The notes beneath the pieces were generated by a model. It saw only the letters and a program-made list of their open reading frames with translations, had not been told where the DNA came from and made no database searches. Shown piece by piece: positions 1-64,000 of a DNA stretch of 64,000 bases. Made by a program: the position numbers and the translations under genes. The stretch spans positions 1 through 64,000 of the forward strand of contig CALDZJ010000035.1 in NCBI GenBank assembly GCA_937944055.1. The letters run 5' to 3'. Numbering within the stretch: position 1 is the first letter of the stretch; every line of letters starts with the position of its first letter. This DNA comes from an uncultured Verrucomicrobiales bacterium (lineage in GTDB: Bacteria > Verrucomicrobiota > Verrucomicrobiia > Verrucomicrobiales > Akkermansiaceae).

Positions 1-1
1 T

Positions 2-1531
2 GCCGAACTTCGTGCGGAACTCGAAATCAATCGAGCCGAGCTTGAGACCCAAAAAGCCCTCGTCTCCGCTTTACTCACCCGCATCTACGGAGCCAAGAGC
101 GAGAAGATGAGCCATGAACAACTCCTCCTCACCTTCCTAGATGACGAGGCAAAAAAGCCCGAAACCGTCGATGGAAACGAGGAACCACCGGCGGCTAACA
201 AAGTAGCAAAACCCAAGCGCGCCAAACGCACCAACAAACTCCTCCACTCACTCGAGGGACTGCCCACCATCGAGCGAACCGTTACCGACCCGCAAGTCCT
301 CGCCAACCCCGAACTCTTCCGCCTCCTCAGCGAAGAAACCAGCGTCCGACTCCACGCCAGTCCAGGCACCTTCACCCGCGAGGTCATCAAGCGCCAGACC
401 CACGTTCGCAAAGGAGATCCTGACGCCGTCCCTTTCACTCCACCACTTGAGCCCTGCCTCCTTCCTGGTAGCGTTCTCACACCCAGCCTCGGAGCTCTCC
501 TACTCACCGAAAAGTTTTGCTATCACCAACCCTTCTATCGTCAGGAGTGGCGACTTCGAGCGAGCCACGGCATCGAACTCACCCGCAACAACATGTGCAA
601 TTGGCACGATCACCTCGCCGACCTAGTCCTGCCGCTCTACCAACTCATCGCCGCCAAACTCCGAAAAAGTTCGTACCTCAAAGCAGACGAAACACCCATT
701 GACTGCCTTGAGCCAGGCAAAGGCGAAACCGCCACCGGATACTTCTGGGTTTATCACCACCCGGAACACGGTCCACTTTTCGATTGGCACAAAAGCCGAG
801 CCAACACCTGCCTCGACAAGATCCTCATCGACGACGAGGCTGGCACAGCCTTCAGTGGCTACCTTCAAAGCGACGGTCTGCGAGCCTACCGCACCTTCCG
901 CGAGCGTCACACTGATCTTAAAATCATCCCCGTAAGCTGCCTCGCCCACATTCGTCGCAAGTTCGTCAAAGCCCAAGGTGATCACCCAAGAATCACAGCT
1001 TGGATCCTTCTGCAGATCGGAAAGATCTATGACATTGAACGAAAGCTCAAAAAGCGAAGAGCCAGTGCTCAACTTCGGAAACGAGCCCGCCAACTCCTTC
1101 TACGCCGCACTTACCATCATCTCGAAAAACTCTTCAAACATCTTCAAAAACACCGCCGTATCCTGCCTCAAAGTAACCTTGGAAAAGCGCTTCACTACGC
1201 CCTCGACCAATGGTGCCACCTTGAACCCTGCTTCCTGGACGGGCAGATCGAGTTCGACAACAACCACACCGAAGGGGCCATCCGCCCCACAAAGCTGGGT
1301 GCAAAGAATTGGATGTTTATCGGGAACGAAGACACTGGTTGGCGTAGTGCCGTGATCTATACCTTTGTTGAACAAATCCGGCGTCACGGCATGGATCCCT
1401 TCGCCTACTTCGAATGGGTCTTTGAAAAACTCATGCACAGCCCAAGCGAGGATAAACTCGAAGCCCTGCTGCCAGTGAACTGGGTCGCGTCTCAGCGTTC
1501 TGAACAGAATCTACAAGAGTCCGCAGCGTAG
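2..1531 (+). CDS. tnpC: IS66 family transposase (TnpC), 5' end outside window
   Basis: DDE transposase of the IS66 family, which moves the insertion sequence. The frame is open from base 2, upstream of the first ATG at 107, and reads through a Leu/Glu-rich coiled coil into YGAKSEKMSHEQ, the usual N-terminal IS66 signature, so the true start lies left of the window. The body has the expected KADETPI, YLQSDGLRAY and conserved C-terminal FDNNHTEGAIRPTKLGAKNW segments, which carry the D, D and E of the catalytic core (recognised by eye). The reading frame is intact to TAG 1529-1531, so the copy may be functional. It sits just beyond the 3' end of the oppositely oriented defence operon. Family assignment is secure; activity is not shown. 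Confidence 0.93.
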   Translation, partial: AELRAELEINRAELETQKALVSALLTRIYGAKSEKMSHEQLLLTFLDDEAKKPETVDGNEEPPAANKVAKPKRAKRTNKLLHSLEGLPTIERTVTDPQVLANPELFRLLSEETSVRLHASPGTFTREVIKRQTHVRKGDPDAVPFTPPLEPCLLPGSVLTPSLGALLLTEKFCYHQPFYRQEWRLRASHGIELTRNNMCNWHDHLADLVLPLYQLIAAKLRKSSYLKADETPIDCLEPGKGETATGYFWVYHHPEHGPLFDWHKSRANTCLDKILIDDEAGTAFSGYLQSDGLRAYRTFRERHTDLKIIPVSCLAHIRRKFVKAQGDHPRITAWILLQIGKIYDIERKLKKRRASAQLRKRARQLLLRRTYHHLEKLFKHLQKHRRILPQSNLGKALHYALDQWCHLEPCFLDGQIEFDNNHTEGAIRPTKLGAKNWMFIGNEDTGWRSAVIYTFVEQIRRHGMDPFAYFEWVFEKLMHSPSEDKLEALLPVNWVASQRSEQNLQESAA

Positions 1532-1540
1532 AAGCCAGAG

Positions 1541-1558
1541 ATGCCAGACCTCTGGCAT
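1541..1558 (+). repeat. Perfect inverted repeat 3' of the IS66 transposase
   Basis: The arms ATGCCAGA and TCTGGCAT are perfect complements separated by only CC. They lie 9 bases after the transposase stop and inside the element. The structure could slow or end transposase transcription, but no T-run follows. Role not established. Confidence 0.55.
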
Positions 1559-1698
1559 AAATGTAAGAGGGGCTCTGTTGAGCGTTTACTCAGTAGGACT
1601 TAGCTGTCCTTCAGCAAGAGAATGTAATCGAAATAGTCGAAACAAAAAAAATAAAGGAGCGTGACAGTAACACATGCTGAAAATTTTAACCTCAAACT

Positions 1699-2469
1699 CT
1701 ACATAAGTTGTTTCATTCGGCCAGCAACTCCTGTCTTTGCCTTTGCGATGCTCTGTAGAGCGTTCCGATGAGGGACTTCGAAACCTCGGGGCACTGAAAC
1801 TGAGGCGACGATCCTATCTGGAGGCACCGTCCATTTCGTGAATGCTCCCATAGCATGACTGTATTCGAAATGTGAAAGGTCTTCTTCGATGAGAAGGATG
1901 GCATAGACAATGCCCTCCGTAAACTTGAGTAGTGGAGCATTCACCAGTTCCTCGATCGCCTTCAACTGGGCCAACTTGAGACTGAGAAATACCAAGTCAA
2001 CCGGAGGAGGAGGTCCTGTGACAGGGTCGTTGAAGTGTACACGCCGATCAGCTTCCATCTCATCGGGGGAGTCAATGAACTTGTGAAGGTCGGCAATAGC
2101 CTTTCGTAGCGCTCGCGCTTTTTCTCCCCCCGCAAAGTCATCGGTCGCATAGCGCATGGCGTAGGTCAGGTCCGGGGTGAAGAAGGAAAGGCCAGTGCTT
2201 GTTCCACCTTCTAAATCAAACCCCTGCGAAAATCCTTTTAAGACTTCGTAGCCACCAGTTCCCGTGCCTGCCCAGTTAATCGTGTCATAGAGACCTACGA
2301 CTTGGTTGATGGCATCGGCGAGGAGTGAAGAGTTCTCCTTTCCGCAGACGCCATTCGATTCAATTTTTTCAGCGTTTGACTGGGAGGTGCCATGAAAAAT
2401 GATTTCGGGGCAGTCAGCCACGTAGTCAGGGAACAAACCTTCGAAGCGAGCGATAGGGAGATCGATCAT
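1699..2469 (-). CDS. ADP-ribosyltransferase-like protein, last gene of the defence operon
   Basis: A 256-residue cytosolic protein without signal peptide. Residues 24-41 (FHGTS...IESNGV) look like the His motif of PARP/ART folds (HG[ST]...I...G), and GLSFFTPDLTYAMRYA (93-108) looks like the second motif with its Tyr. In the third motif, KWTVPPDRIV (212-221), a Lys stands where PARP-type enzymes carry the catalytic Glu, so the enzyme may be altered or use another acidic residue. If it is an ART, it would transfer ADP-ribose from NAD+ to a macromolecule, a usual toxin or effector activity in defence loci (inference). It begins 61 bp after the Mrr gene on the same strand. No family could be assigned with certainty. 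Confidence 0.5.
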   Translation of the reverse strand: MIDLPIARFEGLFPDYVADCPEIIFHGTSQSNAEKIESNGVCGKENSSLLADAINQVVGLYDTINWAGTGTGGYEVLKGFSQGFDLEGGTSTGLSFFTPDLTYAMRYATDDFAGGEKARALRKAIADLHKFIDSPDEMEADRRVHFNDPVTGPPPPVDLVFLSLKLAQLKAIEELVNAPLLKFTEGIVYAILLIEEDLSHFEYSHAMGAFTKWTVPPDRIVASVSVPRGFEVPHRNALQSIAKAKTGVAGRMKQLM

Positions 2470-2530
2470 TGTTGCGGGCTTTCGCTTTTCGAAATTTCAG
2501 AAGGACAGGTGAATAGGAGCTTCGGCGAGG

Positions 2531-3541
2531 TTAGTCATCAGAGTCATTTACGACCTCTGGCACGTAGATGCGCTTGAGGGGGAGGAGGCTTTTGTAGCGG
2601 GTGTCGAAGGCCTCGTAGTGCTGGAAGATGAGGTCGACGAGTTCGTCTCCCTCAATGAGGCGGAGGTTGCCTTTGCCTTGCTCGAAGTCGCGGCATTGGC
2701 GGGAGTATTTGCCCAAGGTGACGAAGAGGCCGTATTCGCCGTCTGAGAGCTTTCCGTAGAGGGCTGAGACGTCGCGGTCGGTGATGGTTCCCTCGGAGCT
2801 TTTGACCTGCACTTTGATGATGGGTGGCTCAATGCCGAGTTGATCTTTGTGGGCGATGATGTCCACGCTGGGCTCGTTGGTGCGGGCGAGGCGTGCTTGG
2901 TAGCCCATACACTCCAGAAGGTGCTGGATGAACTCTTCGAGCGGGAGGCCTTTGAGTCGCTGGGTGAGAGTTTTGATGATGAAGTCCTTGGTGGTGTCCT
3001 CCATGTCGGAGGTGATGGTGACGGCTGATTCATCTTCGGAGATGATGGGCGGTGCAGATTTACCTTCAAGAGCGGCGAGATATTCGTCAGCGTAGTTCTT
3101 CACTTGGAAGAAGCTCATGGCGCTGCCGATTTCGTAGAGGGCTCCTTGGGAGAACTGGGTGCGCTCGAAGCGCTTGAGCCATTTCACAGAGCGCTGATGT
3201 GGGTAACCGTGTTTGTCTGAGCTTTGGTGGGTATAGTCGCCGGTGACTTCACCGACGGAGATGGAGCGGTCGGTCTTGTTCGGGAAGATGACAAGGTCTC
3301 CGACATTCATCTCGTGGACGAAGCGAAAGAGTTGGCCGGCGTTGTTGGGAATTGCTCCGGGTTTCTTCTCTGGATAAGCGGTCGAGACGGCTTCTTTGAA
3401 GGCTTCGCGGTCGGGGCTGAGCGTCGAAAGATCAGGCATCTTGGTCCAGCCGAGGGCGACACAGTTTTTCTTAAGGAAGAGGGAGACTGCGTCGCCAGTC
3501 TTTCCGGCGTGGATTCCCCAGAGGGTGGGTTTTGTGATCAT
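2531..3541 (-). CDS. Mrr-type restriction endonuclease with N-terminal EVE-like region
   Basis: A 336-residue putative DNA endonuclease. The start at 3541 (MITKPTLWGIHAGK) is chosen over an in-frame start at 3721 because the longer form would overlap the upstream gene and adds unordered sequence. Residues 1-150 resemble the small-molecule/modified-base sensing N-terminal part often joined to Mrr domains. The C-terminal part (about 185-310) is an Mrr_cat/PD-(D/E)XK fold with Asp227 in EPSVDIIAHKD and Gln245-Val-Lys247 in KVQVKSS. Family knowledge: Mrr nucleases often cut modified DNA. It starts 28 bp after the reverse transcriptase gene, in the same direction, so it is probably part of the hsd operon. 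Its compatibility with methylation by the neighbouring HsdM is an open question. Confidence 0.82.
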   Translation of the reverse strand: MITKPTLWGIHAGKTGDAVSLFLKKNCVALGWTKMPDLSTLSPDREAFKEAVSTAYPEKKPGAIPNNAGQLFRFVHEMNVGDLVIFPNKTDRSISVGEVTGDYTHQSSDKHGYPHQRSVKWLKRFERTQFSQGALYEIGSAMSFFQVKNYADEYLAALEGKSAPPIISEDESAVTITSDMEDTTKDFIIKTLTQRLKGLPLEEFIQHLLECMGYQARLARTNEPSVDIIAHKDQLGIEPPIIKVQVKSSEGTITDRDVSALYGKLSDGEYGLFVTLGKYSRQCRDFEQGKGNLRLIEGDELVDLIFQHYEAFDTRYKSLLPLKRIYVPEVVNDSDD

Positions 3542-3569
3542 GGTATCGGTGAGGCGCGATGATTGAGGC

Positions 3570-6560
3570 TTAAGGTGTTTCCGGCAGTCTTTTTCGGCTG
3601 GTATCCATATCGTTAGCGAAACCCTCAGGAATGGGTTTGTAAGGTTTGTCGGGGGAATTGAGAGAACTCTGAAAGGCGCGCAATCCATCGATATTGATGC
3701 TGCCGACCACGAAGTAGTCATCCTGCCCTCCTTTCACTCTTACTAAATCTCGCTCCCAAGCATTCTTAAACGGGGCTCTTATGCGGCTGTCACCGTAGGT
3801 GCGGTTATTGCATTGGACAATGTAGGCGTGGACGTCCAAGGCTGATGACTCGACAAGCGCGTTAAATGTCTCTGTGTCTGGATTCCATTCAACGACAAAT
3901 AGAGCATCTACCTTGCCTCTCAGTTTGGCCCTTTTTTGAATGTTCGTAAGTTCACTGCAGATCAAGAGTGAGAGTTGCAAGCCGTGATGATCAAGGACAG
4001 TAACTTGCGAGTCACTCGAACGGGGTTCCATTCGCAAGTTGGCAATTCTTTCCAACTCCTCGCGCTCTCTCTTGGCGGGGTGTTCTTTGTCTTGGCAATA
4101 CGTTGAATAGCTAGGGTATCCGAAGCCATCGTGGATCAGTGCAGCCCAGACTTGATTGTGAACTACGTCTCTATCTTTGTGTTTTAGATACTCGATGCCG
4201 GCGACGAGCGAGGTTCCAGATGTCAGAAGTTTTTTAGCAAGAAAGTGAAACCATTGAGGCGGGATAGAAAGCTCAGGAAAGACGACGTAGTGAGGCTTTG
4301 AGTCAGCTTTGAGAATTTGGTTGAGCAACCGATTAATACGGAAGAATCGTCTCTGGTCAGGGTCATCGAATTCGGTGAAAGAGGCGACCCAACTTTCGTC
4401 TTCCGTTAGGAAGCTTGTGACCGCTATTTTCGCATTGGTGCGGTTTTCATCGCTTGGGAATACAATTCTGCGGTGCCCTTCTTGTTCTGTAAGAGCTTGC
4501 TGAGGAAAGCCTCCAGACTCAACGTTGTAACCACGCATCGCTAGGATGATCTTCTGCAGGGTCATCACTCCATCCAGTGAGTAGGCATCACTGATCAGGT
4601 GGTAGAGCTGGTCAATCGTGTGAGGTCGAGTTCTAAACAGAATTCCAATTGGGGCCCGGCTCTCCGGTTCGCATCCCATGACCTCACAGAAACGAGATAC
4701 CCCTTCGGTGATGATCTTAGGGAGGAAGTCTGAGGTGCCTTCTGCTTGAGGTAGAGCCTTGAAATTGATGCCTACGCGATAGGAGGAAAGATCGTGAGGG
4801 TTTTCAATAAGCCTGAGAGGCTCGGAAGCTAAGTCGTGACAGAAGTATGCCCACCAGTGATCTCTTTCCGTATCAAAGAGTTGATGCTTCCAAAGGTCGA
4901 AGGTCTTGTCCCAATGTGAATTCCAAATGGGTTTGAAATCCTCAGAGTAAGCGGGAAAAGCTCCTGTGATTGTTTCTTTGATAGAGCGTTTGAGTTGGTT
5001 GCGCCATTTCTCTCCGAAGAGCTTTTTGGCGGCCTTTTTACTGACGGGGCCCTTGATGAAATAGCTGCCGTTTTTACTGATTGTCTTGAACACGCTTTCG
5101 ATGGCTTTGATGAGCTTCCAAAGGTGTTCGAGATCACGACATTTGAGTGCAACTTGGAGAATGCGTGGGATGTAGCCTTGGAATGTGAAGAAGCGTTGAG
5201 GCACAAAAAGCTGTTCAAGGCATCCATCAAGGAAAGCGTGCCGTGCTTCTTGCCAGGTCGAGGGGGAGAGAGCTCTTTCATAAGCTTCAAAATCTCTGAG
5301 CTGCATCGCAAAAGCCGACCGCTTGATGGTAAGGTTTTCAATCCCTTGGAGTGCAGAGGCTGCATCACCACTTGAATCGAGAGCTTCGATCATTCCGGCC
5401 TGCACACTCGCTTCATCTTCTGGGACTTCGGGCAGTGATCTCCACTCACTGTTTCGTTCTTGAATCTGGCGATTTAAGGTTTTGAGTAGATTTTTGCCAG
5501 AGGAACCTTCGAGGAAAAAGCTCTTCGTCTTGCTGGGCGAGAAGGCTAGTTTTCCGATGCTTTTGAAGCTGGAGTGATAAACGATATCAAGATCAGTTTG
5601 AACTGCTTCGCCAGGCACAGTCGCTGTGATACGAGAGTTGGTTTGACTTGTTACCCAGTTCCATAAATCAAATTTTGTCTCGAACTCTGAATAGTTTTCA
5701 AGGACGAGGATGATGTCATCGACGTAGCGGCCATAGTAGATGGGTGTGAGGCTTTTCTCGATCACTTCATCGAACTGATGAAGGGCAAGGTTTGCGATGA
5801 CACTTGATGCGGTTAATCCAACTGGGAGTCCTTTATTCAAAGGTGTGGTATTGGCCCAGTCGATCAGGGCTCGGACAAAGATTGCATTCAGTGTTGTTTG
5901 CGAAAGGCTAAGCTCCACTCCAATCGACTCATGAAAATCGGGATCAAGGAGGAACCCGGGGCTAAAGCTGTGATAGAAAGAGGTGAAGTCTGAGGAGATG
6001 GTAACGATCTTTTTTCCAGCCTCTAAGGCATCCGATGCCGCCGTCATCCCGTTTTCACGCCAGCGCCGATAGGCGTGAAAGTATTGGGTGCAGGAGCCTT
6101 GTGCGATGCCGTTAAACGTCCCTTGCCTGGTTCTTCGGAGCCGATTGCCACGTGCACAAGGGCGTAGCTTGTCCTCAAAGAGTGCGCCGACCTCGCTGAT
6201 CCACAGAGCGGCGAGGACATGGAACTCGACCGAGAGGTGTTCCATGATCCGAAACTCCACTTGAGGTTTAGTGTGAGCTACGGTGGATTTCCAACTCGTC
6301 CATGGTTCAGAGTGAGTGCCGTCAATGGGGTAGTCGTTCTTAAACCCATGGGGAATGACATCCCAAGAATCGTCATCAAAGTTGAATGGTTTACCCTCTT
6401 CGATTTTCTTGCCGAGACGGGTGAGGTTACCAACTAAGTCTTTCTCAAACTCTAGCAAGTCTTCTCTGCAGTCACGGGATGAGAAGAAGAGGTCTGTCTT
6501 CGCTCGCCGGTAAGCGAGGCCAAGTTCTTCATTGCTGGGGCTGTAGAGAGATAATTTCAT
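3570..6560 (-). CDS. Reverse transcriptase-nitrilase fusion (DRT1/UG1-like defence protein)
   Basis: A 996-residue two-domain protein. The reverse transcriptase part (about 105-350) has ALWISEVG, RGNRLRR, the motif A segment SSDFTSFYH (Asp191), KGLPVGLTASS and the catalytic GRYVDDIILV (YVDD at 279-282). The C-terminal part (about 700-955) is a carbon-nitrogen hydrolase fold with a Glu-Lys-Cys set: Glu763 in VVFPELS, Lys825 near QDKEHP, Cys868 in LLICSEL. RT plus C-terminal nitrilase is the layout of the UG1 class, DRT type 1, shown by others to give phage defence. The ATG shares one base with the hsdS stop (TAATG), so translation is coupled to the specificity subunit. No intron maturase domain and no retron msr/msd were seen. 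The nitrilase substrate is unknown. Confidence 0.88.
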   Translation of the reverse strand: MKLSLYSPSNEELGLAYRRAKTDLFFSSRDCREDLLEFEKDLVGNLTRLGKKIEEGKPFNFDDDSWDVIPHGFKNDYPIDGTHSEPWTSWKSTVAHTKPQVEFRIMEHLSVEFHVLAALWISEVGALFEDKLRPCARGNRLRRTRQGTFNGIAQGSCTQYFHAYRRWRENGMTAASDALEAGKKIVTISSDFTSFYHSFSPGFLLDPDFHESIGVELSLSQTTLNAIFVRALIDWANTTPLNKGLPVGLTASSVIANLALHQFDEVIEKSLTPIYYGRYVDDIILVLENYSEFETKFDLWNWVTSQTNSRITATVPGEAVQTDLDIVYHSSFKSIGKLAFSPSKTKSFFLEGSSGKNLLKTLNRQIQERNSEWRSLPEVPEDEASVQAGMIEALDSSGDAASALQGIENLTIKRSAFAMQLRDFEAYERALSPSTWQEARHAFLDGCLEQLFVPQRFFTFQGYIPRILQVALKCRDLEHLWKLIKAIESVFKTISKNGSYFIKGPVSKKAAKKLFGEKWRNQLKRSIKETITGAFPAYSEDFKPIWNSHWDKTFDLWKHQLFDTERDHWWAYFCHDLASEPLRLIENPHDLSSYRVGINFKALPQAEGTSDFLPKIITEGVSRFCEVMGCEPESRAPIGILFRTRPHTIDQLYHLISDAYSLDGVMTLQKIILAMRGYNVESGGFPQQALTEQEGHRRIVFPSDENRTNAKIAVTSFLTEDESWVASFTEFDDPDQRRFFRINRLLNQILKADSKPHYVVFPELSIPPQWFHFLAKKLLTSGTSLVAGIEYLKHKDRDVVHNQVWAALIHDGFGYPSYSTYCQDKEHPAKREREELERIANLRMEPRSSDSQVTVLDHHGLQLSLLICSELTNIQKRAKLRGKVDALFVVEWNPDTETFNALVESSALDVHAYIVQCNNRTYGDSRIRAPFKNAWERDLVRVKGGQDDYFVVGSINIDGLRAFQSSLNSPDKPYKPIPEGFANDMDTSRKRLPETP

Positions 6561-7876
6561 TAACTGGAAAAGGCTTCTTTTAGGACGGCTTGGAGGAGGT
6601 CGGCGGCGTGGGTGCGGGAATTCTCGATTTCGGTTTCGAGTTCTCGGCAGGTGGCCATGAGGGCTTCGACGCGGGAGACGATGGCGGCTTGTTCGGCGAG
6701 GGGTGGGAGGGGGATTGGCAGTGTCTTTAACGATTTGCTCGTAAGGTGCGGAATGCCAGCTCCCGTGAAAAAGCCTTCAATGAAACTACTTTCGGCACAA
6801 AGCTTCATGTAGTGATTGAATAAAAAGGGGTCAAAAAGAGAGCCGTAAAAGCGGATACGGTGTAGAGCTTTTTGAAATACCATTGGTTTGTAATCGCTCC
6901 AGACGGCTGTCCGGCCGATTCCTCCGCCACCTTCGCAGACTAGAATATCGCCATATTTTACCGAATATTGATCGAGTTCGTGCTCGCCCAGTTTAAGAGT
7001 TTTCAGATCATTAGTTTTTACTTGATACCATCTGACATTGAGGTTGCGTAAATATGGCATTTCGATGCCGGTGTTTTTGGCTTTATCGAGCATTTTACCT
7101 AAAGACATCTGAGCTAAGTCGCCAGTTTTGCACCACTTCCAGCCCTCTGGAATCTCGAAGGGGATTTCTTCTGGGGTGATCTCGGGGAGGGGTTTTTCTT
7201 TGCGGATTTTCTTTTCGGCGATGAGGCGGGCTATTTCGGTTTGGATGCGTTTGAGGAGTTCGCTGACGGGTTCGGTGTCGGGGTTCTTGGCCCGCCAGTC
7301 CGCCGTTAATTTTCCCTGAATCGCTTCCTGCAGGATGGCTTGCTTGAGTTTGGTAAGGAGGGATTTTTGTTCGACGATTTCCCCTTTGGCGATGGCCATG
7401 GCTGCCTTTGCTCGCTCGATTTTTTGGATCAGGAGTCGTTGGTGAGTGAGGTCGGGGAGGTTGACTTCATAGTGTAGAAAAAACTCTTCCTGAACTCTCT
7501 TGCGGTTGGTGTTGCCACGACTGGCCTTGATACAGGCTTCGAGAAACTGAGGCGATTGTAGGAAGACGTTGAAGAAGTCTCGATCGACTTGGTCCTCGTT
7601 GACCTCGTAGGACATGAAGTCATTGGTGACCAGCGCACCTTCCAAATCGTCAGGAATGATTCCGAAAGCGCTGTTACGAGCGTCGATTCGGCTAAGGATG
7701 AATTGTCCTGCTTTGACCAACCATTGATTCTTTGTTCCGATTTCAATCCCTCTTTTGGTCCCACGCAGTCGGACGCCTTTGTAGTTTGTTCCGATGGTGA
7801 CCTGTTTGTAGATCACGTCATCTTGAACGGTTTCCGCTTCTTTGTAGCGGGTCAGAATATTGCCGATTCGTTTCAT
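6560..7876 (-). CDS. hsdS: Type I restriction-modification specificity subunit HsdS
   Basis: A 438-residue DNA-recognition subunit that binds HsdM (methylation) and HsdR (restriction). It has the usual two-fold build: a first target-recognition region (about 1-160), a long helix with the conserved ILQEAIQGKLTADWR segment (about 185-200), a second recognition region from GWKWCKTGDLA, and a terminal helix after LPPLAEQAAIVSRVEALM. The ATG at 7876 follows the hsdM stop directly, and the gene ends in a one-base overlap with the reverse transcriptase gene. The N-terminal recognition region starts with little leader sequence but otherwise the length is normal. Recognition sequence cannot be read from the protein. 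Confidence 0.95.
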   Translation of the reverse strand: MKRIGNILTRYKEAETVQDDVIYKQVTIGTNYKGVRLRGTKRGIEIGTKNQWLVKAGQFILSRIDARNSAFGIIPDDLEGALVTNDFMSYEVNEDQVDRDFFNVFLQSPQFLEACIKASRGNTNRKRVQEEFFLHYEVNLPDLTHQRLLIQKIERAKAAMAIAKGEIVEQKSLLTKLKQAILQEAIQGKLTADWRAKNPDTEPVSELLKRIQTEIARLIAEKKIRKEKPLPEITPEEIPFEIPEGWKWCKTGDLAQMSLGKMLDKAKNTGIEMPYLRNLNVRWYQVKTNDLKTLKLGEHELDQYSVKYGDILVCEGGGGIGRTAVWSDYKPMVFQKALHRIRFYGSLFDPFLFNHYMKLCAESSFIEGFFTGAGIPHLTSKSLKTLPIPLPPLAEQAAIVSRVEALMATCRELETEIENSRTHAADLLQAVLKEAFSS

Positions 7877-9313
7877 CTATTTTCCGGCGTATTCTTTTTC
7901 GATTGCTTGGAGAGCTTTTTCGACTTTTCCGATAGATTTGCGAAGTTCGGAGAGGCACTTTTTAACACTGAGGGTTTCTTCAATTTCAGAGCCGGTGGGA
8001 TTCTTTTCATCCAAATCGGCACCTTCTTTGAGGTCGCTAACGTTCACTTTCCACGCTTGATCAGTCTCCTTCCGCTTTTTCCACCATCTCAGCATGGGGG
8101 CGAATTCATCGAATTGGATGGCTTTGGTTTTGGAATAGCTTTTTTGGCCTTCGGGGAGGCGGTGCTCGTAATACCAGATGTCTTTGGTGGGGGTGCCTTT
8201 TTCGAAGAAGAGGAGGTTGGTGGAGACGGTGGCGGGGTGGAAGGTGGATTGGGGGAGGCGGATGATGGTGTGGAGATTGCACTCGGTGAGGAGCTTTTCG
8301 CGGATGCGCTGCTTGTAGCCGTCTCCGGTGATGCAGCCATCCGGGAGGACGATGGCGCAGCGGCCCCCCGGTTTGAGGAGCTGAATTATCAGGATGATGA
8401 AGAGATCGGCCGATTCCTTGCAGCGGAAGGAGGCGGGGAAGTTGGTCTCGACGCCATCGGCAATGCTGGCTCCGAAGGGGGGATTGGCGAGGATGACTTC
8501 GACCTGTTGTTTGGGTCCGATGGAGTTGTATTCGGTGGCGAGGCTATCGGTGTAGTGCCAGTCCGGGACATCGATGCCGTGGAGGATGAGATTGGTGAGG
8601 CCAAGGACGTATGAAACGGGCTTGAACTCCCAGCCGTGGATGGATTTTTGGAGGATTTGTTCTTCCTCCACGGTGTGGACCTCGGCAGCGCGGACGTGAT
8701 CGATAGCAGCGGTGAGGAAGCCTCCGGTGCCGGCGGCGGGATCGAGGATGCGCTCGCCCAACTTGGGATCGATGACCTGAGTCATGAGCTGTGTGATGGC
8801 GCGGGGGGTGTAGAACTCGCCCTTATTCCCAGCGTCCCGCAACTCGACGAGGATGTCCTCGTAAATGGTGCCGAAGATGTGGCGGTCTTCCAAGTTGTTG
8901 AAGTCAAAGCCATTCAGTTCATTGATGACGCGGCGCATTTCGGTGCCGGACTTCATGTAGTTGTTGGACCCATCAAAGACTTCGCGGACGATGGCGGCAC
9001 GCTTGGGGGCTTTCCATGACTGGAGGACTTTCAGGTGAGAGAAGAGGCCATCGGTAGGGTGATCGATAAAGATGCTGAGTTCTTCTCCGGTGAGGCCCTC
9101 GGGATCGGTGGCCCAGTTCCGCCATCGGAACTTCTCGGGGACGACGGAGGTGTAGTCATCTTTCTCCAATTCGAGTTCCTCGTCCTTTTGATCGAGGATT
9201 TTAAGGAAGAGCATCCAACCGAGTTGCTCAAGGCGCTGAGCGTCGCCTGAGACGCCCCGGTCTTGGCGCATGATGTTGCGGACGTTTTTGACGATGGAGG
9301 AAATATTAGCCAT
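7877..9313 (-). CDS. hsdM: Type I restriction-modification DNA adenine methyltransferase HsdM
   Basis: A 478-residue N6-adenine methyltransferase subunit that protects host DNA. It has the N-terminal HsdM helical region (MANISSIVKNVRNIMRQDRG onward), the SAM-binding motif I LDPAAGTGGFL, and the catalytic motif IV ANPPFG followed by a normal C-terminal helix. Length fits the family. It abuts hsdS (stop and start are adjacent) and is preceded by a 166-bp gap holding repeated GCGAAAATGA-type words, so it may have its own regulated promoter, separate from hsdR. Frame is intact. Confidence 0.96.
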   Translation of the reverse strand: MANISSIVKNVRNIMRQDRGVSGDAQRLEQLGWMLFLKILDQKDEELELEKDDYTSVVPEKFRWRNWATDPEGLTGEELSIFIDHPTDGLFSHLKVLQSWKAPKRAAIVREVFDGSNNYMKSGTEMRRVINELNGFDFNNLEDRHIFGTIYEDILVELRDAGNKGEFYTPRAITQLMTQVIDPKLGERILDPAAGTGGFLTAAIDHVRAAEVHTVEEEQILQKSIHGWEFKPVSYVLGLTNLILHGIDVPDWHYTDSLATEYNSIGPKQQVEVILANPPFGASIADGVETNFPASFRCKESADLFIILIIQLLKPGGRCAIVLPDGCITGDGYKQRIREKLLTECNLHTIIRLPQSTFHPATVSTNLLFFEKGTPTKDIWYYEHRLPEGQKSYSKTKAIQFDEFAPMLRWWKKRKETDQAWKVNVSDLKEGADLDEKNPTGSEIEETLSVKKCLSELRKSIGKVEKALQAIEKEYAGK

Positions 9314-9345
9314 GAAAGTGAGACAGAATGACGCGATTTGTGGGG

Positions 9346-9474
9346 TGAGCGAAAATGACGGTGAATAAAAAATGTTTAGTCTTAAAGGGGGAGCCGTTGA
9401 TTCTAAAGGGATTCCGGAATGATTCGAAGTGGTGACAATGCGATTGAGAGACTAACGCGAAAATGAGCGAAAAT
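9346..9474 (-). promoter_or_regulatory. Repeated word in the gap before hsdM, possible regulatory sites
   Basis: The gap between the AlbA_2-type gene and hsdM (9314-9479) is the only long gap inside the hsd operon. On the plus strand it holds TGAGCGAAAAT at 9346-9356 and again at 9464-9474, and the second copy follows another GCGAAAATGA at 9457-9466. Direct repeats flanking a promoter region suggest a binding site for a regulator that sets methylase level. No clear -35/-10 pair was identified. Confidence 0.35.
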
Positions 9475-9479
9475 AAGAA

Positions 9480-10946
9480 TCAGAGGGCCCAATGAGGGAG
9501 ATATTTGGCGAATTTGTTGGATTGGCCCTCTTCAGCAGGAGCGATGAGGCCCTTTTTCTTGGTTGCGGAAATGATCCTGCTGGCGCGGGCGATCTGGCTG
9601 TCGGTTAGGCCGAAGCGCTCCCGGAGGCTTTCATTGGTCATGTAGTCATGGAGAAGGTAGCGGAGGCAGGAGTGGAGATAGCAAGCGTGGACGCGCTCGG
9701 TAGTGGTCATGTCATCGAAATCCTTATGCGCAAAGAGGATGGCGCGAGTGTGCTGTGGAGTAGTCTGAAAGATGGGGGCTGGGAGCTGAAAGACCTCGGT
9801 TTCATGGACGACTTTATCGATGCCGGAGCCCCGTTCCTCACAGATGCCGATGCGGCGCATAAGGGATGCGAGGGCTTCATTACGAGACTTGGGAGGGGAG
9901 TCGAGAAAGCGGTCGGTCTCGATGAGAGGGATGCCGGGATTAGTGATCTCAAGGCGACTTTCAAAGATTTCGATCATGGGGCCGGTTCCTGATTCGAAGA
10001 GGTCTTGGTGGATCAGGGCATTGGCGACAAGCTCACGAATGGACAGCTCGGGAAACATGGGGACATCTTTCCGGAGGGCGGTTCCGAGGACTTCGTTGTG
10101 AGGAATGCGGGCATTGATGAAGCCGATCAGGCCCTCGAAGCCGCTAGCATAGCCGCGCTCGCCGACCTGTTCATGAAGGGTTTCCAGGCGGTTGTTGTCG
10201 CGGTAGTGAATGACACGGAGGGCCTTGCGCTCCAAGGAGGGGAAGCTGGAGAGAGTCTTGGCAAAGAGAAGGGCTCCAAGGTTTAAGATGTCCCAAGAGC
10301 CATCATCCCGCGTGGCGATGAGTCGCTCGCTTTCTAATCGCTCGATGATGTGATCCCGCGTGGAGGGAAGGTCGAGGCCCATGAGGTCGAAGTAGGCGGG
10401 ATAGTCGAGCAAGCGGAGGACTTCTTCGGGAGAGACCCGTTCCTTGGCGGGGAGGCTCTCGAAGGGGGCTTGTTCAAAGACTTTCCAAAGGTTTCGTTCC
10501 CGTTCGGGGTGGTCTTTGAGCTTCTTGGTATAGGAGCCGACTCGAATATACTCGGTGCCCTTGAACTGAACCGGCGATTGGGTTGCTCTGGGGATTTCCA
10601 AAAGAATCAGAGGAGTGCTATCAATGGTGAGGGGGTGAAACGAGAAATCGATTTTTGGACTCAGTGATTTGAGGAGCCAGTTCTCGAGAGCTTCATTTCC
10701 GATCTTTTGAGTGGAAGGGGAAAAGGTGGTGCCGATTTGCTGATGACTTTCATCTTCGATTCCCCAGACGATGTAGGCGCTGACCTTCCCCTCTAGTGCG
10801 GCGGAATTTGCGAGGGCGGAGATGCGTTCCCCGATCATATCTGCGTCCGAGTTGTTGTGCTTGAATTCAACCCACTCGGTTTCGTGAGGGAGCTTGCAAA
10901 GTTCTATAACGAGACTTTGAAGGTAGCTGTTGGGATCGCTGGCCAT
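9480..10946 (-). CDS. AlbA_2/Schlafen-type putative DNA- or RNA-binding protein with ATP-binding C-terminal region
   Basis: A 488-residue protein of the COG2865 type. The N-terminal region has the AlbA_2 (Schlafen-like) signature TEWVEFKHNN...ISALANSAALEGK followed by VWGIEDES (about 20-65). The middle has the FPELSIRELVANALIHQDL segment with GTGPMIEIFESRLEITNPG (about 310-350), typical of the HATPase_c_4 domain of this family. The C-terminal LRERFGLTDSQIARASRII (about 435-455) looks like a winged helix. Members are annotated as regulators or RecG-like helicases, without a firm function. It lies 12 bp after hsdR and before hsdM, so it is probably an accessory gene of the system; AlbA_2/Schlafen proteins occur in several known defence loci. 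Confidence 0.85.
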   Translation of the reverse strand: MASDPNSYLQSLVIELCKLPHETEWVEFKHNNSDADMIGERISALANSAALEGKVSAYIVWGIEDESHQQIGTTFSPSTQKIGNEALENWLLKSLSPKIDFSFHPLTIDSTPLILLEIPRATQSPVQFKGTEYIRVGSYTKKLKDHPERERNLWKVFEQAPFESLPAKERVSPEEVLRLLDYPAYFDLMGLDLPSTRDHIIERLESERLIATRDDGSWDILNLGALLFAKTLSSFPSLERKALRVIHYRDNNRLETLHEQVGERGYASGFEGLIGFINARIPHNEVLGTALRKDVPMFPELSIRELVANALIHQDLFESGTGPMIEIFESRLEITNPGIPLIETDRFLDSPPKSRNEALASLMRRIGICEERGSGIDKVVHETEVFQLPAPIFQTTPQHTRAILFAHKDFDDMTTTERVHACYLHSCLRYLLHDYMTNESLRERFGLTDSQIARASRIISATKKKGLIAPAEEGQSNKFAKYLPHWAL

Positions 10947-10958
10947 GATTGGGGGGAA

Positions 10959-13358
10959 TTAGGCAACCTCGTAGAGGTGGTTTGTGAGTTCGTGGATGGC
11001 TTCAAGGTAGCCTTGCTTTCCGCCAAAGGCATCGGTGAGTTCCTTGAGGGTGCCGAGTTCGCTGAGGGGATTGAGTTTTAGGATGGAGACGTCTTCAAGG
11101 TCAGCAAAGCCATCATCGGCATACTTATCCAAGAGGCTTTCCATCACCTTATGAGCTAGGTCTCCATACTTGGTGAAGTAGTTCCGCTTTTTAACGTCGT
11201 CTGCACGTTCTCTGCGGGTCAATGGTTTGGCATCGAAGGCGATATGGCAGATGAGATCGAACGGGTCGAAGGCTGAACCCACCTCTTCATGGAGAGCGGA
11301 GAAGATGACGCCGTGCTGCTCCAATTCGTCAACGATGGCCTTCTTCTTATCGGCCTCCTTCCATGAGTTGAGGAATTGATCTAGGGAAGCGTAGTTGGTG
11401 AGGACGTTTTTCTTGGTGTAATCTCGTAGGCTCTCGGTGATGATCTTACCTTCGGAGTCCATGTATTGAACACGCTCCTTGATAATGGTGACTGGGACAC
11501 CTTGCACCATGACTTTGCGCCGCTTTCCGATGGGCGGGTCGTCTTCTGGATCAATGGTGATGTCGGGAGGCTCTGGGGGGGGAAGAGGATCAGGGAACTC
11601 AATATCGTCGCCGGAGATTGGATCGACGACGGTTTCGTCTTCATCGTCGTCCTCAAAGCCAGAGAGGTCGTCGTCCTCAGTGAAATCCTTCACGCGGACG
11701 GGGTCGCCATCGAACTCTTTATCGGCGAAGAGATCGGTGACATTTCGGAAGTCCATGATGGTGAAGTAATGCTTTCCATACTCTTCATTGATGCGGGTGC
11801 CACGTCCGATAATCTGCTTGAACTCGGTCATGGAGCCGATGTTGGAGTCGAGGACGATGAGCTTGCAGGTCTGAGCATCGACTCCGGTAGTCATGAGCTT
11901 GGACGTCGTAGCGATGACGGGGTAGAGTTCTGACGGGCGGATGAAGTCATCAAGATGGCGTTTTCCTAGATCATTGTCTCCGGTGATTTGCATCACGTAT
12001 TTGCTATTTTGGGAGACGAGGTCGGAGTTTGCATTGGCGATTTCTCGGCGCATGGCCTCGGCGTGTTCGATATCGACACAGAAGACGATGGTCTTTGAAA
12101 AGCGGTCTGAGCCTTTGAGAAATTCGGTGATTTTTTCAGCGACAAGTTTCCGGCGTTCATCGACGACAAGAGTCCGGTCGAAATCCTTGCGATTGTAGAG
12201 GCGGTCTTCCACAGGGTCGCCTTCTTTGTCTTTGAAGTCTTTTGAAGGTCGCCAGCCTTCGGCATCGATATCGAGTGTGATTTTAACGACCTTGTAGGGT
12301 GCGAGGAAGCCATCATCAATGCCTTGCTTAAGTGAGTAAGTGTAGAGCGGATCGCCAAAATACTCGGAGCTAGAAACGCTCTTGGTTTCCTTTGGTGTGG
12401 CGGTTAGGCCGACGTGGGTGGCGGTTTTGAAGTAGTCGAGAATCTTGCGCCATGCGCTATCATCCTTTGCGCTGCCACGGTGGCACTCGTCGATGACGAT
12501 CAGGTCAAAGAAGTCAGGGCTGAATTGCTTGTAGGCGTCGGCGCCTTGGCTGTCAGATAGGCCTTGATAAAGCGCAAGGTAGACGTTGTAGGCGGTATCG
12601 ATCTGTTTGTGCTTGATGATTGTCATCGCCTTCTTGAAGTGGCGGAAATCTCCCCGAGCGGTCTGGTCAATCAGGGCGGTGCGGTCAGCCAGGAAAAGGA
12701 TGCGCTTCTTTAGGCCACTCTTCCAAAGGCGATAGATCATTTGGAAAGCGGTGTAGGTCTTTCCGGTTCCGGTAGCCATGACTAGGAGGTGACGATTGTC
12801 TCCCTCGCCCTTGGCAATCGCTTCGACGGTGCGATTGATTGCAATCTGCTGGTAGTAGCGTGGGTTGCGATCCGTGCCGTCATTGAAGTAGTCCTGAGCG
12901 ACGATGGACTCCTGTTTGTCGGTGATGCCCTTGAAGGCTTTATATTTTTCCCAAAGTGCGGCTGGGGAGGGAAAGTCTTCTAGAGAAAGTTCAGACTCGA
13001 TAGGGCCGGAGCTTACGGTCCGGTCGTGGAAAGCAAAGCCATCGCCATTGCTGCTGAAGACAAATGGGATATCGAGAGTCTCGGCATATCCAAGGGCCTG
13101 TTGAATTCCTGAGCCAATCGAGTGCTTGTTGTCCTTAGCCTCGATGACTGCGATTGGAATATTTGGTTTGTAGTAGAGGATGTAGTCGGCTCGCTTCTGC
13201 TGGCCACGTGTGTGAATTTTCCCTCGGACGTAGATGCGGCCATCGGTAAAGAAAACTTCTTCGCGCATCTGGGTATCGGAATCCCATCCAGCTTCGAGAA
13301 TAGCTGGAGTGATGAACTTGGTCCGAATATCGTGTTCGGTGAGGGATTTCTTGTTCAT
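10959..13358 (-). CDS. hsdR: Type I restriction endonuclease/translocase subunit HsdR (EcoEI-like)
   Basis: A 799-residue motor and nuclease subunit that translocates and cuts unmodified DNA. The N-terminal nuclease region has PIAVIEAKDNKHS (PD-(D/E)XK, about 70-83). The SF2 helicase part has Walker A ATGTGKTYTAFQM, a DECHRG Walker B box, LTATP motif III and the IIGRGTRINE motif VI. An acidic linker (GFEDDDEDETVVDP) leads to a C-terminal region like that of EcoEI R proteins. The length suits the shorter type IB-like group. It is the first gene of the defence operon. A weak -10-like TATGAT on the minus strand at 13424-13419 lies about 60 bases upstream; no convincing -35 was seen. Confidence 0.95.
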   Translation of the reverse strand: MNKKSLTEHDIRTKFITPAILEAGWDSDTQMREEVFFTDGRIYVRGKIHTRGQQKRADYILYYKPNIPIAVIEAKDNKHSIGSGIQQALGYAETLDIPFVFSSNGDGFAFHDRTVSSGPIESELSLEDFPSPAALWEKYKAFKGITDKQESIVAQDYFNDGTDRNPRYYQQIAINRTVEAIAKGEGDNRHLLVMATGTGKTYTAFQMIYRLWKSGLKKRILFLADRTALIDQTARGDFRHFKKAMTIIKHKQIDTAYNVYLALYQGLSDSQGADAYKQFSPDFFDLIVIDECHRGSAKDDSAWRKILDYFKTATHVGLTATPKETKSVSSSEYFGDPLYTYSLKQGIDDGFLAPYKVVKITLDIDAEGWRPSKDFKDKEGDPVEDRLYNRKDFDRTLVVDERRKLVAEKITEFLKGSDRFSKTIVFCVDIEHAEAMRREIANANSDLVSQNSKYVMQITGDNDLGKRHLDDFIRPSELYPVIATTSKLMTTGVDAQTCKLIVLDSNIGSMTEFKQIIGRGTRINEEYGKHYFTIMDFRNVTDLFADKEFDGDPVRVKDFTEDDDLSGFEDDDEDETVVDPISGDDIEFPDPLPPPEPPDITIDPEDDPPIGKRRKVMVQGVPVTIIKERVQYMDSEGKIITESLRDYTKKNVLTNYASLDQFLNSWKEADKKKAIVDELEQHGVIFSALHEEVGSAFDPFDLICHIAFDAKPLTRRERADDVKKRNYFTKYGDLAHKVMESLLDKYADDGFADLEDVSILKLNPLSELGTLKELTDAFGGKQGYLEAIHELTNHLYEVA

Positions 13359-13573
13359 TGCTTGGCCGTGATAGATTGAACAATAGAGGACGAAGGGGAA
13401 CTTTAAATTGGGGTTTCTATCATATCTTCAATACCTCTTAGCTAAAAACAGTGAGGTTTGCCACCTGCAGATTCGTCACAATTTTAACTCTTAAGGGTGT
13501 GGCCTTCTGTTCGGTGACTCCATCACAAGGCGTTTGTCCCTGGCTGTGTCTGGCTGGAGCGAGGGGAGGGCTT

Positions 13574-14242
13574 TTATTCGCCGTGGGCAGGCTTGCTGGC
13601 CTTATCTATCTGCTGGAGAAGATTCTGTTCGAATTTAGCGTATTCGTGACTGCGAAAGCTGTCTAGAGAGACGAATCTTTCGTCTGGCGTTGACTGGTAA
13701 AAAATTTGGGTGAAGACGTTGCCGCTGTGAGAGAGTCGCCCGGTTTCGACCTTTTCGGAGATCTTTGTAAGCAAGGAGTTCAGGCTCGGGGCTTCAAGGG
13801 GAATTTCTAAGACCTTGTTGGGGATGGTTGTGCATTGGCAGGGGGCTAGTTGAGGGGTTTTTGTACCTCTCATGAGGAGATAGAGGTCTTCCTGCAGAGT
13901 GAATGAAACCCAAACCGACTTTGGGAGGGGTGGGATTTGATCGAAGGCGTTGTCTATCGGAAAGCCGTCGCCAGCCTGATTGTTGCCACGATTCACTGAA
14001 AAAGCGGCCCAAAGCTCCGCTCCCTTATTGAGAAGGCAGACTGATTTTTGGTAACTGTAGAGATCCTTTTCGTGATCATTTTGAAAGGCCGAAGCAGGGA
14101 GATGCAATTCGGCGTATCTGGTGTCTTCGAATACCGGCATGTTTTCGCCGTAGAAGGGAATCAATTTTCCATCTTGAATACGGATTGGGACGATGACCTC
14201 GACGGGATGAGTAGAATGGTAAGGATCACTATCTTGAGACAT
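13574..14242 (-). CDS. Hypothetical protein upstream of hsdR
   Basis: A 222-residue soluble protein with no signal peptide, membrane segment or motif I recognise. It is mixed alpha/beta in composition, with PVEVIVPIRIQDGKLIPFYG at the N-terminus and a helical, charged C-terminus ending KASKPAHGE. It lies between the hsd operon and the SLOG-like gene, 26 bp after the proline-rich gene and on the same strand, so these two are probably cotranscribed. A role in the defence island is guessed from position only. The 13359-13573 gap after it holds nothing recognisable besides possible promoter sequence for hsdR. Confidence 0.6.
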   Translation of the reverse strand: MSQDSDPYHSTHPVEVIVPIRIQDGKLIPFYGENMPVFEDTRYAELHLPASAFQNDHEKDLYSYQKSVCLLNKGAELWAAFSVNRGNNQAGDGFPIDNAFDQIPPLPKSVWVSFTLQEDLYLLMRGTKTPQLAPCQCTTIPNKVLEIPLEAPSLNSLLTKISEKVETGRLSHSGNVFTQIFYQSTPDERFVSLDSFRSHEYAKFEQNLLQQIDKASKPAHGE

Positions 14243-14268
14243 GAATTTTAGAGCGAGTTTCGGGGCAG

Positions 14269-14925
14269 TTAAGATCCGGTGTCTGTTTTGGAAAGTAGGC
14301 TTTCAAGCGCATGTAGAACTTCTGATGCTTGGTGGTGAGAATACTGCTCCCAGCTCCTACCCGCGAAAGAGAGACGATCTTTTTCTAGCTGAATCGAGTC
14401 CTGCCGGTGGTGATAGTTAATGCAGCGTTCTTCTGGCTGGGATGCGACATAGGCGAGAGCTTCAGTCTCGCTCTGAAAAGCGGCTTCAAAGTAGTCGTAG
14501 CGGCCATCACCCATTGAGCTTTCATAGGCGTCTTCTTTCAGGACAATGAATACTGGGGTTTTATGCTTATTTTTAGTTTCCAAGGTCGCGGTGATGCGAG
14601 GGAAGCTCTCCGATGGGAAACCGTTCACGGGATTAAAGTTGTCTGCCCAAGAAGGAGGTGGAGGTGGAGGTGGAGGTGGTGGGAGAGGTGGGAGCTCGGG
14701 TAGCTCAGGAGTGCCAGGAGGGAGACCGGCGGCTTTAAGAACCATGCCGCGCTGATTGCGGAAGAGAGCTTGGGAGACGGAGTCCCATTGCTGCGAATTT
14801 GGGGTGAGGATCTGCCATTTGGGTTTATTCCCTCGGCGAAGGGAGAACAGGCCGTCCGTTCCAAAGGGACCAACGGCGGCGTAAAAGCGGCCATCATCGT
14901 CATAAAAGGTAGTATCAGGATTCAT
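14269..14925 (-). CDS. Hypothetical protein with central polyproline tract
   Basis: A 218-residue soluble protein with no recognised family. Residues 1-65 form a small N-terminal part (FYAAVGPFGTDGLFSLRRG). A run of ten prolines follows after LPELPPL (about 76-91), then a C-terminal part rich in charged and aromatic residues (about 92-218). The polyproline codons form a hexamer-like GGTGGA repeat on the plus strand (about 14655-14685), which could vary in length without shifting the frame. Immediately upstream of the ATG lie three copies of an 8-bp repeat. Likely a two-domain protein with a stiff linker. Function unknown; it sits in the same run of genes as the SLOG-like protein and hsdR. Confidence 0.6.
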   Translation of the reverse strand: MNPDTTFYDDDGRFYAAVGPFGTDGLFSLRRGNKPKWQILTPNSQQWDSVSQALFRNQRGMVLKAAGLPPGTPELPELPPLPPPPPPPPPPSWADNFNPVNGFPSESFPRITATLETKNKHKTPVFIVLKEDAYESSMGDGRYDYFEAAFQSETEALAYVASQPEERCINYHHRQDSIQLEKDRLSFAGRSWEQYSHHQASEVLHALESLLSKTDTGS

Positions 14926-14932
14926 CAGTGAG

Positions 14933-14956
14933 GGTGGAGGGGTGGAGGGGTGGAGG
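14933..14956 (-). repeat. Three tandem copies of an 8-bp repeat before a start codon
   Basis: GGTGGAGG occurs three times in perfect tandem on the plus strand, ending 8 bases before the ATG of the polyproline gene. Copy number changes in such a tract would alter the leader, not the reading frame of the annotated protein. Whether it varies is not known. Confidence 0.75.
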
Positions 14957-15038
14957 TTGTTGATGTGGTAGAAAATTTTAGAGTTCCGATGGTTCTCCTA
15001 GACTGACGTTTAGGCTGATCTGGTCGTGGGCATTTTAT

Positions 15039-15587
15039 TCAGTCGAGGATCTGATAGTCGACGTCACAGGCTTCGCAGATGGATATGGTGTGTTGAGTAC
15101 CCCCAGAGTGGGGATTGTCTGGGTTTAGGTTAAAGTAGGCAAAGCTGGCTGGTGCTAAGTTGAGTGAGGGTGCACCGATGACTTTCAGGGCATCTCGGAG
15201 GAGAAGGGCAATTGCGATTTTTGGGCGTGGGGGAAGGTCTGGGTAACGCTTGAAGCTGTGGCGATGTTTTGGGGATGAGGCTGTTGCGGCATCGACCAAG
15301 ATTTCCAGTTCTTGCTGGGTGATTTGATCTAGCCCGAACTTTTGGGAGGGAAAAGTGAGCTTGGTTTTCCGGTAGGCTACCTCGGGAAGGACGAGTTGGA
15401 GGCTGGTGTCTGAGACCGAAGAGACTCCCAATGAGAAAGCCTCATCTGATCCCAAAGCGCCTCCGCTGCGGAAAGTGGCCTTTGGTTGGTCTTTTGCGAG
15501 CTGAGCGGCAAATTCATGGAGTTTTTTGCGCCGAGGTGGCGAGACATTGCGAGTGCCTTCGAGAAGCACAATGGGGGATGATTTCAT
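15039..15587 (-). CDS. SLOG-domain-like nucleotide-sensing protein next to the integrase
   Basis: A 182-residue protein. The N-terminal VLLEGTRNVSPPRRKKLHEF and FRSGGALGSDEAFSLGV (about 41-57) match the layout of SLOG/DprA/YspA-like Rossmann folds, where GTR replaces the common GSR and SGGA.G.D binds a nucleotide ligand. The C-terminal HSGGTQHTISICEACD contains a second Gly/His/Cys cluster, again found in some members of this superfamily. Family knowledge: SLOG proteins sense or process nucleotide-derived signals and often accompany effectors in conflict systems. It is encoded 80 bp after the integrase on the same strand, the first cargo gene of the island. Assignment is by motif only. Confidence 0.65.
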   Translation of the reverse strand: MKSSPIVLLEGTRNVSPPRRKKLHEFAAQLAKDQPKATFRSGGALGSDEAFSLGVSSVSDTSLQLVLPEVAYRKTKLTFPSQKFGLDQITQQELEILVDAATASSPKHRHSFKRYPDLPPRPKIAIALLLRDALKVIGAPSLNLAPASFAYFNLNPDNPHSGGTQHTISICEACDVDYQILD

Positions 15588-15667
15588 GGGGTGAACGCTA
15601 AGCCGTTTCAGCTAAGTATTGATTAGTGGCGGGTGGTGATAAAAGTTGTCCGGTAAAATACAATCAC

Positions 15668-16894
15668 CTAAAAAGGTAGGTTGGGCAGTTTGGCAACGGC
15701 GGCAGTAAGGGTGCCGATTTCGAGGGAGGTATAGGCAGCGTGGGCGGCGTCGGTACTGTGGCCGCTCATTTTTTTGCGGACCTCGGCGGGGACTTCGGCA
15801 TTGCTCATCCATGTGACGAAGGAATGACGTAGGGAGTGAAAAGAGAGGCTGCCTTGCTTGGAATTGAGAGTGCGGGTTTTGGGGACTTTGGCTTCCTTCT
15901 GAATGACCCCAAACTGGGTAGATAGGCCATCCCGGCCACCGGTGCCTCTTCCATGGAGGGAAGGAAAGAGCGGGGTTGCTGGAAAAGGAGAGGGAGGGTT
16001 CTTTTTGAAGTAAGCAGAGAGGACGGGGTGGAGGGGGATTTCCACGGTCTTGCCTTTGGCTTTGGTCTTCTCGGGAGTGAGGATGATGCGGCCATTGTTC
16101 AGGTTGTCGGAGGTAAGGTTGGCGGCGTCTCTGATGCGGAGGCCGGCGTAGGCACCTAAGAGGATGAGGCCTTTCCATTCCGGGGAGGGGGCGGCTTTAG
16201 TGAGCTTTGCGACTTCATTGATGGTGAAGGGATGTCGCTCGATGCTGTCTGTTTCGGCGAGGGCTTTGCCTTTCAGGGGGGTGGTAGGGTTGTGAAGAGT
16301 GACATGTTCCGCCATGGCATCGGAGAACATCGCAGTTAATCCGACGATGTAATGATTTGCAGTGCTAGCAATGACCGTCTCATTGGCTGCGGTGCGGAAA
16401 TTACGGATCTCGGCGGTGGTGATGGACTCAAGAGGGGCGTCGGCTCGATCTTCGAGGAAGGCGATGAACTTCTTGGTAACGGTTCGATAGAAGGAGAGGG
16501 TGGCTTTTGAAACGGTTGTTTCCTTCGCCGCAAGCCACTCTTTTGCCCATTCGCGGAGGGTGTAGGATTTGAATTCACCAGCACCTCCGGCTTTGACGAT
16601 GTCGGCAAGGATTTCGCGGGCGTTGGCTGGGTTTAGCCGTCCCTTCATTGCGAGTTCGCCGGCCTCGGTGAGCTTGGCGAGAATGGTGCGCGAAGCTTTG
16701 TCTCCACCTCCAGCTTCGTTCCTGGCCTTCTGTTCGAACTGATTGGCCGCTTCCTGCGCCTCTCTCTTGGTAGAGCGTCCGGTGGAGCGTTGGAGCTGTT
16801 TCGAGTTCCCTTCGCCGTCGGTTACGCGGAAGGAGCAATACCAGTTTGGAAGGATTTTTCCACTCGGTGATTTCTTACGATAGATCGTCGCCAT
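15668..16894 (-). CDS. int: Tyrosine recombinase/integrase of the island
   Basis: A 408-residue site-specific recombinase. The N-terminal third contains an Arm-type and SAM-like core-binding region (TLREWAKEWLAAKETTVSKA, about 125-145). The catalytic part has Arg in AGLRIRDAANL, Lys in the TPEKTKAKGK hairpin, the HSLRHSFVTW box (H-x-x-R), HSTDAAH, and the nucleophile Tyr in AAYTSLE near the C-terminus. All expected active-site residues are therefore visible. It lies 126 bp from a tRNA 3'-end remnant at 17020-17044, the usual place for an integrase, which supports it as the enzyme that brought in the region to its left. The opposite attachment site is not in the window. Confidence 0.93.
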   Translation of the reverse strand: MATIYRKKSPSGKILPNWYCSFRVTDGEGNSKQLQRSTGRSTKREAQEAANQFEQKARNEAGGGDKASRTILAKLTEAGELAMKGRLNPANAREILADIVKAGGAGEFKSYTLREWAKEWLAAKETTVSKATLSFYRTVTKKFIAFLEDRADAPLESITTAEIRNFRTAANETVIASTANHYIVGLTAMFSDAMAEHVTLHNPTTPLKGKALAETDSIERHPFTINEVAKLTKAAPSPEWKGLILLGAYAGLRIRDAANLTSDNLNNGRIILTPEKTKAKGKTVEIPLHPVLSAYFKKNPPSPFPATPLFPSLHGRGTGGRDGLSTQFGVIQKEAKVPKTRTLNSKQGSLSFHSLRHSFVTWMSNAEVPAEVRKKMSGHSTDAAHAAYTSLEIGTLTAAVAKLPNLPF

Positions 16895-17019
16895 GGCTAT
16901 TATCGTGCCAACAATGTGCCACCATCAACTGTATTCTACCAAATCCCATAAAGTTCATTTATTGCAGGTAGAGGGTTTATCGGATGCCACGGGACACCAT
17001 TTAGGGCTGGAATCGAAGT

Positions 17020-17044
17020 ATGGGTTCGATTCCCATCGCCGGTA
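17020..17044 (+). other. tRNA 3'-end remnant, probable attachment site at the island border
   Basis: The sequence has a perfect T-arm (ATGGG, loop TTCGATT, CCCAT) followed by a 7-base acceptor strand CGCCGGT and discriminator A. No matching 5' acceptor (ACCGGCG or wobble variant), D-arm or anticodon arm precedes it, and no CCA follows. This is what remains at the far end when an element inserts into a tRNA 3' end and restores the intact gene at the other border. The neighbouring integrase fits. The intact tRNA should then lie left of the window. Confidence 0.5.
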
Positions 17045-17355
17045 TTTCTTCTCTTATAAGGGCTCTCAGCCTCAAGTATGGACTGAAAGCTTTCGTTGGA
17101 CAATAGGAGAGGGGAGTCTTTTCCTCAGTCGGCCTCCCAATCATCGTGTCTCTAAGGCCTCATCAAAGACATGGCTTAGATTTAGGGCTGCCTGACCTTC
17201 AATGGTCCTTGAATGAGGCTCTGATATTGATTGGATATCATGCAAATCTTGACCCTTTCCTCGCGATGAATCCGCTCTTTGAGCCTGAAACGCCGTAAAA
17301 ACGGACTTTTCCTTCAAGAAGTTTTAAAAAATCTCCTCAGAAAACATCGGGTTAA

Positions 17356-17378
17356 AAGTCGCTTAGATTAAGTGACTT
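17356..17378. repeat. Inverted repeat in the 712-bp gap before the pilin gene
   Basis: Arms AAGTCGCTTA and TAAGTGACTT are separated by GAT and pair over ten positions with one G-T. It lies about 230 bases before the pilin-like gene and could be an operator or weak hairpin. The rest of the gap (17045-17541) is AT-rich and shows no gene I can support; a TTGACG box at 17455-17460 is a possible -35 without a good -10. Confidence 0.3.
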
Positions 17379-17541
17379 AGGCTTTGTATCGCCTCGTTTA
17401 GACTGTTTCGGTGAAGAAAACGTTCATTTTTTTAATAAAAACACCGAAAAGTTATTGACGTTTAGTTTGTTTTAAATTAATTGTCGTCTGCCGCTAGAAA
17501 TTAAGAGTTCTAAAAATTATCAAAACCAAAAATTCTCGACG

Positions 17542-17569
17542 GAGGCAGGTGCACAATCTCACTTGCTTC
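17542..17569 (+). promoter_or_regulatory. Hairpin in the leader of the pilin-like gene
   Basis: GAGGCAGGTG and CACTTGCTTC pair over ten positions (two G-U) around the loop CACAATCT, 37 bases before the ATG. The remaining leader to the ATG is A-rich and unstructured. Such a 5' hairpin can stabilise an abundant mRNA or control translation; it does not match a riboswitch class I know. Confidence 0.45.
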
Positions 17570-17606
17570 GACTAACAACAAAAATAATTAATAACAAAAA
17601 CCCAAT

Positions 17607-17999
17607 ATGAAAACTAATACGAAAGTAACCACACAGGCAAAAAAGAAGAAGAATGGATTCACCTTGATCGAGGTCATTGCTGTTCTTGTTCTTCTTGGAA
17701 TCCTCGCTGCTGTTGCAGTTCCTAAATATGTTGATATGTCAGAGTCTGCTAAAGAGCGCGCCATTGATGGAGCGATCTCCGAGCTGAATGGCCGTGAAGC
17801 ATTGACATGGGGTAAGGACGTGATCTCAACATATGTTGACGACGCTGCTACCTTCGCTTCCGTTGATAAGACTCTCGGAACCGAGTATGACGTATCTGCT
17901 TTAACCGCTTCTGGTGGGGACATTGTCTTCCAAGGAACGACCGTCACTTTGACCCGCACAGCTTCAACTGCTGATTCTCCAGGAAGCTGGACCCGATAG
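17607..17999 (+). CDS. Prepilin-type protein, major pilin/GspG-like
   Basis: A 130-residue pilin-like protein. A Lys-rich leader ends at the prepilin site NG|FTLIEVIAVLVLLGILAA with Glu at +5, then a hydrophobic helix that anchors and polymerises the subunit. The mature part is short (about 110 residues) with a globular C-terminus containing few charged clusters. The leader peptide would be cut and methylated by the prepilin peptidase encoded at 21399. It is the first gene of a pseudopilin cluster and has its own long, hairpin-bearing leader and a strong terminator after it, which suggests that it is made in larger amounts than the minor subunits downstream. Type IV pilus, T2SS or an unassigned pseudopilus are all possible; no assembly ATPase is in the window. 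Confidence 0.88.
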   Translation: MKTNTKVTTQAKKKKNGFTLIEVIAVLVLLGILAAVAVPKYVDMSESAKERAIDGAISELNGREALTWGKDVISTYVDDAATFASVDKTLGTEYDVSALTASGGDIVFQGTTVTLTRTASTADSPGSWTR

Positions 18000-18026
18000 T
18001 CGCTCTTCTGAGTCACTTTTTAAGCC

Positions 18027-18072
18027 GGGCCGAGTTCACCGAAGGGGATGCCCTAGGGAGCTCGGCCCTTTT
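18027..18072 (+). terminator. Rho-independent terminator/attenuator after the pilin-like gene
   Basis: GGGCCGAG at 18027-18034 and CTCGGCCC at 18061-18068 form an 8-bp GC-rich stem, with further inner pairing, and are followed by TTTT. It separates the first pilin gene from the minor pseudopilin genes and probably gives partial read-through. Confidence 0.8.
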
Positions 18073-18098
18073 AATTTTACAGGAAAAGAGTCCGAAAA

Positions 18099-18587
18099 AT
18101 GAAACAGTCCAATCCATCTAAGGCCCACAGCCGGCAAGGTTTTAGCTTGATCGAGGTTGTGGCCGTCTTGGCGCTTCTTGGGATTGTGGCGGCTGGCTAT
18201 AAGAGGATTTTGCCAGATTTTAATATCGATTTGTCGAAGGAGACTGATCGCTTGACCTCTCATGTGCGTAACGCGCAAGTGAGAGCTCAGGCTGATACTT
18301 ACGAATGGCGTGTCGTTTTTACCGATGCCACGAGCTACCAGATTGGGCCAGTGGTCCTCCCTGGTCCCGGTTTCACTCCGCGAGTCATACCGGAGAGCGG
18401 TCAGCTTCAAGGCTTGCTGAAGAATGGAGTGACTGCGAGTCCGGGCTTTATGGTGCGTTTTGATTCATGGGGAAGGCCTCTGAATGATGCGGGAGTCCCT
18501 TTCTCTTCTAATAAGACGGTGACGCTGCGTGCAGGCGCTGAAACGCAAAGTTTTACGATTTTAGCTCATACCGGATTGATTCAATGA
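18099..18587 (+). CDS. Minor pseudopilin, GspH-like
   Basis: A 162-residue pseudopilin with a short basic leader and the cleavage site QG|FSLIEVVAVLALLGIVAAG, Glu at +5 and a hydrophobic N-terminal helix. The C-terminal part (about 45-162) is beta-rich, ending SFTILAHTGLIQ, in line with the GspH/FimT type. It overlaps the next gene by four bases (ATGA), so the minor subunits are translationally coupled. Position second in a G-H-I-J-K order supports the GspH-like call. Exact subunit class is inferred from order and length, not from a profile. Confidence 0.8.
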   Translation: MKQSNPSKAHSRQGFSLIEVVAVLALLGIVAAGYKRILPDFNIDLSKETDRLTSHVRNAQVRAQADTYEWRVVFTDATSYQIGPVVLPGPGFTPRVIPESGQLQGLLKNGVTASPGFMVRFDSWGRPLNDAGVPFSSNKTVTLRAGAETQSFTILAHTGLIQ

Positions 18588-19027
18588 GATTACTGAATGA
18601 TAAGTTAAAAAATGCGCGGGGTTCCGGGAGATCTGGTTTCACCCTCATTGAGGCGATTGCCACCATTTTACTTTCGGTTGTCCTGATTGCCTTGCTCCTG
18701 CCTTTGATGGGCTCCGGGCTCAAGGGGAGCCGGCGGGCCTTGCTGGGATTACCTGAAACTCAGGCCCTTCGCTCGGAGATGGATGCTTTATGGCATCTTT
18801 ATAAGACGAGTGATCCTTTTGATCTTCCGGCTTTTTCAACCCAGCTTGCGGCGGCGGCGGCGGCGGATCCTCCTCCACCTTATCAATTGCTTGATAATGA
18901 GTGGGTCGAGTTTAGCTCTTCGGGTGTGGAGTTCGTCCCTGCGGTGGCGACGCAGAGGGTTTTGCGGGTGACTTTGGGGAATAGCAAGGGTGAGAAAATC
19001 ACAGCCTACTTCTTCGCAGATCAATAG
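18584..19027 (+). CDS. Minor pseudopilin, GspI-like
   Basis: A 147-residue pseudopilin. The site SG|FTLIEAIATILLSVVLIALL is preceded by a basic leader; Glu is at +5. The mature domain is small and contains an alanine run (LAAAAAADPPPP, about 85-97) encoded by GCG repeats near 18848-18866. The C-terminus ends GEKITAYFFADQ. It overlaps the preceding gene by ATGA and ends four bases before the next start. The Ala/Pro stretch is unusual for the family and looks like a flexible loop. Assignment as I-type rests on order and size. Confidence 0.78.
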   Translation: MRLLNDKLKNARGSGRSGFTLIEAIATILLSVVLIALLLPLMGSGLKGSRRALLGLPETQALRSEMDALWHLYKTSDPFDLPAFSTQLAAAAAADPPPPYQLLDNEWVEFSSSGVEFVPAVATQRVLRVTLGNSKGEKITAYFFADQ

Positions 19028-19031
19028 AGAT

Positions 19032-19508
19032 ATGAAGGTCAGGAAGAAAAGCACTTATGGTGGTTTCACGATGCTTGAGCTTGTGGCGGTCTTGGCCTTA
19101 ACGGCGGTGGGGCTCGTGTTTTCGACCATGTTTATTGAGACCGCGGTGAAGCTGACGACGAGCAACCGAAGTGCCGCGGAGGATTCTCAGAAAATTCAGG
19201 CTGCAATGAATCGTCTCGTTAAGGAGTTGAGTTTCACGAGCATGGATACGGTGGTCATCTCGGGAGATGGCCGCGAAATTCAATGGATCTCGAATCATCC
19301 TGACCGCTTGGGGGAGGCTTGTTCTGTCTCATGGGATGGGGGTTCTGAGTCTGATCTCACGATAAAAACCGGGAATGCTCCGGCGACTCCGCTGCTTGAT
19401 AAGGTCGGGCTTTTCACGGTTTCTTCGACCGTGAAATCGATCTCTTTTACGGTCGCCTCGTCCAGAAGTCTGGGGGTGAGTCACGAGAGTACGGTTCATC
19501 CGCGCTAG
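19032..19508 (+). CDS. Minor pseudopilin, GspJ-like
   Basis: A 158-residue pseudopilin, started at the ATG at 19032 because it follows GAGA and places a short basic leader before GG|FTMLELVAVLALTAVGLVFS. Glu is at +5. The mature part has a Gln/Lys-rich helix (AAEDSQKIQAAMNRLVKEL) then beta-rich sequence ending GVSHESTVHPR. A J-type role is inferred from its place before the K-like gene. An upstream in-frame start (18990) lies inside the previous gene and is less likely. Confidence 0.78.
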   Translation: MKVRKKSTYGGFTMLELVAVLALTAVGLVFSTMFIETAVKLTTSNRSAAEDSQKIQAAMNRLVKELSFTSMDTVVISGDGREIQWISNHPDRLGEACSVSWDGGSESDLTIKTGNAPATPLLDKVGLFTVSSTVKSISFTVASSRSLGVSHESTVHPR

Positions 19509-19645
19509 GGTAAAAAGGTCCTTTAGACGCCCAAGGGAGAGTTTTGTTCAAAAAAAATTCCTCTTTTTTCTAAAAAAACTTGAAGTCAATAGCGGGTTAA
19601 TGTTAATACTTGTTTGAAATAAGTGAATTAACTCTCTATTCTCCC

Positions 19646-21292
19646 ATGAAAATACTAAATATTTCCACTTCAGATTCAGGTTTCCGGATTCAAAAGGGCG
19701 CCGCTTTGGTCAGCATGATTGGTGTCATTGTCGTCATGGGGGTGGTTGGAACTTCCGTGGTTTCTATGACTCGTAGTTCAGAGCATAGTCATCTCACTGC
19801 GAATGCGGGATCCCGCGCGCACTTTTTGGCGGAGTCGGGGCTGGAATTTGCTCAAACAATCTATGATCAAGAGGGCTGGCTGCATGGGCGCGAACGGACC
19901 CTGGCGCTACAAGGCGGAGGACAGGTAGACGTGATTCGTCTTGAAGATACCTTTTGGGCGAACGCTCTTATTGATGCTGGGACGGTGAAGGAAGGTCGGG
20001 CGCTTCTGCCCAAAGAGGTGAGGCTGAGCGAGGAATCAGACGTAAATCCGCCAAGCGAGAATCCATCCATGAGTGATTATGTGATCTTTGGAGATGAGTC
20101 CTTTGAGCTCAAGAATCAGTTATTGGTGGTGGGTGACGTTGGGATGATCAACCGGAATATCGATATGAAGGGAGAGTTAGAAGGTAATCTATTGGGACAT
20201 GATATTGATTTTACAGCGCACGGAGATGTGGCGGTTGAAACCTATGCTTGTGTTGATGTAAATGTTTATGCTTCCGGGTTTGTGGACATTCACGTGGGTG
20301 AGGTGGAGGGGGATGTGCATTCGGAGGAGGGGGTCATGCTGCGGAGTTCAAATGCTACGGTTGCTGGCTGGGTTTTTTCTAAGGGAGATGTCACCTTAGG
20401 GGGAGGCTCCCAGGTGAGAGGTCATGTTCACTCGACGTCGGGGGATGTGAACCTTGGCGCAAGTGTCAATATTGGGACGCCTGCCGAGCCGGTCGAAGTC
20501 CGTGCAAGCGGCGATGTCATCTTGAGCGGTTCTGCGAAAATCTACGGGAAAGTCTATGCGGGAGGCTCCATCACTGGTGCTTCTGGGATCGTAGGTGATG
20601 CTTATGCTGGCGGCGCGATTTCTGGCGCAGCGAGTGGGCAAACGACGGCCAATGCCGCGAGTTTTCTTAAATTACCCATTGCTCCTGACTTGCGGAAGCT
20701 TGATGGCCTCACGCTTCCGCCCCCGGCTAACTTCTGGGCGTATGGATATGATGTCACAATCCAAAGAGCGAGCGCCGTTACGGTAGCGCCTGGCACCTAT
20801 AGCAATCTTTATACTCCTCGTAATGCAAGGGGGGCCTGCCTATACCTTAGGGCGGGGGCTTCCGATCACGGGAACTACTATTTCAATAGTGTCACGATGG
20901 GAAATAACATGAACCTATTTTTCGACCTTTCTGGAAGTCATGACATCCGGATCTTCGTGAAAAACAACATTGAGGTGGCGAGCGATATGAACACCTATGT
21001 TTCGACCGATGGATATTATTACTACCCTATTAATCATCCTTTTGTGAATCCGGAGCTTGCGAAGCGGATCTATTGGGAGACTCATTGTGATTTCTTGATC
21101 CAGAGGAATCGCTGGTTTGGAACTGTTTACACGCCTTACGGAATTATTGACGTCGATAGCGGTAGTCATTTGACGGGGTCTTACTACAGCGGCGGGGGGC
21201 ACAACCTGAAGGGTGGAACGGTCAAATATCAGCGCTCAAATTACCTCTCAGGGGAGCCGACTGAATCGTTCTCGTTCTTTGGTTCTTTCTAG
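19646..21292 (+). CDS. GspK/PilX-like pseudopilin with a long bactofilin-like repeat body
   Basis: A 548-residue protein, started at 19646 to place a normal leader before GAALVSMIGVIVVMGVVGTS, the N-terminal helix without Glu at +5 that is typical of GspK/PilX-type tip subunits, followed by AHFLAESGLEFAQ. Residues about 130-350 are a run of short Gly/Val/His repeats (such as GDVAVETYACVDVNVYASG and VRGHVHSTSGDVNLGASV) resembling polymer-forming, bactofilin-like beta-solenoid sequence. The C-terminal third is rich in Tyr, Asn and Asp. K subunits are usually about 300 residues, so the added solenoid is unusual. Fifth gene of the cluster, 137 bp after the J-like gene, after an AT-rich gap with poly-A/T runs. 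Confidence 0.75.
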   Translation: MKILNISTSDSGFRIQKGAALVSMIGVIVVMGVVGTSVVSMTRSSEHSHLTANAGSRAHFLAESGLEFAQTIYDQEGWLHGRERTLALQGGGQVDVIRLEDTFWANALIDAGTVKEGRALLPKEVRLSEESDVNPPSENPSMSDYVIFGDESFELKNQLLVVGDVGMINRNIDMKGELEGNLLGHDIDFTAHGDVAVETYACVDVNVYASGFVDIHVGEVEGDVHSEEGVMLRSSNATVAGWVFSKGDVTLGGGSQVRGHVHSTSGDVNLGASVNIGTPAEPVEVRASGDVILSGSAKIYGKVYAGGSITGASGIVGDAYAGGAISGAASGQTTANAASFLKLPIAPDLRKLDGLTLPPPANFWAYGYDVTIQRASAVTVAPGTYSNLYTPRNARGACLYLRAGASDHGNYYFNSVTMGNNMNLFFDLSGSHDIRIFVKNNIEVASDMNTYVSTDGYYYYPINHPFVNPELAKRIYWETHCDFLIQRNRWFGTVYTPYGIIDVDSGSHLTGSYYSGGGHNLKGGTVKYQRSNYLSGEPTESFSFFGSF

Positions 21293-21309
21293 GTCTCCGC
21301 AGAGAGCAG

Positions 21310-21330
21310 GGGGGGCTTTAAAAGTCCTCC
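21310..21330 (+). terminator. Possible terminator after the K-like gene
   Basis: GGGGGGCTT and AAGTCCTCC can pair over nine positions with two G-U around TAA. Only a weak T-rich stretch follows, so termination may be inefficient. Confidence 0.35.
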
Positions 21331-21398
21331 TCATTGTATTTCAGCTTCCTAAGAATCTTATTTTCTTAAAGGTCCCTCTTCGATAGGGTCTGGGAAGC

Positions 21399-22532
21399 AT
21401 GAATGAACATCCTGAGCTGCTTGTATGGCCGATGATGGCGTTTCTCTTTGGGGCGACGATTGGGTCCTTCCTGAATGTGGTGATTTATCGAGTTCCGCTC
21501 GGACTGGGGGTGTCTGACCCGAAGCGCTCGTTTTGTCCTCATTGTAAGAACGATATTCCGTGGTACCGGAATCTTCCGATCCTGACTTGGTTGATTCAGC
21601 GTGGGAAATGTGCCGAGTGCGCGGCGCCCATCGCCTTTCGCTATGTCTTCGTGGAGTTAGTGACGGGCTTGCTTTTTGTGGCGGCCTGGAAGACTTTGCC
21701 GACTCCTTATCCTGCGGTCTTTTTTTTAATGGCTCTTTGTGTGTTGTTGGTCGTGATCTCATTCATTGATACGGAACATATGATCATTCCGATGAACTTC
21801 GTTTATGCGGGCGTAGTGATCGCCTTGATTGGCGGGGTGGTGGCTCCGTCTCTGGTCTTTCTGGGGAGTGCAGAGGCCTCAGATCTTTCCGTGCCGAGCT
21901 GGGCGGGTGGAGGTCAGGCTGTGCTTGGGCTCTTGCTGGGTTGGCTTGGTTTAGGGGCGGTGGTCTTGATTGGGAAATTTTTTTATGGGGAACGGCGAAT
22001 GGAGTTCGAGGATGAGGGAGAGGTCTGGAATTTGAGGGAGCCGCAAAGTGAGACTGAGGAATTACGCTTTGTGCTGGGAGATGAGGAGACGGATTGGAGT
22101 GATATTTTTCATCGGAAAAAAGACCGGATCGAACTGGATGTCCGGGAGCTTCTCTTAGATGGCGAGAGAGTGGAGGCGAAGCGGGTGGTGGTGCTTGATG
22201 ACCGGATCGTGCTGGATGATTCTGAAGTCCGCATGATCAGGGAGATTCAGAGTGTGGAGGGAAGGGCGGAGCGGGTCGTCATTCCGCGAGAGGTGATGGG
22301 TGGGGGTGATCCACCACTCCTTGGGATGATTGGAGCCTTTTTAGGTTGGCAGGCTGTTCTCTTCAGCCTTTTCTCGGCTGGAGTTTATACTTTGCTGGCT
22401 GCTTTTTTAGGGCGCGTGGGGTTTGGGCGCCCGCTGCCTTTTGGGCCATTTTTGGCTCTGGGAGGCTTAAGCTGGGTGTTCGGTGGCTGGAAGCTCTGGG
22501 AGATGTATTTGGCCTACGCGGGTCTGCGCTAG
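21399..22532 (+). CDS. pilD: Prepilin peptidase/N-methyltransferase with inserted hydrophilic segment
   Basis: A 377-residue inner-membrane aspartic protease that cuts prepilin leaders and methylates the new N-terminus. It has the cytoplasmic Cys pairs CPHC (46, 49) and CAEC (71, 74), the first active-site Asp in SFIDTEHMIIP (124) and the second in GGGDPPLLGMIG (304). About 100 charged residues (200-300) are inserted between membrane helices before the second Asp; typical enzymes are 250-290 residues. The start is MNEHPELL, followed by IGSFLNVVIYRVP, the usual first helix. It closes the pseudopilin cluster and could serve the gsp operon at 59 kb too. A symbol of gspO would be equally valid. 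Confidence 0.92.
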   Translation: MNEHPELLVWPMMAFLFGATIGSFLNVVIYRVPLGLGVSDPKRSFCPHCKNDIPWYRNLPILTWLIQRGKCAECAAPIAFRYVFVELVTGLLFVAAWKTLPTPYPAVFFLMALCVLLVVISFIDTEHMIIPMNFVYAGVVIALIGGVVAPSLVFLGSAEASDLSVPSWAGGGQAVLGLLLGWLGLGAVVLIGKFFYGERRMEFEDEGEVWNLREPQSETEELRFVLGDEETDWSDIFHRKKDRIELDVRELLLDGERVEAKRVVVLDDRIVLDDSEVRMIREIQSVEGRAERVVIPREVMGGGDPPLLGMIGAFLGWQAVLFSLFSAGVYTLLAAFLGRVGFGRPLPFGPFLALGGLSWVFGGWKLWEMYLAYAGLR

Positions 22533-22559
22533 TTTCTCTGCCGGGCGACGGGCTTGGTC

Positions 22560-24149
22560 TTATTGCTGGTTCGCTCGGAACCGGTAGTAGACTGTTCCTT
22601 GAGTAGAGTCATCCATGACGGTGGTGGTCTCACTGGGGGTCGAGCTGCTAAAGAGGGTGGTCCAGGTTCTGAGGTCAGAGGAGCGCTCGATGATCCAGAC
22701 GGCTTCGCCGAGGGCATCTGGATTTGCTGAGAAAGAGAGGCTAATGTCACCATCATTCGGGCGACTGATTTTTAGGTTATTTGGATGGCCAGGATCAGGG
22801 ACCAAGGGATCCGTCCCGAGCGCGAATTCCACTCCGAAGGGGGTTCCATCGCCGTCGGTATCGATGTTCCAAAAGAGAGTGAGCATATCATCTCCTTGCG
22901 ATTCTACGGCGCCGATGTCTGGGCTGCCGTCGCTGATGGCAGATCCGCGCTGGTCGTGCGTGCGGGTCGAGCTGGGAGCGGCGTCGATTGCGGGGGAGCC
23001 GGCGAGAGGAATCATGGTTCTGGTGAGGCCGCCATAGTCACCGAGGGGAGCGAGGCCTAGGTCAGCTCCGTCAATCAGGGTGAGTTCGGGAGAGTCCGAG
23101 CTGATATTGGTGTCAGCGGTGCTGGAGATGAGGTTTTGTCCCACCGCGGTGGTGATCGCCCCGGTTTCTTCGTCAGTTTCTCGAAGATCTGGCCCAAGAG
23201 GGGCGCTGTTATTGGCGAGAATGGAGTGAGTGAGAAGGAGGGTGGAGGTTCCCTCGTCAAAGCCATCACTGTAGATCGCGCCGCCTTCTGCGCTTGCGGA
23301 ATTAGCGGTGATGGTGCTGTTGGTAATAGAGATGCTGGAGCTTCCGTTGCTGGAGCCGTCGTTATAAATGGCCCCGCCAAATGAGGCTGAAGAGTTATTG
23401 GTGAGGGTGCATGAGTTGAGGCTGAGTGAGGAGAGCCCTCCATCGAATCCGTCACAGTAAATGGCTCCGCCTTCTGATGAGGCGGTATTGCCGTCTAGGG
23501 TGCTAGCGTTGAGAATCAGGGTGGAATTTCCCTGATCGAAGCCATCGCTATAAATCGCTCCACCGAAGTTCGCGGTATTTTCGCTAAGGGTGCAATTGTT
23601 CAGAGTGAGAGATGCGTCTTGGGTGCTAGAGCCATCGCTATACACTGCGCCGCCAAAGAATGAGGCGGTATTGCCGCGAAAGGTGCAGGCATTCAGGGTT
23701 AGGGTGGAGCCATCATTGTAAATCGCACCACCCGCTGTTTCTGGGAAGTTGATCCCGCTGCTTTCCCCGCCAATGAAGGTGAGGCCAGTGAGCGAGACGC
23801 TGAGGCCGCTTTCAATTTGTAAGATGCGATGATTCGTCTCGGTTCCGTTTGCATCGAGGATAATGCCGTCATTGAGAGCGGAGGCATCGATCGTGAGGGA
23901 TCGATCAATCAAGAGTTGCTCCCCGGCTGAGAGGACGATGGTTTTGCCGTTGAGGCTGGGATCGAAGATGATGCTGCGATCAGCGCTGGCGTGGATGAGG
24001 GCCTCTCGCAAAGAGACCTCGCCGCTGAGATCGCCATCATTCTCATCCTCGATGGTGGTGACGATGATGTTTTGCGCGTGCAGTAAGAGGCAGTGGGATG
24101 TGGCGAGAGCTGTGGTATAGAGAGCGTGCAGGGCTGATCTGTTTTTCAT
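22560..24149 (-). CDS. Secreted POMP-repeat/CSLREA-type parallel beta-helix protein
   Basis: A 529-residue exported protein with a signal peptide (to about LLLHAQ). After it comes a CSLREA-like start (EVSLREALIHASADRSIIFD), then a beta-helix with at least five GGAIYSDGF/GGAVYSDG-type units spaced about 40 residues apart (about 155-330), as in chlamydial polymorphic outer-membrane-protein repeats. A choice-of-anchor-like PAIDAAPSSTRTHDQRG segment and a C-terminal TDGDGTPFGVEFALGTDP module with ERSSDLRTWT follow. This C-terminal module also ends several large secreted proteins between 38 and 56 kb. Probably cell-surface or released. It converges with pilD, 27 bp apart, and is not in that operon. 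Confidence 0.85.
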   Translation of the reverse strand: MKNRSALHALYTTALATSHCLLLHAQNIIVTTIEDENDGDLSGEVSLREALIHASADRSIIFDPSLNGKTIVLSAGEQLLIDRSLTIDASALNDGIILDANGTETNHRILQIESGLSVSLTGLTFIGGESSGINFPETAGGAIYNDGSTLTLNACTFRGNTASFFGGAVYSDGSSTQDASLTLNNCTLSENTANFGGAIYSDGFDQGNSTLILNASTLDGNTASSEGGAIYCDGFDGGLSSLSLNSCTLTNNSSASFGGAIYNDGSSNGSSSISITNSTITANSASAEGGAIYSDGFDEGTSTLLLTHSILANNSAPLGPDLRETDEETGAITTAVGQNLISSTADTNISSDSPELTLIDGADLGLAPLGDYGGLTRTMIPLAGSPAIDAAPSSTRTHDQRGSAISDGSPDIGAVESQGDDMLTLFWNIDTDGDGTPFGVEFALGTDPLVPDPGHPNNLKISRPNDGDISLSFSANPDALGEAVWIIERSSDLRTWTTLFSSSTPSETTTVMDDSTQGTVYYRFRANQQ

Positions 24150-24383
24150 GATGATTTGCAGCGAAGAGAGTGAAGCAAAGCGGTTTCATCGAGGGATGAA
24201 CTTACTTAAGATAGCTTAAGGGTTTAAGCTCAAGAAGTCGAGTTTGTTCCTTGGGAATTTCCTCTCCTAGTGGAGGTTTTTTTGCCAAATCTCATGACTC
24301 GCAGGACCGAGGAGCAGAGAGGGAGGAGGGTCGGCGAGGGAAGGTAAGGGTGATTTTTTGATGATGATGTTTTGATCAAAAAA

Positions 24384-24460
24384 TGGTCGGGGCGACAGGA
24401 TTCGAACCTGCGACCTCTTCACCCCCAGTGAAGCGCGCTACCAAGCTGCGCTACGCCCCG
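24384..24460 (-). tRNA. tRNA-Pro (anticodon GGG)
   Basis: Read on the minus strand, the acceptor stem CGGGGCG pairs with CGCCCCG, the D-arm is TAGCGCAGCTTGGTAGCGCG, the anticodon loop CTGGGGG gives anticodon GGG, and the T-arm loop is TTCGAAT. C at position 1 and A as discriminator are usual for tRNA-Pro. CCA is encoded (24384-24386). It is intact and complete, 77 nt, and sits between the POMP-type gene and the DUF2868-type gene, in neither operon. Confidence 0.97.
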
Positions 24461-24600
24461 ACACTCGCCTCTCGGCGGGCGCGTTTTGCCAGAGATGGCG
24501 ATTTTGGCAAGAAGTTTTCCCTTTCTTTATAGGAATTAGGAGGAGGGATCGTTGATGGTTTGCATTTCTGAGAGAGTGGGGACATGGTTCTCAGCAAGGA

Positions 24601-25971
24601 ATGCCAGCTGGGAAAAATAAATGGAGCTTGGATAAATGGAGCTTGGAAGAGCTTGTCGATTTTGAGGTGGCGGTGCAGCAATCACCTACGGTTGATCCAG
24701 AGATCGGTCGGCAGATTCGCAGTGAGTTGCGCGCGGGGGATTACACAGATCTTTCAAAACGCCGCTGGGGATTTCAGCAGTGGTTGCGCTCGAAGAAGAG
24801 GGGGAGTGGAGCGCGCGTCGTTGCGGTGACACGATTCGGCGCGTTGGCTCTTTTGCTGGGGACCTTCTTGCTGGGAGTGGGGGTGATTCGAGGTTTGGTG
24901 ACTGAAGTTAAGGGGGTGGGGGCGCTCAATATTTGGGTGATGTTAGCGGGGACGATTGGGATTCAATGGGTCATTTTGATGGTCGGCTTGGTGACTTTTT
25001 TGTTAGCGCGTTATTGGATCGGCGGGATGGGCTGGCTGAAGGATGTGGTGTCATCTTTGGTTCGGCGCTTTGCGGGAAAAGTGAGCCCAGATACGTGGAA
25101 GTCTCTCATTCAAGGAAAAGGGCGGCAGCCCTCGGCACTGGGATGGCGTCTGACACGGATGCTTCAGGTGGGAGGCGTGGGCTTTAACCTTGGACTCATA
25201 GCAGGGCTGTTTGGGCTCCTTTGGTTTACGGAAATCAACTTTTATTGGGAGTCGAGCTTATCACAATTTGGAGGTGAGAGCTTGGGGAGGGTGACACGTT
25301 TCTTGGCGGCGGTTTGGGGTGGAAGCGGGCTTACGGATGATCAGATTACGGGGTTGAAAGATGTCTCCGGAGAGACTGGTGATGAGAATTGGACGGCATT
25401 TTTTCATTTCATCTTCGTGGCTCTTTTAGTGTGGGGCTTGCTCCCTCGTCTCTTGCTATGGGGCTTGGCGATTTGGAAAGAGCGGGGGGTTTTAAAGGGG
25501 CTGGAATTTCAGGATTTGGAGCATCGGAAGCTGTGGCGTGAATTGAGCCGCGTGGAGCGCGCGGTGAGTATGGAGGGGATGAAGGATGGAGTGGTGCTTC
25601 TAGATGTGGGGGGGCTGAGTGTTGATGTGGCTGAGCTGAGGCCGTTTTTGTTGCAGAGTTTGCGCGTGAACCCAGAGAAGTCATTTTCGGTCGGGGTGCT
25701 CGATGCGGGGGAGGAGCGTGAAGCGTGGGAGGCGATGAAAGCCGCACCGTGTGGCGTGGTGATGTTGGTAGAGGGATGGAGTCTTTCGCCAAAGCAAATG
25801 ATCGCTTTGATCGAGAGGATTCGCCGGGAAGCAGGTGAAGAGACTGTTCTGCGGGTCTTGGTTTTAGGTGATGGAGTGGCGGCACCTGACGAGGGTGACT
25901 TTGCCACTTGGCAGGAATTTATCGATGGGCTGCGCGATCCGCGGCTGGAATGTGTTGCGTATAAAGGATGA
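24601..25971 (+). CDS. DUF2868-type membrane protein, partner of the downstream GTPase
   Basis: A 456-residue inner-membrane protein. Hydrophobic helices lie at about 78-100, 110-136, 188-210 and 267-292. The C-terminal soluble part (about 300-456) has an alpha/beta look with RVERAVSMEGMKDGVVLLDV and VVMLVEGWSLSPKQM. This matches the DUF2868 family as I know it, whose genes often sit directly before a DUF3482 GTPase, as here: the two overlap by four bases (ATGA). No biochemical function is established. The start ATG follows AGCAAGGA directly. It may be the membrane anchor of a GTPase-controlled complex (inference). Confidence 0.82.
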   Translation: MPAGKNKWSLDKWSLEELVDFEVAVQQSPTVDPEIGRQIRSELRAGDYTDLSKRRWGFQQWLRSKKRGSGARVVAVTRFGALALLLGTFLLGVGVIRGLVTEVKGVGALNIWVMLAGTIGIQWVILMVGLVTFLLARYWIGGMGWLKDVVSSLVRRFAGKVSPDTWKSLIQGKGRQPSALGWRLTRMLQVGGVGFNLGLIAGLFGLLWFTEINFYWESSLSQFGGESLGRVTRFLAAVWGGSGLTDDQITGLKDVSGETGDENWTAFFHFIFVALLVWGLLPRLLLWGLAIWKERGVLKGLEFQDLEHRKLWRELSRVERAVSMEGMKDGVVLLDVGGLSVDVAELRPFLLQSLRVNPEKSFSVGVLDAGEEREAWEAMKAAPCGVVMLVEGWSLSPKQMIALIERIRREAGEETVLRVLVLGDGVAAPDEGDFATWQEFIDGLRDPRLECVAYKG

Positions 25972-27410
25972 ACGAATGGGTTACAGATGCGCCGACCTTT
26001 GCGGTCGTCGGAAAGATTAATATGGGGAAATCATCCGTGCTCTCCACTCTTTTAGAGATTGATGATGATCGCTTGATTCGGGTGAGTAACACGCCGGGAG
26101 AGACGACGCAGTGCCAGGCGCTGCCCTTGATTTTTGATGATCGAGAGATGATCCGCTTTGTTGATACGCCGGGTTTTTCCCGAGCGCTGGAAGCGATGCG
26201 GACGATTCAGGAGATGCATGGCGATGGCACGCCAAATCTGGAGAGTGTGAAGCGCTTTGTCGCTGATCAGCTGGAGAAAGGGGAATTTGAGGATGAGGCG
26301 CGGCTTTTGCAGCCTATTATCGAGGGGGCTGGGGTGCTTTACGTGATTGATCCCTCGAAGCCGCTGCGTGATGCCTTTGTCGCGGAGATGGAAATCCTTC
26401 GCTGGACTGGGACCCCGAGGATGGCATTGCTTAATGAGAGGGCAGAGCATCCAGAGCGGACCAAGGAATGGCGTAGCCGCCTGGGGAGCTACTTTAATTT
26501 GGTGAGGACTTTCAATGCTCACCACGCTCGCTTCGAGGAACGCCGTAGCCTCTTGAAGTCACTTTTCGAGATCGACGAGTCCAATAAGGCGCGCATTGAG
26601 GAGACGATCCGTTTTATCGATGCGGAGTGGGAGCAACGGCGCGAGGAAAGCGGGGAAGTGATCATGGATTTCCTCGCAAAGGCCCTGAAGCATCGGGAAA
26701 GCCAGAAAATCGATGAGAAAGATGAGGAGTTGGAGCATCGCAAAGAGCGGGCGAAGGAAGGGCTGAAGAAGCGCTACTATGCCGCGATTGCTAGACTGGA
26801 GGAGAAAACCTACGGAAAGTTATTAAAGACTTACCGCCATCAACTTCTGAAGGTGGAAGTGGCGGAAGAAAAATTCCATGGAATCGATCTGAGCTCGGAA
26901 GAAACTTGGCAAAAATGGGGTCTTTCGAGACAGCAATTAGCGATTGCAGGCGGAATTGCGGGCGGGGCTGCGGGAGCGGCCGTCGATATCGGGAGTGCCG
27001 GACTCACTCACGGCTTGGGGACCTTATTTGGGGCCTTGACCGGGGCGAGCGGGGCTTTTTTCAAAGGCGACAGTCTCCCGGAGTTGAAGATTAGCGCGCA
27101 AGGAGTCAGTTTTGATGGCCAGAGCCATAAAGCGCTCGTGATGGGGCCGCCGGAAAGCGATAACTTTGCTTGGATTTTACTAGACCGCGTCTTGCATCAT
27201 TATGAGGAAATCGTGACCCGTTCGCATGGTCGTCGTGATCAGGAGGTGATTGATGGGGAGGGAGATGGTTGGGTGCGGCACTTTTCCCGTGAGCGGCGCT
27301 CTCTCATCCAAAAGTGGATCATTTCTCAGCTCAAGGGCGCTGAGCGGAGCTTTCATCCGGAGGTTTTTCGTGAAATCGTCTCGATCCTTGAAGAGGTGGA
27401 GGCTGGCTAA
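25968..27410 (+). CDS. DUF3482-type GTPase (TrmE/Era-like G domain)
   Basis: A 480-residue P-loop GTPase. The G domain starts at the N-terminus: Walker A GKINMGKSS (15-23), a switch region with TPGETTQCQ, and the G3 box DTPGF. Residues about 200-300 are strongly charged and helical (MDFLAKALKHRESQKIDEKD), likely coiled coil. A Gly/Ala-rich stretch IAGGIAGGAAGAAVDIGSAG (about 325-345) may insert in or lie on the membrane. The gene overlaps the DUF2868-type gene, so the two products probably act together. Family members are uncharacterised. A small distance (44 bp) separates it from the sigma-factor gene. Confidence 0.88.
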   Translation: MNEWVTDAPTFAVVGKINMGKSSVLSTLLEIDDDRLIRVSNTPGETTQCQALPLIFDDREMIRFVDTPGFSRALEAMRTIQEMHGDGTPNLESVKRFVADQLEKGEFEDEARLLQPIIEGAGVLYVIDPSKPLRDAFVAEMEILRWTGTPRMALLNERAEHPERTKEWRSRLGSYFNLVRTFNAHHARFEERRSLLKSLFEIDESNKARIEETIRFIDAEWEQRREESGEVIMDFLAKALKHRESQKIDEKDEELEHRKERAKEGLKKRYYAAIARLEEKTYGKLLKTYRHQLLKVEVAEEKFHGIDLSSEETWQKWGLSRQQLAIAGGIAGGAAGAAVDIGSAGLTHGLGTLFGALTGASGAFFKGDSLPELKISAQGVSFDGQSHKALVMGPPESDNFAWILLDRVLHHYEEIVTRSHGRRDQEVIDGEGDGWVRHFSRERRSLIQKWIISQLKGAERSFHPEVFREIVSILEEVEAG

Positions 27411-27454
27411 AGGCTGGTCAGATTCAAATTAATAGCGTATTTATTCCCGCCTTG

Positions 27455-28117
27455 ATGAATTTTTTCCGATGGCTCACGTCCAAGAATCTGATGGCGCCAG
27501 CTGGAGCCTCACCCGATGCTGGGGCAAGTGAGCAGGAAGTTCCTGACCATGAGTTAATTAAGGCATGTCAGAAGGGTGATACTCGAGCTTTCGAGTCGCT
27601 TGTGACCCGTCATCGTGGAAAGGTTTATGCAATGGTTCAGAATATGATCAAAAATGAGGCTGATGCTTGGGATTTGTCCCAAGAGGTCTTTTTGAAGGTT
27701 TGGAAAGCTCTTCCGAAGTTCGAAGCGCGGGCCAAATTTTCCACCTGGTTGTATCGGATTACCCATAATGTTGTCTATGATTGGCTGCGTAAGCGCAAGA
27801 TCGATTCAGCCGGTGAGCTGGACGATGGCATTTTAAACCAATCTGACATAGCCGCAGGCTCGCGGACGAGCCCCTCGACGAGTGCTAGACCTGACCAGGC
27901 TCTCGCCAACTCCGAACTCGGGCAGCGGATTAATTCTGCCCTCGCAACTTTAAACGCGGAACATCGTGAAACGATCCTACTGAGAGAAGTCCAAGGCTTT
28001 GATTACAAGGAAATCGCGAAAGTGATGGACTGCTCTCTCGGGACCGTAATGAGCCGTCTCTACTACGCCCGCAAAAAACTCCAATCCCTACTAAGTGATG
28101 AAAAAAGAAACGACTGA
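27455..28117 (+). CDS. ECF-type RNA polymerase sigma factor
   Basis: A 220-residue sigma-70 family factor. Region 2 shows ACQKGDTRAFESLVTRH, DLSQEVFLKVWKAL and FSTWLYRITHNVVYDWLRKR (about 36-110). After a Ser/Thr-rich linker, region 4 shows LNAEHRETILLREVQGFDY and DCSLGTVMSRLYYARKKLQ (about 165-210). The ATG at 27455 is preferred over an adjoining TTG at 27452. Its end overlaps the start of the next gene by 20 bases, the usual arrangement for a sigma factor and its anti-sigma factor. It probably controls genes for envelope or secreted functions (inference); its target promoters are not known. Confidence 0.94.
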   Translation: MNFFRWLTSKNLMAPAGASPDAGASEQEVPDHELIKACQKGDTRAFESLVTRHRGKVYAMVQNMIKNEADAWDLSQEVFLKVWKALPKFEARAKFSTWLYRITHNVVYDWLRKRKIDSAGELDDGILNQSDIAAGSRTSPSTSARPDQALANSELGQRINSALATLNAEHRETILLREVQGFDYKEIAKVMDCSLGTVMSRLYYARKKLQSLLSDEKRND

Positions 28118-28697
28118 GGAACTATTTATGAAATGGATCGATGGCGCGCTGTCTCCTGATGAGGAGAAGCAGCTGCAGGTCCTCATGGAGGGAGACTCTA
28201 ATCTGGAGTCAGAACTCACGAGGATGAAGGCACTGAGCGAGAGCTTGCACGCTGAGATTCCGGCGAGCGTCGAGCCTCCTTATGGTGATTTTTTCAACAG
28301 CCAGCTCATGCGGAAAGTCGATCTTGAAATCAAGGCTCAACATCCGGCGAAGAAAGCAGAGCGTTGGTGGCAGTCACTGCGCTGGGCCTGGGCTCCCGCA
28401 GGGGCTCTGGCTCTAGTTCTCTCATTCTTTGCGGGGCACCGCATTTCCCGCACTTCTGACACTCAAGGGCTAGCTTCTTCTTCAAGGATGGAAAGCTCCA
28501 TGGCCTCTCTCACAGAAGTCTACTTCGCAGGAGAGGCTCTCGAGGCAGAAGTGATCTCTGATTCAGAGGGTCAGGTCTCCGCGATCGTCGTGAACGGCCT
28601 CTCCGCGATTCGGGATGATATCGACTTCGTGACTGTTTCGACAGAAGCGAATCTCCCAAGCACCTACCGCAATTTTGAAGCCCGTCGCTTCCAGTAA
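28098..28697 (+). CDS. Putative membrane-bound anti-sigma factor
   Basis: A 200-residue, single-span membrane protein. The N-terminal cytosolic part (ELFMKWIDGALSPDEEKQLQ, about 9-28) looks like an anti-sigma domain helix, but without the HxxxCxxC zinc motif. A membrane helix follows at about 95-112 (WAWAPAGALALVLSFFAGHR). The C-terminal part would be periplasmic. The ATG at 28098 lies inside the sigma gene; overlap implies coupled translation. The call rests on this arrangement and topology more than on a strong family match. It would bind and hold the sigma factor at the membrane until an outside signal arrives. Confidence 0.72.
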   Translation: MKKETTEELFMKWIDGALSPDEEKQLQVLMEGDSNLESELTRMKALSESLHAEIPASVEPPYGDFFNSQLMRKVDLEIKAQHPAKKAERWWQSLRWAWAPAGALALVLSFFAGHRISRTSDTQGLASSSRMESSMASLTEVYFAGEALEAEVISDSEGQVSAIVVNGLSAIRDDIDFVTVSTEANLPSTYRNFEARRFQ

Positions 28698-28736
28698 TTA
28701 AGAATCCAGTAATTCGGAATTCAGTAATTTAGAAAT

Positions 28737-29222
28737 ATGAAGCTCATTCTCCACCTTTTCATTGCCTTCTTTCTGGGGTCCAGCCTTCTTGCTGAGGATC
28801 CCGGAATGGAGCCGATCGGCTCCTTGAGTGTGAAGCTCATTTTCGCGACAGATGCAGATCCGAGCGTGGCAGGGAACTTGGCGAGAGATGTTCCTTCTGG
28901 CGACGTCCAGCAATTACAGTCAATCAAAGAACTGAAATTTACGGATTACCGCCTCCTCGGGACTGATACTCCTGACATCTTGAAAGGCTATGAAAGCTGG
29001 GCCACCCCTTTGCGCCCCTCGAAGGAAATTCTCGTTAGTTTTCAGCCGACGAAGAGAACGGAGGCAGATCAGGTGCAAATGGTTCTGGAATATTGGCAAA
29101 GCAAGCGTAAGATCTTCAGCACAAATCCCTTATTAACCAAAGGGAAAACTCTCTACCTACTCGGCCCCGAGTGGCGTAAGGGACGGCTTATTCTGGCCGT
29201 GCGAATCGAAGATCTTAAGTAA
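28737..29222 (+). CDS. Secreted or periplasmic hypothetical protein
   Basis: A 161-residue protein with a signal peptide (MKLILHLFIAFFLGSSLLAE). The mature part has no family I recognise; it is mixed alpha/beta with FTDYRLLGTDTPDILKGYES and a C-terminal GKTLYLLGPEWRKGRLILA. It follows the anti-sigma gene after a 39-bp gap with three short repeats of a CAGTAATT word. Its stop and the next start share a base (TAATG), so it forms an operon with the DUF1573-like gene and the rhodanese. Confidence 0.75.
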   Translation: MKLILHLFIAFFLGSSLLAEDPGMEPIGSLSVKLIFATDADPSVAGNLARDVPSGDVQQLQSIKELKFTDYRLLGTDTPDILKGYESWATPLRPSKEILVSFQPTKRTEADQVQMVLEYWQSKRKIFSTNPLLTKGKTLYLLGPEWRKGRLILAVRIEDLK

Positions 29223-29935
29223 TGTTGAAACGCCTCATCCTTCCTCTCTTAGTGCTCTGCGCTGGGCCGTCAGTCACCTCGGCCGAGATGGTTTTTGAGT
29301 CGCAGCTTATTGAGATTCAGGTCGGGTATGATGAAAACGTCGTCACGGGAGAATTTCCTTTCGAGATTAAAGACAGTGAAGAGACGATTCTTTCGTTCGA
29401 TGCTCTCTGCACCTGCCTCGCTGCGAGAGTGGAGCCCCTCATGCCAGATCGCTCCGCAAAACTTCATTGGAAGCCTGGTGAAAAGGGCTTGATCAAGGCC
29501 CGCTTCGACACCTCGAAATTTGTCGGAACGGTGGATAAAGCGATCGAGCTGAAATTGAAAGGACGCGAGCCCATTCACTTGACGGTCCGAGTGCACATTC
29601 CTCAGCTCATCGAGCTGGAGCCCAATACCCTAAAGTGGGAAAAGGGAGGAGTCACCGATGAAAAACTGGTCAGAATTAAGATCAAGCATAGCGAGCCGAT
29701 CCGGATCATTTCACACTCCGCAACGAATGATCAGACCTATCCTTACAAGCTCAAGACGATCAAAGAAGGTTGGGAATATGAGCTGCGGGTTCAGCCGACC
29801 AGCAGCGCTAGCTCAGGGATGGGGATGATTTCACTGCGAACCGATTGTAAGGTCCCTAAATTTAAACGAGCGGTCGTTTATGTCACGACAAGGCCAGCCC
29901 GCAAGGAGCGCTCGCAACCTGCTCCGGCAAAATGA
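29222..29935 (+). CDS. Exported DUF1573-like protein
   Basis: A 237-residue protein with a signal peptide (MLKRLILPLLVLCAGPSVTSAE). Residues about 30-115 carry the DUF1573-type pattern: FDALCTCLAARVEP with a Cys-x-Cys and KGLIKARFDTSKFVGTVDK, an immunoglobulin-like fold common in exported proteins of this phylum and of Bacteroidota. The C-terminal half has further beta-strand sequence and Cys in DCKVPKFK. Starts in a TAATG overlap and ends in an ATGA overlap with the rhodanese gene. Possibly a redox or assembly partner of the rhodanese in the periplasm (inference from neighbours and cysteines). Confidence 0.78.
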   Translation: MLKRLILPLLVLCAGPSVTSAEMVFESQLIEIQVGYDENVVTGEFPFEIKDSEETILSFDALCTCLAARVEPLMPDRSAKLHWKPGEKGLIKARFDTSKFVGTVDKAIELKLKGREPIHLTVRVHIPQLIELEPNTLKWEKGGVTDEKLVRIKIKHSEPIRIISHSATNDQTYPYKLKTIKEGWEYELRVQPTSSASSGMGMISLRTDCKVPKFKRAVVYVTTRPARKERSQPAPAK

Positions 29936-30420
29936 AGAAACTGCTGCGTTCTTCCCTCTGTCTCGTCGGATTAAGCGCTCTGATGTCCTTCGCAACTTGG
30001 CAAATCATCGGGCCACCGGACCGCTCAGTGGAATGTGATCCCGCGGATTTACCAGAGCACTTTGTCTGTCTTTCCACGGTGGAAAAGTGGCCTCAGGAAT
30101 CAATCTTATGGGTCGATGCGCGGCCGCGGGCGGACTGGGAAAGAAATGGTCTTGAAGGGGCCGTTCTTCTCAATGATCAAGAAGAGTGGTTCGATCTAGA
30201 GCCTGAATTCATGATGCAAATGTTAGTAGAAACGAGAGCAAAAGTCGTCGTTTACTGTAATCAATCTGGCTGTGGTTCTTCTAAATACGTTGCCGCTCAA
30301 TTAAGAGAGCGGCATGCCGAAACTCTAGGATTTGAAGTCTTCGTCCTTGAAGGTGGCGTGAAGGCTTTAAAGGCGGCCCAAGCGGGGGGAGTGACGCCGG
30401 TGCTTAGAGAGTCCAATTAA
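29932..30420 (+). CDS. Exported rhodanese-like protein
   Basis: A 162-residue protein with an N-terminal hydrophobic segment that may be a signal peptide or anchor (to about ATWQII). The rhodanese fold shows ILWVDARPRADWERNGLEGA and the active-site loop VVVYCNQSGCGSSK with Cys109. Rhodaneses move sulfane sulfur or bind thiols. It overlaps the DUF1573-like gene by four bases, so it is the last gene of this three-gene exported operon. Its 3' end overlaps the convergent zinc-ribbon gene by 17 bases. Sulfur chemistry is possible but substrate is unknown. Confidence 0.88.
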   Translation: MKKLLRSSLCLVGLSALMSFATWQIIGPPDRSVECDPADLPEHFVCLSTVEKWPQESILWVDARPRADWERNGLEGAVLLNDQEEWFDLEPEFMMQMLVETRAKVVVYCNQSGCGSSKYVAAQLRERHAETLGFEVFVLEGGVKALKAAQAGGVTPVLRESN

Positions 30421-31849
30421 TGGCCTCGATGCGGATGACCTGAAGATAAGGTTTCTCAGGATCAGACTCAGTGTCCCAAGCCACGCTCACAGTGGCCGGT
30501 ATTTTCCGACGGCTTTTTGACTTTTTTGAGAGCTCTTTAAAGGCTTGTGATTCCTTGCTCAGATAGCCCGTGGCGATTGGCTTGGCTGATGCCGAGATGA
30601 AGGTGTAAAAGGTCACCTTAGCCATCGAGGAAGCCTTCGGAATGTCATCGAAGCAAAAGGCTGAAAATTCAACAATGCTATTAAAAGTCCCTGTGCCTGA
30701 TTTCTTTTTCTCGTAGAAGTCGCGGATCGGCTCCTCGTAAAGATCGAGAAAAGGATCAGTATGAATCTTCGGCGAGTCTTCTTCCGAGTAGGTGATGGTG
30801 CGAATTAGGACAATCTTAGATCGCTCTTGATCCGCTTGGTCGAAGGCAACCGAAAAAAAAACCTCGAATGAGCGATCTTCCTCTCGCTCTCTGGTAGTGA
30901 GAAGTTCCGGGACGAAGGACTTCGGGAAAGGTTTGCCAAGGCTTGATGCGGCGAGTTCCTCGTCTTCGCGTTCACTTTTGGTGATGAGAGGCTTGCGTTC
31001 GGCAAAAGTCTGAGCGACGAGGAATCTCTGTAAAACGACCTCTGCTTCCTTGATGGCGGCCGTTCGCTTCTCAACTGAATCTGCTACGAAACTTGCCCCT
31101 GGAGAGGCTGCCTTAGAGGCCAAATCTGGAAGCTCTCCACCCACTTCTCCGGATTTCTTGAGATCCTGTGGATCATGTTCCAGGTTTTTTGGTGGAGTTG
31201 GCTCCAGCAAAATGGGCTCCTCGACGGGATCAGTCGATGGAGCAAGTGCTTGATCTGGATTGGCGAGTGAGGCGTCCGAAGGCGCAGGGGAGGCAGGGGA
31301 GGGTGTCACTTCTTGGAAAGAGGGAGCGGCCTTAGATTCCTCGGATTGGGTCTGGGTGACAGGAGTCTGTTCCTCGGTTTTGGGGCTGTCTTTCCCGAAG
31401 CTGAGAAGGCCCATGAGATCTAGAATGAGGTAGACCACGGCAGCCGCGAGGATGAGAAAAAGGGCCGGGAAAAGAATGCTCGGCCAGATTTTTCTGCGCG
31501 AAGAAGAGTGCTGCTGAACCGGCGCGGCGGAAGGTGCTACCATTTCTGCTGCGGCCTGTGGCGGTGACTGAGCTGGACTTGGTGCTTTGGAAGGGATGGG
31601 CTCCCGTCCAGCGAGTTGCTCAGGAATCTCGGCTGGAGCAGGCTGAGTTGGTGGAACAGGCTGGATTTGCTGCACGGGAGCGGCTGGCGTCTCCGCTGCG
31701 CTTGCTGGGAAGGCGGGGACTGGGTGAGGGGCTACGATCGCTGCCTGACAATGGGGACAAGGGCCTGTAATTCCGGCAAGTTGAGCAGGCACGGTTAAGC
31801 CTGTGTTGCAGTTCGGACAAGTGAACTCAATAGATTCTGTTTGTGACAT
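30404..31849 (-). CDS. Zinc-ribbon, proline-rich single-span membrane protein
   Basis: A 481-residue protein. A zinc ribbon at the N-terminus has Cys11, Cys14, Cys31 and Cys34 (FTCPNCNTGL, GPCPHCQ). A Pro/Ala/Gln-rich linker (about 40-115) precedes a membrane helix at about 122-145. A second Pro/Ser-rich stretch leads to a C-terminal domain (about 270-481) with KPLITKSEREDEELA and REREEDRSFEVFFSVAF that is typical of uncharacterised verrucomicrobial proteins with this architecture. Likely topology: zinc ribbon in the cytosol, C-terminal domain outside. Transcribed away from the sulfatase, from a 317-bp shared upstream region. Function unknown. Confidence 0.75.
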   Translation of the reverse strand: MSQTESIEFTCPNCNTGLTVPAQLAGITGPCPHCQAAIVAPHPVPAFPASAAETPAAPVQQIQPVPPTQPAPAEIPEQLAGREPIPSKAPSPAQSPPQAAAEMVAPSAAPVQQHSSSRRKIWPSILFPALFLILAAAVVYLILDLMGLLSFGKDSPKTEEQTPVTQTQSEESKAAPSFQEVTPSPASPAPSDASLANPDQALAPSTDPVEEPILLEPTPPKNLEHDPQDLKKSGEVGGELPDLASKAASPGASFVADSVEKRTAAIKEAEVVLQRFLVAQTFAERKPLITKSEREDEELAASSLGKPFPKSFVPELLTTREREEDRSFEVFFSVAFDQADQERSKIVLIRTITYSEEDSPKIHTDPFLDLYEEPIRDFYEKKKSGTGTFNSIVEFSAFCFDDIPKASSMAKVTFYTFISASAKPIATGYLSKESQAFKELSKKSKSRRKIPATVSVAWDTESDPEKPYLQVIRIEAINWTL

Positions 31850-32111
31850 TAGGGGTTTATCGGGGATTGTTAGAACAGCTTAGGAACTAGTAGAGAGGAA
31901 GTCAATCGACAAGCCGCATGCCTTACGAGTGTGCTGCGAAATCACGAATTTTGATATTTTTGAGGGAGTCTCTAATCTGCCAACGAATGACTGCTTCCTT
32001 GACTGATAAGCTCGAAGAATTCGTCAAGGGACTGGTTCAAAACGGCCGCGATTGCTCTGCGGGTGGCCTGATCCCGGGAAATTGGACAATTCAAAAAAAA
32101 CGAGATTGGGT

Positions 32112-32129
32112 GTCACGAGAATACGTGAC
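32112..32129. promoter_or_regulatory. Dyad operator GTCACG-N6-CGTGAC upstream of the sulfatase
   Basis: Perfect 6-bp arms around AGAATA, ending 37 bases before the sulfatase start. The same arms with the similar spacer ATAATA occur at 35565-35582 before another gene of this locus. Conserved sequence, symmetry and position point to a regulator binding site. The rest of the 31850-32166 gap shows no gene I would support. Confidence 0.65.
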
Positions 32130-32166
32130 GTGCAGTGGCGCGCGCAGTGACTAAGCTTGAGGCATC

Positions 32167-33645
32167 GTGATTCGGAAATTTAGGGGGATTTTAAGTATTG
32201 GAGTGCTGCTTTGTGGCTTATTGGGGGCGAAGGAGAAGAATGTGCTCATTTTTTTTATTGATGATTTGCGGCCTGACTTAGGGTGTTATGGAGAGAAGGG
32301 GGTGAAGAGTCCTCATATTGATGCTTTAGCCTCTGAGGGGGTGCTATTCGAGCGGGCCTACTGTCAACAGGCGATCTGTGCGCCTTCTCGGATTAGCATG
32401 CTCTCGGGGCTCTATCCTGATACGAGTGGGATCGATGATTTGTGGACTCCGCTGCGTAAGGCTTTGCCGGAGGTGATAAGCCTACCGCGCTATTTTAAGG
32501 AACGGGGCTATGTTACGGCCTCATTTGGGAAGGTTTACCATCATCGGCGTGATGATAAGGAATACTGGACGGAGTATCCGCCGCGGCCGGGGAAATTATA
32601 TGCTTCTGAGGAGGTCTTGGTATCGATGGAGCGGCGGAAGAAAGCGGCCCGCAAAAAGGGGCTTTCGCGTTTGGAAATCTCTGCGGCAAGTAAGGGCCCG
32701 GCGGTGGAAGTCGGTGAGGTGGATGATGAGGTCTATCAGGATGGGGCCGTGGCGGTGCAGGCGATCGAGTCGTTAAGGCGTCATCAGAAACAGGATGCGA
32801 AAAAGCCTTTCTTTATGTGTGTGGGATTTGCGAAGCCGCATTTGCCCTTCGCGGCGCCCAAGAGGTATTGGGATCTTTACGAGCCAAGCGATTTTTCAGT
32901 GCCACCGCGCGTCCTCCCTGAAGGAGCCCCGAAGATCGCTTTTACGAATTGGAATGAGCTGAGATCTTATCAGGGAGTCCCTGCGAAAGGGCCGCTGAGT
33001 GATGAACTCACGCGGGAACTTCAGCATGGTTATGCGGCCTGTGTTTCCTATGCGGATGCGCAGGTGGGGAGGGTGCTTGCAGAGCTAGATCAGCTTGGTC
33101 TGCGGGATGAGACGATCATTCTTCTCTGGGGTGATCATGGCTATAAATTAGGGGAGTATGGCCTGTGGTGTAAGCATACGAATTTGGAGTTAGATACGAG
33201 GGTTCCTTTTTTAGTGGCGGCACCGGGTTTCGAGAAGAGTCAGGGGAGGCGGACGCGGGCTCTTGTGGAAATGGTCGATGTGTTTCCCACTTTAGCAAAG
33301 CTGACGGGAGGCGCGCTGCCAGCGGCTTGTGAGGGCATGAGCCTGGAGCCGATCTTAGCTGATCCGGAGAAAAAGTTGCGGGACTTTGCGCTGAGTCGAT
33401 ATCCGCGAGGATCGCGGGTGGGTTATAGCATGCGGACGGAGCGCTGGCGCTACACCGAGTGGGTGGATGTGAAGGCTCAAAAAATCGTTTCTCGTGAACT
33501 TTACGATCATGGGGAGAGTCAAGTTGCGCTGCGTAATCTTGCGAAAGATGAGGTGCAGCGCGAACGGGTTGCGCAATTTTCGCGACAACTAAGCTCGCTC
33601 AAGCGGGTGGCGGAAAGTCAGATCAAAACCAAGAATAAAAAATGA
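32167..33645 (+). CDS. Sulfatase, iduronate-2-sulfatase-like
   Basis: A 492-residue exported sulfatase. It starts at GTG 32167 after a GAGG stretch and has a signal peptide (to about LLGA). NVLIFFIDDLRPDLGC binds the metal (Asp32, Asp33). The formylglycine signature CAPSRISMLSGLYP begins at Cys71; the Cys type needs a maturation enzyme (FGE or anSME) not seen here. KPFFMCVGFAKPHLPF and WGDHGYKLGEYGLWCKHT are as in the iduronate-2-sulfatase group. It would remove sulfate from a polysaccharide. It overlaps the GH10 gene by four bases (ATGA) and has a dyad operator upstream, so the two are likely induced together. Confidence 0.93.
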   Translation: MIRKFRGILSIGVLLCGLLGAKEKNVLIFFIDDLRPDLGCYGEKGVKSPHIDALASEGVLFERAYCQQAICAPSRISMLSGLYPDTSGIDDLWTPLRKALPEVISLPRYFKERGYVTASFGKVYHHRRDDKEYWTEYPPRPGKLYASEEVLVSMERRKKAARKKGLSRLEISAASKGPAVEVGEVDDEVYQDGAVAVQAIESLRRHQKQDAKKPFFMCVGFAKPHLPFAAPKRYWDLYEPSDFSVPPRVLPEGAPKIAFTNWNELRSYQGVPAKGPLSDELTRELQHGYAACVSYADAQVGRVLAELDQLGLRDETIILLWGDHGYKLGEYGLWCKHTNLELDTRVPFLVAAPGFEKSQGRRTRALVEMVDVFPTLAKLTGGALPAACEGMSLEPILADPEKKLRDFALSRYPRGSRVGYSMRTERWRYTEWVDVKAQKIVSRELYDHGESQVALRNLAKDEVQRERVAQFSRQLSSLKRVAESQIKTKNKK

Positions 33646-35540
33646 TGAGAGTGTGTCAAAAAAGGAAGTTGAAGGTGCTTATGACAAAGGGAGTAGCGCT
33701 GGCGCTTTTGATGTGTGGGGGAGTGGGGCGAGCCTATGGGGTAGAGGCGATTGAGCCACCGGCTGGAGGGATAGATCTTGTGGATTTTTCACAAGAGGGG
33801 GAGCTCCGAGTGCGGAAAAGGGCGGGTGAGTTACGCCGGCAATGGGTCGAGGTGAAGGGCATGCCCTTTCAAGAGGCCCATCAGGTGGAGCTCCTGAAAG
33901 TGCCGAAGGAGTCCAAGGACTTACAGTTGGTGATGCCCTTTGAGAAGGGCTTTAAGAAAGGGGAGTCGATTTTACTTTCGTTTTGGGTCCGTCGGCCGAA
34001 ATCAGCGGGGGAGCCAGGCCCTGCGAGTCTGTATGTGCAGGCCGGGCCGGGGAAGAAGCGCTTTGAGTTTAAGTTCTCGCCTTTCCGTAAGTGGGAGCAG
34101 CATGTGCGTGCTTTCAAGGCCGCCGCTGATTTTGATCTAAAAAAAGGGAATCTCAGCCTTCATCTGGGATCGGCTGAGCCGGTGATCGAGATCGCAGACT
34201 TACGCGTGATTAATTACGGGGCTGAAGTGAAAGTGGCAGATTTGCCAAAGTCAAAAGTGACCTACAAGGGACGTGATCCGAAGGCGGCGTGGCGGAAGGA
34301 AGCGCTGGCCCGGATTGAAGAAATCCGGAAAGCCGAGCTGGTGGTGAAAGTCTTAGATGCGGATGGTAAGCCCATCGAGAATGCTGAGGTGAAGGTAGAG
34401 ATGAAGCGGCATGCGTTTCGATTTGGAAATACGGTGGATGCCCATCTTTTAGGGGCTGAGGAAAAAGACTTTCCTTATATGAAAACTCGGAATGGTGAGA
34501 AGTATCTCACCACTTGGGAGGAGGCGCAGAAATACCGCGAAATCGTGAAGAGATACTTTAATGCGGTGACCTTTGAGAGCGAGTTCCGCCCTCATGTGTG
34601 GAAGAAGCAGACGAGTGGAAGTGCTGCCGGAAAGAAAAAACTTAAGCTGCTCATGAACTCGGCAATTCCTTGGCTACTCGAGAATGATATTGGAGTCCGC
34701 GGGCATTACCTCTCTTGGGGGGCAATGGATTTTAATGCGATTGAGAAAGTCTATGTGGGGGATCCCAAAGCGCACCGCGCATGGTTGTGGAATCATATGG
34801 CGGATGTCTTAGCAAAGACCGATGGGGTGGTGACCGAGTGGGATACCATCAATCACATCGTGGCTTGGGGAAAGCACACCTATGAGAAAGAGTATGGAGG
34901 GATGGAGATTTTGGCAGAAATTATGGCGGAGGCGCGAAGGCTCGCTCCAAAAACGACTCATGCCATCAATGAGGGGAAGATCTTACCGGAAGGTTATAAA
35001 AGGGAGCCTTACAAGCGGGTGATCCGCTTCCTTAATGAACAGGGGCAGGCGCCGGATACGGTCGGGTTTATGGCTCATTTCGCCCTGACCTCACTCACTC
35101 CGCCGGAGGAGTTATTGGCGGTCTATGATGATTTTTCTAAGATTGCGCCGAATTTGCAGTTAAGTGAATTCGATGTGGAGGCCGGTGATGATGAACAATT
35201 GCAGGCAGACTACTATCGAGATGTTATGATTGCGACCTTTAGCCATCCGAACCTCAATGCGATCGTGCAGTGGGGTTTTTGGGAAAATGCTCATTGGAAG
35301 CCCCATGCGGCACTCTGGCGGAAGGATTGGACGTTGAAGCCAGCGGGGCAAGTCTTTGTGGACCTTGTGAGCAAGCAGTGGTGGACGGATGAGACGATCC
35401 AAAGTGATGCGCAAGGCAGGGGAGCTCTGCGTGGATACCTCGGAGACTATGAGGTGAGCTTGCGATATGACGGAAAAAAAGTGAGCGAAACGGTCCGCTT
35501 AAATCGTGCTGGAGCTGAGGTAATTCTCCGGCTAGAGTAG
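33642..35540 (+). CDS. GH10-family protein with His in place of the usual acid/base Glu
   Basis: A 632-residue exported protein. The signal region includes VALALLMCGGVGRAYG, and an alternative start at 33681 (MTKGVAL) would give a more compact signal peptide. A carbohydrate-binding-like beta domain (about 45-190) precedes a GH10 barrel (about 225-595): HAFRFGNTVD, FNAVTFESEF, VRGHYLSWGA, the nucleophile Glu509 in LQLSEFDVEAG, and IVQWGFWENAHW. Where xylanases have WD.VNE, this protein has WDTINH (His405). It could have changed mechanism, be a binding protein, or use another residue. Coupled to the sulfatase by ATGA overlap, which suggests a sulfated xylose-containing glycan (inference). Confidence 0.85.
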   Translation: MMRVCQKRKLKVLMTKGVALALLMCGGVGRAYGVEAIEPPAGGIDLVDFSQEGELRVRKRAGELRRQWVEVKGMPFQEAHQVELLKVPKESKDLQLVMPFEKGFKKGESILLSFWVRRPKSAGEPGPASLYVQAGPGKKRFEFKFSPFRKWEQHVRAFKAAADFDLKKGNLSLHLGSAEPVIEIADLRVINYGAEVKVADLPKSKVTYKGRDPKAAWRKEALARIEEIRKAELVVKVLDADGKPIENAEVKVEMKRHAFRFGNTVDAHLLGAEEKDFPYMKTRNGEKYLTTWEEAQKYREIVKRYFNAVTFESEFRPHVWKKQTSGSAAGKKKLKLLMNSAIPWLLENDIGVRGHYLSWGAMDFNAIEKVYVGDPKAHRAWLWNHMADVLAKTDGVVTEWDTINHIVAWGKHTYEKEYGGMEILAEIMAEARRLAPKTTHAINEGKILPEGYKREPYKRVIRFLNEQGQAPDTVGFMAHFALTSLTPPEELLAVYDDFSKIAPNLQLSEFDVEAGDDEQLQADYYRDVMIATFSHPNLNAIVQWGFWENAHWKPHAALWRKDWTLKPAGQVFVDLVSKQWWTDETIQSDAQGRGALRGYLGDYEVSLRYDGKKVSETVRLNRAGAEVILRLE

Positions 35541-35561
35541 TGGGTAAGACTCGGGTATCGG

Positions 35562-35585
35562 CTTGTCACGATAATACGTGACAAG
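35562..35585. promoter_or_regulatory. Extended dyad operator upstream of the beta-strand-repeat gene
   Basis: The arms CTTGTCACG and CGTGACAAG are perfect over nine bases around ATAATA. The core equals the site before the sulfatase. It lies 86 bases before the ATG at 35672 and 21 bases after the GH10 stop. As RNA it could also form a 9-bp hairpin, but no T-run follows. A TATAAA box at 35654-35659 is a possible -10 that would give a very short leader. Confidence 0.7.
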
Positions 35586-35671
35586 ACAATTCCCGACAGC
35601 GTCCTTACCTTAGTAATGTAAAAACAGATTTAGGCTGTCCCCCTTCTCTTTAATATAAAACCGCACATTGT

Positions 35672-37981
35672 ATGAAATTCCCGTTCTTTAAAACTATCGT
35701 TAGTCTTGCTGGGCTAGCCTCGCTCAGCTGCATGAGTGTATCGGCCCAGATTATTTACTCCGAAGATACTGACCTCTCGCTGAAGCTGAGCCGCACGGAT
35801 AATGCGACGATCAGTAGTAATGGCCCTAATGAGACTGCTAATCCGGTTGGTAAAAGTGGTGCCGGAAGTGGCTTTGACCGCGCCGCAGTCTTCGTATTTC
35901 AAATTCCTGATTTAGGGGCTATGGATAACCCTTTCGGGTCAGCCTCGCTTGGGCTCTTTCTGTTTCAGGATACCGCAGATGCCGCAGTCAATGGCGATCT
36001 CTACGGTCTAGGACGCCGTGCTTCTTCAGAAGTGCTTCTTGATGATTATTATGGCCGGGAGGCCGCGGCTGATCCGACTGATGCGACTTTAATTCAGGAT
36101 AATTTTTTAACGGCGGGAGGGTCTCCTGTGAATGCCCTGACAGCAACTTCATCTGAAGGTTCTCAGGCGCTCGCTGATTATCTGAACGCCCAATATGAGG
36201 GTGGGGCAGGGATCGGCCAGTATGTCTTTTTAAGGGTGAATACGGATGCTGATACGACGCGTCGATGGAACTTCACTTCTGTGAATGGTGCGAATGGTGA
36301 TCTTTCAATGACTCCTCAATTGAGTTTCTTAGTGGCTAGTGATCCTGTCGATACGATTCAAGTCGAGACTGCCGCCGATGGTAGTGGAACTTTGATCGCC
36401 GATCAGACCTTGATCGCGGGTGAGTCTCTCACGGCTTATGCGATCGGTCGCAGTGCGGATGGGGCATTTATTGATAATGTGCCGGTCTCTTGGTCATTGG
36501 CTGGTGTTACGGGAGATGTCGTGGCTGGCGATCTTGCCGTGTCGCCGGATGGCTTGAGCGCGACTTTTCAGGCAGCTGCGCCTGGAGCGGGTGAGATTAC
36601 GGTTCAAGGAAATGCCGCCACCTTAGTCGGCTCGGGAGTGATCACGGTCGAGCAAGGACCTGCCGTGGAAGTGACGGTGGAAACTGACGCAGACGGTTTC
36701 GGGGTTCCGCTTGAGGAGCGTTTCATCATCGTGGATCAGACCTTGAGTCTCTTTGCGATTAGCCGCGATGCAGGAGGGAATTTTATCGAGACGATACCAG
36801 CCACTTGGAGCTTGGTGGATGCCGAGGGAGATATTGTTGCGGGTGATTTGGTCCCTGCTGGGGATGGCTCAAATGCGGTCTTCACGGGTAACATGATGGG
36901 GACGACTCGTATCCGTGCTTCCGTGGCAGGTCTGGAGTCAGTTGATTCGGGCATTGTGACCGTTGCAGAGCTGGTCAACCGTTGGGATGACGGTGGCCGC
37001 TTTACTGACTTAGGCATCGCCGAAAACTGGTTCGCAGACACGGAGCCGCTCTTTGATAACACCACCGATCTGATCTTCCATAACTCGGTGACGAGCCGCC
37101 TGAATCCATATTTGGGGCAAGATCGCACCATTCGCTCACTTAACTATGATGCCGATGCTGACTTATTCTTCAATATTGGCCTCACCGTGAATGGGACGTC
37201 GGGTGCTGCGAGTTTAACCTTTGATACAGATTCCGAGACGGAGCCTGCGGAGATTAATATTGATGCCGATTCTACGGGCACTTTCCGCCTCGGGCGAGTG
37301 GTCGCACCTGACTTGAACGAGTATGGCTCGATCATTTTGGCTGACGATCTCTTGATCACTCACGATGGTTCCGGGACCTTGAACATTGATGGTGATATCA
37401 CCGAGCTAGATGGCTCGCGCGGAGTGACGAAGGCTGGCTTCGGGACCGTTCTGATGACAGGGACGAATTCTTATACCGGTGATACTACCGTGACTGGGGG
37501 AGTGCTTTCTGTAAATGGGATGTCTCTCTCAGACAGCGGGGCACTGGTGATTGATGGCGGTATGGTTGAAGTGCAGGGCGATGAGATTGTCGCGGAGCTC
37601 TTCATCGGTGGAGTAAGATTGGCTCCGGGAGTTTACGGGAGCAGCTTCTCAGCAGCGCCGCTCGAGAATCAGGATGACATTAGCTTTACCGGAAACGGAA
37701 CGATCACGGTCATGGCGCCGCCTTCTACCGGTGTTCCAGAGATCACCAACATCAGCTTCGATGGTCAGAATTTCACGCTTACGTGGACTTCGAGCCCGGG
37801 TGAAATTTTCAACTTATTCTACTCGCTAGACTTGGTTGATTTCAGCATGGGAGCTGAGTTTGGCATTGAGTTAGATGATGGAATTATCGCCGGTGATGGG
37901 AATAGCACGGAAGCGATCGTGCCGATGAGTTTCTTAGGCCCAGATGTCCGAAAGGCTTTCTTCCGAGTGGTCCGCGAATAA
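35672..37981 (+). CDS. Secreted protein with DLYGLGRR module, Ig-like repeats and beta-strand repeat
   Basis: A 769-residue exported protein with a signal peptide (to SVSAQ). Residues about 25-230 hold the module marked by AVFVFQIPDLG, DLYGLGRRASSEVLLDDYYG and YVFLRVNTD that recurs in two genes downstream. Two Ig-like (Big-type) units follow (about 232-435; each opens VETAADGSG / VETDADGFG and contains WSLAG / WSLVDA). Then comes an autotransporter-associated beta-strand repeat (GTVLMTGTNSYTGDTTVTGG, about 590-610) and a short C-terminal beta module ending KAFFRVVRE. No outer-membrane barrel is present, so this is not a classical autotransporter. Probably surface-exposed. Its own promoter region carries the dyad operator shared with the sulfatase. 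Confidence 0.82.
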   Translation: MKFPFFKTIVSLAGLASLSCMSVSAQIIYSEDTDLSLKLSRTDNATISSNGPNETANPVGKSGAGSGFDRAAVFVFQIPDLGAMDNPFGSASLGLFLFQDTADAAVNGDLYGLGRRASSEVLLDDYYGREAAADPTDATLIQDNFLTAGGSPVNALTATSSEGSQALADYLNAQYEGGAGIGQYVFLRVNTDADTTRRWNFTSVNGANGDLSMTPQLSFLVASDPVDTIQVETAADGSGTLIADQTLIAGESLTAYAIGRSADGAFIDNVPVSWSLAGVTGDVVAGDLAVSPDGLSATFQAAAPGAGEITVQGNAATLVGSGVITVEQGPAVEVTVETDADGFGVPLEERFIIVDQTLSLFAISRDAGGNFIETIPATWSLVDAEGDIVAGDLVPAGDGSNAVFTGNMMGTTRIRASVAGLESVDSGIVTVAELVNRWDDGGRFTDLGIAENWFADTEPLFDNTTDLIFHNSVTSRLNPYLGQDRTIRSLNYDADADLFFNIGLTVNGTSGAASLTFDTDSETEPAEINIDADSTGTFRLGRVVAPDLNEYGSIILADDLLITHDGSGTLNIDGDITELDGSRGVTKAGFGTVLMTGTNSYTGDTTVTGGVLSVNGMSLSDSGALVIDGGMVEVQGDEIVAELFIGGVRLAPGVYGSSFSAAPLENQDDISFTGNGTITVMAPPSTGVPEITNISFDGQNFTLTWTSSPGEIFNLFYSLDLVDFSMGAEFGIELDDGIIAGDGNSTEAIVPMSFLGPDVRKAFFRVVRE

Positions 37982-38048
37982 TTTCAGAGTTTGATAAATC
38001 GCGCCGAGGTTTAAGATGCTAGGCTTGAGCTTCACACGCATTGATCAA

Positions 38049-41000
38049 ATGAAATTTCCACTCGTTCATGGCCTATTGATAGCCCTGCCTCTCGTGAGTG
38101 AGGCAGGGTTACTTATTAATGAACTCTCAGCGGCTCACTCGGATCACCTTCTCGTCCGCGAAGCGGGGGAGTATCCTCGGGTGGGAAATACTCTTCCTTG
38201 GCGTCGTGCGGATTATGATGATTCGGGGTGGAGGTCTGGAGATGGGCCTTTTGGTTCGGGGGTTTCTGGTCTCGCGCTTGGTACGGATGTGACGGCGGAG
38301 GTGCAAGGGAGCACGCCCACGCTCTACCTGAGAAAGAGCTTCAACGTTTCGGCTGCTAGTGCGGCGAGTAATGCCACCTTACAGCTGGAAGTCAGTTATG
38401 ATGATGGCTTCATCGCCTTTCTAAATGGAGTGGAGGTGGCTCGTCGGGGAATGGGCTTTGAGGGGATGTTCGCCTACCATGATCAAGTCGCTTATAGCAC
38501 GCATAGTCCCTCGTCACCCATTACGCTGGATCTTGGGGTGGCGAGTTCCCTCTTGCAGAGTGGTGATAATTTGCTCTGCGTGCAGGTCCACAATCAAACG
38601 GCCTCGCGCTCTGGTGATCTCTATCTCGATGCGAATTTAAAGCTTTCGAGCGGTGCGACTCTCGTGACTGGTGACAGCGCTTGGAAATACTTCGCCGGGC
38701 GGGCGGCCCCTTCCGGAGGTTTGTTGGATTATGGCTTACTGGAGGCTGGGGTGAGTGAGGGGCCGGATGTGAGCTGGGGTGCCATCTCCTTTGATGACTC
38801 GACCTGGCTCACGGGGAACGGGCCGGTGGGCTTTGATGCGAGCAGCCCGGCCGATTACGTGTTAGGAACAGACCTCCTTTCTCAAATGAGAAACGTGACG
38901 CCCTCAGTCTATATTCGGCATAATTTTGAGGTCTCGCAGGCCGAGGCTGATTCAGCCTTTCCGCTCTCTCTGAAGGTCGACTTTGATGATGGCCTAATCG
39001 TTTATTTGAATGGATTTGAAATTTACCGCGATAATGTTGGGGCGGCCGGAGTGGTCACGGGGCATGGGGTGTCTGCCGATGGTAATCACCCCGCAAGTGG
39101 TGATAATGGGAGCACCCTTGATCGTTCCGTAAGACTCAACTTGGCGGCAGCTCGTGAGCTTTTAGTGGCTGGGGATAATGTCATCGGTATCCAATTGCAT
39201 AATGCCTCAGCGGGAAGTTCTGACTTGATTGGAGAGGTCACGCTGGAGAGCACTGGAGCGAGCGCTCGGACCCTTGTTTCTCCGACTGATCCCTTGCGAT
39301 ATTTTGTGGGAGTTGAGGAGCCTGCTCCCTTTGTGGGGGAGGATGATTTAGGGCCGATTGAAGAGCCTCTGGACTCCGAGAATGACTGGATTGAAATTTA
39401 TAATCCTGATGATTTTCCGGTTTCTTTATCTGGCTGGTTTTTGAGTGATGATCCCTCCGATGTCCAGAAATGGACCTTCCCGGCAGATGCCGTGATCCCA
39501 GCGCAGGCTTACTACGTTGTGATGGCAAGCGGGCTGAGTCTGAGTCCGAGCCGAGACGGGACGAGCTTTGCGCACAGTAATTTTAAGTTATCGGCGGGGG
39601 GTGATCATGTCATTTTGACGCGACCTGACGGGAGCGTGGTCGATCAATTAGAGTCCGAGTATCCGCCACAGACTTGGCGCTACACCTACGGAAGGCAGGC
39701 GGATGGAAGCTGGGGTTACTTATCACTGGGGACCCCGGGAGGGGCAAATATCGGACCAGCCCTCGAGGTGGCTCCCGCACTCCCGCAACCGAATCTCGCC
39801 GGAGGATTTTATGCCACGGGCCAAAGCATCTCACTCACATCGACTAGCCCCGGTGCGAGTATCCGCTTCACGACCGATGGGAGAGATCCCTTGGAAGGTG
39901 AACTCTACACGGGGCCGATTTTCATCAATGAGAATACCGTGATTCGGGCGAGGTCATTTGCGCCGGGTTCTATTCCCTCGGCGGTCATCACGCACACATA
40001 TCTGATCAATCAGGGGGCCGCTTTTCAAAGTCTCCCCGCTATGATCCTGAGCGGTGATCCCGAGAAGACCTTTTATGGGCCGAATACGGCGGGAGGTCCG
40101 GAGAAGGGGGAGGGGATTTTTGCGATCAATGGAGGCAGCTACGCAAGTGGCAGCTGGAAGACCGAGGGCGAGAATCTCGCCTTTAACAATGCGGCAGGCA
40201 GCGGCCGCGCCAATGAAAAATACGGCGCGTTGGAGTATTTGCCCCTGAGCGGGGAGGCTCTTCGCAGCGAGCTGGGTATGCGAGTGGCCGGAAGTGGCCA
40301 TACCCGCGTGAGATTAAGAATCACGGATTCGATGGAGGACCCCTTCACCTCAAATTCTACGTCATCGACGAAGTTTCAGAAGCCCTCGCTCAATATCTTC
40401 TTCCGTCCGGAGTTCGGGGATCGTCCGATCAATTACCCATTTTTCGGGAGTCAGACCGTGACGGAGTTCGATAGCCTGCGCGTCCGGGCTGGGAAGAACG
40501 ATTGGTATAATCCCTTCATTAAAGATGAGCTAATGAGGCGTCTTTTTATCAATACCGGACAGATGGGGAGCTACGGAGCAATTCATACTCTCTGGATCAA
40601 TGGGATCTATAAGGGCTATTATAATAGTGCGGAGCGGGTCCGCGAGGGCTTCATGCAATCGCACTATAATAGTAAGGCCGCTTGGGATGTGCAGCAGGTG
40701 AATTCTTTTTCGAGTGGTGATCCGATCAATTGGAATAAGATGATGACTTATCTGAGGACGGCGGATCTGACGACGGTGGAGGGCTATGCGGGGGTTCTTG
40801 ATTACCTCGATGTCGATAACTACATCGACTATATTTTGGTCAATGCCTATGCCGCGATGGGAGACTGGCCTCATAATAATTGGATCGCGGCAAGGGAGCG
40901 GACTTCGCTCGGGCGTTGGCGATTTTATGTCTGGGATGCTGAGGGCTCGTTTGGGTTTTCAGGACGGAGCACCAGTACGAACACCTTCACGGAGCAGCTG

Positions 41001-43478
41001 ACTTTGCCCAATAACCGCTTTTCCACGGGTGACGCTCGCACCACCAATACTCAATACATTCAAGCCATTTACACCTTACTTAAGGAGTCGCCAGAGTTCC
41101 GCTTACGCATGGCAGACCGAGCGCAGAAACATCTCTATCATGGTGGCGCTCTCGTGACCTCTCGCATTAGCGAGGTTTATAACGAGCTTCGGAATGAGGT
41201 CACTCCTTTGATCGAGGAGACGATCGGTGGTTCATTTCGCGATAATTTCTACACGTCTTGGATTGCTAATAATCGACGATTTGATGCGCTGTCAGGTCAG
41301 CTCGTCAGCGAGGGGGCTTGGCCCGCCGTGGAGGCTCCGACTTTCAGCCAGAATGGGGGAGAAATCACTCCCGGATTTCAGCTCAGTATGAGCCATCCTA
41401 ATGTGGGAGGAATGATTTACTTCACGACTGATGGCTCTGATCCGCGCGAGCTTGGTGGAGCGATCGCGGGGCTGCCCTACGAGGAGCCGGTGACGCTGAA
41501 TGATGATCACCGAGTGCGGGCCCGCGTTTTACAAGCTGGCACCTGGAGTCCGGAGCTGGATTTTGAATTTTCACTCCCTTTTGCCAATCCCACCTTCATG
41601 CCACTGGCGAGCGCCGATTGGACTGCTGATGATAATTGGTCTAGCGCTCCGGCGGCTTATCCGAATGGGAGCGGAGCCATCGCGGTCGTGCCGGGAGCTG
41701 CGGCGGCCTCGCGCAATGTCGAACTCCGCGCAGCGGTGAGCATCGGCACTCTCCAATTCGATCTCGCCAGCACCGATCAGCGTAGCCGTGTGCGCGATCG
41801 TGGCACCGGGAATACTCTCACTTTTTCTGATCCAGATGGGACGGCTGAAATCCAAGTGACGGGTGAGGCTGAAGGCTTTGCGGAGTTGGAAGTGGAAGCC
41901 GGGACGATCCTTGCCAGTGATTTAAGATTAGAAATTGAGAATCAAGCTGGCGACTCGGAGCATGGGGCCTTGAGATTACGAGGTGAGATCACTGGGCCGG
42001 GGGACTTGATCAAAGCTGGGCCGGGGATTGCCAGTCTCACAGGGAGCGGGAAAAGCTACACTGGGGCCAGCGTGATCGAGCAGGGGGTCTTGCGAGTCAG
42101 CGAGCCGGCGGCACCAGATGCGACGAGCTCGCTGGCGGTTCTCGCAGGGGGGCAGCTTCGACTCAGTTCGGGAAATGGCCTGGGAGAACCTGCGCGAGAT
42201 TACGCTTTTGGAGGGCCTCTCAGCTTGTCTGGGAACGGACGTGGCCCTGAAATCGCCGATGCTGCGGGGAACGGAAAATCCGGAGCGCTACGTTACGAAG
42301 CGGGCAGCTCGCAAAATCACGCCATTATTTCTACGCCGGTCGTTCTGGCGGGAGCGGCGGGAATCCATGTGGAGGGATCGACGAATCTTTTGGAGCTAGC
42401 AATTGGGCTCACTGGGGACGGCCCCTTGAGAAAATCTGGGGGTGGGACTCTGCGATTAGCGGGTGATCAGAGTGGGCATTCTTATCCCATTTCGGTGGAG
42501 TCTGGGACGCTGGAGTTGCAGGGGACAGCCGCCTCGCCGATTCAGTTGAGTCCTAGCGCGGTTCTCAGCGGTTACGGCGAATCGGGAAGTATTAGCGGGG
42601 AGGGGAACATTACTTTGAATCAGCGCTTACTGCGTGCGCCCGCCTCGAATGCTAGCCATTATTCCTTTGTGTTTTCTGAGAATGGCTCGCCTGATTTGAG
42701 TCAAGCGAGCTTCTCCGGCAATGCGGCGATTTTGTTAGCAACAGTTCCCACCGGGGTTTTGCATCTCGATTTTTATCTCAGTGGATCAGCGCAGGCTAGT
42801 GAGGCGGTTTCACGAGGGGGCTTGATCGTTCCGGCCTCGCTTGATCTGGAAGCGGTGATTTCCTTGCCCCAAGTGAGAGTCTTCACCGCAGACCCCGCGG
42901 GGGAGCACGAGTTCGAAGGGCAAAACTGGCGAGCGGTGCAGGATTTTAACTTAGCAGTGGTGGAAATGAGCACGGAGGAGGCTGCTCCTTTTTCACAAGT
43001 CCGCCTGCTTGAACTCACCAATGAAGGAGAGACCTTTGCCTCCTTTGCAGCTTGGCAAGAAGCTCATTTTAGCCCAGCGGAATTGGCTGATCCAGAGGTC
43101 TCGGGCGCGGGTGCGAGTCCTTACGGGGATGGAATCGCGAATCTTCTTCGCTACGCCTTCGGAGTGCCAGAGGGTGATAGCCTAGCTGGCTATGAAGCCC
43201 GCCTTGTGCCTCGTGGCTCTCTTTCTCCTTCGTCGCCAGCTGCTTCCTCAGGGCTGGCTCTGAGTTTCCCTTATGATGCGAGGCGGAAGGGGATTTCGCT
43301 GAAGGTGGAGTCGAGTGACCTGCTGGATGATTGGTCAAATGCGGTCGTTCTTTTTGACTCCGATGAGGCTTCATCTGGGGATACGATCGCGAATGCACGT
43401 AACGGTCGGGTGCAGGTTAACGACCCTCGCGGGGAGGCGATCCGGAGGTTTTATCGAGTCCGAGTCACCGAAAACTAG
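38049..43478 (+). CDS. Giant secreted CotH-family protein with lamin-tail and beta-strand repeats
   Basis: An 1809-residue protein, started at 38049 (MKFPLVHGLLIALPLVSEA, signal peptide). Two similar beta domains (about 20-400; YDDGFIAFLNGVEVARRG and FDDGLIVYLNGFEIYRDN) precede a lamin-tail domain (GWFLSDDPSDVQKWTFP) and a chitobiase-like unit (SIRFTTDGRDPLEGELYTGP). The CotH kinase-like domain (about 650-1060) has the RFYVWDAEGSFGFSG box. A second chitobiase-like unit (YFTTDGSDPRELGG), beta-strand repeats (TGSGKSYTGASVIEQGVL) and a C-terminal Verrucomicrobia-type module ending RRFYRVRVTEN follow. CotH proteins can phosphorylate other proteins; substrates here are unknown. Follows the previous gene by 67 bp. 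Confidence 0.88.
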   Translation: MKFPLVHGLLIALPLVSEAGLLINELSAAHSDHLLVREAGEYPRVGNTLPWRRADYDDSGWRSGDGPFGSGVSGLALGTDVTAEVQGSTPTLYLRKSFNVSAASAASNATLQLEVSYDDGFIAFLNGVEVARRGMGFEGMFAYHDQVAYSTHSPSSPITLDLGVASSLLQSGDNLLCVQVHNQTASRSGDLYLDANLKLSSGATLVTGDSAWKYFAGRAAPSGGLLDYGLLEAGVSEGPDVSWGAISFDDSTWLTGNGPVGFDASSPADYVLGTDLLSQMRNVTPSVYIRHNFEVSQAEADSAFPLSLKVDFDDGLIVYLNGFEIYRDNVGAAGVVTGHGVSADGNHPASGDNGSTLDRSVRLNLAAARELLVAGDNVIGIQLHNASAGSSDLIGEVTLESTGASARTLVSPTDPLRYFVGVEEPAPFVGEDDLGPIEEPLDSENDWIEIYNPDDFPVSLSGWFLSDDPSDVQKWTFPADAVIPAQAYYVVMASGLSLSPSRDGTSFAHSNFKLSAGGDHVILTRPDGSVVDQLESEYPPQTWRYTYGRQADGSWGYLSLGTPGGANIGPALEVAPALPQPNLAGGFYATGQSISLTSTSPGASIRFTTDGRDPLEGELYTGPIFINENTVIRARSFAPGSIPSAVITHTYLINQGAAFQSLPAMILSGDPEKTFYGPNTAGGPEKGEGIFAINGGSYASGSWKTEGENLAFNNAAGSGRANEKYGALEYLPLSGEALRSELGMRVAGSGHTRVRLRITDSMEDPFTSNSTSSTKFQKPSLNIFFRPEFGDRPINYPFFGSQTVTEFDSLRVRAGKNDWYNPFIKDELMRRLFINTGQMGSYGAIHTLWINGIYKGYYNSAERVREGFMQSHYNSKAAWDVQQVNSFSSGDPINWNKMMTYLRTADLTTVEGYAGVLDYLDVDNYIDYILVNAYAAMGDWPHNNWIAARERTSLGRWRFYVWDAEGSFGFSGRSTSTNTFTEQLTLPNNRFSTGDARTTNTQYIQAIYTLLKESPEFRLRMADRAQKHLYHGGALVTSRISEVYNELRNEVTPLIEETIGGSFRDNFYTSWIANNRRFDALSGQLVSEGAWPAVEAPTFSQNGGEITPGFQLSMSHPNVGGMIYFTTDGSDPRELGGAIAGLPYEEPVTLNDDHRVRARVLQAGTWSPELDFEFSLPFANPTFMPLASADWTADDNWSSAPAAYPNGSGAIAVVPGAAAASRNVELRAAVSIGTLQFDLASTDQRSRVRDRGTGNTLTFSDPDGTAEIQVTGEAEGFAELEVEAGTILASDLRLEIENQAGDSEHGALRLRGEITGPGDLIKAGPGIASLTGSGKSYTGASVIEQGVLRVSEPAAPDATSSLAVLAGGQLRLSSGNGLGEPARDYAFGGPLSLSGNGRGPEIADAAGNGKSGALRYEAGSSQNHAIISTPVVLAGAAGIHVEGSTNLLELAIGLTGDGPLRKSGGGTLRLAGDQSGHSYPISVESGTLELQGTAASPIQLSPSAVLSGYGESGSISGEGNITLNQRLLRAPASNASHYSFVFSENGSPDLSQASFSGNAAILLATVPTGVLHLDFYLSGSAQASEAVSRGGLIVPASLDLEAVISLPQVRVFTADPAGEHEFEGQNWRAVQDFNLAVVEMSTEEAAPFSQVRLLELTNEGETFASFAAWQEAHFSPAELADPEVSGAGASPYGDGIANLLRYAFGVPEGDSLAGYEARLVPRGSLSPSSPAASSGLALSFPYDARRKGISLKVESSDLLDDWSNAVVLFDSDEASSGDTIANARNGRVQVNDPRGEAIRRFYRVRVTEN

Positions 43479-43675
43479 TCAATTTTTTCTTGTCGATTAT
43501 TTTTGTGACATGACAAAAAAGAAAGATGTGTGTAGTCTCAATCTTCGGGTGAATCATTCTTCTTTTCGTTTTCTAAATGGGATGAAGGGTTTACTTCCTT
43601 AAGTAAGGCTAGCGACTAAAGCATGAGAACTTTTTAAGATTCCTCAGAAAAAATAAGGGCTTTGTGGCTTGTTTG

Positions 43676-43686
43676 CGTGACGTGAC
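43676..43686. promoter_or_regulatory. Tandem CGTGAC half-sites before the first PEP-CTERM gene
   Basis: CGTGACGTGAC contains two copies of the half-site seen in the GTCACG-N6-CGTGAC dyads, in direct rather than inverted order, 80-90 bases before the ATG at 43767. A separate inverted repeat (TTTTTGT-N6-ACAAAAA) lies just after the CotH stop at about 43498-43517. Both are suggestive only. The gap 43479-43766 holds no gene. Confidence 0.3.
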
Positions 43687-43766
43687 ATGAGACCTTCATT
43701 TCGCAAAGATGTTTGCACTGGGGTTTTCATCCACACGCACAACATCAACTCGAAAAAGACAAAATA

Positions 43767-44537
43767 ATGACAACTACAACTAAAACATTTTCAGCAGTCA
43801 TGGTTAGCGCCATGGCAGGATCGCTGAGTGCTTCCGGCGCGATTCTTGTCGCCGGCATAGATACATGGAGCAGCACGACTGCTCCTGCCGTGACGAATAC
43901 GGCAGCGGGAATTACCGCGACCGCCACTGCTTCTACTTCATCTGGGGCTTGGTCGATCACGGATAACGTAACGGATCCCGGCCGTGGCTCAAGTGAAGAT
44001 GGTACTTGGGGAACTTTCGACGGGAGTGGGACTGCTGCCAGCACCGTGACGAACCTCGGAGTAGAAAACTTTACCGTGACGAACGGGCGGCCCTCAGCTG
44101 AGGTCACTCTGACGATCGTAAACGGGGGAACTGATGATTTGAATTTGGCAGCCTTCCATTTAGATGTGGTTGCTTTCCGCCCAAACGCTCCTCGCACCTA
44201 TGCTCTCAATGTCTTGGCGGGTAGTGACATCACGGTGGGTAATGTCTTCACCTCTCCTACGACAGCCATCACCCATCTCGGTGGGGGGCTGTCGGGTCAT
44301 GATCAGCATGATGACATTGACCTCGATCTGAGCGCTCTTGCCGATAGCACTCTTTCTCCGGGAGAAACTGCAATTCTTCAGATTGCCTTCTCAGACGGAA
44401 CGGGCTCCGGTGGAGGTCACCACCTCTTCCTCGATAACGTCGCTGTTTCTGGTGACTTCGTGACGGTTCCTGAGCCTTCTTCAGCAATTTTGCTGAGTTT
44501 GAGTGGACTGGCTCTTCTTGGCCGCCGTCGTCGATAG
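43767..44537 (+). CDS. PEP-CTERM sorting-domain protein, first tandem paralogue
   Basis: A 256-residue exported protein, started at 43767 (MTTTTKTFSAVMVSAMAG) to give a compact signal peptide ending near SASGA. The body (about 30-230) runs from AGIDTWSSTTAPAVTNTAAG through GRGSSEDGTWGTFDGSGTAA, DVVAFRPNAPRTYALNVLAG and GHHLFLDNVAVSGDF. The C-terminus is a textbook PEP-CTERM signal: VPEPSSAILLSLSGLALLGR with RRRR. Family knowledge: exosortase cleaves or handles this tail during export. No exosortase is in the window. Its neighbour at 45015 is a close copy, and the same body module ends the protein at 52807. Confidence 0.92.
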   Translation: MTTTTKTFSAVMVSAMAGSLSASGAILVAGIDTWSSTTAPAVTNTAAGITATATASTSSGAWSITDNVTDPGRGSSEDGTWGTFDGSGTAASTVTNLGVENFTVTNGRPSAEVTLTIVNGGTDDLNLAAFHLDVVAFRPNAPRTYALNVLAGSDITVGNVFTSPTTAITHLGGGLSGHDQHDDIDLDLSALADSTLSPGETAILQIAFSDGTGSGGGHHLFLDNVAVSGDFVTVPEPSSAILLSLSGLALLGRRRR

Positions 44538-44549
44538 AGTATTATTGTG

Positions 44550-44603
44550 ACCATCGTAGTGACGATGGTAACTCGTGGGGGGCGTTGCAACAGCAACGCC
44601 CCC
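44550..44603 (+). terminator. Two hairpins after the first PEP-CTERM gene
   Basis: ACCATCG-TAGTGA-CGATGGT at 44550-44569 is followed by the very stable GGGGGCGTTGC-AACA-GCAACGCCCCC at 44578-44603. There is no clear U-run after the second stem, so it may be a bidirectional or stem-only terminator. The rest of the 44538-45014 gap shows no gene; it probably holds the promoter of the second paralogue. Confidence 0.6.
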
Positions 44604-45014
44604 TCATGGGTTTGATCTGTCTGGCGGATCTGACCAAAAATCCATGTTGGGAGAAACTTAGAATGATCACGGCCTGAGATCGCAAAGCTTGTGACACTCA
44701 TCATGTCCAATCGGCAAGAGTTGGCAGCGCAGATTTTAGAGGAGGTCTGTTTGAGCAATTACCATTCAGTGAGCCCAGCGAAGGGGAGAAGGTGTAAACT
44801 GAATTGAGCTGCCCACTTCTTTCAGGAAACTGGTTTCATTGATGAAGATTTTTACGAGGATTAGATAGTAAATCGGGGTTAGTTTTACAGAGAAAAAGAG
44901 TAGCCTCATAAGGTGCTTACAGTAAGCGTGATACAGGCTGGACTTCTTGAGAAGAGCTGTTTAATCTTAGGATCCTCGAGGGGAGTAGAACTGGCTCATC
45001 GAGAGTTATAAAAG

Positions 45015-45782
45015 ATGAAAGCAGAAATTTCAGCATTAGCCTTAATTTCAGCAAGCTTACAGAGTGCTTCAGCAGCTACTCTTATTGCGGGGATTGATGC
45101 ATGGGATAGCGTCTCTGCTCCAACCGTAACTCACACCCTAGCAGGGATCACGGCAACGGCGACTGCTTCTGCCTCTACCGGATCTTGGTCTAATGATGAT
45201 CGACCTTCAGATTTAGGCCGGGGCTCTAGCGGAGACGGCACTTGGGGGAATTTTGATGGGAACGGAGTTGCCGCAAGTACGGTCACAAGCCTGGGTGTTG
45301 CAAGCTTCACGGTAACGAAAGGGCGCCCGTCCGCTGAGGTGACTCTTACAATCGTCAATAACGGGACGGGTGATTTGGATTTAGCAGCCTTCCACCTCGA
45401 TGTCGTCGGCCTGCGCCCGAATGCCCCTCGGACTTACGCTCTAAACGTCTTGTCAGGAAGTGATATCACCGTGGGGAATGTTGTAACTTCGCCTACGGGT
45501 GCCATCACGAGTCTCGGTGGGAGGTTGTCAGGGCATGACCAGCATGACGATATCGATATCGATCTGACTGGTCTTGCTGACCATACCCTTGCGGTGGGTG
45601 AAACCGCGATCATTCAGATCGTCTTTTCAGACGGGACTGGTTCAGGTGGAAATCACGATCTCTTCCTCGACAACCTCGCTGTTTCTGGCGCGTTCATGAA
45701 TGTCCCAGAACCTTCTTCAATGATCTTACTCTGCTTGGCTGGATTTGCGCTTCTTGGTCGCCGCTTTCGATCGGGGCTTTGA
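45015..45782 (+). CDS. PEP-CTERM sorting-domain protein, second tandem paralogue
   Basis: A 255-residue exported protein with a signal peptide (to SASAA) and the same body as its upstream neighbour: AGIDAWDSVSAPTVTHTLAG, GRGSSGDGTWGNFDGNGVAA, DVVGLRPNAPRTYALNVLSG and DLFLDNLAVSGAF. It ends with VPEPSSMILLCLAGFALLGR and RFRSGL, a PEP-CTERM signal. It is a tandem duplicate of 43767-44537, with differences spread along the length, so the duplication is not very recent. It is followed after 99 bp by a multi-domain secreted protein. Confidence 0.92.
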   Translation: MKAEISALALISASLQSASAATLIAGIDAWDSVSAPTVTHTLAGITATATASASTGSWSNDDRPSDLGRGSSGDGTWGNFDGNGVAASTVTSLGVASFTVTKGRPSAEVTLTIVNNGTGDLDLAAFHLDVVGLRPNAPRTYALNVLSGSDITVGNVVTSPTGAITSLGGRLSGHDQHDDIDIDLTGLADHTLAVGETAIIQIVFSDGTGSGGNHDLFLDNLAVSGAFMNVPEPSSMILLCLAGFALLGRRFRSGL

Positions 45783-45881
45783 ATTAAACGATGTTCACGA
45801 AATTTAGGTTTGAGGGCATGCTGAAAAGTGTGTTCTCCTTTTCGGGTTTTCGCTCCGAAAAGAAATATCCCATTCAGAACT

Positions 45882-48800
45882 ATGAAACATTTTGTCATCG
45901 CGTCTCTCTGTTTGTGCGGAGGCTTACTCGCCCAGATTTATCAGGAAAGTGGCGGCTTGGTCGTGATGGAGGTTGAGGAGACGGCCTCGCCCTTAGGTCA
46001 GTGGGAGCGGCAAAGTGTTCTGCCGGGATATTCTGGGGCTGGGTATTTGCAGTTTTTAGGAAACAACTTCGAGAATGGACCGGCGGCGTCTCCTTTAGAA
46101 TTTCAATTTCAGATTCAGCAGAGTGGCCTTTACGCCCTGCATCTGCATTGCGCCAAGGAGACGCATGAGGGGCGCAATGATGTTGCTAATGACTGCTATG
46201 TGCGGGTGGAGGGCGATTATCAAGCAGGCCCGGGTCCACATGAGGGGCACGGGGATCATGCATCGCTCGCCTTACTGCGAGCTGATACTAAGTATTTCGG
46301 TGGCGCTACGGATGCTTGGAAATGGGAGAATGGGGAAGATAGCTCCGGAGGTGCGGGAAACCTCGATCCTGGTGGGCACCAGAATAAGAGAAAGGCCGTT
46401 TATGATTTTAAGGCAGGGGAAACTTATAAGTTGATTATTTCAGGGCGGTCTCAGTTTTTCCGCCTCAATCGGATTGTGTTCCGCCATCGCGGGACGCTCG
46501 CCAGTCTGGCGCAGGATCTTGAGACGCCGCAGTCAGCATTGTTTTCGGCGGGGAATCGCATCCGTTATGAGGCCCTCAGTGATTTTCCTGAGATTGAAGG
46601 GGGGGAGGTTCCGTATTACCGAGATCGTGGCAATGGGGCGCTGGCAATAGCGGCAAATGTCATCGCGAATCGTAGTGGCTTTGCGAGAGCAGAGAGGGCC
46701 TTCGATGGTCCTGCTGGGACTTATCGTGTGACTCTGACGACCATGACCGAGGAGGATGGTGAATCGATCTACCGTCTCTTGGTCAATGGCGAGATTGTGG
46801 CCACTTATCGTAATCCTTCTGTCTATGATCCGCCGGATTCTCCGCTCGATCTCTCTCCAAATACCCACATTTGGGAGGGGATCAGGGTTCCAAGTGGCGC
46901 GAGCATTGCAATCGAGTCGAACGCCGATACGAACGGGGAGATTCCGGAGGGTGATGGGGGTGGAACGGCTTGGGCACGCGGGCGCTGGACTCAAATTGAG
47001 TTTGCTAATTCTGCGGCCACGGAGGGCGGGGTGGTTAATCCTCCACCTGGCAGGCTGGCGATCGTGTCGGATGGAAACTCGCCGGACCCTGATGATATTG
47101 GCGCGAAGGCTGTGATGTTTGGGATCCTAAATGGAGCCGGTTTGCAGGATCGCCTCGTGCATCTCTCCCATTCTTGTGACCTTGATCCTTTTTCGAATCC
47201 GGGGAGCCAGACGATCGATGCGGCAAATGAACTGCGGCGTCAGGAGAAATTGCACGAGCTGACGGGCGAGGGAATCGCCTTCTACGGGCCCTTCCCGAAT
47301 TTGAAGGCTTTTTATAATTGCCGGACTGATCAAGAGGCGGCGATCAATGATTTACGCGACGCGATTAATGCCTCCTCGGCGAGTGATCCGCTATGGATTG
47401 TGGAGGGGGGAGAGCCGGATCTTATCGGGTATGCGTTGGAGGCGGCTATCGCCATGAAGCGGCAATTCGTAAACCTCATTTCTCACCATCCGGCGAATGA
47501 TAATAGTGGTGATTTTTTCACTTGGCAGGAGATTTTAGACTACGGGGTTACGGAGCATCAAATCGGGGATCAGAATGTCGGCTTGCAGGTCCTGATTAGC
47601 AGTGGGCTTTGGGACTGGGCCGAGAATCATCCTCAAGCGGAGATTGCGTGGATTTGGGATCAGCTCAAATATGCCGAGCAGGATGGCGTGGTGAGATTCC
47701 AGACGAACAAGTTCGATTGCTCAGATGCGGGGATGGTTTATTGGTGGTTAAATGGAGCGAGCAATGGGGGGAATCGTCACGCCACTCCGGTCGAAATGAG
47801 AGCTCTCTTAGAAGATGGCCGTCCGCGCCTTGCAGAGCTGATGCTCGGGGAGCTGTCCGATGCCAGCGTGAAGGAGGATGAGAGTCCCGTGGATCAGCAA
47901 AAAGAAACGACCTTGCTGGGAGCGGGGGGGCGTGATCCTTGGGTCGATCGAGCCACCGTCTTCGTTTTCAGATTACCGGATCTCGGTGAGGTGGAGCAGC
48001 CTTTTGCGAGCAGTTCCTTCATCTTCGATTACGCTGCGAAGCAGGGGGACTTGAAAACTAATGATCTCTATGGTCTGGGGCGGCGGGCTTCTGCTGAGGT
48101 CTTGGGGAGTGACTACTATGGCCAGACTGAGGTGCTGGATTCTTCTGATGCGAGTCGGCTGCAGGAGGGGATCTTGACCAATGCCACCCCTCTGGGCCTC
48201 GTGCAGACCTCGGGCGCAGGGAGTGCGGCGCTCCGCGATTATCTGAACCTGCAATATGATTCAGGAAAAGGAATGGGTGAATACGTCTTCCTGCGTTTGA
48301 ATACCTCGCAGGCGAAGAGTGGGATTCACCGAGCGAGTTTGACGATGACGGAGGGTGCACAGGCGAGCCCGCTCGATACCCGGCCGCGCATCTCTTATAC
48401 GAGGAAGCTTCCGGCGGAAGAAAACGGACCGGTGGCGCATTGGAAGCTCGATGAGGGGAGCGGGACGCTCGTGCGGGATGCCTCTGGGAATGGTCACCAA
48501 GGAACTCTCCTTAATGGGGTGAACTGGGAGAGCGATGAGACCCGCCCCACTTATGTGTCCTTTGACGGCACGGATGACCGGATCCGCACCCTCTTCTCCT
48601 ATGCGCTCACGGCTGAGAGTGACTTCACCTGGGCTTGGTGGGCGAAGCCGGCTGCGGAGACTTTTCCCGGCTCGATCATGCTGGGAAATCGCTTTCCGCA
48701 GGGTGCGCCGGGAGAGACGTTCGAGTTTCTCAAATTCACCCCCGGAGGAGCTCAATTTTCAAATACCGATGAGGTTGCGGCGATTGAGCGCTACTCCTAT

Positions 48801-49472
48801 GCGGCGCCGGTCGCGGGAGCATGGCATCACTACGCGATGGTGAAGCGTGGCACGAGCTATCAATGGTATGTTGATGGGGTGGCGCAGGGAGCAGCGCGGC
48901 GGATTTTATATGATGAGTCAGTGCCGATTCCGTTTTTGATCGGCGGGGATGATGATGGAAGTGGCTCTAAGGTGAATGAACACTTTGAAGGGGGGATTGA
49001 TGATGTTGTGCTTTATTCGCGGGCTCTCTCGGAGAAGGCGGTGCAAGGGCTGCGGGAGGGGGAATATCACCCAGAGGAGCTAACGCAACTCGAGACGTGG
49101 AGGGAGCGTTACTTTGGCTCAAGTGAGAATCAGGGAATGGCGGCGGACTCTGCTGATGCGGATGGAGATGGCGAGACGAACCTGCTGGAATTTGCCACGG
49201 GGCAGGATCCGATGGGTCAGTCGCAAACGAGGACTCCGATGAAGTTGCGGGATGGTGAATTGGAATTCCGTTACTCGCGGAGCAAGGCTGCGGTGGCGGA
49301 TGGGGTGAGCTTTTTAGTGGAGTGGAGTGGCTCGCTTCTGGATCACTCGTGGACTGCTCTGGGAGTTCTTGAGACTTTGGAGTCAGAGGACCAAGAGCTA
49401 GAACACATCTTGGCGACTCTTCCGCGAGGTGAAGAGGAAAAACGCTTCGTCCATTTGCGGGTGCAGAACTAA
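45882..49472 (+). CDS. Large secreted protein with nucleoside-hydrolase-like, DLYGLGRR, LamG and C-terminal modules
   Basis: A 1196-residue protein, started at 45882 (MKHFVIASLCLCGGLLAQ, signal peptide). An N-terminal carbohydrate-binding-like region (about 25-370; YALHLHCAKETHEG) precedes a DUF1593/nucleoside-hydrolase-like domain (about 380-625; LAIVSDGNSPDPDDIGAKAV with Asp-rich metal-type loop). The DLYGLGRR module follows (about 660-830; RATVFVFRLPDLG, DLYGLGRRASAEVL). Then a LamG-type lectin fold (AHWKLDEGSGTLVRDASGNG, about 835-1030) and the terminal module with DADGDGETNLLEFATGQDP and KRFVHLRVQN. First of three large genes in one direction. Enzymatic substrate is not known. Confidence 0.8.
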   Translation: MKHFVIASLCLCGGLLAQIYQESGGLVVMEVEETASPLGQWERQSVLPGYSGAGYLQFLGNNFENGPAASPLEFQFQIQQSGLYALHLHCAKETHEGRNDVANDCYVRVEGDYQAGPGPHEGHGDHASLALLRADTKYFGGATDAWKWENGEDSSGGAGNLDPGGHQNKRKAVYDFKAGETYKLIISGRSQFFRLNRIVFRHRGTLASLAQDLETPQSALFSAGNRIRYEALSDFPEIEGGEVPYYRDRGNGALAIAANVIANRSGFARAERAFDGPAGTYRVTLTTMTEEDGESIYRLLVNGEIVATYRNPSVYDPPDSPLDLSPNTHIWEGIRVPSGASIAIESNADTNGEIPEGDGGGTAWARGRWTQIEFANSAATEGGVVNPPPGRLAIVSDGNSPDPDDIGAKAVMFGILNGAGLQDRLVHLSHSCDLDPFSNPGSQTIDAANELRRQEKLHELTGEGIAFYGPFPNLKAFYNCRTDQEAAINDLRDAINASSASDPLWIVEGGEPDLIGYALEAAIAMKRQFVNLISHHPANDNSGDFFTWQEILDYGVTEHQIGDQNVGLQVLISSGLWDWAENHPQAEIAWIWDQLKYAEQDGVVRFQTNKFDCSDAGMVYWWLNGASNGGNRHATPVEMRALLEDGRPRLAELMLGELSDASVKEDESPVDQQKETTLLGAGGRDPWVDRATVFVFRLPDLGEVEQPFASSSFIFDYAAKQGDLKTNDLYGLGRRASAEVLGSDYYGQTEVLDSSDASRLQEGILTNATPLGLVQTSGAGSAALRDYLNLQYDSGKGMGEYVFLRLNTSQAKSGIHRASLTMTEGAQASPLDTRPRISYTRKLPAEENGPVAHWKLDEGSGTLVRDASGNGHQGTLLNGVNWESDETRPTYVSFDGTDDRIRTLFSYALTAESDFTWAWWAKPAAETFPGSIMLGNRFPQGAPGETFEFLKFTPGGAQFSNTDEVAAIERYSYAAPVAGAWHHYAMVKRGTSYQWYVDGVAQGAARRILYDESVPIPFLIGGDDDGSGSKVNEHFEGGIDDVVLYSRALSEKAVQGLREGEYHPEELTQLETWRERYFGSSENQGMAADSADADGDGETNLLEFATGQDPMGQSQTRTPMKLRDGELEFRYSRSKAAVADGVSFLVEWSGSLLDHSWTALGVLETLESEDQELEHILATLPRGEEEKRFVHLRVQN

Positions 49473-49546
49473 GGCAAGCTGTCCCTTAAAGATGGGACAT
49501 GGGGGATCATCGACAAGAGGCTCTATTCAGTCTTAAACTTAGAGTG

Positions 49547-52500
49547 ATGGGGCGGAGTTATTCATTCATTTATCCTTGGCTGGTGAGCCTCGCGGTGGGC
49601 TTGCTGGGCGCTCGCGCGATGGCCCTTCCCGTGATCAATGAAATCATGGCGAATAACCAGAGCACCTTAGCTGATCCGCAGGGTGACTTTGATGACTGGG
49701 TGGAAATCTATAACCCGAGTGCGGAGCCGCTAGATCTGGGCGGATATTACTTCAGCGATGATCCAGAGGATCTTACAAAATGGCAAATCCCGCGAAATGC
49801 CGGAGTGGTGATCGCGGCCGGAGGATACGGTGGGCTTTGGCTAGATCATGAGAGTGAGGATGGGCCAGATCATGTGGGATTGCGTCTCGCAGCGGAGGGG
49901 GATGAACTCATCCTGACGGCTCCAGATGGCTCAAGCGTGCTGGACCGAGTGAGCCTCCCGCCGCAGCATCCGGATATTTCTTACGGGCGTGATGAGGGAA
50001 CAGGTGAGTTACGCTACCTCATTAATCCGACGCCGGGACGGGTCAATGACCCAAGGGGAGTGACGCTTTTAGAAGGGGTGAATTTTTCACAGGAAGCCGG
50101 AACTTTTGAGGGGGAGTTTGAACTCATTTTAGGGACCAGCTCCGCAGGGGCGACGATCCGTTTCACACTCGATGGGTCACGGCCATCAGGCGCAGGAACC
50201 TTGACCTATGAGGGGCCGCTGAGCGTGAGTGCGACTGCCTGCGTGCGAGCTGCTTTATTCTTGGAGGGGCGACAAATCAGCCCGGTGGAGAGTCGCGTTT
50301 ATCTGAAGGTGGATGCGAGTTTGCGAGGCTTTGATTCTAATTTGCCCATCATCTTGCTGGATAGTCAGGGCTATGACTTTGCGAATGATGATGACCCGCG
50401 CACGGACTATCCTGCTCAGCCCGTTTGTGCGGGGGTCTTTGAAAGGGAGGAAGGGGGGCGCGCCAGTGTCATGGGGGTTCCGCATTTTACGGGACGCGCG
50501 GGGATGAATGTGCGAGGGGCGAGCAGTAAGACTTATCCGAAGAAGCAGTTTAAGTTCGAGACTTGGGATGAGGATGATGAGGATCGTGATGTCTCCTTGC
50601 TGGGAATGCCTGCCGAGTCTGATTGGCTACTACAAGCGCCGTACTTTGATAAAACATTAATGCGTAATGAGTTCATCTTTCATTGGTGGCGTGCCTTGGG
50701 GTATTACTCACCGAGAACTCGCTACGTTGAGGTGTTCCTGAATCCTAATCCAGGTGAGCCCTTCAGTCTTTCCCACTATCAAGGGGTCTATTTATTGACG
50801 GAAAAAATTAAGCGTTCTAGGGAGCGGGTGGACTTGACTCGGCTGGATGAAGGGGACGAGGCGGAGCCAGAAATCACGGGAGGCTATCTCGTGCAGGCGA
50901 CGAATCTGAACGAGGATTGGGTCGGTGAGGAGGGCACACGTTATAAATATGTCGATCCGGGAGGGGAAGGATTGCTCAGTGTCCAGCAAGGGTGGTTGCA
51001 GGATTACATCGATGCGGCTGAGGCCTCAGTCTATACTCCGAATTTCGCGGACCCTGAGGAGGGTTATGCTAAGTATCTGGATGTCTCATCACAGATCGAC
51101 TACGACATCATGCGTGAGTTGAGCCGCAATACCGATGGAGCCAGCACCTTCTTTTCGATCGATCGCGGCGGGAAAGTGACGATGGGGCCACTGTGGGATT
51201 ATAATCAGGCTCTTGGTCTAAGCTCGTTGGGGACTGCGGAGCTGGGCTTTGGCTATGAGACCTTCGGCTGGAATCAATTTTATATGAGAGCGGGGCATTG
51301 GCTTGCTTGGTGGAATGAGCTGGATGATGACCCGAGCTACCAACGAGCTTGGAATGATCGCTGGGTGGCACTGCGTGAAAGCACCTTCACGACTGAGCAG
51401 CTTTTAGGAAAGATCGACGCGGATGCCTCTCTTTTAGAGGAAGCTCAAGTCCGCAACTTTGAAAAGTGGGACATTCTAGGAAGAGCTGTCTATGTGGTGA
51501 ATGGTCGCACCCGTGCGGACCCCGGTGATCTTGATCGCGATCGCTATGATAAGGAGGTGAGCTTCCTGCGCGATTGGGTCGAGGGGCGCGTGGCGTGGAT
51601 CGATTCTCAAGTGCCATCGCCCCCTGATTTTTCACGAAATGGGGGCGCGGTGCCTCAGGCTTATCCCTTGGTGATGAGCACGGGGACGAGTTTTGCCCCT
51701 TTTGCGGGTGATATTTTTTACACCACGGATGGGAGTGATCCAGCGCTGCTCGGGGAGAGTGCGCAGATCTACTCGCAGCCTCTCTCGCTCACTGCGCAAG
51801 TGCGGGTGAAGGCGCGCACACGGAACCGGGTGGATGGAAGCTGGGGGGCGCTGCGGGATGCCACCTTCGTGGTGGGGACCGAGCCGCCCACCAGCCTGAA
51901 TCTCGTGATCTCCGAGATTCATTATAATCCAAGGGGGAGTGATGATTTGGAGTTTCTCGAGCTGATCAATCGCGGGGAGAGCGCGGTGAATCTTACGGGG
52001 CTGCGGCTCGCGGAGGCGGTGGACTTTGAGTTCCCCGCGCTGGAGTTAGCGCCGGGTGGGGCAGTGGTGGTGGTGGAGGATGAGGAGGCCTTCGCTGCTG
52101 AATTTTCTACGATGGGGGCTCCTCGTTTTACCCAAGGCTTAGTGATCGCGGGGCAGTGGACGGGGCGCTTGGGGAATGGTGGTGAAAAGATTGAGCTCAT
52201 CGATGCGGAAGGCACGCTCCTGCACGGGGTGACGTATGAGGAAGCTGGGAGCTGGCCGAGCGAGGCCGATGGTGAGGGCTTTTCTTTACAACTCAGGGAG
52301 CTGGCATCTGACCCTGCGCTTGCTGAGAACTGGGACCTGAGCGTGTTGGAAAATGGCAGCCCTGGGCTCTCGGGGTCACAAGTCCTTATGACTTTTACGC
52401 AGTGGTTGGAGCGGCATTTTACAGCGGGGGAGCGGGAGCAAGCTCAGCTGAGCGGCCCGGACGCAGATCCCGATGGGGATGGCTTTTCCAATCTCACTGA

Positions 52501-52810
52501 ATACGGCTTGGCGAGTCTTCCGAGAGCGGCAGCGTCGCAACCTCAGATCGCGTCAGCAGTGGAAGAACTAGAGCAAGAAGCTGGGCGCTACCTCACTCTG
52601 ACTTTTCGCCGTCCCGTGGGCTCCGAGCTGCAATACGGTCTCGAGACGTCGCCAGATCTGAGAGCTTGGGAAAGTCATCCCTTGCGCCGAGTCAGGGGCA
52701 GTGTGAACTTTCAAACACAGACTGAGACGATCACCGTGCGGGCTCCGCACCCGATTGAGAGCGGTCATGAAGGTCAGCGCCAACTCCTGAGAATCTATTT
52801 TTCAAAATGA
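49547..52810 (+). CDS. Secreted CotH-family protein with lamin-tail domains
   Basis: A 1087-residue protein, started at 49547 (MGRSYSFIYPWLVSLAVG, signal peptide). An N-terminal lamin-tail domain (VINEIMANNQSTLADPQGDF, about 30-180) and a chitobiase-like unit (IRFTLDGSRPSGAGTLTYEG) precede the CotH kinase-like domain (about 275-640): MNVRGASSKTYPKKQFKFE, YQGVYLLTEKIKRSRERVDL, TMGPLWDYNQALGLS. A second chitobiase-like unit (FYTTDGSDPALLGESAQIY), another lamin-tail (VISEIHYNPRGSDDLEFLEL) and the terminal DADPDGDGFSNLTEYGLASL module follow. Paralogue of the 38049 protein but shorter and without beta-strand repeats. Overlaps the next gene by four bases (ATGA). Confidence 0.9.
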   Translation: MGRSYSFIYPWLVSLAVGLLGARAMALPVINEIMANNQSTLADPQGDFDDWVEIYNPSAEPLDLGGYYFSDDPEDLTKWQIPRNAGVVIAAGGYGGLWLDHESEDGPDHVGLRLAAEGDELILTAPDGSSVLDRVSLPPQHPDISYGRDEGTGELRYLINPTPGRVNDPRGVTLLEGVNFSQEAGTFEGEFELILGTSSAGATIRFTLDGSRPSGAGTLTYEGPLSVSATACVRAALFLEGRQISPVESRVYLKVDASLRGFDSNLPIILLDSQGYDFANDDDPRTDYPAQPVCAGVFEREEGGRASVMGVPHFTGRAGMNVRGASSKTYPKKQFKFETWDEDDEDRDVSLLGMPAESDWLLQAPYFDKTLMRNEFIFHWWRALGYYSPRTRYVEVFLNPNPGEPFSLSHYQGVYLLTEKIKRSRERVDLTRLDEGDEAEPEITGGYLVQATNLNEDWVGEEGTRYKYVDPGGEGLLSVQQGWLQDYIDAAEASVYTPNFADPEEGYAKYLDVSSQIDYDIMRELSRNTDGASTFFSIDRGGKVTMGPLWDYNQALGLSSLGTAELGFGYETFGWNQFYMRAGHWLAWWNELDDDPSYQRAWNDRWVALRESTFTTEQLLGKIDADASLLEEAQVRNFEKWDILGRAVYVVNGRTRADPGDLDRDRYDKEVSFLRDWVEGRVAWIDSQVPSPPDFSRNGGAVPQAYPLVMSTGTSFAPFAGDIFYTTDGSDPALLGESAQIYSQPLSLTAQVRVKARTRNRVDGSWGALRDATFVVGTEPPTSLNLVISEIHYNPRGSDDLEFLELINRGESAVNLTGLRLAEAVDFEFPALELAPGGAVVVVEDEEAFAAEFSTMGAPRFTQGLVIAGQWTGRLGNGGEKIELIDAEGTLLHGVTYEEAGSWPSEADGEGFSLQLRELASDPALAENWDLSVLENGSPGLSGSQVLMTFTQWLERHFTAGEREQAQLSGPDADPDGDGFSNLTEYGLASLPRAAASQPQIASAVEELEQEAGRYLTLTFRRPVGSELQYGLETSPDLRAWESHPLRRVRGSVNFQTQTETITVRAPHPIESGHEGQRQLLRIYFSK

Positions 52811-55800
52811 ACCTAAGAAAATTCCCCGCATTATTCCTCGGCTTTACGCTCACGCTGAGTCATCTGAACGCTTACGAAGTGTGGATGGGCACACATTTAT
52901 CGACCAGTGAGATGGCCACCACGGGGCTCCCCGATTGGGCGCTGACGGCGGCGCAGCTCGAGGGCTTTAATGTGAACCGCGCACCGCATGATACCGATCC
53001 GGCTTCTAATAATGATTACCGCACGATCGTGTCGCAATTTACGAATGCTCGCAGCGTAATGACGGAGTTTGCGCGCTCGACGGCGACGCGTGATCCGGAG
53101 AAGACCGATGAGCTGGCCTTTCCCTCGATCCGAGATCGGCTGGAGGTGATTTTTGCGAACGAGCGGAACTTCTCCTACCAGTTAGACATTCTGATGTTCT
53201 ACGACGAGCGGGGGACCTTTCAGGGGCAGGAGTTTCTCTACGAATGGTCTGAGGTGGAAATTCAGTTCCTGCGCGACTGGTTAGATGAAAACGGGCAGGC
53301 GGATGTGGAGCTGATGTGGAATGTCCGTAATAATGGGGTGCGCAGCCGAGCTTTAGCAGCGCATCCGCTCGTGGACTCGGTGGAGATCGAGGCCAGCACG
53401 ACGGCCTTGCTGAACAACACGAATAATCAGATCACCTTCTTGGAGTGGTTTTGGAACGCTCCAGAGACGGCAGGGAAGAAGCTGGGGCTGCAAATCCCCC
53501 GGGCCCTCCCTGGCGATCCGCTGAATCAATATCAGGGAACCCGCCGCGTGGCTCAGATGCTTGGCGAGGTTTTAGGCTATCATGATGATGGGATCCGGAG
53601 TGATCGCCTCGTCTTCTTACCGGTCACTTATAATGATAATTTCCCCTACCTGCCGGAGACGATTTCTAATGGCGAGGCCTACACCAATACTCTGACCAGC
53701 ATTGCGCTCTCTCTACTCGAGCAGCGCTCCTTGTTTGAGGGGCGCTCGCGCATTCCCACCTTGGCGGATGCTGATCGCACGGAGCGCTTGTTCGCTCCCA
53801 GCGTGGGAACGATTGGCGATCAAGTGGTCTCTTTTGGGAGCGCCACGGAAGCACTTACTTTTTCCTTGAGTGATGACGCCACTCCGGCGAGCGCTTTGAC
53901 CATTCTTAAAAATTCCTCGAATCCGAGCTTAGTTCCTTTGGAAAATATCGTCATTGCGGGAGATGGCGGGACCCGCAGTGTCACCGTCACCCCGGCGGTT
54001 GGACAAAGCGGAAGTGCGGAAATCGAGCTTTGGGTGAGCGATGGCGCGCTAGCCTCGCCAATTACTTTTGAGATGACGGTGCTGCCCTCCGGCTTGGCAC
54101 CTGGCACGATGCTTAGTCTGGCGGCCGATGCCTCGATCACGGAAAATCCCTCGATTGAAAGGGCCGGAAGTAGCACGGTGGATCTGGGAGCGCGGGGGAA
54201 TGCCCCATGGGTGGAACGTTGCACGGTCTATGTTTTTCAGCTCCCGAATTTAGGCCAAGCGAGCGCTCCGTTTGAGGAGGCTGACTTTCGCTTCGAGTTC
54301 GTCGGAAAGAATACGAGCTTACGGGGGCACGATCTTTATGGCCTCGGGAGAAGATCTAGTCCGACGGTGCGGGTCAGCGATTTTTACTCCCAAACCGAGG
54401 TGGCAGATCCGAGTGATGCCACGCGCCTCCAGCAGTCGATTTTGACAAACAATACCCCACTAGGCTTGGTCTCGACCAGCGCCGGAGGAAGCACGAATTT
54501 GGTCAATTACTTGAATGAACAATACGCGAATGGGGCGGGGATCGATCAATACGTTTTTCTGCGCCTTAATACGCGTGCCCCTAAATCGGAGTTGAATTTT
54601 GCGACTCTTACGATGTCGGAAGGTGGGGTGATGAGTCCGCAAGATACCCGCCCGCAGATCACTTATCAGGCGCTGAGCCCGGCTCCTAGTATTTCGCAAA
54701 TTCCGGCCCAATCGTTGATCGTCAATAGTGCTCCGATTACGCTGCCATTCACGATTTCTGATCCCAATCTTCAGCCAGATGACTTGGTCCTTAGCGCGGA
54801 TTCGAGCAATCAGGAGCTCATCAATCGTAGCGCGATTCACTTTGGAGGGGAGGGGGGAAATCGCACGATCACGCTGCCCTTGCGTCCGGGGCGCTTGGGA
54901 ACGAGCGAGATCACGATTGAGGTGAGCAATGAGTCCTTCAGCGAGGAAATGACTTTTACGGTTTTTGTCGATGGCTTGAGGCAGGTCTTGGCGGGGTGGG
55001 ATCAATGGGGGAGTGGAACTGCTCCAGAGCCCAGCGTGAGTGCCTTAGGTATCGTAGCCACCGCGACGTCCTCGACCTCTGGAGTGTCTTGGAGTGCTGC
55101 TGATAATGGGGGGAGTGGTCGTGGATCCAGCGGAGACCAGACTTGGGGTTCTTTTGAAAATAGCGAGACTCCCGCAAGTACGACACTCACTGGCCTTGGC
55201 GCAAATTTCACGGCGCTCAATGGTGTGAGTGAGGCCGAGCTCACCTTTACTCTTAGCAATAATGGGATTGCTGATTGGGATTTACGAGGCTTCCACATGG
55301 ATGTGATTGCTTTCCGCCCTAATGCGCCACGTAGCTATCAGGTGGAAGTGCTGAGCGGGGATGTCACGCCGGGGGTGATCTTCACTTCAAGCGAGGATGC
55401 TATTCCGAGCTTGGGGGGCGTGCTCTCGGGGGAGCATGATGATCACGAGGAGGTCGATATCGACCTATCAAGCCTGCCTGATTCAGTGCTTGAGCCGGGC
55501 GAGACGATGGTCTTGCGGCTCGCTTTTTCCAGCGGAACGGGCGGAGGTGGGGGGCATCATCTCTTCTTGGATAATGTCGCCTTTTCGGGGGTGAGCGCGC
55601 CCTTGAGCGCCTTAGAGAATTGGCGTGAAGAGAACTTTGGCAGCGCGAGCCATCTTGCGGTAGCGGCTGATGGCTTTGATGCGGATGGCGATGGTGAAAG
55701 TAATCTGGTCGAATTTGCAACACGGCAGGACCCGAATGCGGGGACGCCCTTGCAGACGCGTTTGGAAGTCGGTGAGGATGGCGTGACCTTTTCTTTCGCG

Positions 55801-55998
55801 CGGAGCTTGGCGGCGCTTCAAGATGGTTTTGAGGTCCACTTAGAGTGGAGTGATCGCTTGCAGGGTGGCTCGTGGAGGCGTGACTTCGTCGAGGAAATCG
55901 TGCTTGGGGAGGGGCTCGGAGTTCAGCAAGTGGAAGCGAGGCTCCCCTTCAGTGTTTTAGGGAAAAGATTTGTGAGAATCCGGGTCAGTGCTCCGTAG
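52807..55998 (+). CDS. Large secreted protein with undefined N-terminal domain, DLYGLGRR and PEP-protein-body modules
   Basis: A 1063-residue protein with a signal peptide (to LSHLNA). The first 320 residues (YEVWMGTHLSTSEM, YQLDILMFYDERGTFQG, VELMWNVRNNGVRSR) look like a barrel-type enzyme domain I cannot assign. Cadherin-like beta units (about 330-425 and 620-715) surround the DLYGLGRR module (about 440-610; CTVYVFQLPNLG, DLYGLGRRSSPTV). Then comes the same body module as in the PEP-CTERM paralogues (LAGWDQWGSGTAPEPS, DVIAFRPNAPRSYQVEVLSG, GGHHLFLDNVAFSG) without a PEP-CTERM tail. It ends with the DADGDGESNLVEFATRQDP module and KRFVRIRVSAP. Translationally coupled to the CotH gene. Confidence 0.8.
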   Translation: MNLRKFPALFLGFTLTLSHLNAYEVWMGTHLSTSEMATTGLPDWALTAAQLEGFNVNRAPHDTDPASNNDYRTIVSQFTNARSVMTEFARSTATRDPEKTDELAFPSIRDRLEVIFANERNFSYQLDILMFYDERGTFQGQEFLYEWSEVEIQFLRDWLDENGQADVELMWNVRNNGVRSRALAAHPLVDSVEIEASTTALLNNTNNQITFLEWFWNAPETAGKKLGLQIPRALPGDPLNQYQGTRRVAQMLGEVLGYHDDGIRSDRLVFLPVTYNDNFPYLPETISNGEAYTNTLTSIALSLLEQRSLFEGRSRIPTLADADRTERLFAPSVGTIGDQVVSFGSATEALTFSLSDDATPASALTILKNSSNPSLVPLENIVIAGDGGTRSVTVTPAVGQSGSAEIELWVSDGALASPITFEMTVLPSGLAPGTMLSLAADASITENPSIERAGSSTVDLGARGNAPWVERCTVYVFQLPNLGQASAPFEEADFRFEFVGKNTSLRGHDLYGLGRRSSPTVRVSDFYSQTEVADPSDATRLQQSILTNNTPLGLVSTSAGGSTNLVNYLNEQYANGAGIDQYVFLRLNTRAPKSELNFATLTMSEGGVMSPQDTRPQITYQALSPAPSISQIPAQSLIVNSAPITLPFTISDPNLQPDDLVLSADSSNQELINRSAIHFGGEGGNRTITLPLRPGRLGTSEITIEVSNESFSEEMTFTVFVDGLRQVLAGWDQWGSGTAPEPSVSALGIVATATSSTSGVSWSAADNGGSGRGSSGDQTWGSFENSETPASTTLTGLGANFTALNGVSEAELTFTLSNNGIADWDLRGFHMDVIAFRPNAPRSYQVEVLSGDVTPGVIFTSSEDAIPSLGGVLSGEHDDHEEVDIDLSSLPDSVLEPGETMVLRLAFSSGTGGGGGHHLFLDNVAFSGVSAPLSALENWREENFGSASHLAVAADGFDADGDGESNLVEFATRQDPNAGTPLQTRLEVGEDGVTFSFARSLAALQDGFEVHLEWSDRLQGGSWRRDFVEEIVLGEGLGVQQVEARLPFSVLGKRFVRIRVSAP

Positions 55999-56024
55999 TA
56001 ATTCTCAGAGAGTTCCCCCAAAGT

Positions 56025-57740
56025 ATGTCCAATTTTTCGTCCTTCCGGCAGTTCCAGCTCCCCAGCTTATTCAGCATCATCGTGCTGCTTTTCGCGTTAC
56101 TGAGTGGGGGGCACTTGGCGGCGAAGAATCTCCGTTTTCTCGGGGCGACGGAGATTGATTCCTCCGCTCTGAATTTTCCTTTTACGGAGGCGAAATTTTC
56201 TCGAAACGTCAATGGGAGATCTTATCAACGCTCACCCGTAACGAGTTTTAAGGGCTACCAATACGCGACCTATTATGATGCTGATCGTCAGGTTTGCGTG
56301 GCTCGCCGCCAGCTCCCGGCGGGCCGCTGGCAGGTGATCCGCTTTCGTGATTATGAAATCACGCATCATGACTCGCACAATGTCGCGGCGCTCGGCATTT
56401 GTGAGGGAGATGGCACGATCCATCTCGCCTTTGATCACCATAAGGACGCTCTGAATTATCGTGTTTCAGCCCGTGGAGCGGCGACAAACCCTCAGTCTGT
56501 GAACTGGTCGACGGCTCTCTTTAGCTCCACCACAGATCGGCTAGGGCCGCTGGGACGGCTCACGGACGTGACTTACCCTTCTTTCATCTCAGCCCCTGAT
56601 GGGGATTTAATGTTTTACTATCGCCAAGGTGGCTCCGGCTCCGGAGATGGAATGCTTTTTGAGTATGATGCTCGGAAGAGTGAGTGGAACCCGGGGCTGG
56701 GGAAATTCATCTCGCGCTCGGGAATCTACAATGGGGCCATTTCATCTCGCAGTAAGAACCGGAATCCATACTTAAACGGGATTTCTTACGCGGGGAAACG
56801 GCTCCACGTCTCATGGGGCTGGCGTGAGAACTCGGCTGGGGTGCAGTTTAATCACGACCTCAACTATGCTTACAGTGATGATGATGGGCGCACTTGGAAG
56901 AACTCAAAAGGTGGGCAGATTGGGATCACGAAGGAGGCTCCCATTTCTATCGATTCCGCGGGGATCATCGTCGCGCCGATTCCTGAGGATAGCGGGCTCT
57001 CCAATCAATTCACGCACTACGCTTATCCTGACGGGCGCTGTCATGTGGTGCTGAGCCATCGGGCAAAAGCGGAGCGAGGCCGGGGACCAGTGCGCTATCA
57101 TCACTACTGGCGGAGCGCGGCGGGAGAGTGGGCGAGCGAGCTGCTGCCCTTCTCTGGATCACGGCCTAAATTAGTGGGTGATGATGGGGGTGAACTCTAC
57201 TTGGTGTATGAGTCTGGTGACCGTCTGCGAGTGGCGAAGGGGAGTCCGCGCGTGACTGAGGCCGGCTGGAGCTGGGCGGAAATCTCTGTTCAAAAAAACT
57301 GGCAAGAAGGGGGGGAAGGTCAGATTGATCTTCGCCGCTGGGAGAGCGAGCGGATCTTATCAATCTATGGTCAAGAACTCGGCGGGCGAAGTGGTGCGGC
57401 GACGGCGCTACGGGTCTTTGATTATCAAGTCTCGGCACAGGCGATCCTCCCTCAGCCGTCGCACGGTCAAGAGAAGGTGACGTCCGAGACGGTCTTGACT
57501 TGGACTGCTGGATTGGGGGTGAGTCAGCAAGAACTCTACTTCGGGCAAGAGCGTGAAGCCGTCGCGAGGGCAAGCCGGAAAGATCCGGAATATCGCGGGA
57601 TTCAAAAAACAACACGCTTTAGGCCGGCGCGCCCTTTCACAAAAGGGAGCACTTATTATTGGCGAATTGATTCGCTGGATTCCGCGGAAGCTGGCAAACG
57701 GCTGAGCAAAGGCCGCTTATGGAGCTTCACCACGGACTAG
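56025..57740 (+). CDS. BNR-4 family protein, ulvan-lyase-like (PL24/PL25 type)
   Basis: A 571-residue exported protein (hydrophobic N-terminus to about GGHLAA). It is a beta-propeller with the BNR-4 pattern: HHDSHNVAALGICEGDGTIH (His118), AFDHHKDALNYR (His138/139), DVTYPSF (Tyr184), MFYYRQGGSGSG (Arg200), and a Tyr-to-Arg gap of 16. PL24/PL25 ulvan lyases are BNR-4 propellers using His and Tyr at the active site; the spacing agrees by eye. The C-terminal YYWRIDSLDS...LWSFTTD domain (about 475-571) is an Fn3-like accessory domain. It would cut a uronic-acid polysaccharide by elimination. With sulfatase and GH10 nearby, ulvan or a similar green-algal glycan is the best guess. 26 bp after the previous gene. 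Confidence 0.8.
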   Translation: MSNFSSFRQFQLPSLFSIIVLLFALLSGGHLAAKNLRFLGATEIDSSALNFPFTEAKFSRNVNGRSYQRSPVTSFKGYQYATYYDADRQVCVARRQLPAGRWQVIRFRDYEITHHDSHNVAALGICEGDGTIHLAFDHHKDALNYRVSARGAATNPQSVNWSTALFSSTTDRLGPLGRLTDVTYPSFISAPDGDLMFYYRQGGSGSGDGMLFEYDARKSEWNPGLGKFISRSGIYNGAISSRSKNRNPYLNGISYAGKRLHVSWGWRENSAGVQFNHDLNYAYSDDDGRTWKNSKGGQIGITKEAPISIDSAGIIVAPIPEDSGLSNQFTHYAYPDGRCHVVLSHRAKAERGRGPVRYHHYWRSAAGEWASELLPFSGSRPKLVGDDGGELYLVYESGDRLRVAKGSPRVTEAGWSWAEISVQKNWQEGGEGQIDLRRWESERILSIYGQELGGRSGAATALRVFDYQVSAQAILPQPSHGQEKVTSETVLTWTAGLGVSQQELYFGQEREAVARASRKDPEYRGIQKTTRFRPARPFTKGSTYYWRIDSLDSAEAGKRLSKGRLWSFTTD

Positions 57741-57758
57741 GGACTAGGGAGTAAGGTT

Positions 57759-57775
57759 AAGAGATTGCTCTTTTT
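57759..57775 (+). terminator. Weak terminator after the BNR-4 gene
   Basis: AAGAG-ATTG-CTCTT is a 5-bp stem followed by further T residues, 18 bases after the stop. It lies between the polysaccharide locus and rnhB and probably ends the former. Confidence 0.4.
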
Positions 57776-57855
57776 ACAGGGGCTGGTTTTTTTCAATTTC
57801 GGTTGAGCGCGCTTTGTGCGATGTCTGTGGCGAGCGGAGCTTTTTTTTTGGAGAG

Positions 57856-58503
57856 ATGCCTGATTTAGAATTTGAAAATCGTTACGCGGATCGCGGGATC
57901 ATCGTGGGGGTGGATGAGGCGGGGCGCGGCCCCTTGGCGGGTCCGGTTTCGGTAGGGGCTGCCATTTTGCCGCCGGATTTTTCTCACCCACTGATTCAGG
58001 ACTCGAAGAAACTGAGCGAGAAAAAGCGCGAAGCCTTGTATGATGAACTCAGTCAGGACATGCGGATTCGCTGGGCGGTGAGCCTAGTAGAGGCAGAGGA
58101 AGTCGATCAAGTGAATGTCTTAAAAGCGACCCATCTCGGGATGGAGCGCGCAGTGACGGCGCTGGTCACTGAGCTAGGGGTGGCGCCGGGGATGTGCTTG
58201 ATTGATGGCCTAGCTCTCCCAAGTTTCCCTTATCCGCACGAGGGAATCGTAAAGGGAGACGCCAAGAGCCTCTCGATCGCGACGGCGAGTATTTTTGCAA
58301 AAGTGACCCGTGATCGCATCATGCGTGAGGCGGCTCTGCGCTATCCTGGTTATGGATTTGAAAAACACAAAGGCTACGGCACCAAAGGACATCTCGAGGC
58401 ACTTCGGACCCTGGGTCCATGTCCAATCCATCGTCGCTCGTTCCAGCCGATTGCTCAACTCAGTCTCCCGCTTGAAGGGGATGAGGAGTCAAGAGATCGG
58501 TGA
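57856..58503 (+). CDS. rnhB: Ribonuclease HII
   Basis: A 215-residue enzyme that cuts RNA-DNA hybrids and removes single ribonucleotides from DNA. The GVDEAGRGPLAGPV motif has the first Asp-Glu pair (20, 21 from the ATG at 57856); CLIDGLALP has the next Asp; KGDAKSLSIATASIFAKVTR and the terminal HKGYGTKGH are as usual for the family. An upstream TTG at 57814 in frame would add a poorly conserved segment and is less likely. Its last 23 bases overlap yraN, a common gene pair. Confidence 0.95.
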   Translation: MPDLEFENRYADRGIIVGVDEAGRGPLAGPVSVGAAILPPDFSHPLIQDSKKLSEKKREALYDELSQDMRIRWAVSLVEAEEVDQVNVLKATHLGMERAVTALVTELGVAPGMCLIDGLALPSFPYPHEGIVKGDAKSLSIATASIFAKVTRDRIMREAALRYPGYGFEKHKGYGTKGHLEALRTLGPCPIHRRSFQPIAQLSLPLEGDEESRDR

Positions 58504-58879
58504 CTTGGGAGAAAAGATCGCGGCCAAGTATTTGCAATCTCGTGGATGGAAGCTCCTGTATCGTAATTTTCAGGCCCCGAAGGGAGGGGAGGTAGATCTG
58601 GTTTTCCGTGGCGGAGATCAGCGGAATCTTCTCATTTTTGCGGAGGTGAAAACGCGCACTCGGCGGGACTTCGGGCGTCCCTTGAGAGCGGTGAATCAGG
58701 AGAAACAGGCGCTCATCATCCGTGCTGCGAGCCAGTGGATGCACCTCTTAGGAGCGGAATTTCAGCTCGAGCACCAGCAGGATCTTCGCCGCCAGATTTC
58801 ATGGCGTTATGACGTGGTAGAAATCGTTTTAGAAGAGGGGCTGCTTCCCGATATTAATCTCGTAGAAAATGCCTTCTAA
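58481..58879 (+). CDS. yraN: YraN family endonuclease-like protein
   Basis: A 132-residue protein of the UPF0102 family, with GDLGEKIAAKYLQSRGWKLL and a nuclease-like core GGEVDLVFRGG...LIFAEVKTRTRRDFG, i.e. the D-x(n)-ExK layout of PD-(D/E)XK folds. The function in cells is not established. The start at 58481 is chosen because homologues begin at this point (RSQEIGDLGE); longer frames run into rnhB. Translation overlaps rnhB. The following 167-bp gap (58880-59046) holds only AT-rich sequence and possibly a promoter for gspG. Confidence 0.92.
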   Translation: MRSQEIGDLGEKIAAKYLQSRGWKLLYRNFQAPKGGEVDLVFRGGDQRNLLIFAEVKTRTRRDFGRPLRAVNQEKQALIIRAASQWMHLLGAEFQLEHQQDLRRQISWRYDVVEIVLEEGLLPDINLVENAF

Positions 58880-59046
58880 TAAATGGTCAGCGAGTCTGAG
58901 CCTTGTGCTTTTCAGGCTTTGAGCGACCTTATTCAGGCGAGTTTTCTGTTTTTAGCAGAAATCCCTAGGGCTTTTTTGAAAAGAAGCGACAAATATCCAA
59001 GGGGGGAGCGTTTTATCAGTAGAACCCCGACTCAAAAAAAAAGATC

Positions 59047-59499
59047 ATGAAAATCCAAACTACAGAAAACCAAATAAGACCCCAGCGGATGGCGCGCGGT
59101 TTCAGTCTCTTCGAGATGGTCATCGTGATGGGCATCATTGGCCTGATTCTCGGAGGCGCAATTTACAGCATGGGTAAGATTAAAAACTCTGCTGCGATTG
59201 GCACTGCGGACCAAGACATGCGGAGTTTTGAGTCGAACCTCGAGCAGTATAAAAACATTGGCGGAAACTATCCTTCCACCTCACAAGGATTGGAAGCGCT
59301 CATCAAAAAGCCTACGGATGCCCCACGTCCTCGCCGCTGGACTCAGTCGCTTGATGACGAGGAGGCGCTCTTTGATCCATGGGATACGAAGTATAAGTAT
59401 GAGTATCCCGGCACGCAGGATCCGAGCCGCCCAGAGATTGTCTCCGCAGGACCGGATAAGGAATTTGGGACGGACGATGATCAAAGTAACCAAGATTAA
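59047..59499 (+). CDS. gspG: Type II secretion major pseudopilin GspG
   Basis: A 150-residue prepilin. Leader up to ARG|FSLFEMVIVMGIIGLILGG with Glu at +5, then the GspG core: SNLEQYKNIGGNYPSTSQGL, KKPTDAPRPRRW and DPWDTKYKYEYPG. The C-terminal SAGPDKEFGTDDDQ is the calcium-binding loop typical of GspG. It forms the pseudopilus that drives folded proteins through the outer-membrane secretin. First gene of the gsp operon; the ATPase GspE, GspF and secretin GspD are not in the window. Confidence 0.95.
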   Translation: MKIQTTENQIRPQRMARGFSLFEMVIVMGIIGLILGGAIYSMGKIKNSAAIGTADQDMRSFESNLEQYKNIGGNYPSTSQGLEALIKKPTDAPRPRRWTQSLDDEEALFDPWDTKYKYEYPGTQDPSRPEIVSAGPDKEFGTDDDQSNQD

Positions 59500-59529
59500 C
59501 TTGGCTGCCTTTCCAGCTCTCAGGAATTA

Positions 59530-60117
59530 ATGAATCAGCTCTCTTCACAGGACTCACGCTTTAGGGGCCGCTCCGGCTTTACCCTGATTGAGTTGATTTT
59601 TGTGATGGGGATTACCGTGATCGTTTTTGGCGCGGCGGCCTACATGATCGCCACTCCTAAGATCGAGCAAGAGATTCGGGAAAATCACGCTGGGATAGAA
59701 GACCTCGCGCTGCAAGCACGGGCGATGTCATACAGTTACCAGCAAGCCTTCGTGCTGGAGTTACGGGAAGGAGAAGTCCGCATGAGTCCTCTCGCTAGAC
59801 CGGAGAATGAGAGGTCGGAGGCAGGCGAGGAGCAGCTCGGCACGCCGCCCTCCCTCGCTCCGCTTGATAGCTTCTCTTGGCCACGTGTCTTTCAACTTGA
59901 TCCAAAATACGAGCTCTGGGTGAGGCGCTGGAATAGTAATGACTATAAAATCGTCCGGAATCAGACGGTGGAGCGTTGGATCCACCAGCCGAATAGTCCG
60001 TGTGAACCTCTTGCCATTCAACTCATCTCGCAGGATGGGAGCAGCCTGCTTTCACGTAGCTTTCACCCTCTCACCGCTAAGGCGACCGATGAGGAGATGA
60101 CCATTTCTAAGCCATAG
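59530..60117 (+). CDS. gspH: Minor pseudopilin GspH
   Basis: A 195-residue pseudopilin with cleavage site SG|FTLIELIFVMGITVIVFGA and Glu at +5. After an N-terminal helix the body is mostly beta-strand (QQAFVLELREGEVRMSPLA, YELWVRRWNSNDYKIVRN), ending with AKATDEEMTISKP. A loop rich in Glu and Pro (RSEAGEEQLGTPPSLAPLD, about 96-114) is longer than usual. Second gene after gspG, 30 bp gap. Confidence 0.85.
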   Translation: MNQLSSQDSRFRGRSGFTLIELIFVMGITVIVFGAAAYMIATPKIEQEIRENHAGIEDLALQARAMSYSYQQAFVLELREGEVRMSPLARPENERSEAGEEQLGTPPSLAPLDSFSWPRVFQLDPKYELWVRRWNSNDYKIVRNQTVERWIHQPNSPCEPLAIQLISQDGSSLLSRSFHPLTAKATDEEMTISKP

Positions 60118-60130
60118 ACCATTCAGTATC

Positions 60131-60541
60131 ATGAAAACCTCCGCGCCATTCTCTCGCCGCAAGGGCTTCATGCTCATGGAGGTCGTCCTAGCTCTCTTTA
60201 TTTTTACGATCGTTGCGACTTCATTTACCAAAGCGCTCAGCTCTCTGTGGCGGAATACCTCCTTCGTGAAAGAGGAGCTAGTGATCACCCAGATCATGGA
60301 CAGCGCCCTGCAAGAGACCCTCTATCTTAATCAACTGGAGGAGGGGAGTCAGGAAATTTATGTCCCCGAGCGCGATGTCAATCTGGAGACCCAGATCATC
60401 CCTCTTGAGCTCGAAAATGAAGAGGGGAATCCTCTTTCTCAAATGTGGGAGGTCCGCGTGATCGCCCGCTTCGTCCGGGACGGCCAAAACCAAGAACGCA
60501 GCGTCCGCGGCTGGCGCTACCTCCCCATTTTTAGACCTTAA
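60131..60541 (+). CDS. gspI: Minor pseudopilin GspI
   Basis: A 136-residue pseudopilin. The N-terminus KG|FMLMEVVLALFIFTIVATS has Glu at +5 and the Met-containing variant of the site. The body ends VRGWRYLPIFRP and contains VKEELVITQIMDSALQETLY, as in GspI/GspV-like subunits. Its stop shares one base with the gspJ start (TAATG). Size and order both support the call. Confidence 0.85.
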   Translation: MKTSAPFSRRKGFMLMEVVLALFIFTIVATSFTKALSSLWRNTSFVKEELVITQIMDSALQETLYLNQLEEGSQEIYVPERDVNLETQIIPLELENEEGNPLSQMWEVRVIARFVRDGQNQERSVRGWRYLPIFRP

Positions 60542-61380
60542 TGCAGACCCATCCTCCAGCCCCTCACGCTCATTCTTGCTCTGGCTCCTGCTCCAGAATG
60601 AGGAGAGGCTTTACGCTTTTTGAATTGGTGCTCGCTTTGGGGATTGCGGGCTTGGTTCTGACCTCAATTTTTAAGATTGCGGATGGTGCGATCCGCTCTA
60701 CGTCCACGATGGTAGATCTCCAGAATGAGGACATCGCGCGGGATGCCTTTTTTTCCTTCCTTCGCAACCACTTCGATAGCCTTCCCGGTAATGCCGTTCT
60801 GAATCTTCGGAATACCAGCGACTCAGAGCCCTTCCTCTCCGAGATGACTTTCCAAAACACCCCCGTTTCTTTTAATTGGGGAGGCGTGCCGATCGCGGCA
60901 GAGGCCACGCGCATCATTACCATTCCCACCGTCACAAATGGGATCGACATCGTTTTAGAATATTACGATGAGCCCATTCTTGATAGCGATGAAGGGCCGG
61001 CCGAGCGGGGGATCGAGCCCATCGCTTCGATCGTTCTCCTCAGTGATGTGCGCCTCTTTGAGTGGAATGTCCTAGACGGCCGGAACTATAATACGACCGA
61101 GCGGGATCTCTGGCCTTATGAATGGAATGATGAGCGGAATCGCCCCACCTATGTGCAGCTCAGGGTGATTTTTGAAAATGATGACCCAGCGGTGACTCGC
61201 CTGTTTTGGATTCCTCGCAAGGCCAACCCTCAATCAACCATGAACGCGGTCCGGAACCGGGCGACCTCGGCACGGAATGGAGGGAGCGGTGGCACTGGCC
61301 AGCAGAATGATCCTAACCCTAATCCTAATCCTAACCCTAATCCTAACCCCAATCCTAACCCCTCAGACCCAGATCAATGA
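60541..61380 (+). CDS. gspJ: Minor pseudopilin GspJ with Asn-Pro repeat tail
   Basis: A 279-residue pseudopilin. A leader of about 22 residues (rich in His, Pro and Ser) ends at RG|FTLFELVLALGIAGLVLTS with Glu at +5. The body matches GspJ length and shape (FFSFLRNHFDSLPGNAVLNL, LFEWNVLDGRNYN). The last 30 residues are Gly/Ser then eight Asn-Pro pairs and SDPDQ, an extension not expected in GspJ. It overlaps gspK by ATGA. The tail would be exposed at the pseudopilus tip or base. Confidence 0.86.
   Translation: MQTHPPAPHAHSCSGSCSRMRRGFTLFELVLALGIAGLVLTSIFKIADGAIRSTSTMVDLQNEDIARDAFFSFLRNHFDSLPGNAVLNLRNTSDSEPFLSEMTFQNTPVSFNWGGVPIAAEATRIITIPTVTNGIDIVLEYYDEPILDSDEGPAERGIEPIASIVLLSDVRLFEWNVLDGRNYNTTERDLWPYEWNDERNRPTYVQLRVIFENDDPAVTRLFWIPRKANPQSTMNAVRNRATSARNGGSGGTGQQNDPNPNPNPNPNPNPNPNPSDPDQ
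61312..61362 (+). repeat. Hexanucleotide repeat coding for Asn-Pro pairs in gspJ
   Basis: CCTAAC/CCTAAT-type units (with C/T variation) occur eight times in a row. Six-base units keep the reading frame, so copy-number changes would lengthen or shorten the tail. It resembles CCCTAA-type repeats by chance of codon use and is part of a gene. Confidence 0.85.
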
Positions 61381-62303
61381 ACGCTTCTAATCACATGATC
61401 CTAAAGCGGGGCGCGACTCTGATCGCGGTCTTCTGGATTATGGCCGTGATGGGGCTGGCCCTGGTGGCTACGCTGAAGATCTCGCGCTACCAGTCTGATG
61501 TCGCCAGCTCTCAGATCAACGGCATCGAGGCACGCCAATATGCCGAAATGGGCATCCACCTCGCGGCGAATCCAAGCGTGGAGGAATGGGACTTCATCCT
61601 AAGACAGGATTTTGAAAATGAGGCCGGCTTTGAGGCTAAAATTCTCTCAGAAGGAGGGCGGTTCAATATCAACTTCATCCTCTTTCAGGAGGACAAAAAA
61701 CTCCTGCGCGACATTTTCCAGAGATGGGGGATCGATTTCGACATCGCCTCAGAAATCGCCGATGCCCTCACGGACTGGATCGATAGCGATGATGACGTTG
61801 CCCTCAACGGAGCTGAGTCAGCCTACTATGAAGGGCAGGGCTTTTTCAATCGCCCCTTTAATCGTCCCTTTTACGATCTGGATGAAATGCGCCTCGTTCG
61901 CGGGATGGAACTCGTAGAATCGGCCAATCCGGGCTGGCGAGACTGGTTCACGGTGTGGAGTAGCGGGGGGCTAGACGTCGCGGAAGCTTCCGCCGAGTTT
62001 CTGGCGATGGCGATGGAGACCGATATCGAGGCCACTCAGCCCCTCATTGAAATCGTAGACGGTCCCGATGGGATTAGAAACACCGAGGATGATGAGGATC
62101 TTTCGGTTGAAGATGCCCTTGCTAATTTGGGCATTATCGATGAATCAGGAGTGATCCCGGGGAGGCTGAGTTCAGATGATCCGGTGAAGCGGCTCGAAAG
62201 CGTCGGTTATGTGGGCTCGGTCCGGCGTAAGATCGTCGTCATTCTGAGTAATCGAACCCAAAACCCTCAGGTCCTCGACCGAAAAGAAGTCATCATACAA
62301 TGA
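61377..62303 (+). CDS. gspK: Type II secretion tip pseudopilin GspK
   Basis: A 308-residue pseudopilin. Leader ends before GATLIAVFWIMAVMGLALVA, without Glu at +5, as usual for GspK. The insert typical of the family follows: ARQYAEMGIHLAANPS, DALTDWIDSDDDVALNGAES, and YDLDEMRLVRGMELVE. It caps the pseudopilus with GspI and GspJ. It overlaps gspJ and gspL by ATGA junctions, so all are translationally linked. Confidence 0.93.
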   Translation: MNASNHMILKRGATLIAVFWIMAVMGLALVATLKISRYQSDVASSQINGIEARQYAEMGIHLAANPSVEEWDFILRQDFENEAGFEAKILSEGGRFNINFILFQEDKKLLRDIFQRWGIDFDIASEIADALTDWIDSDDDVALNGAESAYYEGQGFFNRPFNRPFYDLDEMRLVRGMELVESANPGWRDWFTVWSSGGLDVAEASAEFLAMAMETDIEATQPLIEIVDGPDGIRNTEDDEDLSVEDALANLGIIDESGVIPGRLSSDDPVKRLESVGYVGSVRRKIVVILSNRTQNPQVLDRKEVIIQ

Positions 62304-63601
62304 GCGGAAAAAAAGGAGATCTTAATTTATTACTTCCCGGCGCCGATGGCTGGGAAATTTGGACAGGTTCACAGGCTGCGGGCCTGAGTCTGCATGCGGC
62401 CTCAGAGCATCAGCGGCCTCTCAATGTCACCGGCTATCCCTCGGGCTCGCTTCAGATGGCGATTCCTGTCCGCCAGGTTTCTGCACTGCCTTTCCGCGCG
62501 CAGACAGATGACCTTGCGCTCCTCGGTGATCTTGCCGCGATGCAGTTAGAAAAAAATGGCATTCGTCCGGCACTTGATGGGGGACAACTCACGGATCACT
62601 TTGTCTTCGGTAGCACTGCGGAGGAAACTCATCTCACTGCCATCGTGATGAACCCTCCCAGCGAGGGGCAGCTTCCGCGCAAAAGCCCACAAGCCTTCGA
62701 TATCTCTCCACGCTGCCTCCCGCTTCCCTCGGGGAAGGTCGTCATATGGCGGGAACTAGGCCGCTGGGCCTTCGGTATCGGTAAGCCCGGCCAGGCTCTC
62801 TATTTCCAAATTCTCTCCGGTGAGCGTCTCGATGATCGAGCTGGTAATGAGATTTTCCTCGCGCTCACCCAGTTGCAGATGCAGGGACTGCTTCCCGATC
62901 TGCCTGAAGAGGCCGTGATCTGGACCCACGGATCACCTTCAGATGCCCGCCCAGAGGAGCAAGAGGCTCTCTCGCGAGGACTTGGCCTGCCCGTTCACCC
63001 ACTCGCTAAGCCCTCGCCCACCTGGCCCTCGCCCCCGAGCCGCCTCTTGCCAGCGGATGTCCGTGCGGAGAGATTGGCTAAAAAAGGGAAACGGAATCGG
63101 AACCTGATCATCACAGCTCTCCTCCTCGCTTACCTTGGCCTCGCCGCTTATCTTTACCTCAATCTGGAGAAGGCGAAGGACGCCGCGCGACAGGCGCAGC
63201 GTAATGCTGAAGGGATTTCTGAAGAGTCAGACCTCCTCCTCGCCCATCAATCAAAGTGGGCGGAACTGGGCCCTGTGGTAGAAGATGAGTTCCACCCCTT
63301 CGAGGTCTATTTAGCGGCTTATAAAGCCCTTCCTAATTCTCCCAATGAGCGCTTCATCCGCCTCACTAAGGTCACTATGGTGAACCAGTTTCGTGAGATT
63401 GATAGCGAGCTGCGAGTCGCCCGCGAGATCGTCCTGCAAGGCCAAGCCGATCAGGAACAGCAGCAAAAAATCCCCGTTTTTGCAGGTAATTTACGCAATA
63501 GCGCGGAGCTCGAGCGCTTCCGCTGGGAAATTCCGCCAGAAACCATAGACAGAAGAAGCGGTAAAATGACTTTTATCTATACCGGAAACGCAACTGAGTA
63601 A
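62300..63601 (+). CDS. gspL: Type II secretion inner-membrane protein GspL-like
   Basis: A 433-residue protein. A cytosolic part (about 1-255) with actin-like ATPase-fold features as in PilM/GspL (PSGKVVIWRELGRWAFGIGK), a Pro-rich linker (HPLAKPSPTWPSPPSRLL), one membrane helix at about 269-288, and a periplasmic part (about 290-433) with a helical stalk and a ferredoxin-like end (ERFRWEIPPETIDRR). It anchors GspE to the inner membrane with GspM. Sequence conservation is low; order after gspK and topology support the call. Confidence 0.8.
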   Translation: MSGKKGDLNLLLPGADGWEIWTGSQAAGLSLHAASEHQRPLNVTGYPSGSLQMAIPVRQVSALPFRAQTDDLALLGDLAAMQLEKNGIRPALDGGQLTDHFVFGSTAEETHLTAIVMNPPSEGQLPRKSPQAFDISPRCLPLPSGKVVIWRELGRWAFGIGKPGQALYFQILSGERLDDRAGNEIFLALTQLQMQGLLPDLPEEAVIWTHGSPSDARPEEQEALSRGLGLPVHPLAKPSPTWPSPPSRLLPADVRAERLAKKGKRNRNLIITALLLAYLGLAAYLYLNLEKAKDAARQAQRNAEGISEESDLLLAHQSKWAELGPVVEDEFHPFEVYLAAYKALPNSPNERFIRLTKVTMVNQFREIDSELRVAREIVLQGQADQEQQQKIPVFAGNLRNSAELERFRWEIPPETIDRRSGKMTFIYTGNATE

Positions 63602-63614
63602 TCCCAGACGACCC

Positions 63615-64000
63615 ATGACTCCACGTGAAAAAACTCTCCTCGCCGTGCTGGGCGGTGCTTTGCTCATCATTCTGAGCTTCATCGGCTTCAGCAGCTTCTA
63701 CCTTCCAGAGATTCGCAAGGCTGAGAGCCAAAAAAAGATTGCCGAGCAAAAGCTCAAGCAAGCCGAGCAGGTCCTCTCCCTCAGCGAGGAACTCGAGCCA
63801 GAGATTGTTTGGCTGGAGCGATCTGGGACGACTGAAATCTCGCCCCAAGACGCCCAGTCTAAATTACAAGCCCTCATCCGAAAGCAAGCCAGCGCGCGTA
63901 ATCTCGAAATCCGCGACTCCCGCATTCTCCCTTTCCAAAGCGGCCAGCACTTTGACCGAGTCCGAGTCCTCTTCAAGCTCACCGGAATGGAGCGCGATGT
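63615..64000 (+). CDS. gspM: Type II secretion protein GspM-like, 3' end outside window
   Basis: The first 128 codons of a bitopic protein: a short cytosolic start (MTPREKTLLAVLG), one membrane helix (about 10-30), then a helical charged stalk (ESQKKIAEQKLKQAEQVLSL) and the beginning of a periplasmic ferredoxin-like part (ARNLEIRDSRILPF). Size, topology and position right after gspL fit GspM. The frame is open to the edge of the window. GspL and GspM form the inner-membrane platform. Confidence 0.75.
   Translation, partial: MTPREKTLLAVLGGALLIILSFIGFSSFYLPEIRKAESQKKIAEQKLKQAEQVLSLSEELEPEIVWLERSGTTEISPQDAQSKLQALIRKQASARNLEIRDSRILPFQSGQHFDRVRVLFKLTGMERD

Follow-up and report, generated by a model that had tools for sequence, protein, structure and literature searches.

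A Divergent DNRLRE/CBM96-Type Module, Probably Carbohydrate-Binding, Recurring in Three Proteins Secreted by a Verrucomicrobiota Bacterium

The closest described systems to the domain considered here are carbohydrate-binding modules (CBMs) of the DNRLRE/CBM96 type. CBM96 (PF24517), represented by TM6-N4 of the alginate lyase Dp0100 (7vbo), binds internal alginate chains and needs Lys10, Lys22, Lys25, Lys27, Lys31, Arg36 and Tyr159 to do so; Lys27 and Arg36 are relatively conserved among DNRLRE domains, CBM96 is related to the DNRLRE family NF033679, and S-layer and disaggregatase proteins also contain DNRLRE domains (PMC9971899). The module described in this study resembled CBM96 in its beta-sandwich, its size, its linkage to polysaccharide enzymes and the position of Arg36. 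It resembled NF033679 in a co-linear profile match, in the matches of its remote members and in the occurrence of both domains in the same polypeptides of one genome (G045), and it resembled 8wab, a structure named “DNRLRE domain-containing protein,” in fold (E 4.7e-5) and enzyme-linked context. However, it was set apart from CBM96 by the distinctive motifs DLYGLGRR, FQLPDLG, YLNxQY and YVFLR and by a helix at residues 125–142, it lacked the W-x-E...TWNN segment typical of canonical NF033679 members, and its identity to 8wab, with which it was compared by fold, was 13%.

The module was found in a 64,000-nucleotide stretch of DNA (the window) as a domain of approximately 187 residues common to three secreted proteins, with pairwise identities of 37–53%. 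All genes of the locus lie on the forward strand. Copy 1 (35753–36334, 194 aa) immediately follows the signal peptide of gene 1 (35672–37981), copy 2 (47841–48401, 187 aa) lies between a DGNSPDPDDIGA domain and a LamG domain in gene 2 (45882–49472), and copy 3 (54109–54669, 187 aa) belongs to gene 3 (52807–55998). BLASTP aligned the copy pairs at 40% identity over 198 aa (E 8e-39), 41% over 182 aa (E 2e-35) and 53% over 192 aa (E 2e-69), and phmmer with copy 1 as query scored 123 bits against copy 2 and 110 bits against copy 3, where chance, as the best of 4000 composition-preserving shuffles, reached 9.7 bits. The recurrence in three secreted proteins proposed in the initial annotation was borne out, as the similarity was far above chance and all three host frames were open, each with a signal-peptide-like start. 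The motifs that it listed were found in the copies, DLYGLGRR being identical in all three (35996–36019, 48063–48086, 54331–54354), and the partners did differ from copy to copy (Ig/PATR; DGNSPDPDDIGA and LamG; TIM barrel and a PEP-CTERM-protein-like module), while the end that it gave to the region, 54700, fell just past the third module but not at the end of its gene. Throughout the assembly, which comprises 108 contigs and is 92% complete, there were exactly three copies, and the genome also has one canonical DNRLRE domain elsewhere (G000:C43).

Superfamily placement and predicted fold

The absence of a named family held at the level of direct scans, as the three copies matched nothing in Pfam even at E≤10 and nothing in NCBIfam at E≤1. 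The window copies did not reach the gathering cut-off of Pfam CBM96 (PF24517), with no match at E≤10, and a canonical DNRLRE domain of the same phylum matched that family at 133.9 bits (6e-39). Among the module members scanned, the curated cut-off of NF033679 (34 bits) was not reached either, the window copies giving no match and the best relative 24.5 bits (E 2.4e-5). Sequence scans of the copies against the PDB were likewise uninformative; a galectin chimera (6m5y, E 0.005) was rejected as a chance hit covering about 37 residues at 8.7 bits per stretch, and “GH115_C” on one relative (L101) was disregarded because its score was below the cut-off.

Comparison of profiles pointed to a known superfamily. 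In hhalign, where E-values apply to single comparisons, a 64-member module profile matched 19 same-phylum DNRLRE domains along the full length with a probability of 93.4% (E 2.4e-7), over 159 co-linear columns (4–185 to 6–168), and seven controls (LamG, the PEP module, the C-terminal tail, Ig, the DGNSPDPDDIGA domain, BNR and LTD) stayed at or below 0.5%. Homology of the module to PEP-CTERM or LamG domains was ruled out by these controls, at 0.1–0.4%. The 32-member profile alone gave 60–69%, indicating that the DNRLRE match grows stronger with sampling. Remote members supplied the bridge: one (L014) matched NF033679 at 2.4e-5 over nearly its full length, and further ones did so at 3.6e-4 to 0.03. 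Searches with the module profile and with NF033679 independently reached the same site (G045:C2:1034212-1034610), and on contigs C1 and C2 of that genome four long proteins (L014, L027, L032, L036), some with sortilin/BNR-like repeats, carried the module together with a canonical DNRLRE/CBM96 domain. Because canonical DNRLRE domains of the phylum matched Pfam CBM96 and, by sequence, both PDB CBMs (7vbo and 8wab), the chain of homology to CBM96 was closed.

Structure prediction, which the initial annotation had proposed as a check, returned a confident beta-sandwich of the CBM96 type. From the 32-member alignment, AlphaFold2 modeled copy 3 as a beta-sandwich with one long helix (pLDDT 95.3, pTM 0.91), and the only PDB matches with E<0.001 in Foldseek were three chains, namely 7vbo, the alginate-binding domain on which CBM96 was founded (E 1.6e-5, probability 1.00, TM 0.60), and chains A and B of 8wab, a CBM that binds chondroitin sulfate (probability 1.00), at just 12–13% identity. 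A TM of 0.60 with a high rmsd of 5.7 indicated the same fold with differing loops, and the loops are where ligand sites sit. In a viral structure library, a phage pectate lyase ranked first and a CBM96-annotated phage protein second and third.

The structure search, the profile–profile comparison and the bridging relatives together placed the module within the DNRLRE/CBM96 superfamily, of which it is almost certainly a divergent, previously undescribed branch. Convergence of an unrelated domain on a common beta-sandwich would agree with the low identity to 7vbo and 8wab and with the failure of direct HMM scans to recognize the window copies, but it is very improbable given the significant sequence links through remote members and an end-to-end profile–profile match with clean controls. 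The initial annotation, which had suggested an undescribed domain and had named a DNRLRE/CBM-type match as its refutation, was therefore right in part: direct library matches were absent and the subfamily is a domain family that sequence libraries miss, but the refuting match appeared one step out and the superfamily is known, so that the module is not categorically new. This placement weakened the claim of an undescribed domain and made the accompanying guess of glycan binding likelier.

Host proteins, relatives and locus

The protein of gene 1 combines the module with two Ig-like repeats and a PATR/autotransporter-type beta repeat, and profile scans recognized no catalytic domain in it. Gene 2, open from 45828 with a likely start at ATG 45882, encodes N-terminal beta domains, the DGNSPDPDDIGA domain, the module, LamG (Laminin_G_3; 48567–49046, E 7.2e-16) and a conserved C-terminal tail. 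The putatively catalytic DGNSPDPDDIGA domain (47010–47840) matched neither Pfam nor the PDB and was kept at 72–76% in four related genomes; its motif (47070–47105) is presumably nucleoside-hydrolase-like, a family assignment made without a profile match. Gene 3 encodes a predicted (beta/alpha) barrel (52867–53805; AF2 pLDDT 85.5; motifs AYEVWxGTHL ... LSLxEQRxLFEGR), followed by an Ig-like domain, the module, a second Ig-like domain, a PEP-CTERM-protein-like module (54985–55593) and a C-terminal tail. For this TIM barrel there was no Pfam family or close PDB match, Foldseek giving generic TIM barrels only, and it is possible that this secreted domain represents a new glycoside-active family. 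Its relatives occurred in 7 of 195 family genomes, and in the closest tier the TIM-barrel and DGNSPDPDDIGA domains were found in the same four relatives and the window genome among those 195.

Two other shared elements were observed in these proteins. A second recurrent module of about 205 aa (AGxDxWxSxxAP ... HHLFLDNVAxSG) lies at 43713–44537, 45015–45782 and 54985–55593, the first two places being the PEP-CTERM proteins and the third the homologous stretch of gene 3; about 19 copies occurred in the fetched loci, and it has no Pfam family. The C-terminal tail (YFGSxENxGxAADxxDxDGDGExNLLEFATGQDP; 49089–49469 and 55612–55995) is common to several of the secreted locus proteins and is perhaps a sorting or anchoring domain.

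The same locus encodes a sulfatase (32167–33645), a GH10-like glycoside hydrolase (33642–35540) and a CotH/LTD/Fn3-associated secreted protein (38016–43478), with orthologues at related loci of 60–64%, 57–59% and 61–66%, respectively, as well as the PEP-CTERM proteins (43713–44537, 45015–45782), a second CotH/LTD protein (49499–52810) and a BNR_4 propeller protein (56025–57740) adjoining gene 3. This propeller, of a type found in PL27, PL24 and GH145 and a partner of the module, not the module itself, had as its best solved relative the L-Rha-alpha-1,4-GlcA lyase 7esk (1.8e-47). The window protein has no module, but Haloferula rosea, Pontiellaceae and Roseibacillus each have a relative of it, at 62%, 54% and 54% identity, respectively, in which the module is present. 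Subsets of the locus (sulfatase, GH10-like, CotH, PEP proteins, TIM-barrel gene, gene 2 and BNR_4) recurred in four genomes (G278, G241, G460, G411), mostly at 46–73% identity, and a GH106 rhamnosidase lay near a module gene in another (G228). Marine Verrucomicrobiota/Akkermansiaceae have been reported to specialize in sulfated polysaccharides that contain fucose and rhamnose, in a paper whose text, as searched, does not mention CBMs (PMC8857213). The sulfatase, the propeller resembling a Rha-GlcA lyase and this specialization of Akkermansiaceae (PMC8857213) pointed to a substrate containing rhamnose and glucuronate and bearing sulfate; the locus may degrade a sulfated algal glycan of this kind, an assignment that we put forward tentatively and at somewhat less than even odds. 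Type II secretion/pseudopilin genes (N_methyl, T2SSK) lie just downstream (60541–62303) and are a possible export route. At the other end of the window, on the reverse strand, a defense cluster (1699–13358) comprises type I restriction-modification genes (HsdR, HsdM, HsdS), an RT_UG5-nitrilase-type reverse transcriptase (3570–6560; PADLOC 5e-258), an Mrr/PDC-S02 endonuclease and a Schlafen AlbA_2 protein.

The module was distributed patchily, both within Akkermansiaceae and among other Verrucomicrobiota. The window genome grouped with genomes of Haloferula and Roseibacillus and on that ground probably belongs to Akkermansiaceae. Whole-genome HMM searches detected the module in 15 of 388 phylum genomes and 28 of 195 family genomes, and a survey covering 84,980 species genomes, which detects close relatives only, returned Haloferula rosea, a Haloferula MAG, Roseibacillus persicicus and a Pontiellaceae bacterium; the phage and plasmid collections searched contained no relatives. 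Pontiellaceae belong to a different class, and the 54–66% similarity of the locus there suggests, from sequence comparison, horizontal transfer. Relatives fell into two tiers, one strong, with E from 1e-30 to 1e-100, and one remote, with E from 1e-3 to 1e-22; the remote relatives were often small stand-alone proteins of 220–300 aa. The module was fused to BNR_4-like propellers resembling the 56025 protein in three relatives (L004, L005, L008), and judging from the sequence the partner in L007 is probably such a propeller too. Fusions were also found to DUF5060/Collagen_bind_2 enzymes, to TIM barrels and to a Hepar_II_III_C-like domain, the last scoring just above the cut-off in L100 and just below it in L009. 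Ig-like/cadherin-like repeats often flanked the module, and four consecutive copies occurred in G460, L093, where a 1762-aa protein (L093:11146-16431) has a TIM barrel followed by the four in tandem. The topology of the module tree did not follow the partner: different partners were intermixed within starred clades, such as one uniting the window TIM-barrel protein with a BNR protein of G228 and a TIM-barrel protein of G278 (100/98). This mixing indicates that modules moved between enzymes, the number of moves being uncertain because many inner branches are open.

Ligand site and function of the module

Six of the seven alginate-binding residues of CBM96 were not maintained across the three copies, according to a mapping made by sequence and not by superposition. 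The equivalent of Arg36, Arg37 of copy 3, was kept in all three copies and in 18 of 22 core members, at the Lys27 position copy 1 has Lys whereas copies 2 and 3 have Ala, and the other five were not retained in the alignment of the copies. As the binding residues are mostly not kept, the ligand of CBM96 cannot be read across to the module; alginate binding by analogy was rejected and is not claimed. The module has (near-)invariant polar positions of its own (Asp75, Arg82, Asp91, Asn136, Tyr139 and Arg152), Arg81 of copy 3 being a further conserved polar residue, with conservation strongest in the hydrophobic/Gly/Pro core, and it has its own signature and a ligand site that probably differs from that of CBM96. 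The three copies were acidic (pI 4.1–4.9), as are many marine proteins, and at this pI polyanion binding by the module is not obvious.

We consider the module to be a secreted, non-catalytic CBM of a divergent DNRLRE/CBM96 branch that tethers enzymes to an anionic rhamnose/uronate polysaccharide, with a probability of roughly two in three. Carbohydrate binding itself is probable, and in relatives the module was found as a non-catalytic domain within carbohydrate enzymes, the corresponding partners in the window being putative enzymes. The module has been swapped among the extracellular enzymes of one putative polysaccharide-degradation locus, and under such a mechanism it would bind the polysaccharide that the locus degrades, concentrating the attached enzymes there; the target would probably be an anionic algal polysaccharide with rhamnose and uronate, probably sulfated, and gene 1 could act as a non-enzymatic binder.

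The position of the module between Ig-like/cadherin-like repeats and in tandem arrays, the conservation centered on its core, the presence of only repeats beside it in gene 1 and the loss of most CBM96 ligand residues would fit a structural spacer or surface-assembly domain, comparable to the DNRLRE repeats of S-layer and disaggregatase proteins, that provides stability or attachment and has no glycan ligand. However, repeated fusion to, and exchange among, polysaccharide-active folds within one locus speak against such a domain, and its sole solved homologues are CBMs, so we regard this explanation as unlikely. More unlikely still is a protein–protein docking domain that would assemble the locus enzymes on the cell surface or on CotH/PEP-CTERM proteins. 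Although several enzymes of one locus carry the module alongside a second common module (43713, 45015, 52807), and its fold weakly resembles TGF-beta-type prodomains (4ycg, E 3.2e-3), it was also found in genomes without the TIM-barrel and DGNSPDPDDIGA partners, its nearest structures are CBMs, and pairing of the cohesin/dockerin type was not seen.

A carbohydrate-binding role may extend further than the tethering reading, although we hold the extended form to be doubtful: the module would be the founder of a new family of CBMs, would have a ligand site of its own for a rhamnose/glucuronate sulfated polysaccharide, and would serve as an interchangeable targeting unit for the enzymes of one locus, while the TIM barrel of gene 3 (52807) and the DGNSPDPDDIGA domain of gene 2 (45882) would each represent a further new family active on polysaccharides. 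Current profiles overlook this CBM-type family; the module and its enzymes are specific candidates to assay for binding and lyase activity, and a family built on the module would let annotators spot this locus and similar ones.
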